Source: Seison nebaliae (Eukaryota; Rotifera; Pararotatoria; Seisonacea; Seisonidae). Taken from it: DNA of 47,731 bases. The notes beneath the pieces were generated by a model, which was not told the DNA's origin, made no database searches, and saw nothing but the letters and a program-made list of their open reading frames with translations. The DNA lies in the NCBI GenBank assembly GCA_023231475.1, contig JALJEE010001888.1, positions 1-47,731 on the forward strand. Reading direction: 5' to 3'. How positions within the stretch are numbered: position 1 is the first letter of the stretch; every line of letters begins with the position of its first letter. Below are positions 1 to 47,731 of the stretch, one piece after another. The position numbers and the translations under genes were made by a program.

Positions 1-1
1 T

Positions 2-169
2 ACGTCTCCTTTATCATTTTTCTGTTCATATTACACTCTTCCGAAGCCTACTCGGCTGTTCAATGCAAGAGAATTGATTGATCAATTCTCCGTCGATTAC
101 TTGGTTCCTGATAATCTCAAAAATCAAATACCCAGATGCCGTGAACTAATCCAACGACCAAGGTCGTGA
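2..169 (+). CDS. 3' end of an unknown protein-coding gene (partial)
   Basis: A reading frame is open from the left edge of the window to a TGA at 167-169, about 55 residues. The last 36 residues, from about position 59, look coding (LFNARELIDQF...VDYLVPDNL). The pyrimidine-rich start (bases 5-45) followed by AG could instead be the end of an intron, so the true last exon may begin near base 46. I do not recognise the protein. No canonical AATAAA follows the stop within 60 bases. Confidence 0.4.
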   Translation, partial: TSPLSFFCSYYTLPKPTRLFNARELIDQFSVDYLVPDNLKNQIPRCRELIQRPRS

Positions 170-783
170 ATTCTTAATTTTTATTTATAATTATATTATA
201 ATTATAATTACCCTATAGGGATTTACATTTAAAAAAAAAAAAAAAAAAAAAAAAAATTATCTTTGGAAAATCAATCTTTGTTAAATTTCAAAAAATTGTA
301 AATCATTATCATTTTTTCATTCATCTTATTTATTTGCTGAAATCATGTAGATTCCCTTTTTTCCTGCTTCAAACATTATAAACAATCTGATTCTTTATTT
401 GGATAACTATGTTGTCCAAAACTATCTCCTTGTGTAAACGTACTAGCGACAATTTAAGTTAAGATCGATAAAATTGTCAAGGAGAAAAATATATAAAATT
501 TGTTTAACCTAGTCCAACATTTAATGAGAATCGAACGAAAAGTGAATGTCAATTAACTTTAAACTATAAACGAAGCGACGACGGAAACTTAATTTAGGAT
601 AACAAACAGTTTATTTATCCATAAAACTGTTCATGTATTTTTTCCTATTTACTAATTTGATGCTGATAATATTCCGGACATTCATATATGACCACCAATC
701 TAGTCCATGGGTCTAATTTGTTTCAAATTCATTTTACATGTTTAATATTGACCAAGTAATTAATTATTTCATCAAAAAATTTA
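170..783. other. Intergenic spacer with a 26-nt poly-A tract
   Basis: AT-rich sequence between the partial gene and the tRNA gene. It holds an uninterrupted run of 26 A at 231-256 just after an (ATT/TAA)-rich stretch at 181-215. I see no coding frame,, no RNA fold and no clear promoter element. The poly-A run is 60 bases past the upstream stop codon, but there are no target-site duplications or other marks of a retrocopy. Confidence 0.5.
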
Positions 784-856
784 CATCCCTGGTGGGATTC
801 GAACCCACGGCCTTTGGATTAGAAGTCCAACGCGCTATCCACTGCGCTACAGGGAC
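784..856 (-). tRNA. tRNA-Arg (anticodon UCU)
   Basis: On the minus strand the sequence folds as a complete cloverleaf: acceptor stem GTCCCTG/CAGGGAT with one terminal G-U pair, D stem GCGC/GCGC, anticodon stem TTGGA/TCCAA with loop CTTCTAA, and T stem GTGGG/CCCAC closing the invariant loop TTCGAAT. The discriminator base is G at 784. The anticodon TCT reads AGA arginine codons. The gene has no intron; many animal tRNA-Arg(UCU) genes carry one. The internal A box (TAGCGCAGTGGATAG) and B box (GGTTCGAATCC) promoters are intact. Confidence 0.96.
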
Positions 857-1264
857 CACATATTAAGGAAGAAAAATAAATATATGAAATATAACAAAAT
901 TAGCAAATAAAAAACATTGAGAAATTTAACATCGTTGACGAATTTATCAAAGTTTTTATCCACAAATCTCATTAATCAATTTTTATATCAACTAATTTTC
1001 GTGTGTTCATTTCTTTCTTTTTTATATAATAATCAGCTAAATTTTAGAATTTACACAATTTTAATAAGTTTATCTAAATAATTTATGATGTCGGTCGTTA
1101 GGAATGAAATAAGAATGGCATTCTTTGTTTCCATTGTACATAGTCTGCTCTTTTACATATAGAAGGGCCAGGTGAGGAAACTTGTGACTCTGTTTCTTCG
1201 CGACGTATATACACATAGTCACAAAAAGAGAGAAGCTATTAGAAAACAGAAATTCCCAAGAAAA
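857..1264. other. Intergenic spacer and katanin 5' leader
   Basis: AT-rich sequence between the tRNA gene and the katanin start codon. The frame upstream of the katanin ATG stays open back to about 1172, but only through a GTG, so I treat it as 5' untranslated. An AGGTGAGG string at 1170-1177 resembles a canonical splice donor, yet nothing requires a 5' intron. Confidence 0.5.
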
Positions 1265-2710
1265 ATGGAAAATTTTGCAGAAAGTCTCAATAAAATTGAA
1301 TCAGCTCGATCGGCGTGTATAATAGGAGAATTTGAAGAATCGAAAAATTTATATCAGGAAGGCATTCGTTTGCTACAAGTTACTCTTGGAAAATATGGAT
1401 CACAAGTTCCCATCGAATCAACGTCGACGATGAAAGAGTTGTTGGTTTTGTGGCGAGAGGAACTTCAACTCATCGACGACCAAGAACAAAAAATTGATAT
1501 TGAACTCAATCGGAATTGTGAGGAATGTTTCCGTAAAGTCAAAACAGAAGATCATCATCGTCTCTCTCAGAAACCGGCGATTGGTGAATTTGATAATTAT
1601 TCGAATAATAAACGAATTCGTCGATTATATGATGCGCCGAAAAAATCGGAAGTGAATAATAATCGATTATTAGCGAAACCGAAAAATTCAAATTTGGGAA
1701 TTGGTGGACGTCCAAAACCACGCTTAACAAGTGGGAAAGGTGAAGGTAAATCATATGAATCAGGTAAAAAGAAGAAAGATGAAACGGAATTCGCACCGAA
1801 AGGTTTCGACAAAGCTCTCGTCGAAGCTTTAGAAGGAGATATTCTCCAAACGAACATCGACGTCAAATTTAACGATATTGCTGGTTGTGAAACGGCGAAA
1901 CGATTATTGGAAGAAGCGATTATTGTTCCCACCGTTCTCAAAGATATTTTCAAAGGAATTCGACGTCCTTGGAGAGGAATTCTCTTAGTTGGTCCTCCTG
2001 GTACCGGTAAAACGATGTTAGCTAAAGCTGTTGCAACGGAATGTAAATCGACATTTTTCAACGTCGGAGCTGCTTCATTAACATCGAAATATCACGGCGA
2101 ATCAGAAAAATGTGTAAAACTTTTATTTTTAATGGCAAGACATTATGCCCCAAGTATCGTGTTTATTGATGAAATCGATTCAGTGTCTGGTAAACGAGGA
2201 AATTCAAATGAACATGAAGCATCGAGAAGAGCTAAATGTCAATTATTGATGGAAATGGATGGAGTCACTTCATCTTCTGATGATCCTTCAAAAGCTGTCA
2301 TCGTATTAGGCGCTACTAATTGTCCATGGGATATCGATGACGCAATGAGAAGACGATTAGAGAAACGTATTTATATTCCACTACCAAATAAAGAGGCTCG
2401 TTTAAATCTTTTAAAAATTAATTTGAAAGAAATTAATTTATCATCAAATGTCGATTTGGATGAAGTTGCTGCCAATTTGGAAGGATACAGTGGAGCAGAT
2501 GTTACTAATATTTGTCGAGATGCTGTTATGATGCCAATTCGAAGGAAATTATCGGAAGTGAAGAGATCGGATTGGCATTTGATTGCGAACGAAAATCCTG
2601 AAACGACGATGGAAGATTTTTTGGCATCCATTCAAGCTATCACGTCGTCAGTTGATGAAGATCAATTATCGAAATATGATGATTGGATGGCGAAATTTAA
2701 AAGTGGATGA
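1265..2710 (+). CDS. KATNA1: Katanin p60 ATPase-containing subunit A
   Basis: Microtubule-severing AAA ATPase. It removes tubulin from the lattice and works in spindles, cilia and neurites, usually with a p80 regulatory subunit. The frame is a single exon; the first ATG (1265) gives 481 residues, close to the usual ~490. Residues 1-75 match the N-terminal MIT-like helical domain, followed by a basic linker of about 100 residues. The AAA module shows Walker A GPPGTGKT (about residues 243-250), Walker B IVFIDEID (298-305), sensor GATNCPWDID and the arginine pair RRR before LEKRIYIPLP. The tail LSKYDDWMAKFKSG matches the C-terminal helix of p60. A katanin-like paralogue (KATNAL1) is the main alternative name; the absence of introns in an intron-rich window is notable. 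Confidence 0.93.
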   Translation: MENFAESLNKIESARSACIIGEFEESKNLYQEGIRLLQVTLGKYGSQVPIESTSTMKELLVLWREELQLIDDQEQKIDIELNRNCEECFRKVKTEDHHRLSQKPAIGEFDNYSNNKRIRRLYDAPKKSEVNNNRLLAKPKNSNLGIGGRPKPRLTSGKGEGKSYESGKKKKDETEFAPKGFDKALVEALEGDILQTNIDVKFNDIAGCETAKRLLEEAIIVPTVLKDIFKGIRRPWRGILLVGPPGTGKTMLAKAVATECKSTFFNVGAASLTSKYHGESEKCVKLLFLMARHYAPSIVFIDEIDSVSGKRGNSNEHEASRRAKCQLLMEMDGVTSSSDDPSKAVIVLGATNCPWDIDDAMRRRLEKRIYIPLPNKEARLNLLKINLKEINLSSNVDLDEVAANLEGYSGADVTNICRDAVMMPIRRKLSEVKRSDWHLIANENPETTMEDFLASIQAITSSVDEDQLSKYDDWMAKFKSG

Positions 2711-2913
2711 CAATTTATTTTATTCATTTTTCCTATTTCTCATAATCATTTTTTAAGTTTTTTTTTCACATTACGAATCTTAAAAACAGTTTATTTAATG
2801 AAAATCAGATTAAATTCCACCCATTTTGAAAATTTTCAATTTATTTTAAACTCGAATAAATTCTCGAGAAATTCAAATGATAAAAGTTTTTTTTTCTTCA
2901 ATAATCATCAATA

Positions 2914-3531
2914 TCATGATGATGGTTCAATTTTTTCCCCATATTTTTTCACTACATAATTCTTCATATCTCCTATCATCAATTCGACTGGTTGTTGACC
3001 TTTGTAAATATCGGCGAATTCTTCGACGATTGTATAATGAAGTTCGAGGTCTTTGTAATTTACCGGTCGATTCATAGACCATACGGCCATATTATAATTC
3101 AATTTATTCTTTGAACTCGAATGTGCCAAAGCGGAAGAAGTTCCACATTTCAGGACATAATTATTCTTCGATGAATGATTCGTATACCATTCACCATCAA
3201 CTAATTTTTTCGTTGTTTTCGACATCATTCGAAAGAGAAATCCTTCGAAATATTTACCTCGTCCAATAATGGCAACTATTTTAAAATAAAATTAAAATTA
3301 AAATTTGAAAATATGAATTTAACCGTTCACTAAAAATGGACCTGATGTTCGTGATTTATCATGGAAAGCAAATATTTGGTATGGTGATGTTTGAGAGGAA
3401 TTCATTGGTCTTATTTTCGCACCATGACCTGGTATACCGTTCCTACAAACGGATTGTGGAAGATGTTTTCCTTTTGGATAAGCATGACTTAAAGACACCA
3501 CGAAAAATAGAATGAGAATGAATTGTTTCAT
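2914..3531 (-). CDS. Secreted single Reeler-domain protein
   Basis: Two exons, 3531-3324 and 3275-2914, joined across a 48-nt intron (GTTAAA...ATAG), give 189 residues. An N-terminal signal peptide (MKQFILILFFVVSLSHAYP) leads straight into a Reeler domain: the C..GIPGHGAKIRPMNSS opening, SPYQIFAF, then after splicing VAIIGRGKYFEGFLFRM, the typical GFLLQAR position of the fold. Stand-alone Reeler proteins of this size include the insect defence proteins and related haemolymph factors. The two cysteines expected for the domain disulphide are visible (CRNG and KCGTSS). The gene lies 151 bp downstream of GOPC on the same strand and converges on katanin. The family assignment is good; an immune role is inference from relatives. 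Confidence 0.8.
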
Positions 3532-3682
3532 ATTCTTTCTTTTTAAATAATTTCTATAATTAATCGAGAACTATTTTTACTTTTTATTTGTGTCTTAAGA
3601 CTGTTAAATGGTAAAGATGTTTAAATGAATGATGTTAAATATTATGAGATGTTGATTAAAAACAAAAGATGATAAAGGTCAG

Positions 3683-5334
3683 TCAAGTTGGAACATCGTC
3701 AGGTAGCGGAGAAGGGGCATGACTATCATTCTTCAACGACGTCATCATATTATTATTAACGATTGACAAGTGATCTCTCTCTTGATGATTATCATCATTG
3801 GATGGATTTTCATTCGTCATTTCCTCAGAAGTTTTCTTCAATTTTAATTTATTCTTCTTATTACGAAATGTCTGTTCGACGTCATCATTTTCTTCAATTC
3901 CCGGAGAGACGAATGTCACTTCCAAATCAACTTGACCAATCTAAAAAAAGAAAATAATATGGAAATTTCAAATTTTAAAAATTATTTAACAATTGATGAT
4001 AATACTTCAACAGCATCTTTATGACGCGCTGTCCTTAAATCGATGTCGTTCACTGAAAGAATTGCGTCACCAACATTCAAATTGTTAGATCGTTTGGCTG
4101 GTCCTCCTTCATGTAATTCTGAAATTAATATTGGTACTCCATGTTCTCTTCCTCCCTACATTAATTTGAAAGTAAATAAATAATAATTAATATTATAATA
4201 AATTATCAAAAAATCAATTATAACTGTTATCGACATTCCGAGACCTTCATCTTTCCATTTGTTTAAAGAGACTCGACGAAGAATTCCGATTTGTTTCTGT
4301 TCTGTCGATTTCATTTGAGATTCGTTGTGTGATTCATTAGCATCAGCTTTCCTTCCATCTCCACCTTCCAATAACATATTTTTGTCATGATCGTCATCTT
4401 CCAATTCCTCATTTACTTCATTCTCAAAATGATCGTCATTTGTTGGTAATCTCTTCGGTCCCTGACAAGCTTTCACAACGGCTTTGTGTCGATGTAAATG
4501 GATTTCTGCTTCCAATTGACACCAAAGACGTTCGTATTCGTCTTTGGGTAAATCGCGACCTAGTAATTGAAGTTGTTGGATACGACCAGCTAATTCCTTA
4601 TCGAGATATCGAGTGGCTAAACGAGAACCGAATAATTCAGCTCGACTTTCATTCAACGAATTTTGAAGCCAATTAATTTTTTTTTTCAAAATTTCATTTT
4701 GTGATTCTAATCGTTTCTTTTGAATTATCGCTGAATTCATTTCTTCTTCCATCTTCTCGTGGATGTCGTTGTCGAATTTCTTCTTCATTTTTTCCGCTTC
4801 CGTCGAATCAATAACGGAAGTTCTATTATGTTTGGGTGAATCGTCTTTAATGGATTGGGTTGGTGAACCGGCTTTATGTAATTGAAGTTGTGCTAAATGT
4901 AATTGAGAGAGAAGTTGTTGGAATTGATGATTAATCGCTTCATTTTTACATTGAATATCAACATTATCTTCCTCCATCGAATGGAGACGAACTTCCAATT
5001 TCGTCGTTGATTGTAAAGTGCTCAATGTTTTGTGTGCTAATTGTGTCCAACTGGAACAAATGGTATTTAAATGATTTCTTATCGTATCGATTAGTTCAGT
5101 GACACCGGAACCTTTTTCGATCGTTTCGTCTAAACCGGCGGCGATGGAAATCGCTTCTAATTCTCCCAACAACAATTCGATATCAACATACGAAGTATCG
5201 AAATCCTGTTCGAGAGTATCTAGCCAACGGAAAGCATTCATCGACGTGGTGATGTCGTTGGCAATCGTTTCGTCGTTTCCTAATCGACTGTTGGAACTGG
5301 TGGATGAAGTGGAAGTTTTATTAGTCTTCTCCAT
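3683..5334 (-). CDS. GOPC: GOPC (PIST/CAL), Golgi PDZ and coiled-coil protein
   Basis: Three exons, 5334-4225, 4155-3991 and 3940-3683, with introns of 69 and 50 nt, encode about 510 residues (human GOPC 462). N-terminal match: [24 protein letters not shown]. Long coiled coils follow (about 75-300), including the diagnostic block [20 protein letters not shown] and [18 protein letters not shown]. The PDZ domain begins near residue 355 with the GLGMSITGG carboxylate-binding loop, crosses the first intron, and continues through [15 protein letters not shown] and [14 protein letters not shown]. The C-terminal tail is Asn/Asp-rich and unconserved. GOPC sits on the trans-Golgi and sorts membrane cargo by binding their C-termini; the coiled coil binds golgin-160, syntaxin-6 and Rho partners in vertebrates. 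All splice phases are 0. Confidence 0.95.
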
Positions 5335-6680
5335 TGGACGAGAAATAAAGTGGGAATATTAATGGAATAATCGATAAGAAACAATTATCGAGACATCGGT
5401 TCTGAGAGGACTGAACAAAAATGAAAAATAAAACATCCTCTTCGTTCGGATGTGATAAGATGAATAATTTTATTTTATATGAAATCTTCTCGAATCATTC
5501 ACTTCTTCTTGCTTCTAAATCAACGGCTCACACACTCACATACATATTCGAATGTTCTCTCATTCGTATAGAAAAGTTTAATGTTTCGTGTTTGACGTCA
5601 CGCACTCCCTCAATTTGCATTTGAGGCAAGATGATATAAAAAGAGATTTCTTCCAAAAAAATAACTTTCTTATTCTGTCAGTGACGATAAGATGAAGTGA
5701 ATTGTCATCTAATTTATTCATATCCATCTGCTATTGTCTCCTTTTTCTCCTCCTCCTCCTCCTCCCCCTCTCACCGAATATTTCATCTAATCAGCATAGA
5801 GCAATGATTTCTATCAACAATTGTTGAAGTGAAAAATAATTAACTTCTGATTATGCAAACTCATAGCAATTAGGGAAAAGTAGAATAGCTACGGAATTCG
5901 TTAGGATTTCGGATAGAAACGAAATCAAATTAAATGATTCTCTCTCTATCTCTAGGAAATCTCTTTACTTCTTCTATAATAAAATGGATATTATAAATTG
6001 AGTTACTTATCTTCATCTAATATTTCTTTCCATCTCAACACTAATTGATGAGATTTTCGGTACAAAACGTCATGTATATTCATTTCACCAACACCAATTT
6101 CTTTGCATATATATTAGTTTGTTTCTCGTCCTCATTTTATTCCAAAATAGTCATACAGAACAAATAAATTTTCTTTTATTTCGAATTACCATTCATTCAT
6201 TCTTAAAATTTGCTTGCTACGATGAAATTACTGGAATTTTATTTTTAATTTGAAATTTATTGTACTCAAAAGTCATCAATATTTTATAACATAGATTTCT
6301 AAATTAGAAATCGGATAAATCATTTTAAGGAAATTGTTCGTAAAGAAGAAAATCATTTAGATTTTGAGGAAAACTAATGAATTTTTTAAATTTACTTTAA
6401 ACTTAATTTAGAACTTTCAATGTTTTATCCAATTTAAGTCAAACTGAAAAAATTAAAAAAGTTCACTGTTCACTATAATTTTTAATATCATCTGACTACG
6501 TTCCATACTATCGGTCGTTGTTCACTTACATTACATGTGATATTAATCGAATAATGTTCTTGTTTGATTAATAATTAGTTGGAATAAAGAGGAATATCAA
6601 AACAAAGACATTAGAACAATTGGGAGAACAAATCAATTGAATAAAAAACTTGATTTTTTTGTAGTAAGAGATTTGGAAAG
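5335..6680. other. Divergent intergenic region
   Basis: About 1.3 kb between the GOPC start (minus) and the large repeat-protein gene (plus), so both promoters should lie here. It contains a (TCC)n pyrimidine stretch at about 5743-5770 and AT-rich sequence elsewhere. Just before the downstream ATG, a T-run ending in TAG (about 6654-6665) looks like a splice acceptor, so the downstream gene may have an upstream non-coding or short coding exon that I cannot place. No other coding signal is visible. Confidence 0.45.
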
Positions 6681-9600
6681 ATGCGTGATCAAAATAGAAA
6701 AATATATGAATCGACAAGTGGAAAGTCATCTGATATACTTGACAGAATATCACACACTACTCCAAGACCGACGGAGAAGCCGACTTGTAGTAAAAACGGA
6801 GCAGATGTCGTACTTATGAATTTGAGTTATCTTCCGAAGAATCCGGCAAATAAATATGTTAAAGATCGATTACAAGAGCGACTTAATAGATGTTCAAATA
6901 AAAAGAATAAATTTATGAATGCTGTTCGTAAATCAGTGCCAATTCATGACACTAAAATTGATCGAATTACTGTTGATAATTGCAAACAGGCTATTACATG
7001 CAACACTATTGATAAAAAATTATGTCCACAAATTGAAGAGAATTCATTTGATATTATACGTGAAGATCATCCGGTAAGAGATAAGTGTAATGATTTTACT
7101 CAATGGAAACGATCATATTTGGTTGAACATTGTGATTTTCAAATAAGGTCACCTCAAATGATGAACGAGAGAGACGAACAATCATCACCAGGTCCCAGCG
7201 GCAGTGTTAGTGGAATGCGTCGTCCCAGTAGTATAGAAGAACTTCGTCGTAATAGTAGTATATCTCCACATGTATTCGCTTATTCGGCGGATCATGGTGG
7301 GCATGTTTATTCTCCACGTTCAAGTGATACACGACGTTCAACAAAATTTTCTCATGAATTACGATCTTCACGTCCTCAACGCCAAACTTTAAATATTCGA
7401 GATTCACTTTTCACTAATGATCACTACAATTCCGAACCGAATGTTGATGGTTATTCGAAACGTCTCACTGGTAATTTACGTCCATCTCGGGTTACTTTTG
7501 GAGATAATTCCACTTATGATCGGAATTATGATTACAATTCTCGACGTCCAAGCGGCAGTTTACGCTCATCTCATTTATCGAATTACTCGTCCGATTATAG
7601 TGTTAATCGTCAATCATCTGTTAATCGCAGTTTACGTCCATCAAATTTTGGTGGTAAGATTTATAGTTCGGACCAAAGTACAAATTTATACTCACAATAT
7701 CCCAAAGGTAGGGCCAGTTCTCCACGATTGTATAGGGCTCAATCATATTCATCTAAATCGAATGGTTATAATTACACACAACAACAACCAACCGGTCCTT
7801 CTGAATCACTTCACTCACAACAACTGGCTGATGGTTTTGGTTATCAATATCAACCCAATAGTACTTTCCACTTAGATCGTCCGAGTAGTAGTATTGGAAC
7901 GGTACACCCGACCAGTAATACGAACTTCGGAGAATTACATCCTAGTGGATTCGCGGGTCAAAGTAGCGGTTTCCCTAGTTCTGGACCTGATATGCAACAA
8001 GGAATTGTTGGTATGTTAGATCATCAAGGTAGTGTTTTCGCTCCTCATCCAAGCGGTAGTCACATGCCACAACAAATGGCGAATTTTGGTTTGGCAGGCC
8101 AAAGTGGTAGTTTTGGAGTTACTGAAAAGAATGGCATTGTTCGTATGTTGGATCAAAAAGGTAGTGTCTTTTTGACGAAGCCTAGTTTTATTACACCTCA
8201 TCAGAATGCTCAGCTTAACGATCAAAGTCAAAGTGATAATTTGGGGGTTGCCCAGAAACACGGCACTGCTTTTATGTTAGATCAAAAGGGTAGTGTTTTT
8301 CAATCACATCCAAGTGGTAATCCTATTCTGCCACATAACAGTGCTCAATTCGGCGAAGCTTCCGACAGTAACACTTTTGCTATGGTCCAAAAAAATGGAA
8401 CAGTTGTAATGTTACATCGGAAGGGCAGCGAATTTCAACCTCATCCAAGTGGAAATATTATGCGACCTCATCAGAGTGCGAAATTAGGAGACACTGACCA
8501 AAGCATGAGCTTGGCTCAAGTTCAAAAAAATGGAACCGTTGTAATGGTAGATCCAAAGGGAAGTGTTTTTCAACCACAACCAAGTGGGAATATTTTAAAA
8601 CCTCATCAAACTGCCAAATTTGGAGAAACTGAGCAAAGTACTAGTTTTGCACAAGTTCAAAAGAATGGGACAGTTCTAATGTTAGACCAAAAAGGAAGTG
8701 TTTTTCAACCACAACCAAGTGGCAATATTCTCAAACCTCATCAGAGTGCTAAATTTGGAGAGACGGAACATAGCACCAGTTTTGCACAAGTTCAAAAGAA
8801 TGGAACCGTTGTAATGGTAGATCAAAAGGGAAGTGTTTTTCAACAACAACCAAGTGGCAATATTTTAAAACCGCATCAGAGTGCCAAGTTTGCTGAGGCG
8901 AATGAACCTAACGACTTAACTACAGCACAAAAAAATGGCACTCTAGTTTTCCAAGATCAGAAGGGTAGTGTTTTCCAACCAAGTCCAAGTAGTAATATGT
9001 TAAGACCACATCAGAGCGCCAAATTTGGAATGGCCAATAAGAGCGTTAGCTTTGCTATAGCTCACAATAATGGTACCCTTCTTATGTTGGATCAAAAAGG
9101 CAGTGTGTTTCAACAACGACCGAGTGGCAAATTTTTAGGACCGCATCAGAGTGAAAAATTTGCAGACGTAACAAAAGAATCCAGTTTCGCCATAGCTCAA
9201 GCTAACGGCACACTTGTAACACTAGATCAAAATTGTAGTGTGGTTGAGTTACAGCCAAGTAATACTGATATTCGACCACACCAAAGTGCTAAATTTGGAA
9301 AAGTGGATGGTCCTGTAGATTTTAATAAAGCTGAGAAAAATGGAACATTAGTTATGATTGATAAAAAAGGAAGCATAATTCAACCACATCCAAGTGGCAT
9401 TCTTATTCGTCCACATCAAAGTGCCACATTTGGACAAGCTAACGAAAGCACTGTTTTTGGATTGGTCCAGAACAATGGCACAGTTATAGTAGTAGATCAG
9501 AAAGGTAGTGTTCTACAACCATATCCAAGCGGGACCATAGTTAAACCGCATCGTAGTGTCAAATTTGGAAAGACGGAAAGTAGTTTTGCGATTGCTCAAA

Positions 9601-12488
9601 AAAATGGTACTCTCGTTATGCTGGACCAAAAAGGTAGTACCTTTAGACCTCGTCCTAGCAGTGCAATGGTTAAACCACATCAAAGTGCTAAATTTGGTTC
9701 CGAAATCACGAAGACTAACTTTGACATTGCTCGTGAAAATAATATTATCATTAAAAAAGGCCAAATTCTTCCAAATAGTAATGTTGGTGTGTCAGGTCAG
9801 AGTGGAAGATACCCCAGTATCACTAATTCATATTTTGGCTTATCACAACCTTCATCTATTCTAGGTTTACAACATCCTAGTGATGACTCAAAAACTTCGA
9901 GCACTGAAAATAGTGCCGGAGACTTAAGTAGCAAAATGGGAATGGGAAGTCTCAGTATAGCAACAGATACCGCACATGGTAGTGGTAGCGCAAGTACAAT
10001 GCGTCCAAGTGATCTTAGTCAATCACAGGGTAGTCGTTGGCAAGATAGTGAAAGTGCTGCAGATCAAAGTAAATCGAGGAAAAGTATTGGAACGCTTCCA
10101 AACCCTAATGCGGATATGAATCAAATTATACAAGGGTCCAGCGCACAGTTGAATGACTTCAGTAAACAAGAAGTGAGTCGTGCAAATGCTGATATATCTG
10201 ATGAACCACGCAGATTAACAAATGTCCATCAACAAAGTGCTAAACCCAAACCAATTAGTGTAGCAGGAGGAAGTAAAAGTGGAAAATCATATATCCAAAA
10301 AACACCCGGTTCATCTAGAACTCAACGAGTTATCATTCAACCACCTTCCAGAGGTTCCAAATTTAGTAACGATATCTCTCGAGGACCATTAGGTCGATCA
10401 AGAGGTTATCCAAGTAAATCACAGACAAGAGCTTTTACTTCTGCACCACCAGATTATCATGAAAATATTATTTCCATTGCTAATCGTGATTCTTCACCAT
10501 CTATGAAGACAGGTAGTAGTAGACCTACCAACTGTTCTTCATTTAGAGATCCCAGTTCGGCCTATAACCAAGGTAGTTTATCAACACCATCAAAGAAGTC
10601 GACATATCTAAAACCACACATTTTTAGTAAACGAAGTCACATTCCACAATTCAATATGTATGCCCAACCAACCAAATATGTTAGTAGAGAACGATGTGAA
10701 TCTCCATGTTCTCCTCGACCCAGATCTCCGAACGATTATTTAGTTGAATTTTCCAAAGCTACCAGACCATTAACAACAATACAAGTATATTCTAAAACTT
10801 CATAGTGAACTTCAATAACTAATAACCTCTATATTTAAGCCTGTACCGCAAAAAAATTGCGTGAAAATTGAACCAACGATATGTCAACCGATGCCAAATA
10901 TTAAGTATGAAGCTTTTTATCTACCTCAAACAGTTTAGCTCAAAAAATTTTAATACTCTAATTTTTACTTCGATTATAAATCATGATGATTTTTGAATTT
11001 TAGTCTCCACCTCCGGCAACACCACCACCCAAACCAGTAGAAAAAAAGGAATCGGCAACCGATTTTGCGATGGAATTATTATACGAAGCAACGTCAGTTT
11101 GAATTGTTTATTCCGTTCAATGTTCATGATAAGATTTAGATGCATAATCGAGAGAGTGCTATGGAACAATTAAGAGAGAGATCCGAAAGATTATTAGAAC
11201 TAGCTTCACATGCAAAAGGAGCCGAAAGAGAAAGTCTGATGGCAGATATTCAAAATTTAATGAGAATTTATGAACGAGAAATTAGTCGTCCTAGTAGTGT
11301 TATCTTAAATTATGTTTCCGACGGTAATTTAAAATGATGAATTATATTCAGCATTTTTCTTCAGTAGACACTAAAGTGAAATTTAGTATGCAGCATGCCG
11401 AAGATTTTAATGGGAGATCAAATTCAAACTTGAATCTGGTGCGTAATATTAATAATAAACTACTTCTTTTGAATGATGCCGAACTTCGTTCCACAACATC
11501 TGGAGCTATAGCAAGAGTTCAAATTTTAAGATTACTGTTAAATTTAATTTAAAATTCATTCAATAGAAATTTTCATCCGTGTATTATCCGACAGCCGCTA
11601 ATGCGGTAGACGGAGAAGCATCTCATCGTAAATTGAAACAACCGGAACTCTTGGATAGACCGGAAGTAATGAATACTATTCTAAATGAAATAAAACTCTT
11701 AGAAGAGGAAGTATCGGATAATGAAAGAATTGAAGTTTTCATTTTTAATTCTTCCAAATCGACTGAACTCATTAAAATACTTATAGTTTGATCGAATAAA
11801 TAGTATGAGATTGGTAAATCCAAAAATGAGGACACAATCCCAATTTCTATTAGGCCATATTCAGAAAGAAACGACAGCCGAATTACAATTCTTAGATAAT
11901 ATCAATGATTTAGTTGAACTCGTTAAATGTCTTTATTCAATTCGGATATTTTCATAATTATTCTTGAAATCTTCCCAGGAGAAACAACAATTGGAAGATG
12001 ATAATAGTAAACATCAACTTAATGGATTCATCGACTCAAATGTGATTACTCCAGAAATGACAGTGAGAGAATTAATTATGATGTTAGGAAGCAAATCTCA
12101 AGAGGGGACGAATCCGATTGCATTAAGATTACAAATTGCATCAACAATGCAAGAAGCTTTCGCGCACAACTTACCACTGATGCATGTGCTAATGGATAAG
12201 ATGAAGAGATTCTGCATTTGTCCCGAAGAAATAAATAATGCGAGGATGAATCCATTTATGTCCACCAAAATTAAAGGTAACATACAATTCGGTGGTGCAG
12301 GTGGACGGATGGAGAAAGTCGTCTATTCGAAAAACTCGTTTGGCAATTACGCTTTGATCGAAGGTCAACAAAAACCGATGAGTGTGAAAGAAATGAAAGG
12401 TGTGTTACATTCAATGAAGAAACAAGGTATTGACGGACTCCGATTACTTGACGATAATGAAGTTTTTATTATAAAGAAAAACGATTAA
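6681..12488 (+). CDS. Large repeat protein with helical C-terminus, function unknown
   Basis: Eight exons (6681-10784, 10840-10932, 11004-11096, 11140-11323, 11365-11516, 11567-11734, 11787-11921, 11979-12488) join in frame into about 1812 residues. The first exon alone has 1368 codons. Residues 1-190 contain scattered Cys; 190-430 are Ser/Arg/Tyr-rich, probably disordered, with repeated RPSG/LRPS motifs; 440-1019 hold thirteen tandem ~45-residue units; 1020-1360 are Ser-rich. The small exons add a proline stretch (SPPPATPPPKP) and then about 380 residues with heptad-like helices and no low complexity, ending GLRLLDDNEVFIIKKND. No signal peptide or membrane segment is evident. I do not recognise the family. 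A structural or cytoskeletal scaffold is a guess from composition only. The join across 10784/10840 rests on phase-0 splicing and a continuous open frame; the alternative is a separate gene starting inside 10.8-11.2 kb. Confidence 0.7.
7998..9737 (+). repeat. Thirteen in-frame ~135-bp repeats (45 residues each)
   Basis: Within the first exon of the large gene the protein repeats a 45-residue unit thirteen times, with two units of 43. The unit core is NGTxVMLDQKGSVFQPxPSG, followed by a variable pair, RPHQSAKFG, and a linker ending in AQK. Units 4-7 (about 8400-8895) are the most alike at DNA level, with near-identical stretches, which suggests recent duplication in the middle of the array; outer units have drifted, and a degenerate fourteenth (NNIIIKKGQ) follows. 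Period and reading frame are preserved throughout, so the array is under coding constraint. Confidence 0.93.
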
Positions 12489-13336
12489 ACTTCACCAATT
12501 CTTCTCAAACTCTTTGTGAACCTTCAAATTTCGAGTTTATTATTCTTTATATTTGACAATTTTTACGAAGAATAAATTTAAAATTAAAATTGTATAAAAT
12601 TCCGATTTATTTATTCAGTCATGAAAATTCATTCACGAATAAATTACTTAATAAAAGACGATAATTATATTGTGCCAGAAAGGGAATCGTAAAATTAAAA
12701 AAAAACTTTGTTTTTAATTATTTCTTTTAATGAAAATCGCTTTAATTTGGAATGATATCATGAGGCATTAGAAAAAATTAAAAGTTTTGAAAGTGTTGTT
12801 TATGAATAAAGAAGTGAGAAAGAAGAAGAAAAAGAAGAAGACCGATTAAAGATGCATTGGGAGGAGACCACTAATCGGAATTGGAATTAGAAAACAATGA
12901 GAAGTAAATGAAAAATGAGAAAATAAAGAAAGATGACGAATCAGTACAATTTGTTCATTGAATAATGATGATGATGAAAATCGGAAAGAGGAACGGATAT
13001 GAACAATTTCCAACAACAATGAAGCACATCAATAACTAGTAGAAAGGAGGAATAATGTAGAAGAAGGTAACTTCCGATGAATCCAGATAAATTCAAATTT
13101 AATCAGGTTGACGTCAATATCGAGCTGCTTATCGTTTTCGCATTCCATCTACTCTTCACCTACTGTGTATCAATCTGCTGTAAATATGAATCTTCGGAAA
13201 AATGGAAAATTTCCATCTTTCCTCTCACAGCCCATATCATGACGACAAGTAATATTTATCATGCTTCATTCCAATCATATTTATCTTCTTTTCATATTCT
13301 CTTCTTTCTTCTCATCGAATTCGAGAACAACCAACG
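12489..13336. other. Intergenic region, no convincing gene
   Basis: AT- and GA-rich sequence after the stop of the large gene. A likely poly(A) signal GAATAAA lies at 12569-12575. There is a purine-rich stretch (AAGAAGAAGAAAAAGAAGAAG) near 12820-12840. A 105-codon frame at 13077-13394 has no family resemblance and an unlikely composition; I do not call it. Confidence 0.4.
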
Positions 13337-13509
13337 ATGGATCATAGTCAGAGTTTTCAAGCTGATCGAGTTACACGAATTCGTGCCAGAATGATCGGTC
13401 TATTGTTTTAACTCGTTGATTTTTGATGAGCTGGTAGACGGGAACAAATGAGACAACGATATGTCGGTGCAATCATCGATAAAGAAAGAGAATTCTTTCA
13501 ACAATATTA
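13337..13509 (+). CDS. Possible small two-exon gene, helical basic protein
   Basis: A frame starting ATG at 13337 (MDHSQSFQADRVTRIRARM) is interrupted near 13383-13430 and continues as GRREQMRQRYVGAIIDKEREFFQQY to a TAA at 13507-13509, giving roughly 50-55 residues. The break must be an intron: donors at 13383 (48 nt) or 13398 (33 nt) both keep the frame. The pattern of paired arginines followed by a helix with E..FF resembles small microtubule-inner proteins of cilia such as CFAP141, but that is only a likeness of pattern. Alternatively GTGCAATC at 13466 is a donor that splices to the exon at 13579. Confidence 0.3.
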
Positions 13510-13578
13510 ACTTTCCTTTCGTCTTTTAACATCTCCCCCACACACATCTCTCCTCACGACTATCCTCAAATTGTTTCA

Positions 13579-15602
13579 GAATCTCATCGATCGTCAATTT
13601 CTTCGATTCATCATCGTCTTCCTCGTCGTCATAGTAGCTTGGAAGCTGCTGTTAAGTCAGGCCATTTGATGAATAGATACATCCGCTCGTCAACATCATC
13701 ATTTATCCAACATTTGGCGTTGATGTCTTCTGGGGAGGAGAAAGTGAAGGAAATTTTTTTTTCAAAAATTTATATTTTATTTCGATCGACAATAAAAAAA
13801 AGAATGGAGAGAAAGAAATTTTTGATTCTTCACAAGTAAATTGACATTAGTTCCCAATCGAAGTGAAAGTGGAATGATGGGAGGGAATTGATGATTTTGG
13901 TTTGTCGAACGTCATCGATAAATGACATCGAAACAATTTCCGGACATATCACTTAATAAAGTTATTAATAACTTCTGGAAAATGTGGAAAGGAGAAAATG
14001 GTGACTGATCATCAATAATATTGTTCCACTACTTAACGAATCGATTGAATTGTTTTACAGCCAAGTCTCTGTTTTTTACCAGTTTCAATGATGATTGGAA
14101 GAAATAATAATGGAAATTGTGGACAGGTTCGTCGTTGTCGTCTCATGTCGGAAAAGTAATGAGATGAATCGATTATTCGTCATCCACTTCCATTTGTCTG
14201 TTAACGTTCCTTCGAGTGTTGGGATGACAGTGTTGATGTTTACTGTTAATTAGAATAAATTATTATCTGAACACAACAATAATTTATTTGGAGTGGAAAG
14301 AAGTCAACTAATAATTAGATGTGAAGGTGTCTGATGAGGGTAGCTTTCAATCAGCCGTTGAAACGGCTGCAGATCGATGAGAAGGGAAAGTAATAAATTA
14401 TCGATCATACAATAAAGAGGAGGCGAAGTGATTTCGGATAAATAACAATGATGTGACAGTTGATGTAGGACATATGTAATAGAAAGTCACATCCTCATTT
14501 GATGGAAGACAGGTACTGATTACCAGAAAAAAAGAAGCATATTAATCATTTTCACCTTTCGCACATTCTCTTCATTCCCTCCCAACATATAATTGAGACA
14601 ATTGTGATAGGTGTTTTCAGCCAAATCACCATTCTTATTCTCTTCTAATATCTCTAGTAATGTCGATGATAAATTTCGGCTAGGTTCTGTCTTCACAACT
14701 TTTCTTAAATTTCTTCATCATTTCACTTTTTCTTACCAAATTTATCAATCATTCGACTTGACTGTTGAGAGGTGAAGAGAAATAGAAATGTATTAAATAT
14801 GTAAATAATCCACGAACCTTACATCACAGGAACAGATCGCTCCTTTTATCTACCAACAAACTTTTAAGCTCCTTCAATTTGTACACTCAACACTTTCTTC
14901 TTCCTACCAACAAAACGATCAGACTCTTAAATTAAGTCTCTTAATTCATATCATGTTTTTGTTTGAGTTGACATATCGAGAAGAAAGTGGTGGTCATTGG
15001 AAAAGGAATGATAAAGAATAAATATTAAACGGAGTGATGGGGACGATAATAATGTTGATGACTATGATGATGATGATGATGATGATGATGTAGGAGAAGT
15101 AGTAACTGTCCTTTTTAATTGTGCATGACATAAGAGACAGTTCCGAGTACCGTCATACATTTCATTCCAACGGTGAATTATTTGAAATGGACGATTTTGA
15201 ATTAATCTTTCAGTTGTTTATCTACATAAAATTTTATAGTTTTCCTGTTTCACCCAAATCATTGTACGTAGGTGTTGGTCAGGGGAGACGTGATGATAAA
15301 GAAATATGTCGAGTTGTATCCGTTCTATTCCTCATATATCAGTTCTCTTTCTTTTCTCTTAAATAATATTTCGAATTGAGGGAAAGTCTGAATAGATCAG
15401 TCGAATCGAGCATCAATAAACAGAATCAATTATCTCTGTTGATTATCTATTTACCTCAATTTCGATTGTTCACATCAGACTCGTATTAACGATAGATTAC
15501 CATTCTTTTATTAAGTAGGCGCATCTCAGTCTGGTGCGAAAAGATATACGATCCCATTCGAAGAAGACGCTAATCCGCCGACCAATCTTCCTATTATTTT
15601 GA
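13579..15602 (+). CDS. Chain of candidate small exons, probably 5' part of the zinc-finger gene
   Basis: Four short open segments are each preceded by a pyrimidine-AG and bounded by a usable GT: 13579-13743 (SHRSSISSIHHRLPRR...), 14061 to about 14125 (PSLCFLPVSMMIGRNNNGNCGQ), 14621-14683 (KSPFLFSSNISSNVDDKFRL, donor GTTCTG) and 15519-15602 (ASQSGAKRYTIPFEEDANPP, donor GTTCTG). The last two join each other in phase 1, and the last also joins in phase 1 to an acceptor at 16407 that runs in frame into the zinc-finger ORF. The exact end of the second segment is unresolved. Sequence and composition look coding, but I recognise no domain. Introns of 300-830 nt here would be unusually long for this window. 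Confidence 0.35.
14352..14369. repeat. Perfect 8-bp inverted repeat with 2-nt spacer
   Basis: CAGCCGTT-GA-AACGGCTG lies in otherwise AT-rich sequence. Its GC content stands out from the surroundings. It could be a dimeric transcription-factor site upstream of the zinc-finger gene, or chance; with only a 2-nt loop it is a poor RNA hairpin. Confidence 0.4.
15064..15091. repeat. (ATG)n microsatellite
   Basis: About nine uninterrupted copies of ATG/GAT in a non-coding stretch upstream of the zinc-finger gene. No frame through it is otherwise coding. Confidence 0.85.
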
Positions 15603-16427
15603 GTTCTGATGTTCTTATCAAATTAATATGATTGGATATTCTTTCCATTTCATCTTTCCTTACTCGAAAAAATGGAAATTTTAAATATTTTACATTTTTT
15701 TATTTTCTTCTTTTTTCCTGATAAGTTTTTTAAATAAAGTTCATTTTTATCTCTCGTGCAAGAAGTGTTTAAAGGTCCCCTACTCACTCCAAGTCGTAAG
15801 GAGAAAGTTTTCTTTAATGACGTTCGACTATAAAGAAAGTTGTTCCATTAATTTTACTTATTTGTTGAGGACGGATAAATGTTTGATAAAATGTTTCTGT
15901 TCATCTGACATGATAGAAGAAGGGGAGGCAGCTGAATGAAAAGGAAAAGTGAAATATGAAGAAATAGAATTGAAAGGAAAATTCTTTCACTTGGAATAAG
16001 GAGATCAAATAAATATTTTCTTTCATTTACACCGACACATTCCGATTTGATAAGAAAAGTAGTGCATCAAATCTAGAGTGTCGCTTTATCAAAACTATAC
16101 AGAAAGGTTGTCCGTCTGGAAGGGTTGAAAGGGAAATCATTTACTATCATTCTCCTACATATGTTCAATGAGTGAAAGAGCGAGAAGATTAAGAAGTTGA
16201 AAGAGGAAAATTCTGATTAATCGGAAACGTTTAACGGGACGAAAGAACACAAGTGTTTTACTTATCAAATTATAAATTCATCATATAAACACGAGGTAGA
16301 ATTGATTGAATTAAAAAAATTTTTGATTTTTCTCAATTTAAATTCCTAATTCATTTAGTCATCATTCCCTCTCCCTCATCATCCTCCATATTCATATAGA
16401 GTTACAGATTGCCGTATTGAATCGCTT

Positions 16428-18458
16428 ATGATGAACGACTATTCAACGACGGACAAAGAGAATATTAATGGAACGAAATCATTAGACTCACCTCAACCTA
16501 CGCATCACAGTCACGAATGCCAAATTGACGAATCGAAATGGTTGAAAAGTGAATCAATCGAATCTATTGAATCCATAACGAGAGAGCGCATCGAAAATAG
16601 TCGACAACAATATTTGACCAGTAATAATAATACTCACAACATTCTCCACGAAAAGCAACAACAAGAGAATCAATATCAACCATCACAACAATATCAAATT
16701 AATCAATTTGACCCGACGAAAGATGAGTCGGAAATGGTTAATGTTAATGATGTTAATGAGAATGAAGGAATTAATTCCGACGATATCGTCTGTGAACACG
16801 AAGAGACGAAAGTGGATAAAATTAATGGGGGAAATGAACTGAAAAATTCAAATAGTTTCTCCATTCAAAATTTATTGAATGATTCAAAAAATCAGGAAAG
16901 TCTCGATCCACAAAATGAGACGATCCGTTGGATGACATCAAACGATTTATCTCGATTAGATGATTCTGGTTTATCGTCAGTGGAAGCGAGTTTACGAATC
17001 TCCTTACAGAAAAAAGAGCAGACGAATAAAGTGATTAATAAGAATGCGAGTGATAAAGGTAGTCCAGATTCAGCGATCTCTTCTACCTCCTCTCAGAAAG
17101 AAGATGGTAATCTATTGTCCAAACCATCTTCTCCAATTAGCATTGTTCGAAATAAACGGAAATGTAGCAAAGATCAAATTCAGCGAATGTTACCATCGAA
17201 ACAAGTCTGTTTACCCAAAGATCAAATCGCCAATTGTGACGATCAATCGATGAATATGGAAACGCCAACATCGAATAAGACGACGAACGATGAGAGTTTG
17301 AGAGGAAAAAATTTCGATAATTTACTTCAAATTGTTCAATCGCTTATCAATAATAATAATAAAAATAAAATATGTTCACAACAATTACAATCACAACAAG
17401 AAACGCCACTACCAAAAATGTTCCCAAAAATGATGATCGAAAATGTTGAAGGTAATGAAACGATAAATAAAACTCTGTTGTCACAACCAAATCAAAAAGA
17501 TTTAATTGGTAAAATCATTAAAGAATTCTCACGAAATCAAATTGGCAATGCAGAGAAATCGAAACTCGAATCGACACAATTAGCAGATCAACAACAACAA
17601 CAACAACAATTGAGACTGTTACAAAATTCGATTGTGAAAACATTAACGGAACGAAATAACTCTACTCAATCTCATAATATGATCAATAACAACAACAATA
17701 ATAATAATAATAATGGAACAACAAATGTATTATTGAAAATTATCGAAACATTCAAAGAGCGACAACATCAGAAAAATCAGAATATTCATCATTCAAATTG
17801 TCAAGCATATAATCAAATTCATAATAATATGACGCAACATCATTTCAATTATTCCTTCTTAAAATTTCCACCACAATTCCAACAGCAACAACAACAACAA
17901 CCAGTAATTAATCCAAAATCATTTTCGTCAATGGCTCATCTTCTCTCGAATGCGTTACAAGGAAAGAAAGTTGAAACATCTTCGTCGTCCTCCGTTTCTT
18001 CCAATGGAAATGAACAAATGAATTTGGAGAAGAATTCGAATGAGGATAATGACGAGAATCAGATAGAGAATGATAATATCAATTTCGATTCACAACATCC
18101 ATCCTCTTCAACTACTGCGAATCGAACAGGAGAATTATGTTCGTCCTCATCATCTCAAAGGAACTTCGAATGTCCTCATTGCAACAAGAAATTTCCTCGC
18201 TTAGCCAATTTGACTAGACATCTTCGTGTGCATACCGGTGAGCAACCATATGTCTGTCAACTTTGTGGCCGCGCCTTCTCAATCTCATCTAATCTACAAC
18301 GACACATTCGCAACATACATCAACGAGAGAAACCATTCGCTTGTGGATTCTGCGAACGACGTTTCGCTCAACACGGCAATTTAGCTCGTCATCATATGAG
18401 ACATTTGAAACGAGAACAGAAGTATATGGTGCAGAAGAACAACAATTTATCTGAATAG
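16428..18458 (+). CDS. MECOM: MECOM/EVI1 (Hamlet, EGL-43) type three-finger transcription factor
   Basis: The frame encodes 676 residues from this ATG and is open upstream to an acceptor at 16407, so it may be the last exon of a longer gene. Residues 1-575 are Asn/Gln/Ser-rich with poly-Q (about 385-390, 485-492) and poly-N tracts. Three C2H2 fingers lie at the C-terminus (from about residue 580): [40 protein letters not shown] and [20 protein letters not shown], with linkers HTGEQPY and HQREKPF. The finger order, the [14 protein letters not shown] string and the linkers match the C-terminal cluster of EVI1/PRDM16 and its orthologues Hamlet and EGL-43, which regulate neural and gonadal cell fate. 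Neither the N-terminal finger array nor a PR domain is visible, and I see no clear PLDLS-type CtBP motif. Confidence 0.85.
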
Positions 18459-19314
18459 ATTAACATTATCTCATCTTATGAACTAAATGAATAATTTCAC
18501 AATTTTCCTCTCAACTTTCTCTCTTTCTCTCTTCATCCTTTTCTTTTTCCATTTCACTTCCGTTTTTCCCAGTTTAAATTTCTGCAATCAACAAACTTCT
18601 CTGACGATGAACCAGATGATATCATTAGTCTATCGATTATATAGTTCTTCTAAAAGATCACATAACAATCGAAGTTTCACTCAGAATTGTCTGATAGTAA
18701 ACTCAAAAATTCTCTCTTATTCTTTTCATTTCCATCAAATCGATATTGATTATTTGATTTGGTAGATATTTCTTTCATTTCTTTTATTATCAATCAATCA
18801 ATTATCTTTCAATGAATTAAATAAACATATTTTCTTAATTTTCATTAAATTTTTCAGTTTAGGAAATTTATTCGGCTATTTTTAGAGAAAATGAAAAAAC
18901 GGAATTTTTTTTTCACTTTTCTTTTATTTTAAACACATGAATGATAATAACTGAATAGTGGACCTTTTTCGCTTCTTTTTTGTTTTCCAAAAGTGATAAT
19001 TGAAAAAAATGTTGTTGATCTAAAAGAATGTTGTTGATCGAAAAAGTATGAGATGAAAACTCATCAATTGATCAATTGGTCAATCAATAAAAATCGGCAA
19101 TTAACGCAATTCACTGTTGCATTTAAAAGGTATAGTTCAAAATTCTCAATCAATTTATACTTTTTAAAGTAGAAAGTTTCTACTGAATAGTTAAATTTCG
19201 GGAATATTTTTCAATTAAAGATCAGAAGATGATAACCATATATAAAAAAGAAGATTTGATGATAATGCGTTATCACTATATTTTCTACTAATATGTCAAT
19301 TGTATCGTTTGTAG
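18459..19314. other. Intergenic region after the zinc-finger gene
   Basis: AT-rich 3' flank. A likely poly(A) signal AATAAA occurs at about 18819-18824. A 92-codon frame at 18487-18765 begins right after the stop and is rich in Phe, Leu and Ser, as expected from T-rich DNA; I do not call it. An imperfect repeat of GTTGTTGATC lies near 19010-19040. Confidence 0.45.
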
Positions 19315-19716
19315 GTCTAGAGGAAACGACATCTTAGTCTTGGATGAAAGGTATTATTTTTATAAGAGGAAGATATACCATTCGGGAAGCACAGCGTGGA
19401 TTTGCAGTCGAAGGAAAACTGAAAAATGCAAAGTGCAATATGCTTAACGGAAGAAAAAAAAAACAAGACGATAAATCATGAACATTCTCATGGGCCTAGT
19501 GAATTGGAAGTCAAAAAATTGAAGGCGAAGAATCAACTATCTAAAGCATGTCAGACAATAGGGGAAACTCCTTCATCAATTTTCGCAAGAACTTTAGGGA
19601 AGGAAGACGAAGAAGTTCAGAAAACATTTGGAAGAATTTCGTTTGTTAAAAGAAACATTAGAAGGAAACAAAGCAAATGGAGATCGGTCGGCAAAGAAAT
19701 ATGTAAATCTAATTAA
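19315..19716 (+). pseudogene. FLYWCH zinc-finger gene fragment with frameshift
   Basis: From an acceptor-like TTTGTAG, one frame reads SRGNDILVLDERYYFYKRKI, then HSGSTAWICSRRKTEKCKVQYA and stops at 19447. A second frame, shifted by one base, carries on at the same place with LTEEKKNKTINHEHSHGPSE and a charged helical tail to a TAA at 19714. Together they form a FLYWCH finger: aromatic core, W.C, C.V, then H.H with the usual spacing, split by a one-base shift near 19445. FLYWCH fingers occur in chromatin proteins and in Mutator-like transposon proteins; the SELEVKKLKAK tail fits the latter. There is no transposase core, so this looks like a decayed fragment. A sequencing error or an unseen tiny intron is possible. 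Confidence 0.6.
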
Positions 19717-19996
19717 AACTTTTTTTAATTTTCAATTTAATTTAAAATTTTTCTAACATTTTTTCTTGAAATAAATTCGATAAATCTAATCATTTTTTTT
19801 TAAATACAATTAATTATTGTGTTTGATTGTCAATTATCGATAAAAATGAGTTTGAAATAGAAATTTATTTTAAGAATTATATTTCATATATATAGATTCT
19901 ATATATAGAGAAAACGATAAATAATGATGACATTGAATATATGCAAATAAACGAGAAAATAATGAAAGGAGCAGCAGAGTATTCTTTTCTTTCAAA
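19717..19996. other. Spacer between FLYWCH fragment and membrin 3' end
   Basis: AT-rich sequence with TATATATAGATTCTATATATAGAG (19887-19910) forming a short AT inverted repeat. On the minus strand this is the 3' flank of the membrin gene. No coding signal. Confidence 0.4.
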
Positions 19997-20808
19997 TTAA
20001 GTGAAATAATAATAGAAGAACAGAACAACAACAACAACAAATATCATTCCCCCAAATAAAATGATTCGATCGCCACTATTTCGACGTTCGATCATTGATA
20101 AGATTGATTGACTCAATCCAATCACTTTCCCCACATCCCACATCTTCCTCCTGACATTCTTCAGAACATCATGTTGATTCCTTAAATTGTGAATGACTTC
20201 TTGACCATGATCAATGAGATTATCTAATTCTTAAAAATTTTTTTTTTGAAATTTTCAAAATTTTTAAATTTTTTAGTAACGTGTATTGGCACCAGCTAAA
20301 CGATCACGATGAACTAGATCATCACCTAACGGAATAGCGATATCGTTGGATGGTTCAAATTGAGTTTGAAGTAATTCGTTCCTTCGTCTAGCTTCCGATC
20401 TCGCCTCTTTTCTTTTCCCCGCAAAATATGAGATATGAGAAAAAGAAAAAAACGAACAAACAATTTACTTTTCATTACTTCCATAGACGTCATATAATGT
20501 CGATGATCGTATTTCAATTGATCGAGTAGCATTTTGAACATTCCTCTTTCCGCCACATTTGACACATTCATTAATTGAGATTGTAATCTCTGTAGATGAT
20601 CAGTGGCGAAATTTCGATTCATTTGTTCGAATTCGATATTTATTCGTTTTAATTCATTCTCCAATTGATGGATTTGATTAGGATTAGCGAGATCACCATC
20701 ATTGTGATAGATGCGAACTAATTCGTCATTTTTCTCTTGATGCCATTCAAGTATTCGTGTAAATTGTGTTTCGAGGAGTTTACTCGCCTGTTTTATCGAA
20801 CGATCCAT
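19997..20808 (-). CDS. GOSR2: Membrin, Golgi SNAP receptor complex member 2 (Qb-SNARE)
   Basis: Three exons, 20808-20469, 20406-20281 and 20229-19997, with introns of 62 and 51 nt, encode 232 residues (human 212). The N-terminal half is the helical regulatory domain (...LLDQLKYDHRHYMTSMEVM); the basic segment ARSEARRRNELLQTQF matches the family. The SNARE motif runs from about residue 155: LIDHGQEVIHNLRNQHDVLK, with the zero-layer glutamine in LRNQ, then KVIGLSQSILSMIERR. A single C-terminal membrane anchor follows (IILFGGMIFVVVVVLFFYYY). Membrin acts in ER-to-Golgi fusion with syntaxin-5, BET1 and SEC22B. It lies 163 bp downstream of USP8 on the same strand, but its upstream sequence has no trans-splice acceptor, so I do not infer an operon. 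Confidence 0.93.
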
Positions 20809-20971
20809 TCAACAAGAAAAATAATGGAGAGAGGAAATTGGAATGAAAGAGAAACAGATGAATTCTAATTTGAAAAAGAAGAAAAATAAAATTGAATTAA
20901 TAATTAAAATCTAAATAATAATTCTTTATCATTTGAAATCGAAGAATGAAATAGAAAGAAATTTTAATCGA

Positions 20972-23900
20972 TTATCGATCATATTTCTCATTAAGTAAAT
21001 AAAAAAGAAGATAAGCAGAAGATGAAATAATTTCTGATGGTTTCTTTATATTCACACGACTATCATCATATTCATACCAATGATCGTCGATGAAAGATTT
21101 GATGACACAAGTGTAATGGCCACTTTCCAACGTACCCGAATGATTAACGATTCCATAAAGATTGAAACATTTATTCTTCTTCTCCGACGGATCGTTCAAC
21201 AAAATCTTGAACGGAATCTCAACAAATTTTTGATTTTTTTCATAAGAAATATTCGTATAATCAAATCTGTTTAAAATAAAAATTTGAATTCTTTAAAAAT
21301 TAATTATCAGGAAATAAACCGTTTCAATACAATTATCAATATTGGTGGTAATCGCCATAATCTGATGTTTTTGATAACGGAACGTAATTCTTTACAATTC
21401 GGACAATTCCAACAATTATCCAATAATTCTTCTTGTTCGAATTTCTTCAAAAATTGACCAATACTACCACCATCACTTTCGATTGGTAACGACAATGTCA
21501 AAAACGGTTCAAATCGAAAACTTTCTTTTTTACATTTCTCACAAGTAATTGACGATCGCATTTGACCCTGATAAATTTATAGTTTTAAAAAAATTTTTAA
21601 ATTCGAAAATTTATTTTTAAAATAGAAATTTACTAACATGAAAATAATCGATAATAAACGAGGTATTTCTCTTATAATAATCGTTCCATTCTAATTCACT
21701 CATCAATTCTGGTGACATTCTCTTGGGATCATCTTCGATTTTCGGTTTGTTAAAATTTCCATGAGACTATAATAAAGCGAATGAAGAAAATGAGAATAAA
21801 ATAGATTAAAATAATAAATTGATAATTATTAATAATTATAATTAAATAAATTCATAAATATTTCAACGAACTTTATTGAGATCTTCGTGTAATTGATCAA
21901 GGAGAAATATGAGGAATTCTTGAGCGTCTTGTTGTTGAGAAGTGGCGAATTGTCGAGAATGTTTCCGAATAATTTGTCGAAATTCACTCACATCAGCTAA
22001 AAGTAAATAACAATTTCTTGATTGATTCGATCTCTTCGAACTGAGAATAATTTCTTTTTTTCTTATTTGACATTTAGAAATATCATTGCGAATTCTTGAT
22101 AATAAATATCGGCCGATATTGACGAAGGAATTTGTGATTTCACCTGAAGAACTCAATGGATTATTTTTGTTTGCACTTTTCAAATCATTCATTATTCTTC
22201 CATTACATATCTTATAAGAAATGGGTGGTGAATGAACTAAACATTGTAATACTGAATTGATATAACAAGTATTACCAACGTTCTCAAGACCAAGAGTAGA
22301 GCCTGGTCCACCAGAACCTTCACTACTTCCCACACAACTTCTCGACATCTGTTGATGGAATGACGCCGTTGCTGTCTGATTGAGAAGTGAAAGATATTTA
22401 GAGAATTTTTCTAATTCTTCTTTAATATTTGTTCTTGTCAATTTCTTCGAAGAATTCCGAATATTGACAATCGGTCGATTAATTTTTGATAAAATTTTAG
22501 ATGAATTCGAAATATTTTTCTCTTCTTTCTCACTTTTATCGATCACTTCACCGATGATATTCTCTAACGACTTCATAAACTTTTCATCACTTTTCGTCAT
22601 TTTATGATTCAATGGTAACTCGGTCTCTTTACATTCATCCAATTTCGATGGTTTCGGTTTCGAACTTCTATCAGGAATCATCTTTTTAATTTCTTCAATT
22701 TTTTTCTTCGATTCTTCATCAAATTTTTTTTTTGATTCTTCAAATTTTTCAATTTTTTTCTTCGATTCCTCTTCAAATTTTTCCTCAAATTTTTCAATTT
22801 TTTTCTTCGATTCTTCAATTTCATTTTTCTTTTTCGGTTTCGTTTCTCTGTCAGGAATACGTTTCGGTTTGTTAGTTCGATCTGGTATTGATGGTTTTGG
22901 AACCGGTTGTTCAAGATTCTCAACATCATTTTTTTCTTCTTCGTAAAATTCGTTTTCGTTAATTTCTTTTGTTTTCTCCATTTCTTCAATAATTTCTTTC
23001 GTATCATCTGAAATGATTTCATCTTCTATAGGAAGTTCATTGATAAATTGTTTTTTCTGACTCGTCACACGATGTGCCTCCACCATGTTATTGGTATATT
23101 GAGGATAGAAATAGGACCATTCGACAAAACCGTTTTCTAAACGATAAATTCTCTTTCGCGATTGTTGTTGAGTGAAAACATCGTAATCGGTCAATGCTAA
23201 TTCAAGTTTCTTATAAGTTTCCGTCTCTTCAGAAGTGGAATCGACAATAAAAATATAATCACAATCCTTCCGTCCTCGAAGTAGAACAGCGGCTGATTCA
23301 TCCAATCTTTTCTCAATTTCCCACATTGTTCGCACATCACCATCTTTCAACAATTCGAACGGAATATTTACCATTCTCATAATTTCTTTATTATTCTGAT
23401 TGAAATTGACAAGATAATCATTTGACAAATCGATATGACATAAATTATATTGATAAGATGATCGAATATCAATGACAAGATTATGATATAATCTCTTTTT
23501 CAAATGTTCGAACATTTTCGACGAATTTATTAAATTTATCGTTTCATTTCCAATTTCAGGATCTGATGGAATGAATTCTTCTTTTTCATTCACAATCTCT
23601 TTATTTTCCACATTCAATTTCTCTTCTTCTTTCTCTTCATTTTTAAAATATTCTTTCAACCATTTTAAACGATCAAACGCTGATGTTATCTCATCTTTCG
23701 ATGCAATATTATCGACGAATGATCGATTTTGTATTTTCACACACATCTTTGTCACTTCACTATGGAAATGGAAGAATCGATAATAGAAATAAAATGATCT
23801 TTCATAATCTTCTTCCTCATCTTTCTCCAATCCATATTTCAATAACGTTCGACAACCACGACTGATTTGTGATAAACTTGAAAAAAATTATTTATTTTGT

Positions 23901-24016
23901 TTAAAAATTAAAAGAAGAATTTGAAATGAATTTCAAAACTTTTTAGCTGTCACTTCCTCCAAGTTCTTCTTTGCTTCATCTTGAAGTCTTTTCAATTTAT
24001 TCTTCTCCTCTCTCAT
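20972..24016 (-). CDS. USP8: Ubiquitin carboxyl-terminal hydrolase 8 (UBPY)
   Basis: Six exons: 24016-23940, 23876-22072, 21996-21872, 21766-21638, 21567-21320, 21266-20972; about 892 residues (human 1118). Domains in order: N-terminal dimerisation/MIT-like helices (to about 140); rhodanese domain (about 150-285; ending GFVEWSYFYPQYTNN as in USP8, with no cysteine in the active loop, so non-catalytic as in relatives); Lys/Glu coiled coil with three DRxxKP motifs; USP domain from about 550. Catalytic Cys about 563 (NVGNTCYIN), zinc-finger CEKC and CPNC, His about 845 (LESGHYT) and Asp in YEYDDSR are all present. USP8 deubiquitinates endosomal cargo and ESCRT-0 partners. The intron at 21997-22071 is 75 nt and free of stops, so it can be read through; alignment with USP8 favours removal. 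Exon 1 is short and its start is the least certain part. Confidence 0.92.
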
Positions 24017-24305
24017 TCTCTTCACGTCGATTAATTAATAATTAAGATTGTGATGAGAAATGATTATTTCATATTATTCTCCTCGTTCTTATTAAATTAC
24101 TCATTCTCTTTTGTGAGAAGGCTTCAAATTTCTATTGAATGATATTCTGATATTTTTTCTCTAATTCTCTTCTTCTCCAATTTCCCAATCATATGACATA
24201 CATTATCAAAGGACATCTTTATCACCGTCCACAATCCAAATAACATCAACACCAACTAAATAACATCGAGATATTTTTTCTTTCTAGTCATTCTCATTTA
24301 GTTCA
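24017..24305. promoter_or_regulatory. Divergent USP8/NPC2 intergenic region
   Basis: 289 bp separate the USP8 start (minus) from the NPC2 start (plus), so it should hold both promoters. The sequence is CT-rich on the plus strand. I see no TATA box in a convincing place for either gene. Confidence 0.4.
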
Positions 24306-24883
24306 ATGATGAATTCCGTTTTATATTCCCTCATCTTTCTTTTTTCCGTCTCATTAATTCAATGTACTCCCGTCACCAATTGTGGTGGTTCAGCCGAAGT
24401 ACATTCGGTACAAATTAATGAATGTGAAACGACACCATGTCCATTAATTAAGAATACTTTGACTAATATTACTGTCCACTTTCAAACAAGTTAATTCTCA
24501 TTATTAATTTTGATAAGTGATAAATGTCTGATAATTTAATGATAATATTCATGTTTTCTAGCAAAACCATCAACCACGGCTACGACGAGTGTTCATGGCA
24601 TAATTGCAAAGATTCCAATTCCCTTTCCAGTGAAAGAACCAAATGCTTGCCAAGATCCCGCATCTGGTATCAAATGTCCAGTAGCTACTGATACAGAAGT
24701 GGAATATGATCAACAAATTCAAATTCTTTCGGCTTATCCCGACGTTAATATTATCATTATTATTATCAAGTAAACTTTATCATTTCCTTCCAATAGATTT
24801 CGTTGAAAGTAAGATGGGAATTGAAAGGAGATGACGATGACATATTTTGTTTCGAAGTCGACGCCACAATTAAAGACAATTAA
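24306..24883 (+). CDS. NPC2: NPC2-like secreted ML-domain sterol-binding protein
   Basis: Three exons, 24306-24489, 24562-24743 and 24797-24883, with introns of 72 and 53 nt, encode 150 residues, the normal NPC2 length. A signal peptide (SVLYSLIFLFSVSLIQC) precedes the ML domain. Landmarks: VTNCGGSAEVHSVQINECE, PCPLIKN.T..ITVHFQT, PNACQDPASGIKCPV and KVRWELKGDDDDIFCFEV. The six cysteines fit the three conserved disulphides. NPC2 carries cholesterol in lysosomes and, in many invertebrates, has expanded into lipid or semiochemical carriers; with one copy here I cannot choose. Its TAA at 24881-24883 overlaps by two bases the stop codon of the convergent gene on the other strand. Confidence 0.93.
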
Positions 24884-26322
24884 AAGAATTCGATTTTTTT
24901 TTTAAATTTATTTTTCAAAGAATTTTTTTCCTCATCAAATAATCCTAAAAAAACATACTCGATGATCAAATGAATCAAAATTAAACTACTAACTATTTCT
25001 AAGTTTTTCTGTCGATAAATTTCATCATCTCGATTATCGATGATTTTTCTCTCGCGAAGATATTTATTTAAACCACTTCTTTCCGCTTTTCTATCTTCCA
25101 CTCGTTCTTGAATGAAAAATACGACGATCACCAAAACGACCGTGCCAAGAAAGAAGAACGAATAATATCCCCAATACCAAAATTCATGTTCCGTATCATA
25201 CTTTCTCGTTTCGTTCTTTTCCTCATTCTCTTCTTTCACTAATTGTTCGAATGACTCCAAATTATTGGGCAGTCCTCGCTTCTTTCTGACAATTTCCTTC
25301 TTTTGAAATCCTCTCAATATTTCTGTGATTTTTTCTGGATAGACCATCGAATAATTTAAATGTTCAAACGAAAGTGTACCCAATAAGTGGAGGACAGGAA
25401 TAATACGTTGTTGAAATGATTCTTCTGATTCACAACTATGAAAAATTTAATTAAATAATTTCAATTTTTTAAATAATCATAATGAAATTAACAATTCTTC
25501 AATATAATATTCTTTCCACCGTTCGAATCCGATTTTAATCAATTGATAAATTGTCATATAAGAATTAGTACTAGCCAACAAATGCCTCGTACATTCGTCG
25601 AAGTAGTTTTGGAGATAATCAAAAATACTATCACTTAAGCTAAAATGTTCATCAATTGTATGACAATTGTCGAGGAGATACGATTTCATATATTCTAAAG
25701 TTTTAATGAATTCTTCAGTTATCATCAATTCCAAATGTTCTTTCGACAAATATTCATCCGTCGAACGTTCGTGAGATTCGTAAACGAAATTTTTAATTTT
25801 CTGATATTTGAATAAGAAAGTTCCTATCAATTTCTTCAAATCTTCCGTTTCTTCTTTATCCAATTCCTCCTCTAAATCCTCTTCGAACATGAACTCCCTC
25901 GTCGAAAATTTATCTGCAATTAAATGTGGATTGTTATATGTCATTTGTTCGGAAATATCTCCTTCGAATTTCTCATTAAATGAATCTCGAATCGTCATCA
26001 AATTGTTGTTTAGAAAAAGCTAAATTTAATTGGAATAAAAAAAAAATTTGAATTTTTGGGCAACTATTGAGAGTTTTGGTCTTTTCGATTTTTCTATTGT
26101 CTCCTGATAAACCGTTTCAACATCTTCGAACTCATCGTCTTTTAATTCGTATTGATCTGATTCATTTAATGAGAAATTAGTATTTTTCATTTGATAATCG
26201 AAGTGATATGCATCCTCGTATAAATCGTCGATTGGCAACCATTTCATATCTTCAGCTTCATCGCCCCAACACCATGACAACATGAGAGAAAAGAAGAAAA
26301 GTTGAATAATCATTCGAATCAT
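24880..26322 (-). CDS. Two-span membrane protein with signal peptide, function unknown
   Basis: Three exons, 26322-26065, 26019-25493 and 25435-24880, with introns of 45 and 57 nt, encode about 446 residues. I start at MIRMIIQLFFFSLMLSWCWG, a good signal peptide; the frame is open 27 codons further upstream. The long lumenal or extracellular part (about 20-345) is acidic and helical, with one NFSLNES glycosylation sequon. Membrane spans are predicted at about 347-371 (YYSFFFLGTVVLVIVVFFI) and 408-428 (LEIVSSLILIHLIIEYVFL), separated by a charged loop and followed by a Lys-rich tail. I do not recognise the family. The stop (24880-24882) shares the TTAA with the NPC2 stop, so the two transcripts must overlap in their 3' ends. 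Confidence 0.75.
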
Positions 26323-26538
26323 TTTCGAACAATGTGAATCAATTAAAACGACTAATTGAAACAGTGTAATGAAATGGAACGAAGAAATATCTAATTGTTT
26401 CATTTCATCACCCGTTACGTAACGGACAATGATAATTAATACGATTTAATATATAAATCGTTTGAAAATCACAATAATTCTCATCTTTTTTCTATTTCGC
26501 AATTTCATTTTAATATTCTGACACTGTATCAGAAAGAA
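26323..26538. promoter_or_regulatory. Short divergent promoter region
   Basis: 216 bp between the starts of the two-span membrane protein (minus) and a small secreted protein (plus). It contains CGTTACGTAACGG at 26413-26425, whose core CGTTACGTAACG is a perfect 12-bp palindrome, a plausible bZIP-type site placed between the two start codons. Confidence 0.45.
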
Positions 26539-27097
26539 ATGAATAAACTCCTTCTATTTTCTCTTATTGGCGTTATCGCTCTCATACAAGCCGATTCAGC
26601 TGATGGTTAATTTCCATTTTTTTTTTGAGTTTCATTTAAATCCGATTTAGATCAAGCTTTTAACGATTTAGCCAATTTATCGTCCGATGAAGCTAGCTCG
26701 TTTTTGGAATCGTTACAAAAACGATTTTTCTCCAGTAAACCCAAATTGTCGAAAGAGGAAAAGGCGAGACAACGGGAGGCAGAAAATGAAGTGAATAAGA
26801 AGAATAAAAGGAAAACCAGAATGGCGAAAGCATATAAATTGTACGAAGATACATGTGAAACTCAAAAGAATATCGCCCAACGTTCTTGTTTGAATGTCGA
26901 TGTATGTCAAATGCATGGACAACCGATCACAAAAGCTGGTTTCCCACCAATCAATTCAGGTAGTTCTCGAGGATCAACTCGACGTACTTCCGGTAAGGAC
27001 ACTCCACCAACTTACAGGTACATTTTATTGTCTCATTTATTCTTCTAATCTCTTTTCATTCAGATCGTCATTCCGTTTCCCCAGTAGAAATAAGTGA
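26539..27097 (+). CDS. Small secreted basic protein, function unknown
   Basis: Three exons, 26539-26605, 26651-27017 and 27064-27097, with introns of 45 and 46 nt, encode about 155 residues. Signal peptide MNKLLLFSLIGVIALIQADS is followed by an acidic segment (DEASSFLES), a Lys/Arg-rich helix (LSKEEKARQREAENEVNKK) and a segment with four cysteines (DTCETQ, RSCLN, DVCQMHG) before a Ser/Arg/Thr tail. The first exon, too short for a simple ORF scan, supplies the signal peptide. No family recognised; a secreted Cys-containing peptide is all the sequence supports. Confidence 0.7.
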
Positions 27098-27433
27098 GTA
27101 GAATGATTATCTGATGATTCCTTCCATTCATCCACATTTAATCAACTGATTGGAACAATGAACATAGACTATAGTTTATGATTATATCACTAGGCCGTTA
27201 AAGAATAATTGTTGGAATAATTTTTTTTTGTTTTCATAATAAATAAAATGGTTAATTTCTTTTTTTCTTCCAAACAAACAAAGTTTTTTATCGATTTTCA
27301 TTTTCCTAAAATTGAAAAAATCAATGACTTAATCATAAAGTCAATGAATTTAACGAATTAAATTAAATTTTAATAAAACACTAAATTAACTGAAAATTAT
27401 TTTCTCTAAATTAATCCTCAAAAATTTTCTTAA

Positions 27434-27567
27434 TATTATTTTACGATATTTCAATTAAAATTTTAAATTATTTTACGATATTCAATTTATATTTTTAATT
27501 ATTTTACGATATTCAATTTATATTTTCAATTATTTTACGATATTCAATTTATATTTTCAATTATTGT
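27434..27567. repeat. 31-bp tandem repeat, about four copies
   Basis: The unit AATTATTTTACGATATTCAA plus TTTATATTTTC repeats at 27466, 27497 and 27528, with a diverged 32-bp copy before them and a partial copy after. The last three copies are nearly identical. All lie outside genes. Confidence 0.85.
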
Positions 27568-27769
27568 TAGTGAATGTGTTGAATATTTAGGGAGAATGAG
27601 AAGAATAAATAAAAAAATTTACTTCACAAAATTTGGGAACGATAATGATAAGGAGACGTTTGAAGAATATTTTGAAAATTCGAATGAAAGAGAGAAAGTG
27701 GGCTGTAAAACGAAATTGAGAAATGAATAATTTGTGGGGGGATGATGGTAGTAGGGAGAGAGGAGAGCC

Positions 27770-27789
27770 AAGAGAGAGAGAGAGAGAGA
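27770..27789. repeat. (GA)n microsatellite
   Basis: About ten copies of the dinucleotide AG/GA in the convergent spacer upstream of the THAP gene's 3' end. Confidence 0.85.
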
Positions 27790-28128
27790 AGTTTGACTAG
27801 AATTGTACAATAAAATATTTACAGCGAGAATTAATCTGTAAAAATGGAGAATAATGAAATTAATTGACTAGAATTGAAGTGTTTCCCGACTCGAATGATG
27901 TGTGGGAAGATGAACAAGAATAAATGTCTTCACTGATGATGACGAATGGATTGAGAGAGGAATACAAATTAGAAGATTGAAACGGCCGTTTTCATCTCAT
28001 TGTGATTAATGTTTTTTTTTTGACTTGAAATGATCGGGTAGAAATTTGTAATCGAAAAAGGATTGATTGTTAAAAATGAAAAAAAATTAGAATAAATAAG
28101 GGGGAAGTATCGTGGGAAATTGAATGAA

Positions 28129-29807
28129 TCATTTCATCTGCTCCCCATCGAATGAACAGCAATGAATTAATGATTGTGGATATTTGAGTTTCCGTTTTCG
28201 ATCATTTCTCGGTAATGGACTACTCTCTATTGTACTGACATGTTCGTCCACGATATGTGTCTCGAATAATTCGAGTTTTTCAAAATATTCATCACATGAC
28301 AAACAGAAATAATCGCAATTTTTTGATGATTTGATAGTGGTGGGAGCAGTGAGACGTACATCCGTCATATCCACCAAATCTCCAATTGTATCGATGTGAA
28401 TAGATGAAGTTGATGATGATGATGGAAATTGATTCGATTTATTTTCATTCACTGTCATGAATTGGAATGAATCGATTGATGAATTTAAATTCGAAGGAAG
28501 GAATTCGGTGTGAGAAATCTTCTTTAAAATATCCAATTCGTCTGATGAGAGAAATGATCGTTTCCCTAAAATGTTGTTAATTCGATTCAAATTCATCTCG
28601 TTCAATTGTAAATTTGAATTTAAAATTTCTATCGAATCCTCATCATAATTATGTTGTTGATTGTCATTGGGAAATTTATTTTGAGTCGAATTCTCGTCTG
28701 TTAAAAGGAGATTGAGTAACGGAAAATTTGAATTTGATGATTTGCCAATATCGTTGTTTATAGTGGATGTTTCTTGATCAGTCGCTGGATTGACATTTTC
28801 GAATTCATTTTTATTTTTATTCATTTTTTTCTTCAAATCATTTATCCGTTGGATTGGATCGTTAAGTTTGGGCGAATCGTGACTCACTTGACTATTGAAC
28901 CATTGAACGATTTCGAAGAGATTCTTTTGTTGTTCCGTTTCTCGACAATTATTCCCAAAACCTAATTTCTTTGTGTCGATATCATTATCCGATTTTTTTT
29001 CACCACAATATCTTTCCTTCAATTTCGACAAATTTTTCAAACTCTCTTCAAATGAAATATCGGATAATTTATCTTCCTTCTTCCTCAAATCATATGCTTT
29101 GTCGAATGAATCGATATTTTGTTTCTCATTCGATTGATATCGTTGACAATCATTCAAATATCGAGAAATGATCGAATGATTCTGAGAATTTCTTGATTCA
29201 ACTCCATTTGCACCGATCGAAGATGTGACTGTCGATGTAGTCGTCGTATTAACGATCGTTGTCGACGGTTGTAATGATAATGTTGATGGTGTTGACGAAA
29301 GAAGGAAATTGTTCGAATTATTAATTTTTCCTGAAAATTCAAAAAAAAAATTTTATGAAAATTTTTATAATAATTTCTTTAAATATTTAAATGCAAATTA
29401 ACCTTGTTGTTGTTGTTGTTGTTGATGATGGAAATGAGATGTTGATCGTTCGATCTGTTCCGCTTTCGTTTCCATATTCCGAATACTCAATTTGGGAATG
29501 GCTAATCGATGTAGTCGCGTCACGTATAATGGAGTGGCACCGTCAGATTGGAGGCCTTTATTGACGACATGATATTCGTCTTTGTTGAAATGTCGAGAAC
29601 AAACGGTCATATTCGCTTTCATCTTATAATCCATTTAAAAAAAAGATTTAACGATAATAATGGAACTTCAATATGGAGATTATTCTCACCGATGGCACGG
29701 AGCCATGCCATTCGTCTTTCCGGATCTTTCGGAAAGGAGAAATATGTGACATTCTTATCTTTGTTATAATGATTGCCACAACCAGTGACGATACATTTCT
29801 TCGGCAT
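28129..29807 (-). CDS. THAP-domain protein with one C2H2 finger
   Basis: Three exons, 29807-29667, 29622-29403 and 29330-28129, with introns of 44 and 72 nt, encode 520 residues. The start MPKKCIVTGC is the standard THAP opening. C2-C-H zinc ligands are the two cysteines of CIVTGC and the C..H of VCSRHF; the W of MAWLRAIG and the P of the distal AVPTIF-like region (ATPLYV) also fit. A poly-Q run ends exon 2. The rest is Asn/Ser-rich; near the C-terminus CLSCDEYFEKLELFETHIVDEH is a C2H2 finger with C-x2-C-x12-H-x4-H spacing. THAP domains bind DNA and descend from P-element transposases. I place the exon1/2 junction at a phase-0 GTTCCA donor; the better-looking GTGAGA at 29688 breaks the frame. 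An in-frame ATG five codons upstream (29822) is possible. Confidence 0.85.
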
Positions 29808-30251
29808 TTTGAGTTCTAACAATCTAATTCGTGTTTGGAACGAGTGTACTCTCTCCTCATAAGTCGATTGGGATAGGAATCATGTTACGAATAATCTAGA
29901 AGTAGAAGAGTAGAAAGGAATTGAGGGAGAATTAATGTCCGAACATAATTGCACTGTCAATTACTTATTCACGTGAATTGTGTGCTCTTCGCACTTCACA
30001 ATTCAGATGTTTATAGATTTTTTGAGAATATGTAAAACGGTTACTCCAAATACCAATAATTCTTTAAGCTTAACATTCAATTTTTTATCAATTATCAATT
30101 TATTTTCCTCCCATGCAAACTTTATCATTCCTGTTGCCATTAACATCCAAACAATCTTCTAGCGACAATTGTAGACATTAAATCTCGATAGAATTCATCG
30201 TTCATTTCATCAAAACTTTATTTTTATTCTCATTCCAATAATTATCGAATT
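29808..30251. promoter_or_regulatory. Divergent THAP/AK7 intergenic region
   Basis: About 440 bp between the two start codons, so both promoters should be here. AT-rich on the AK7 side; CCATGCAA near 30110 is one of few distinct strings. No X-box-like ciliary (RFX) palindrome is convincing by eye. Confidence 0.4.
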
Positions 30252-32985
30252 ATGGATCAACAAGACACAACGGAAACGACGGAAGATACTGGAGTTCTTC
30301 TCAAACGAATGTTTTTCAACAACGTCGACGAATATGTCGGAAGAGTTATAGCGAAAGTTCATACATTTATTAAACTTTACAAAATTTTCAAATTCTCTCA
30401 AAGTTTATGACATCGAAACGATTCGAGAATTACAACGAAGAAGAAGGGGAAATAATTGACGACGAAGATAAATCCGTTCATGATGATCCTCGAAATCATT
30501 GGACTTGTTTAGGAACGGTCAACAACCCCGAATATGTCAAACCCGTATACATTGAGAAAATAGTGAATGTTAATTCAAGATCATTCATTGTCTTAAGTGA
30601 TCGGAGATCATTTTTTAGAAAGCTCATCGTGACGAATTGGAGGAAACTATAAAGAGTTGTGACGCCATCGTTTATGATATTTCTTTAGCATCTGAATTTG
30701 AAATTGATGAAGCGGTTTTTGTTGCCGAAATGATGATGAAGGAATGTGAGAATTTTGTGGATCAGAAAATGTTCATTCTCATTTCTAACGTCTTAACTTG
30801 GGCCAATACGAAACAAATGGAAGTTTTATTTCTTTTCTGTTTTGAAGAACATTCAAAATCATTTCTCAGGAAGAGGAAGATGACGCTCCATTTTCCGAAG
30901 ACGATTTCCGTCGACGACGACCTCATCCAAATTATAAAGATCATTTCGAAGCGGAAAAGCGAATTATGTTTTGTGGACGACATGTTCCGTTTTCTTTCCA
31001 AAAATTTTCATTCAAATTCTATTTTTTTTTTTAGAATAAGAAAAAATTCATAACTTATGTCGTGTCCACGGGATTCTTATATGGTTATGGTGAATTTTTA
31101 TTCCAAGATTATTTCAAACGATGTTGGTTGAACAATCAAACTATCGACGTTTACGGTGATGGCACCAATACACTTCCATTAATTCATGTTGTAGATTTAG
31201 CCAAGTTTTTCTTTTTTAATATTTAATTATTTAATTTCTTTTAAAATAATTAAAATTAAAATTTATTTGTTTATAGTATTGTGTTGAATGTGGCTGAGTC
31301 TAAACCGAAACCCAAATTTTTAGTAGCAGTTGATGAGACTAATCATACGTTGAGTGAGGTAGTGAAAGCGATTAATGGAGTGTTAAATAAAGGTCGAATA
31401 AAATATGTGATGAAAGAAGATGCATTTCGAAATAATGATTTGACGGTTCGTCCATTTTTCATTAATTTTCACAAAATATTCTTATTATTTATTAGCAACC
31501 AATGATCGATATGTTATCATGTTCTATGAAATTGGATGGAATTTACGTAAAAGAAAATTTCAATTTCGATTGGGAATGCGAATCAGGTTTCGTCGATAAT
31601 ATTGAACAAGTTGTCAAGGAATTTCGAATTCATCGTAGTTTAGAAGTTTCTTTTTTTTTTAATTTTCAAATTTTAATTTTTAAATTTTAATTGTCAATTT
31701 TCGTTAGCCATTCCGTTTAGCGATTATTGGACCTCCGGCAGTGGGTAAAACTACATTGGCGAAACAACTCGCTCTCCAATATAAGATCCATCATTTGACC
31801 GTACAAAATTTGATTCAATCATTTCTTGAAGAAATGCAAGTGTCTGATAATCAAGCGAGTTCAGAAGATACTCCGTCTGAGGACGAAGAAACTAACTTCG
31901 ATGATTTACAACAAGACAAAGAATTGTTCGCTTCTGTGGAAGAGGCGAATGTTGGATCAGGTGGTCGATTATCAGACGAAGTATTAATTCAATTATATAA
32001 GCGGAAATTGAAATCGACTCCATATCAAAATCAAGGATTCATCATTGACGGTTTCCCAAAAACGGAAGAGCAATTACAAGATTTATTCGTGAATGATGTG
32101 GATGTAGCTGAGAATACGGAAGGTGATGAAGATAAAGAAAAAGAGCCTCAATATAATAAATCGATTACTCCAAGTAATTCTTCTATATTCACTTCTCCTT
32201 AACTACAAATTTTAGATGCCGTTTTTTGTCTCGATGCCAATGACGATTTCTTGAGTGATCGAATTATGAATCTACCAGAATTGGAAGTTAGTGGAACGCA
32301 TAATAATGAAGAGAATTTCCTTCGACGAATCGCTACTTATCGAAAAACAAATATGGAAGAATCAACTTCGGTCGCTAATAAATTTGGTGAATTAGATATT
32401 ATGGTGAAAAGAATAAGTTGGATTTTTTAAAAAATTTTCTTTAAAATTCTTTTTTTTTTAGGTGTAGAAGATGATACTTCAATTCTTCATTTGAATATTT
32501 TGAATGAGATTAAAGAGATAATTGGGAAACCTCGGAATTATGGTATGACAATCGAAGAGAAGAGAATGATGGAAAAATTGGAAGCGGAAGAATTATTGAA
32601 GAAAGAGAATGAAGATCGAGAACATCTGGCTCAATTGGAGATGGAGGAGAAATTAGAAAATGAGAAAAATGAAAAGAAATGGGTTAATAATTAACGATTA
32701 TTTATAGTTTCAAATAAATTCATCATCAGAATGAAAGATTGATGGAAATAAAAAAAGAGGAGATTGAATTACTCGAAGCAAAGTCGTTACCTCTGCGGAA
32801 TTATCTTATGAAATATGTGATGCCAACTCTGACGAAAGGAGTCCTCGAATGTAACACGTTAAGGCCAGATGATCCTATCGATTTCTTAGTTCATATTTTC
32901 AATTATTCTTAATCAAAATTCTCTCAATTGTGTTTAGGCGGAATATCTGTTCAAGAATAGTCAAGAATTTATTGATATTCAATAA
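30252..32985 (+). CDS. AK7: Adenylate kinase 7 (ciliary)
   Basis: Twelve exons (30252-30356, 30404-30562, 30619-30822, 30870-30983, 31035-31204, 31277-31445, 31496-31645, 31708-32173, 32216-32416, 32462-32682, 32730-32888, 32938-32985) give 721 residues; human AK7 has 723. The N-terminal half is the SDR/Rossmann-like domain ([55 protein letters not shown]). The kinase part starts with P-loop GPPAVGKT (about 365-372) and continues [14 protein letters not shown], with a long acidic insertion. A coiled coil precedes the DPY-30 motif ([19 protein letters not shown]...[12 protein letters not shown]). AK7 supplies nucleotide balance in motile cilia and sperm tails. The stop codon lies inside AATAAA (32981-32986), which may double as poly(A) signal. 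Confidence 0.97.
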
Positions 32986-33274
32986 ACAAATTAAACGAAT
33001 TATAATTAAAACATTTTTTTCATTACATGGCAAACTTTCATGGTCTAATAAATATTTTTCTTGAACGAGAAATTTTTAGGGAAATTCTTTGTCTTTTTTG
33101 CACTTCAAACTCTTCGTCGAACGACGAACGAATAAAGAGAAACCTTAACTATTCAATTCACAAGAGAATGAGAATGGAAATAATGATATTCATTTTCTCT
33201 TCACAACATCAGATATTATCTTCTCTTCTTTTCTTCTTCGAGATTTTCATTTAGATTATAGTCAAAGACAAAAG

Positions 33275-33855
33275 ATGTGGAAAATTTTAAGTTTAATTTT
33301 TCTTCTTCATTTCGCATATTCGTTACACGAGGATAAGGTGAAACAAGAAAGTTTCCATTCAATTCTTAATTAAATTATTTAAATTATCGTCATTAGATAT
33401 CTGTGATCAACCGTTACAAATCGGTTCATGTAGAGCGTTGGAATCTCGATATTATTATGATAAGGAGAGTAAGGAATGTAAAGAATTCACCTATGGCGGT
33501 TGTCATGGCAACGAGAATAATTTTGAGAATTATGAACAATGTTATGTTCAATGTATCCTATTATCTCAGGGAATAGAAGAGGCGGAAAGTGCCACTGATT
33601 TAACAAAAGAATTCGGCACAATTGATGCAATGGATGATGCAACTTTCGAGAAGGAATTCAAAATGAAGAAATCCTTTTACGATGAAACTATGAAAGATGC
33701 TTATGACCATTTAACAGAAAAGGAAAAAGAGGAAGCAAAGAAAGCTAGTTACATGGATATCAATGAAATTCCAAAAGAATATCATCAATTTGAAGGTAAT
33801 CACTAATCATTCCGATTTTAAATATTCTAAACATAATCCACCAGATATATTCTAA
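33275..33855 (+). CDS. Secreted Kunitz-domain protease inhibitor
   Basis: Exons 33275-33350, 33397-33795 and probably 33845-33855, with introns of 46 and 49 nt, encode about 161 residues. Signal peptide MWKILSLIFLLHFAYS. The Kunitz/BPTI domain spans about residues 29-80 with all six cysteines in standard spacing (ICDQP, GSCRA, ECKEFTYGGCHGN, QCYVQC) and the FTYGGC core. The reactive-site residue after the second cysteine is Arg, which predicts inhibition of trypsin-like proteases. An acidic-basic helical tail of about 80 residues follows, without further cysteines, unlike most single-domain inhibitors. The end is ambiguous: reading on gives FEGNH and a stop at 33806; splicing gives FEDIF. It lies 289 bp downstream of AK7. 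Confidence 0.88.
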
Positions 33856-34023
33856 ATATATTCTATTAAATAATTAACACAAATATAAATATATCTCACA
33901 ATTCGTTCGTTTATTTTAGAAGTGCAAAAATTTTTCATAAAATTTCTTTTATCAGTTGATCATAAAAATAAAAAAACGTTGACGTCTAAGATTTAAAATT
34001 TTTTTAATTTGACTTAATTTCTC

Positions 34024-34385
34024 TTAATTTTCGGCCATTTCAGCTTCATAATATTGTTGGACTGCGAGAATAAATTCTTTGAAACTGACACAATTATCAT
34101 CGTTCTTATCACACTTGTCCCAGAACTTCTCAAAACTTATTTCCAATTCCAATTCCTTCATAAAACAGGAAATTAAAAATTATAAATTAATTAATAAAAA
34201 TAAATAATTATAACTTTAGCACGTTTCTCATAAACATCTCTCAATTCTTCTTTACTCAACCGGAAATCAGCATTGTCATCGTTGGCATTAAAATCTTCTC
34301 CAACTAATCGGATGAGTTCGACATATTCACCGCCCATGATTGAGTATGAAAAGAAATATTTTAGAAGATCTGCTGAAAGTTTCAT
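34024..34385 (-). CDS. Small EF-hand calcium-binding protein
   Basis: Exons 34385-34215 and 34155-34024, with a 59-nt intron, encode about 100 residues. Two EF-hand loops are visible: DFNANDDNADFRLSKEEL and DKCDKNDDNCVSFKEFI, the second with Asp, Asp, Asp, Cys, Val and Glu at the coordinating and core positions. The start is uncertain: ATG at 34385 (MKLSADLLKYFFS) is chosen, an upstream in-frame ATG exists at 34418 and a later one at 34337. S100-like or calmodulin-like size; no family assignment. It lies 109 bp downstream of the next minus-strand gene. Confidence 0.78.
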
Positions 34386-34494
34386 ATACAAAAAATAGAT
34401 GTGTTCAATAAACAACACGTGAGTGGGTGTTGGATGAAGAATGATAAATTTTAGATTAGATCATTGTCCACCATTCGGTGATGACGTCAAGTCG

Positions 34495-35415
34495 TTACTT
34501 ATCCTTTTCCTTATCGAAAGAAATGGTATCTGTGCTATTATTTCGTTTTATCGAATGGAAGTTTTGTTTCCCTCCGAAATCGTTCACAGAATAAGAAGAA
34601 AACGAATTATCGATCACATTCGATTGGAGTGACGTGGTAGTTGATTGGAAAAGTTGAGGTAAAACCTTGAAATTATGTCTGTCCATTTGTCTTCCAATTC
34701 GACGATATTTCTTTTGACTAAAAATCATCAAAATGATAACTCATACCAGATGAAAATGGAACTTTATATTTTTGATATTTGGAATTTTCGTTAGACGATT
34801 TTTCATCACCAGATGTTTTTGGAAATCTTTTCTGTGTTCGCTAACGGTAGAGACGTACGGTTTTGTTTTGATAATACGGAGGAAAAGTTTTTCATTCTCT
34901 AAACGTAACCGATTTTGTGTATCGGAGTAACTTCGTATTGCTTGTTTTGGGATTAATGGTCCGTCATCGATCGAAGGCTTCTCCAACGTAGCGTCATATC
35001 TGTCAAAAACTCATATTTATTCATATCAAATTCTTCATATTTATCGAGTCATCAAAAAAATTTTATTTTCAAAATTTTTATTAGATAATTTTACATATAA
35101 AACTAATCTTGTTTTGAAAATTATACGAAAATTTTGTTTACGGAATTAATTTAAATGTCAATGACTCATCTTATAACATTTACTCATTTATATTCAAAAC
35201 TGTCGAGATAATGAAGAAGAGAATAACCGTTTCATGATTTTTGGAATATTTCTTGGCGTTCTGTTAATGGTGGTGGTTGAGTTGGGCATTCTTCGATGAG
35301 AAGTTCTTAATTCGATTTTCGCAATATTTTCCACTAAACGTCTGTTGGCTTTTTCGATTTCTTCCTGACGGTGGAGAGCAGTTGTTCGAAGAGCGGAAAT
35401 GCTATTCTGTTCCAT
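34495..35415 (-). CDS. Possible hemingway/CFAP97-like protein
   Basis: Exons 35415-35201, 34999-34747 and 34710-34495 give about 227 residues. The second exon has the look of the Hmw/CFAP97 domain: YDATLEKPSIDDGPLIP, then RLRLENEKLFLRI and a basic helix. The first exon carries a similar helix (EIEKANRRLVENIAKI). Hemingway proteins act in ciliary and flagellar assembly. Between exons 2 and 3 the frame is continuous except for one TGA at 34741-34743; a 36-nt intron (34711-34746, GTATGA...AAAG) removes it but would be the shortest in the window. The intron between exons 1 and 2 (201 nt) is long for this window, so exon 1 could be a separate unit. The family call is tentative. Confidence 0.45.
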
Positions 35416-35924
35416 TTGGGAGAAGAATGAAAAAAATAAAAATTACCAAATTACTACGTATAATGATTATAACATTTGTAATAGACCTAATGATGAATAG
35501 GTGAATCATTAAGAGATGATATGAAATATCGAATTTCCTTCATATAACAGTCGATTGCATTTGATATGAATGCACATGACATCACCATGACAACGAAGAA
35601 GAATGTGAAGTATCTTTAAGACTATTAATTGGCATCTCTTTTTGTTAATACACTAAAATTTCAAAAGATAGATACCTTCATGACATCATCACATGTCATG
35701 CATACATGGAGATAATATATATTCGTTTAGGGAAATATTTATCGTTCACAAGAAGATAAAGGTTGGACGGAAATCATTAAAAAATTAGTAGGAATGACGT
35801 CAGTTGAAGGAACGTTACATTCTTTCTTCATATACCAATCTGATTAAAAGTAGTTGATAATAAAGTGTTTTCTTCTCGTTGCATTTCAATTTTCAGAGGA
35901 TTAGAATTCTTCAATAACGAAAAA
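35416..35924. other. Divergent intergenic region
   Basis: About 500 bp between the CFAP97-like gene (minus) and a basic protein gene (plus). It holds several CATGACATCA / TGACATCA strings (about 35578-35590, 35680-35705), CRE-like half sites repeated with variation. No coding frame. Confidence 0.35.
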
Positions 35925-36428
35925 ATGGTAAGTACTTATGGGAGAGTGATAAGGAGAACATATTTTCCTAAACGAAAACGGTCAATATGGAAGAAGCAGA
36001 ATAAACATTTAATTAGAAAGGAACAAGGTGCAAACGGTCGTTGTTCAGGGCCAACCATGAATAAAATCAATACACCTAACTTCTTAATTAGTCAAATGAG
36101 TCAAGTAGAGAATCAAGGAAGAAGTAGAAGAATATTCGAACGACTCACTAAATACAAATCGAAACAATTTACTCCTCCTATGTCGAAAGGACGCGGGAAT
36201 TGTATCCAAAACATTTTCTTCCCAACCAAACAAATTCAAAAAAATGATAAAATAGTAAAAGAAAAAGAAGACAATTCTACCGATAAACTTGCCTGTTATT
36301 CATCTTCTTCTTTTAAGAGTCTATTAAGACGAATTAGAACAGTTCGTCGAAATATTAAGCATGTTAAAAATATTTTTTCGAATTTGAACGAAAGGGAAGA
36401 AAGTATTCTTCGAAAGAATTCTCTATAA
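35925..36428 (+). CDS. Basic single-exon protein, function unknown
   Basis: An ORF of 167 residues from ATG 35925 (MVSTYGRVIRRTYFPKRKRS). It is strongly basic, with Lys/Arg clusters throughout and a Ser-rich segment (CYSSSSFKSLLRRIRTVRR) near the C-terminus; a nuclear or nucleic-acid-associated protein would fit, but no domain is recognised. The start codon is followed at once by GTAAGTAC, the only textbook splice donor I noticed at a coding position in the window; the frame nevertheless runs through it uninterrupted for 160 codons. An acceptor-like TTTTCAG lies 28 bases upstream of the ATG. Confidence 0.6.
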   Translation: MVSTYGRVIRRTYFPKRKRSIWKKQNKHLIRKEQGANGRCSGPTMNKINTPNFLISQMSQVENQGRSRRIFERLTKYKSKQFTPPMSKGRGNCIQNIFFPTKQIQKNDKIVKEKEDNSTDKLACYSSSSFKSLLRRIRTVRRNIKHVKNIFSNLNEREESILRKNSL

Positions 36429-36638
36429 ACTTTTTTATACTCAAAATCAAAATTTCAATTTTATCTCATTATCTTATCAATATTTATTCAAATATCATAA
36501 TCTATCATAATTCATTAATGGACTAACAAGGGAACTACACTTGTGAGAAATGAATAATAATTATTTTTATTTCTTTTTATATTTTTTCAATTTTCACAAC
36601 ATATCTAACAGAACAACGGGAAAAGAATGGGAAGACGT

Positions 36639-38610
36639 TTAATGAATGAATGGATTATTTATGATCCTGAAATGGAGATAAATGAATAATGGAGAATAAG
36701 TGAGAAAATCGAGGAAATCAAAATTCATATCATTCTTATTAATCACTTTCAATTTTCTTCCCGCTTCTCGCATTCGTCCTTCATCTATTCCACCGGCCTA
36801 ATTTTGATGATTCAGAAAAATAAAATAATTTCAAAAATAATTTTTATCGATTTATTCTCAGATGAAAAAACAATTCCTTCTAACTTTCAAGTCGACGAGT
36901 ATATCGTCAATAGACAGAGTCGTCGTTCCATCACAACCATTTCTCATAATTAAATATTCCCATAATTGCCGAAGTTCAAATGTTTTCATTTCTAACGACT
37001 TCAAATCGAATGCTGGCAGCACATTCAGAATAGAGAATAGTCCCATTTCTTCATTCAACCAAGGTATCCTTCTCGCTAATGCCGCTATTATGTGGAACAA
37101 TCGTCGAGAAATATTCTTTTCATAATTCTTCTCCAACTCACCTTCATTCCTTTGCGAATAGTTTAATAGACACAAATTTCCATTAGAAATTAAGGAACTT
37201 GTTTTTTGATGAATCTTCGAAAGATATTTGGAAAATATCTCGGAAAGTTTCCGATGTCCTCTTCGTGATGTTCATGATACGAAGTATTCGTAAAAGGTAA
37301 TCCATATCTGAATTCGACATAGCTATCAAAAAAATGTAAGCTTCAATAATTCAAAATGAAAAATGGAAAAAAACCATAAAATTTTTTTAAGGCCGATAAT
37401 GTTCTTTCTAAAGATATAAGTTTGTTTCCTTTCGATATTCTATCATATTGACCGTTCAATACACGAACATCGTTCGCGTCTTTGAATATACAATTTTTCA
37501 ACAACCAATCGATATTATTCACATCGTCCTGTATAAGAGCCGTTTCATTATCACTTTCAACTGGAGATTTCTCATCTTTTGTCGGTTGTTTTTGTTTCGA
37601 TATTTTTCGTTCTTCATAATCTTCTTCAATTATTTCCTCTTTTTTTTCGGAAATAAACGATGAAAAAATATCAGTTGTCGATTTCAAATTATCGAGATCT
37701 TTTCTCGTTCTGTTAGGAATATATTCGTTCCTGATAATTCGGGTATTATTCTGACTAACATTGTTTGAACGTGTCTCTTCCATTAATGGCGGATTTGGTA
37801 TTGATTCACTATCTGAATTTTTTTCATTGCAAGGAATTATTTGCAGTGAAGTAGAATTTTTCACATCTGGTGGTTCAATTAAAAATGAAATCTCTCTTGA
37901 TATTAGATCATTATCATAATTCACAGAATTATTTTTTACTGTTTCCTTTATCGGCAGGTATGAGTGCAAGGAAATATTTTTGCGTTGTTTTTTCAGTTTC
38001 CGAGTTTGGAAAGATTTTGGTTCTTCATATTGGAAATAATTTATAATTTTCCTTCTTTTGAAAGTATTTAAAGTTTTTTCGCGCATTTTATTTTCCGTCG
38101 ATATATTATCGTTCTTTTGGAGATTGTTCCGTTGTGGAAGATCGTTCGCAGTGTATAATTTTTGACAATCCAATTTAAAGGAATTTTTATTTGTTGAGAA
38201 ATTAGAAAATCCTCTAATTCCCCCTTTCCGAAGTTCATCGGGTGACTGAAAATTCATCAAGTTTCTTGAATAATTGTTCAATGTAAAATCATTCGGGTGA
38301 TTCATTTGAACTTTCGAAAGGAATGGGGTACTGACTGATCGTAATTTATGGAAATCATCAGATGATCGAAAACAATTGTTTATATTTAAAACATTATCCG
38401 TTATCTCATCATACTGCAAGAAAAAAATTTTAGCGAATATTTCAAAATTCAAACTGATTTATTATCGTAATATTTCAAATACGATGACATTGAATTGGAG
38501 TAAAGCGTTTTGGTAATTTCTGGATGTCCCTTATAGATTAATTCACCGTTAATTTCTATAAAAAATTTGTCAGTTTGAGAAGTTGTTGGAAGAAGATTTC
38601 GATTGTCCAT
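36639..38610 (-). CDS. 580-residue protein with helical C-terminus, function unknown
   Basis: Five exons, 38610-38455, 38413-37375, 37322-37199, 37149-36885 and 36797-36639 (introns 41, 52, 49 and 87 nt), all in phase, give about 580 residues. Residues 1-390 are Asn/Ser/Lys-rich with little structure. The C-terminal ~190 residues are compact and helical: MSNSDMDYLLRILRIM, ISRRLFHIIAALARRIPWLN, LSIDDILVDLKAGGIDEG and NFDFLDFLTYSPLFIYLHF. The last two segments resemble a degenerate EF-hand pair. No family recognised. The final two exons are not visible as ORFs and were found from splice phase. The 38778-39029 frame upstream may be its first exon. Confidence 0.6.
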
Positions 38611-38747
38611 CTTCAACGATGTCCTTCCATCTCGTCCATCTAAAATTGAAATGATAAAATTGAGAGAATCGAAGAAAGACAGAACATACAGATGAAATAT
38701 GAGAAGTTGCATATGAATTGAAATTACGTTTTCTCTAACAAATTCAT

Positions 38748-39029
38748 TCAGTGGAATTGATTAATAAAATGATGAACTTTCCATTTGTGATAGGAGAGAA
38801 TTTCGTCTGAGAACTCATCAACATAATCCGTTAGTTTCCCGAACAAATGAGCGAATATTTCCCAGTTCTGGTTGAATGAAGAGATTCTGATAAGTTCACG
38901 TTCAGATTCTTCGAATAAATCATATTTCTGTGAATAAGTCAAATCTCCTTTCTTTTTATACCAGATTGTATTCTTATCAATTTGGTTATTTCGTTTAGAT
39001 TCTCGATATTCAAAGACATTATAACTCAT
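38748..39029 (-). CDS. 93-codon ORF, stand-alone or first exon of the 580-residue gene
   Basis: ATG at 39029 opens MSYNVFEYRESKRNNQIDKN and continues through NWEIFAHLFGKLTDYVDEF to a stop at 38748-38750. Composition looks coding. A GTTCAT donor at 38777 (phase 0) could splice to an AG just before the ATG of the next gene (38611), which would fuse the two into about 664 residues across a 167-nt intron. Without that splice it is a small protein of its own. No domain recognised. Confidence 0.45.
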   Translation of the reverse strand: MSYNVFEYRESKRNNQIDKNTIWYKKKGDLTYSQKYDLFEESERELIRISSFNQNWEIFAHLFGKLTDYVDEFSDEILSYHKWKVHHFINQFH

Positions 39030-40030
39030 CGTCCTTCAATTTCAGTAGTTAATAATAATTGTTCTCCACTAATCTACTAATATTAAATTGAGTTTATTCA
39101 ATAACCAATTAGTGTTAGTTTAATTTGAATTTTATTATTATTCAAATCTTATAATATTAGAAGAATAAAACTATAAAAATAATCTTCTAAAGTAGAAGAA
39201 AATTTCTTTTCCAAGTTTGTCAAGACGTAAATATTTTACAGTCAAGAAATTCATTCGATTGGAAGACATTTCTATCAATTATTCTCAGTGATTGAAGTTT
39301 ATTTTTATTATTTATCAAAATCCAAATAAACAAACAAACCGAAATATGGATTATAGTCCAATTTTGTGTATAGACTTTATTAATGATCAAATTTAACTTT
39401 CGAATTTACCTTCTAGTCAATCTCCAACGATTACTTACTTACACTTATAAGTAATCCCGTTATTTTTATAACGATAACTAATCGTTAACTTGTAAGTTGT
39501 ACTTCATTACTTCTTCCAGAATCTTCAGCCAAACATCGTCACTCTTAAAACTTTTTAATAAATTCTTTTATTTCTCTTTTTTGAGGCATATCAAATTAAA
39601 ATCGAATGACATAATTAATCCGAATTAATTTAATACGAAATTGAATATTTTAATTAAAAAACTGACATTATTAAATTTTATTTGCGTCTCAATTTTAATT
39701 ATTAGTTCCCGACAAATATCTGGTGTTTCCTCGTTGTTGATAATTCCATTGAATATTGACAATTTCTTAAGTGGAACAGACTGTAAATTTGTTGGAATTG
39801 GACAATTTTGTATAATTAATCCTATTAAAGTTAATATTTTTTTTTTATTTTAAGTTAATAATCCCCTCGGGGTAATATATTTTTTTTTAATTTTTTTTTT
39901 TCCAGAAAATGTTATTGCATTTGAATTCTTTCTTGAAAAAAAAAAGAAACAAAATATCGCTTAAAAATATAAATAAACTAAATTTTCCATAATCAAATAG
40001 ATTTAAAATATTCTTTTCTTCCTTCCACCA
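39030..40030. other. Intergenic region with clustered inverted repeats
   Basis: About 1 kb between the unknown gene's start (minus) and the CHMP4 stop (minus). It holds three neighbouring inverted repeats at 39429-39487 (annotated separately). A segment at 39705-39830 is open (SRQISGVSSLLIIPLNIDN, then GTDCKFVGIGQFC) behind an acceptor-like ATTATTAG and ends at a GTTAAT donor, so it could be an exon of a small secreted peptide, but no start exon can be placed. Confidence 0.4.
39429..39487. repeat. Cluster of three short inverted repeats
   Basis: GATTACTT (39429-39436) pairs with AAGTAATC (39449-39456); CGTTAT (39458-39463) pairs with ATAACG (39468-39473) across TTTT; TAACGAT (39469-39475) pairs with ATCGTTA (39481-39487). 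The second and third share bases and exclude each other. They could mark an old mobile-element end, a regulatory RNA fold or protein-binding sites. Confidence 0.5.
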
Positions 40031-40693
40031 TTAGCCAGAGGCCAAATTATTCTGATCTTCCAAATCTTGATCGACTTGAGTCTTTGCTTTGACAGGTTCT
40101 GAGGCAGATACTGATGGTAACAGATCCGTCACATTATCAGCAATATCCAACATCTTTTCATTGATTTCTTCTTGTTCCATTTCTTCCAATTCCGCCAACA
40201 GTTCATTATCGTCTGCATCAATTTTCCTATTCATCGGATTGGAAATCGCATCGTTTATCTCTTCTAGGGTCCTATGTTGTTCTTGGATATCATCCATCAA
40301 CTCCTGTACATTGTCGACTCCACTCAATTCTTTGTGAGTTCCTTTCAAAGCCTTTGCACCTTGTTGCATCGCTTTCAACACTTCAGCATTGGAATTTGCA
40401 TTCTCTAAACAATCTCTCTGATATTCTAATGTGGCTATTGTGCCATCGATTTGGTTTAATTGTGATTCATATCGTTTCTTTCGTTTTAATGCCGCCAATG
40501 CTCCTCTTTTATTTTCCGTTCCATATTGTTTCGCATTCTTTAATTCATCGTCAATTTTTGTTTCTAATAATTCCGTCTTTTTCATCAACGTATCCTCCAC
40601 ATCTCTGAAACGTTCAATAGCCTCTTGAGGTGACGGCTCTTTCCCATCTTTCGATTTTCCAAATATCCGATCAAATAATGAAACTTTTACCAT
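40031..40693 (-). CDS. CHMP4: Charged multivesicular body protein 4 (ESCRT-III, Snf7)
   Basis: A single exon of 220 residues, normal for CHMP4. The basic N-terminal helices (MVKVSLFDRIFGKSKDG, then the long helix through ALAALKRKKRYESQLNQIDG) and the acidic C-terminal half (DDNELLAELEEMEQEEINE) match CHMP4/Snf7, the main filament-forming ESCRT-III subunit in multivesicular body formation, cytokinetic abscission and membrane repair. The segment before the end (ADNVTDLLPSVS) is where the ALIX- and VPS4-binding helices lie in relatives. Vertebrates have A, B and C paralogues; which one is not meaningful here. Confidence 0.96.
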   Translation of the reverse strand: MVKVSLFDRIFGKSKDGKEPSPQEAIERFRDVEDTLMKKTELLETKIDDELKNAKQYGTENKRGALAALKRKKRYESQLNQIDGTIATLEYQRDCLENANSNAEVLKAMQQGAKALKGTHKELSGVDNVQELMDDIQEQHRTLEEINDAISNPMNRKIDADDNELLAELEEMEQEEINEKMLDIADNVTDLLPSVSASEPVKAKTQVDQDLEDQNNLASG

Positions 40694-41364
40694 TTTGCGA
40701 TAATTGGAAGTTTTAAAAAGTTTTTCAAATAAAAAATTGTTTGTCTATCAGTTAGTAGTTCGTTTGTTAAAAGACTCAATTCGCTTAGTACTAATATTAG
40801 TCGCTGATTGACAAGGTCAAATTTTATCGTAGAAGTCAAAATAGAAATTAATTGTTCAATCAGGCAAAAAATATGCAGTGTATTTTTCTTCTAACGACAC
40901 CAGTATATCGGAAGATGAATTTGATTCATAAATATAACGAACTATAAAATTCAAAAGAGAAACTTTCAAAATCTTTTGGAATGAACTAACATGAACTTTA
41001 AGAAAACGTGGTCATAATTAAATATTTATCAATCACTTCCTTACATGAATTATCGTGTAACTACACATCTACACCGTAGGGCTGGGGGAATGATCCATGT
41101 AGTACACCGTTACATTTGATTTATTGTGGAAAATTTCTTATTTGTTTAAATGATTTTTCACTCCCTGTCCTTTTGATGTTATATCAGTCCAATTATCGCC
41201 TATCAGTTTTCCCTCTGTAACGAATTCTCCCATTCTATGGATTGTTTGTCTATTTGGAAATCTATGTTGTCATAGTAACGACAATCGGTCAACCAGTTGA
41301 TAAATTGGTGCTTCATTTTTCATCAACTAACAAGCTAAGTATATCGGTTAACTCGCAATCCGAA
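40694..41364. promoter_or_regulatory. Divergent CHMP4/RGS22 intergenic region
   Basis: About 670 bp between the CHMP4 start (minus) and the RGS22-like start (plus). A GC-richer island ACACCGTAGGGCTGGGGGAATGATCC (41070-41095) stands out from the AT-rich context. The 41242-41364 stretch is open in frame with the downstream ATG but only from a TTG, so it is probably 5' leader. Confidence 0.4.
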
Positions 41365-44300
41365 ATGTCTGGAAATCTTCAATTGGAACTTGAGGTCGAT
41401 GAATTATTATTGGAATATTTTAATTATTATTTAAAATCTCCTGTTATCTTCAACGTTTTTTAAATAATCAATAATTTTAATTTTCAGAGTTTACCAATAG
41501 TCGTCGAATATGATAAGGTCAAGAATAACATACAACTGACAACCAACACAACTTTATCATCCGAAATTACAATATGTCAATATGAAGAACAGAAGTTGAC
41601 TGAGTTATTGAATGGATTAAGTAATTCTACAAATGTCACAAGAAGTCATTTCCCACTACCACACTTTCTAAGGTTGGATGGTCAGAAACCGCAAACAAAT
41701 TCGACAAATAATCAAGTCACTTCGGTCGATATCGAATATAGAAACTCGAATTTGTTCGAATGGTTAAATTGTGAACGATTTAATTTTTTCATCAAGTTTC
41801 CCGACTTCTCTTTGTCTTCTTCCATAATAAATTTAAATAGAACTGAACTCTATCGAGAGTATTTACTTTGTCAGAATTTATTGGCACCAACAACAAAACC
41901 AAAATGTTATTCAACTTCTGCAAGATTGAACAATGACACGTATCGACAATTATCTAGTCGTCTTTTAGGCGGAAGAAGTTACACAGGTTAACCATTTTAA
42001 CCTCCATCTTAATATCATTTTTGTTTTCATTTTATTTTTTTAAATTTCCATTTTATTTTTTTTAAATTTCCCTTTTAATTTCATCTTATCTTCCATCAGA
42101 ATTAAGTTTTACAACTGATTTGATTGATAAGCAAACAACTTCGAGGACTAAGGGACTTCATTCAAATAATAAAAACAAAACCAAATCAGCCATAATCGAT
42201 AGAGAAAACGGTTTTAAATTTTTTTAAATGATACAATTTAAACTTTTTGATAGATGACAGAAGAGTAAAATCGAATAGTTCCTCTTTTATTAGTTGGACA
42301 AAATTCCAACACAAATACACCAAGTCCAAGAATATTCCTTGGACCATTCTAATGAAAGAAATTAATCCATCGTTTAGTCAATTCTAATAGATATTTGAGA
42401 ATATTTATTTGTAGAAATGAATCGAATGAAAATTATCAAATGGACGTTGAAGCGTCAAAGAAGAATTTACAACGAAAAATTCTGGAAGAGAACCATGAAA
42501 AATTTATCGGAAATGTTATATCTTTCTTATTTCATTTAATTTTATTCTTCAATTATCAGTTAAATGGAATGAAACGTTTCGTCAAGTATTTGCGAAACAC
42601 GAGTGGAATTTATTTATATCAATTTTGGATGGATGTTGAATTCTTTAAACAAACCATGAAAATTTTCGATGACATACCACAAATGCCTAGTCGTGCTAGA
42701 GATTTAAGGTTTCCATCATTTTCTTTCATAATTTTTTCTTTTTAACGAATTTTTTAGACGAATATTTTTTCTATTTTCTCATGTATTCGACGAGAAAACA
42801 TGGAATGCATTAACAGAATTCTTCCAAGAGAATAACTATGAAATTCGACATAACATTCTCAACGACGTTCAATATAACATTTTACGACGACTTCGTAGTT
42901 ATTGGGTTCCACGATTCATTCTCAATGAGATGACATCGAAAGAATTCGAATCGATTAATTTCGCTCATCAAATCAATTTAGTCCTAGAAGATTTTGATAA
43001 GAAAATGATAGAACCAATCTCGACCATTATACATGACGACCAAATGGAATTATTTGATGATATCGATATCTTCAAAAACGAAAATAAAACACAATTTTCT
43101 AATCGATTGCCACAATACTTCATCAACATGGCCATTTGTGGTGATATGGATTATGGTGCACCATTTTTAGAATATGTTTGTCTGTTAGTTTAAAATTTTC
43201 AATTTTTTTTCAGTTTTCTTTCCTTTAGACAACATTCGGATAAATGTATGGCGATACTTCTGTTTTGGATGGATACGATTCGTTTATATAAGGACTGGTA
43301 TCGATTAAGTGATGATGTTCGATTAGAACAATGTTGGGCGATGTATCATACATATCTGGATATCAGGAGTAATCTCTATTTGAGTTTGGAGTGAATTATT
43401 TAAAAATTTTTTTTGATTGTTCTTTTGAAATTGATTAGATTTTGATTTGAATGAGAATCATAAAATTCGAAATTTATTAATGAATGTGAAAGAAAATAAG
43501 AAAACAGATATTTCACAACGATTCGATGAAAAAAGGCGATCTCTAATATCGAAATATAGCGAAGGAAAATATCAATCGATTGACAATACTGTGAAATTTT
43601 CGAAAACTAATAGTCGCAGACCGTCATTGACTATAACTAGAGAGATTCAAAAGAACGACGATTATGAGGAGAAAGTGAATGAACGAAGAGTCCGAGAAGA
43701 ACAATTGAAACGATCGATGGATAAATGTGGAGATATTGAGGAGAATAAGAATGTTTTAGATATCAACATATTTTCCTATTATCGTAATACAATTTTATTA
43801 CCGATTGTGAAGATGTTGTGGCTGAATTATGTGAAGTATGATATCATTAAATATCGAATGTTTATTTGTTGAATATTTATTTATAAAATTTCTCTATTCT
43901 CTTCGATTTTAGTGCGGTCATCAATAGTTGCATTAGATTGTTGAAGAATTATGGGAATAAAGTTTTCGCGAACAAAGTTCAATTTTCCCATTGAGATTTT
44001 GAGATTTGATGTTTTTATCGTTCCAGAATGAAAGTGAGGGGGAGAAGAACGGTGAAATGTTCAGTATTCAAGACAATAAATTAAGGGAACTTATCGTACA
44101 GACATTGCAGCCCCAATTGCGATATGAACGACAACAACTTATTCTCAATTGTGATAGTATGGAAAGGTCGGTGTAATAATATGTCATAAAAGATCTTTCA
44201 TAGTCTTCTACCGAATTCTCTTCATTTTCAATTTATTCCTATTAAGTTTAATGGAATATGCTGAAGAACTGATCTCGATCGACCATCCTGTAGTAACGAC

Positions 44301-47174
44301 AGTTGTTACGAACAATTCAAAGAAGGTGAAATTAAGCGAAGGAAAAATTGAAAAGAAACGACGTCTGACTGAAGATGAACGACTGGAACGGAAGAAGTTT
44401 TATGAGTTTATGGATAAACAAAGAAAGAAAGTTTCACATTAAAGAAAATTATTCATAAATTTTCAAATTTGTAGACTGTTCGAGCGGTTCTCTCTCGTCA
44501 GAATGCTGATCGGAATAAGGCGAAATTGAAGAAATTAGCAGAACGAAAGAATCAAGAGAAGAATGATGATAATAGTGAGACGATAAGAGAAGAGATTGAA
44601 GAGACGATTGATGAAGAGATGGTAGAATTGAATCGAAGGAAGAAAATCGAACAAAAATTCGACAGTTATTTAAGTAATGACGGGTTAATATGCTTCTGAT
44701 TCCGAATAATCCGAAATTGATCCGAATTCCTTAACAAACAATTTCCATCAATTAGTTTATTTCAATTGATGGTGAATGAATTTTCAAAAAATAAACAACG
44801 TCAAACTTTCGTACCTCCATTACAATTCGTCAAACAGACTAATCAGCTAACAAATAGTAAATTAAAAGTTATTTGTCCATTATTATTTATATTTTTGTAA
44901 TAAATTTTATCCATATTTTATTTTGGATTGATCATTAACTGTTGAATTGAAATATTGTGAATGAAATAGAATAAAAAACAAAAATTTTCAAAACTTTCAA
45001 CCACATTCCTCAGCGGGAAAGCAGCTAGTCGTCTCAAAATGATATTAGACAAAAAGGAACAAATTGTATTTGGTGAACATTTGAAACAAGCACAATTATC
45101 GATGCAACCGGCTTTCATACAACTGTCCAACTTACTCCGAGACAAAGTAACACCAGTTTTTGAAGTTCAACAAGCCACTTAATTTATGGTTTTGTATTTG
45201 CCCTTTTTCCAGGATTTTTATTCAGATGAAGCAAATAGAACGGGAAATGATGGTGAAAATTTCAGAAAATTTTTAGATTTATCCACCGATGAATTGATTA
45301 ATAAATATACAGAATCAGGAATACCAATTTTCAATGAAAATGATAAGCAAACGGATAATGAGGACGCATTTGATGTTAACATAATTATCGAAGTTACTTT
45401 CAAATTTAACGTCAAAAAATGAAGAATAATAATAATATATTTAGCCATGTACGAATGGAAAGAAGACACCAAATGATCTTGATAAGAAGAATTTCGTCAG
45501 TTTATTAGAAACGGTTGCTACTGGAGGTATAAATTTAAAGCAGAAAATTACATCTTCTTTCGACTTGTCAATGATGACGGACAATAAGGAGATAACGGAA
45601 GAACGTAAAACATTATTCCGAAATTATCAACATCAATACTCTCATTATTTGGCATTTCTCAGCAACATCTGTGGTGAAGTGATTCATAAGAAGAATACAG
45701 GAAATAGTTCAAACGCATCTCAACAACAACAACAACAACAGCAAATTGCTCAATCGATTGTTAATCAAAGTCGTCGTCAATCGACATTGACTTCTAATGA
45801 TAGTTTGACGGTAAATGGGACAAAAGAATTTGGAATTGATATACCGTATGGTAGACAATTATTTGAAGCGCTTCCAATTTTGAAGAAACGGAGTCCGTAT
45901 GGTCATAAAATGGAGAGAATTCTAGGAATCAACGGAATTGAACCAATGCAACAGGAAGTAGCTGAAACTAAATTGATGGTTCCAAACCATTTGGACGATT
46001 TGGCGAAAGCATTAACGGCAAAAGGAAAGAATATCAGTTCAACGTTAAAAAAGAAAGATCCAGAAATCGAATTAATTTTTCCTTCAATTAATTGTTCTAT
46101 TCGAAATTCAAATAACGAAAATCTTCCATGGTTGGACAACGATCTAAAGTTTTATGTGGAATTACTTCGATTCAAAGTTTAAAAATTTTAATTTTAACAA
46201 TTTTTTTATTCAATTTTTAAAAAAATTCAGGAAATTTGTCATCCTAAATCGAATGTGGAATTGAATCGAGCGAAAGCATTATATCTAATTGATTCATTTC
46301 TCAATTGTAAAGTATTCATTCCACCAGCCATGCAATTAGATATTCCGGTTGATATCGGAAATCGATTGATTAAAAATCTTGAAAAGTTTCATATTTTCTT
46401 CTTTTCCCTTAAAATTTTTCATAATTGATGATTGATAGATATTCAAATCAATTACATTCCGGTGAACATACAAGTAGCACAACAGGAATTGGTTCAAGTT
46501 CAACGTCGGCCGTTCAACCACGTTCCTCCAAAGGTGGTCGAAATACTCCGTCGGCAAGAATGGGCGGAAATAGTGCCCAAGTGCCTTGTCCAATGTGTTT
46601 GAATAAAGATCAATTACAAGTAATTGATGATTGTCTATTACATATACTCACATTATTGTTACCATATTATTCTTGTTTCCATCAGTACTACAGGAAAGAC
46701 TACAATCGATTTTACGATAATAAATACGCAGGTTCTTTCTAAATTGTTTATTTTTTGTATTAGATTTTTTCGAAAATAGTCACCAAAAGACAAGGAAGAA
46801 TTCTGCAACGTTACAAATTCTATGATACTGATGATCAACAACCTCTGGAATATTCGATTGATGATTTGAGAATTAATATAAATGATAAATCTGTTCCAGT
46901 AGCGAATTTACCTTTACCCGATAAGAAACGGTCAGATTCGAGACAAAAGGATCAAAATAAATATTCGAATGCACCACTTAAGATGACTCTTCTTAGTGAT
47001 CCGAATTCACTTCCACCGATAATGGAGAGTCCACGACCATCAAACACTAGTAAACAAGCAAGTCGAAACAACGCCTCAATAAATCTACATTTTTCACTCG
47101 TCTCCGGATTAACGGTGAAGAAGGCGAATACTCAATCATTTACTAACCAAAATAATATGGAAATTAAAACATGA
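41365..47174 (+). CDS. RGS22: RGS22-like multi-RGS-domain protein
   Basis: Twenty exons: 41365-41442, 41488-41986, 42100-42210, 42254-42323, 42415-42514, 42560-42708, 42758-43183, 43229-43383, 43439-43835, 43913-43961, 44027-44166, 44247-44430, 44475-44683, 44756-44867, 44970-45164, 45213-45374, 45445-46176, 46231-46385, 46439-46731, 46780-47174; about 1536 residues (human 1264). Family landmarks in order: VDELLLEYFNYYLKSP near the start; MKRFVKYLR...LYQFWMDVEFFK; YWVPRFIL; CMAILLFWMDTIRLY; AASRLKMILDKKEQIVFG; PWLDNDLKFYVELLRFK; CKVFIPPAMQLDIPV; and APLKMTLLSDPNSLPPI near the end. RGS22 is a testis and ciliated-cell protein that binds G-alpha subunits in vertebrates. Splice choices near 42324-42414 and 44868-44969 are uncertain, and poly-Q lies at about 45720-45742. 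Confidence 0.85.
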
Positions 47175-47677
47175 ACTCTCTTTCCTATTATACCAAATTA
47201 AATATTCTCATAATTATCAATTTTATTTTTATTTTTAATATTAAATGTAGTAATTGATCCACACATCAAGAAAGTCACAAAATTTTATAGTATGAATCAT
47301 TTATGATCATTTAAGGTGATCGAACGATTTCCAATACATTCTATATGGACAAATATTGTATAGATTTTAGTTTCTATTTAGAATTTTCAAATTAGTAAAA
47401 GTTTTAAAAAATTATTCTTTAGCTGACGATGAACCTTTTCAAAATTTTTTCATAATTTAATTTAAATAGATATTTATTGTTCTTCATCTAATTTGAACCT
47501 TAAAATCCTACTCTGACAATTGTGAGAAAATTTCCTACGAAAACCAGTTTATACAGCGTATATATTACTTCAAATTACTTGAGATCACTTCAAAAAAAAA
47601 GACATTGCATTTAAATTTATAATTGGAAGATATAAATTGGAAGATATAAATTCGAAGATATAAATCTCTTTTTTAAT
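47175..47677. other. Intergenic region with a 14-bp tandem repeat
   Basis: AT-rich spacer between the RGS22-like gene and the last gene start. Three copies of ATTGGAAGATATAA (one with C for G) lie head to tail at 47622-47663, fifteen bases upstream of the next ATG, so in its promoter or leader. A poly(A)-like AATTAAATATT follows the RGS22 stop. No coding frame. Confidence 0.6.
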
Positions 47678-47731
47678 ATGTCTATGGATATTAATACATT
47701 GTTTAATAATTCTGATGATGGGGACGACGAA
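47678..47731 (+). CDS. 5' end of an unknown gene (partial)
   Basis: ATG at 47678 opens 18 codons to the window edge, reading MSMDINTLFNNSDDGDDE. Too short for a family; the acidic start would fit a cytoplasmic or nuclear protein. A second in-frame ATG is two codons later. Confidence 0.4.
   Translation, partial: MSMDINTLFNNSDDGDDE

Follow-up and report, generated by a model that had tools for sequence, protein, structure and literature searches.

How does an animal spliceosome choose its 5' splice sites when nearly all sampled introns begin with GTT? The question is raised by a 47,731-nucleotide stretch from the tiny marine rotifer Seison nebaliae (contig JALJEE010001888.1; referred to as a whole as the window), in which a sequence-only reading had placed 64 introns by eye, 52 starting with GTT, 12 having G at +5 and none starting with GTAAGT or GTGAGT. 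A gene model was fitted by expectation maximization (EM) to 300,673 bases on both strands, allowing only GT...AG introns and starting from a flat donor matrix. Introns reaching a posterior of 0.9 were taken as confident, which gave 41 in the window and 107 in 25 other loci (148 in all). Before EM, when the model knew only GT...AG, T occupied +3 in 77-79% of confident introns. After EM, GTT donors made up 136/148 (92%), compared with a background of 40.2% for T after any GT in this DNA (binomial p = 5e-40); the +3 counts were 39 T and 2 A within the window and 97 T, 5 A, 3 G and 2 C outside it. None of the 148 confident introns had a GTAAGT, GTGAGT or GTRAG donor, and G at +5 was found in 29/148 against a background of 15.8% (p = 0.13), a background level that bears out the earlier statement that these donors lack the +5 G. 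The GTT pattern is therefore confirmed, and exceeds the by-eye counts.

The animal consensus of R at +3 and G at +5 is not followed, with R at +3 in only 10/148. Information content was 1.06 bits at +3 and 0.03 bits at +5; no preference was seen at +4 or +5, and only 5/148 donors read GTTAGT. The commonest donor base at -1 was A, +7 to +10 were T-rich, and the acceptor side was T-rich at -5 to -7 with C/T at -3. The GT donor and AG acceptor with a pyrimidine-rich 3' end place these introns in the U2-type GT-AG class, GT and AG being imposed on the model.

GTT donors were backed independently by a coding-only pass, deposited proteins, an AK7 homologue profile and homology of U1-C and CCT3. Two deposited S. 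nebaliae proteins from the window imply 31 introns, 29 of them GTT (Table 1). For AK7, 9 of 11 GTT introns counted by eye became 10 of 11, both in the gene model and in SNEBB_005092; for the RGS22-like gene, 16 of 19 became 19 of 20 implied by SNEBB_005098, with which our gene model (1501 aa) shares 94% identity, differing in four places. Two textbook donors had been described as passed over. In the THAP gene, reading through GTGAGA (minus strand, first base 29689 rather than the 29688 given earlier) and splicing at the GTT donor at 29666 keeps the C...C...CSRHF THAP-like frame intact, and splicing at the upstream GTGAGA breaks it; on this reading-frame evidence the THAP case holds, although the model posterior for the GTT intron was only 0.38. 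The second case is only half borne out: GTAAGT is present at 35928, inside a mechanical open reading frame, but no coding exon was predicted at that place by the gene model. Elsewhere, the gene model places one GTT intron in the CCT gene of locus L043.

Table 1. Genes and introns of the window with their donors (exon|intron) and supporting evidence.
Feature	Donor	Position	Strand	Evidence
THAP gene intron	GAA|GTTCCA	29623..29666	-	reading frame; posterior 0.38 in gene model
AK7 gene, 11 introns, 723 aa		30252..32985	+	spliced model = deposited SNEBB_005092, 100% over 723 aa
AK7 intron 1	AAA|GTTCAT	30357..30403	+	gene model, homologue profile, deposited protein
AK7 intron 2	AAT|GTTAAT	30569..30618	+	gene model, homologue profile, deposited protein
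AK7 intron 3	GAA|GTTTTA	30823..30869	+	gene model, homologue profile, deposited protein
AK7 intron 4	CAT|GTTCCG	30984..31034	+	gene model, homologue profile, deposited protein
AK7 intron 5	CAA|GTTTTT	31205..31276	+	gene model, homologue profile, deposited protein
AK7 intron 6	ACG|GTTCGT	31446..31495	+	gene model, homologue profile, deposited protein
AK7 intron 7	GAA|GTTTCT	31646..31707	+	gene model, homologue profile, deposited protein
AK7 intron 8	CAA|GTAATT (sole non-T donor of AK7)	32174..32215	+	gene model, homologue profile, deposited protein
AK7 intron 9	TAA|GTTGGA	32417..32461	+	gene model, homologue profile, deposited protein
AK7 intron 10	TGG|GTTAAT	32683..32729	+	gene model, homologue profile, deposited protein
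AK7 intron 11	TTA|GTTCAT	32889..32937	+	gene model, homologue profile, deposited protein
RGS22-like gene, 1556 aa, 20 introns	19 GTT, 1 GTC	41365..47174	+	deposited SNEBB_005098
RGS22-like introns 1-5		41443-41487, 41796-41840, 41987-42099, 42211-42253, 42372-42414	+	SNEBB_005098
RGS22-like introns 6-10		42515-42559, 42709-42757, 43184-43228, 43384-43438, 43860-43912	+	SNEBB_005098
RGS22-like introns 11-15	GTC at 44167-44246	43977-44026, 44167-44246, 44431-44474, 44684-44755, 44868-44969	+	SNEBB_005098
RGS22-like introns 16-20		45165-45212, 45393-45444, 46177-46230, 46386-46438, 46732-46779	+	SNEBB_005098

The +3 U of a donor lies opposite pseudouridine 6 of U1, and the sequence-only reading had suggested either that U1 had changed or that donor choice might rest on other factors, with intron definition of tiny introns. 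The first suggestion was supported by the U1 5' ends. A search with the Rfam U1 model (RF00003, gathering score 69.5) gave 293 first-pass candidates, and among the 41 scored, four U1 snRNA genes were detected at 97.4 to 112.9 bits, all outside the window. Three of the four begin with AUACUAAC in place of AUACUUAC and thus have A at position 6 (A6), opposite donor +3; L001 and L003 read AUACUAACCUG and L004 reads AUACUAACUUG. U1d additionally has C9 changed to U, and C4 is kept in all four genes. The A6 copies differ from one another at 22-25% of aligned sites (75-78% identity) with positions 1-8 identical, and the U1 stems are kept by covariation, with a double change in 15 of 41 predicted pairs. 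L001, L003 and L004 retain the Sm site AAUUU-G and the loop II U1A site AUUGCAC. A DNA search with U1d as query returned only itself and missed the other three genes, and so says nothing about copy completeness.

Only L002 (U1b) has the expected end, AUACUUACCUG. U1b keeps its stems, its Sm site AAUUUCUG and the exact canonical 11-base end, but its loop II reads AGAGCAC, so U1A binding may be weaker. We dropped the idea of a pseudogene without a 3' box once scoring gave 9/11 for that element, a score also reached in 7.6% of shuffles and by 129 of 3180 window 45-mers. With this passable 3' box and an upstream PSE-like match better than that of two A6 genes, U1b may well be expressed. A 12-base promoter motif (score 34.7, compared with 30.0 or less in 12 shuffled sets) is good in U1b and poor in U1a and U1c, so the A6 genes are not favoured by promoter. 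The ATACTNACYTGG pattern occurred in 10 places, four of them the U1 genes, and its reversed control in 34.

We consider it probable, at roughly 80%, that the donor-reading end of S. nebaliae U1 has changed and that donors genome-wide have settled on GTT. Most U1 genes reading 5'-AUACUAACC(U/C-type)UG, the uridine at position 6 would have become an adenosine able to pair with U at donor +3, next to unchanged A7-U+2 and C8-G+1 pairs; U9 of U1d would suit A at donor -1. Positions +1 to +3 would be fully paired in 136/148 donors with A6 U1 and in 7/148 with canonical U1. Mean Watson-Crick pairs out of 11 were 5.78 (A6), 6.13 (U1d) and 4.91 (canonical) for confident donors, compared with 4.41, 4.57 and 4.22 for background GT sites. 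Free-register duplex energies did not single out A6 (-2.39 for A6, -2.90 for U1d, -2.88 for an invented G6 control that was no better than its own background of -2.77). From these sequences we infer that the A6 genes are expressed, form a working U1 snRNP and make the A6-U(+3) pair. Complementarity is not maximised, however: C4 stands in every U1 gene, yet there is no +5 G, a loss that U1 therefore does not explain. Because C4 is kept while +5 G is lost, and because one U1 gene is canonical, a factor beyond U1 is probably needed too. Since +4 and +5 show no preference, the U6 snRNA ACAGAGA box would do little when donors are passed on from U1, and pairing of U5 loop 1 (UUUU) with the A-rich exon end perhaps contributes more.

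That the pattern is an artefact, the model locking onto T in an AT-rich genome or the assembly being wrong, is close to refuted. AT makes up about 69% of the genome, and 40% of GT dinucleotides are followed by T; EM with any dinucleotide allowed drifted into short pyrimidine tracts, where it collapsed and was discarded; and single-pass log-likelihoods were higher for TT and AA donors than for GT, and for a TT acceptor than for AG. Against this, GT and AG each yielded the most confident introns of 16 dinucleotides in the single-pass control (51 for GT as donor, 12-41 for the other 15), T stood at +3 in 41/51 GT introns (next highest share 20/34, with TA as donor), and the same donors came from deposited proteins and homologues. 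A non-U1 factor (U6, Prp8, SNRNP27K or a U-rich-site binder such as TIA-1) might instead set the +3 T, A6 being secondary or minor and canonical U1 doing the work. The canonical gene exists (1/4), the matches at +4 to +6 expected under U1-driven selection are absent, and +7 to +10 are T-rich; moreover, Entamoeba has GTTTGT donors (PMC4053983), and U1 snRNA is reported as absent there (PMC13292270), so +3 T may arise without a change in U1, although Entamoeba keeps +5 G. We find this unlikely, as A6, present in three diverged copies, is exactly what would pair with the donor position that shifted; an unrelated change would have had to fall on that site by chance and persist through 22-25% divergence. 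The U6 ACAGAGA is also unaltered.

It is conceivable but doubtful that two U1 classes share the work, A6 for the GTT introns (about 92%) and U1b either for the few GTA/GTG introns or for a role outside splicing, for instance nascent-RNA protection. A or G stands at +3 in 10/148 confident introns, and U1b retains the canonical features described above; however, the non-T donors do not resemble GTRAGT, the window has two of them of which one reads GTC in the deposited model, and the divergent loop II may bind U1A less well. Equally tentative is the fuller proposal that A6 U1 (one copy also U9) is the main donor reader, co-evolved with nearly all donors, while the canonical copy has a separate job, which would put two U1 specificities in one nucleus.

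An RF00003 snRNA, a conserved U1-C gene, GT-AG chemistry, canonical U6 ACAGAGA and canonical U5 loop 1 are shared with the metazoan U1/GTRAGT system, from which S. nebaliae departs in A6 in 3/4 U1 genes, +3 T in 92% of confident introns and no +4 A/+5 G preference. One LUC7 gene was found, in three pieces. Donor choice by the U1 snRNP rests chiefly on base pairing, with no bases contacted by U1-C (PMC4383343). In Saccharomycotina, a donor shift from A to U at +4 tracked loss of METTL16/SNRNP27K, while U1 ACUUACC was invariant wherever found across 240 yeasts and outgroups, even with shifted donors, as was U6 ACAGA (PMC10581693). The S. nebaliae change likewise affects one donor position throughout a lineage, but here U1 itself has changed and neither gene is lost: SNRNP27 gave an 86.6-bit match, and a METTL16-like ORF matched PF05971 (44.8 bits) and METTL16 in the PDB at E about 2e-8, its best PDB matches being psilocybin synthases of the same family. 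Loss of METTL16 or SNRNP27K was accordingly rejected as the cause, and S. nebaliae falls outside that class of donor shift.

Alternative U1 copies have also been described in a species abbreviated in its report, which we take to be Sulcionema specki. These (PMC12621601) and human variant U1 snRNAs (PMC13172311) have altered 5' ends and are minor or extra beside a canonical U1 serving the main donor class; in S. nebaliae, by contrast, most of the U1 genes detected carry the variant end, which suits the donor seen across the genome. Our literature search found no comparable U1 switch in published work.

A change in the part of U1 that reads donors should disturb all introns at once, which is why this end is regarded as almost invariable. 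A natural paired U1-donor switch in an animal would show that the U1-donor code can evolve, sister rotifers and acanthocephalans could reveal which change came first, and S. nebaliae would offer a natural U1 specificity mutant. GTT donors defeat gene finders that expect GTRAGT, and a genome can evidently lose +4 A and +5 G while METTL16-like and SNRNP27K genes remain.

Introns were located with a two-strand semi-Markov gene model in which codon usage came from 59 long ORFs, introns ran GT...AG, and the starting donor matrix imposed GT but otherwise held no preference. A single untrained pass with intron lengths of at most 80 gave T at +3 in 79% of introns at a posterior of at least 0.5 (n = 100), 77% at 0.8 (n = 43), and 77% at 0.9 (n = 35); T follows 40.2% of all GT in this DNA. 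With lengths up to 400, the values at successive cut-offs were 74% (n = 38), 73% (n = 11), and 83% (n = 6). EM training from a flat start on the window and 20 loci (247,731 bases) converged on +3 T at 0.91, +5 A 0.36, T 0.27, G 0.19, and C 0.18, and a median intron length of 52; T was at +3 in 117 of 126 introns at posterior 0.9. A larger set of 40 sources (300,673 bases; overlapping loci L002, L009, L010, L014, and L016 excluded, and L045, added later, not in the set) yielded 148 introns at posterior 0.9, confirming the sequence-only reading that donors begin GTT and lack the +5 G. The +3 base was T in 136, A in 7, G in 3, and C in 2; +4 was T 61, A 47, C 36, and G 4; +5 was A 57, T 37, G 29, and C 25; and -1 was A 83, G 32, T 23, and C 10. 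Measured against base composition, donor information was 1.06 bits at +3, 0.16 at +4, 0.03 at +5, and 0.24 at -1. No GTRAG donor occurred among these 148 introns, five were GTTAGT, and 33 followed an exon end AAA.

As a control for the method, each of the 16 dinucleotides in turn served as the required donor in a single-pass run, and introns were counted at 0.8. GT produced the most introns (51, versus 12 to 41 for the others), and a larger fraction of these had T at +3 (41/51) than with any other donor (next TA, 20/34); AG was likewise the best acceptor (51 versus 13 to 45). Raw likelihood pointed the contrary way, with TT and AA donors and a TT acceptor scoring above GT and AG; TT and AA are frequent words in this AT-rich genome. 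EM without an imposed dinucleotide ran away into pyrimidine tracts and was discarded.

Homology gave the same donors. The AK7 protein spliced from the window (723 amino acids, 11 introns) was identical over its full length to deposited SNEBB_005092, and the RGS22-like model product matched SNEBB_005098 at 94%. Mapped back with donors restricted to GT or GC and acceptors to AG, the former implied 11 introns (10 GTT, 1 GTA) and the latter 20 (19 GTT, 1 GTC), with G at +5 in 5 of the 31. A profile of 67 non-Seison homologues was used to score all in-frame, stop-free AK7 junctions within 24 bases, and among the GT-AG options it favoured the model donor in 11/11 introns; rival GT donors existed in five, 6.7 to 37.1 bits lower, and in the other six there was none. 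When any dinucleotide was allowed at the junctions, the rank of the model's choice lay between 1st and 13th of 404 to 657. A single model joining AK7 to the adjacent Kunitz-domain-like gene was rejected, the 313-base intron between them being false. Elsewhere, CCT3 (L044) has five GTT introns and one GTC and aligns with bovine CCT gamma in a single alignment over residues 3-534 with short gaps. Both hand-placed introns of U1-C (L040) are GTT, and the joined protein aligns without gaps to human U1-C 1-57 over both junctions; in the gene model the second has a posterior of only 0.54 and the first is not among the introns called. The reading frame also bears out, in one example, the earlier view that a GTGAGA in the THAP-type gene is ignored.

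Features located in the window and elsewhere in the assembly
Feature	Position	Strand	Remark
tRNA gene	window 784-856	minus	75.9 bits
Small Kunitz-domain-like gene	window 33285-33806	plus	directly 3' of AK7
U1b (L002)	C208:6576-6739	plus	canonical-ended U1
U1d (L004)	C762:47440-47598	minus	C9 to U, beside A6
LUC7	C540:21603-22771		single gene found, in three pieces
Diverged U2 (L039)	C796:78598-78799		78.7 bits versus 135-139 for the other two; without 3' box

The S. nebaliae (Rotifera, Seisonacea) assembly searched comprises 36.03 Mb in 846 contigs. Rfam, which scored 41 of its 293 first-look candidates, identified four U1 genes: L003, L004, and the pair L001 and L002, which share a contig. 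The 5' end is AUACUAACCUG in L001 and L003, AUACUAACUUG in L004, and AUACUUACCUG in L002. To our knowledge AUACUUACCUG is the U1 5' end of other animals, and the Rfam U1 consensus also has it. The A in place 6 of three of the four genes supports the suggestion that U1 has changed in this animal. These A6 genes are 75, 78, and 78% identical pairwise, with positions 1 to 8 the same in all three, and U1 stems covary (double change in 15 of 41 predicted pairs). A 3' box derived from these snRNA genes, AATTAAACTTT, is matched at 11, 10, and 11 of 11 positions after the A6 genes, at 11 after U5, at 9 and 10 after two U2 genes, and at 6 after the weakest U2 copy, L039, which is possibly a pseudogene or a variant.

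The canonical-ended L002 and an A6 U1 face each other roughly 1.5 kb apart; L002 is 75 to 80% identical to the A6 genes. Its 3' box match of 9/11 is near chance (7.6% of shuffles reach it), its loop II reads AGAGCAC versus AUUGCAC in the other three, and it has a better PSE-like match upstream than L001 or L003 does; it may be either an expressed variant or a decaying copy.

U1 position 5 lies opposite donor +4 (PMC10581693), so position 6 faces +3 and A6 would therefore pair with U there. In fixed register, A6 U1 is fully complementary at +1 to +3 to 136/148 donors, versus 7/148 for canonical U1. At donors, the mean number of Watson-Crick pairs out of 11 was 4.91 (canonical), 5.78 (A6), and 6.13 (A6 with U9), with 4.89 and 4.88 for the invented control ends C6 and G6; over all GT sites of the window the first three gave 4.22, 4.41, and 4.57. 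Free-register energies were less clear: -1.80, -2.39, and -2.90 for canonical, A6, and A6 with U9, and -1.56 and -2.88 for C6 and G6, on backgrounds of -1.74, -1.84, -1.86, -1.97, and -2.77, respectively. In U1d, the C9-to-U change would allow a pair with A, the most frequent base at -1 (83/148).

U6 has the ACAGAGA proposed for checking, and U5 has GCCUUUUAC. The assembly contains METTL16-like, SNRNP27K, LUC7, and U1-C genes, so this is not the route known from yeasts, where shifts at +4 go along with METTL16 and SNRNP27K (PMC10581693). Unlike in yeasts, METTL16-like and SNRNP27K (L042, L045) are kept though the +4 A preference is gone (47/148). A role in sorting donor classes is attributed to LUC7 proteins.

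In the 240-species survey ACAGA is reported as 100% conserved and U1 ACUUACC as invariant wherever U1 was found (PMC10581693), whereas S. nebaliae has A6 in three of four U1 genes. Entamoeba donors, GTTTGT, share the +3 T (PMC4053983), but that organism is reported to be without U1 snRNA (PMC13292270). Human variant U1s (PMC13172311) and the diplonemid alternative U1 (PMC12621601) are described with altered ends alongside canonical U1. The S. nebaliae genome paper reports a 44-Mb assembly with RNA-seq, and the passages searched hold no mention of splice-site sequence (PMC8351084). In ranked searches of open-licence PMC literature, which give no proof of absence, we found neither Seison splice sites nor an animal with the majority U1 end changed.

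Donor choice by U1 snRNP is described as mainly through pairing, U1-C touching no bases (PMC4383343). From the sequences at hand we infer that A6 U1 would read G+1 U+2 U+3 and tolerate a preceding A or G, U9 of U1d suiting A at -1. This helix would be short, and each tiny intron (median length 52) is therefore probably recognised whole, in combination with its T-rich 3' end. Hand-over to U6 would get little help from +4 to +6, and the AAA exon end could pair with UUUU of U5 loop 1; human donors are reported to form two classes, one relying on U5 and the other on U6 (PMC11732430). Judged from sequence, A6 U1 with GTT donors is a striking variation on the known U1-donor interaction.
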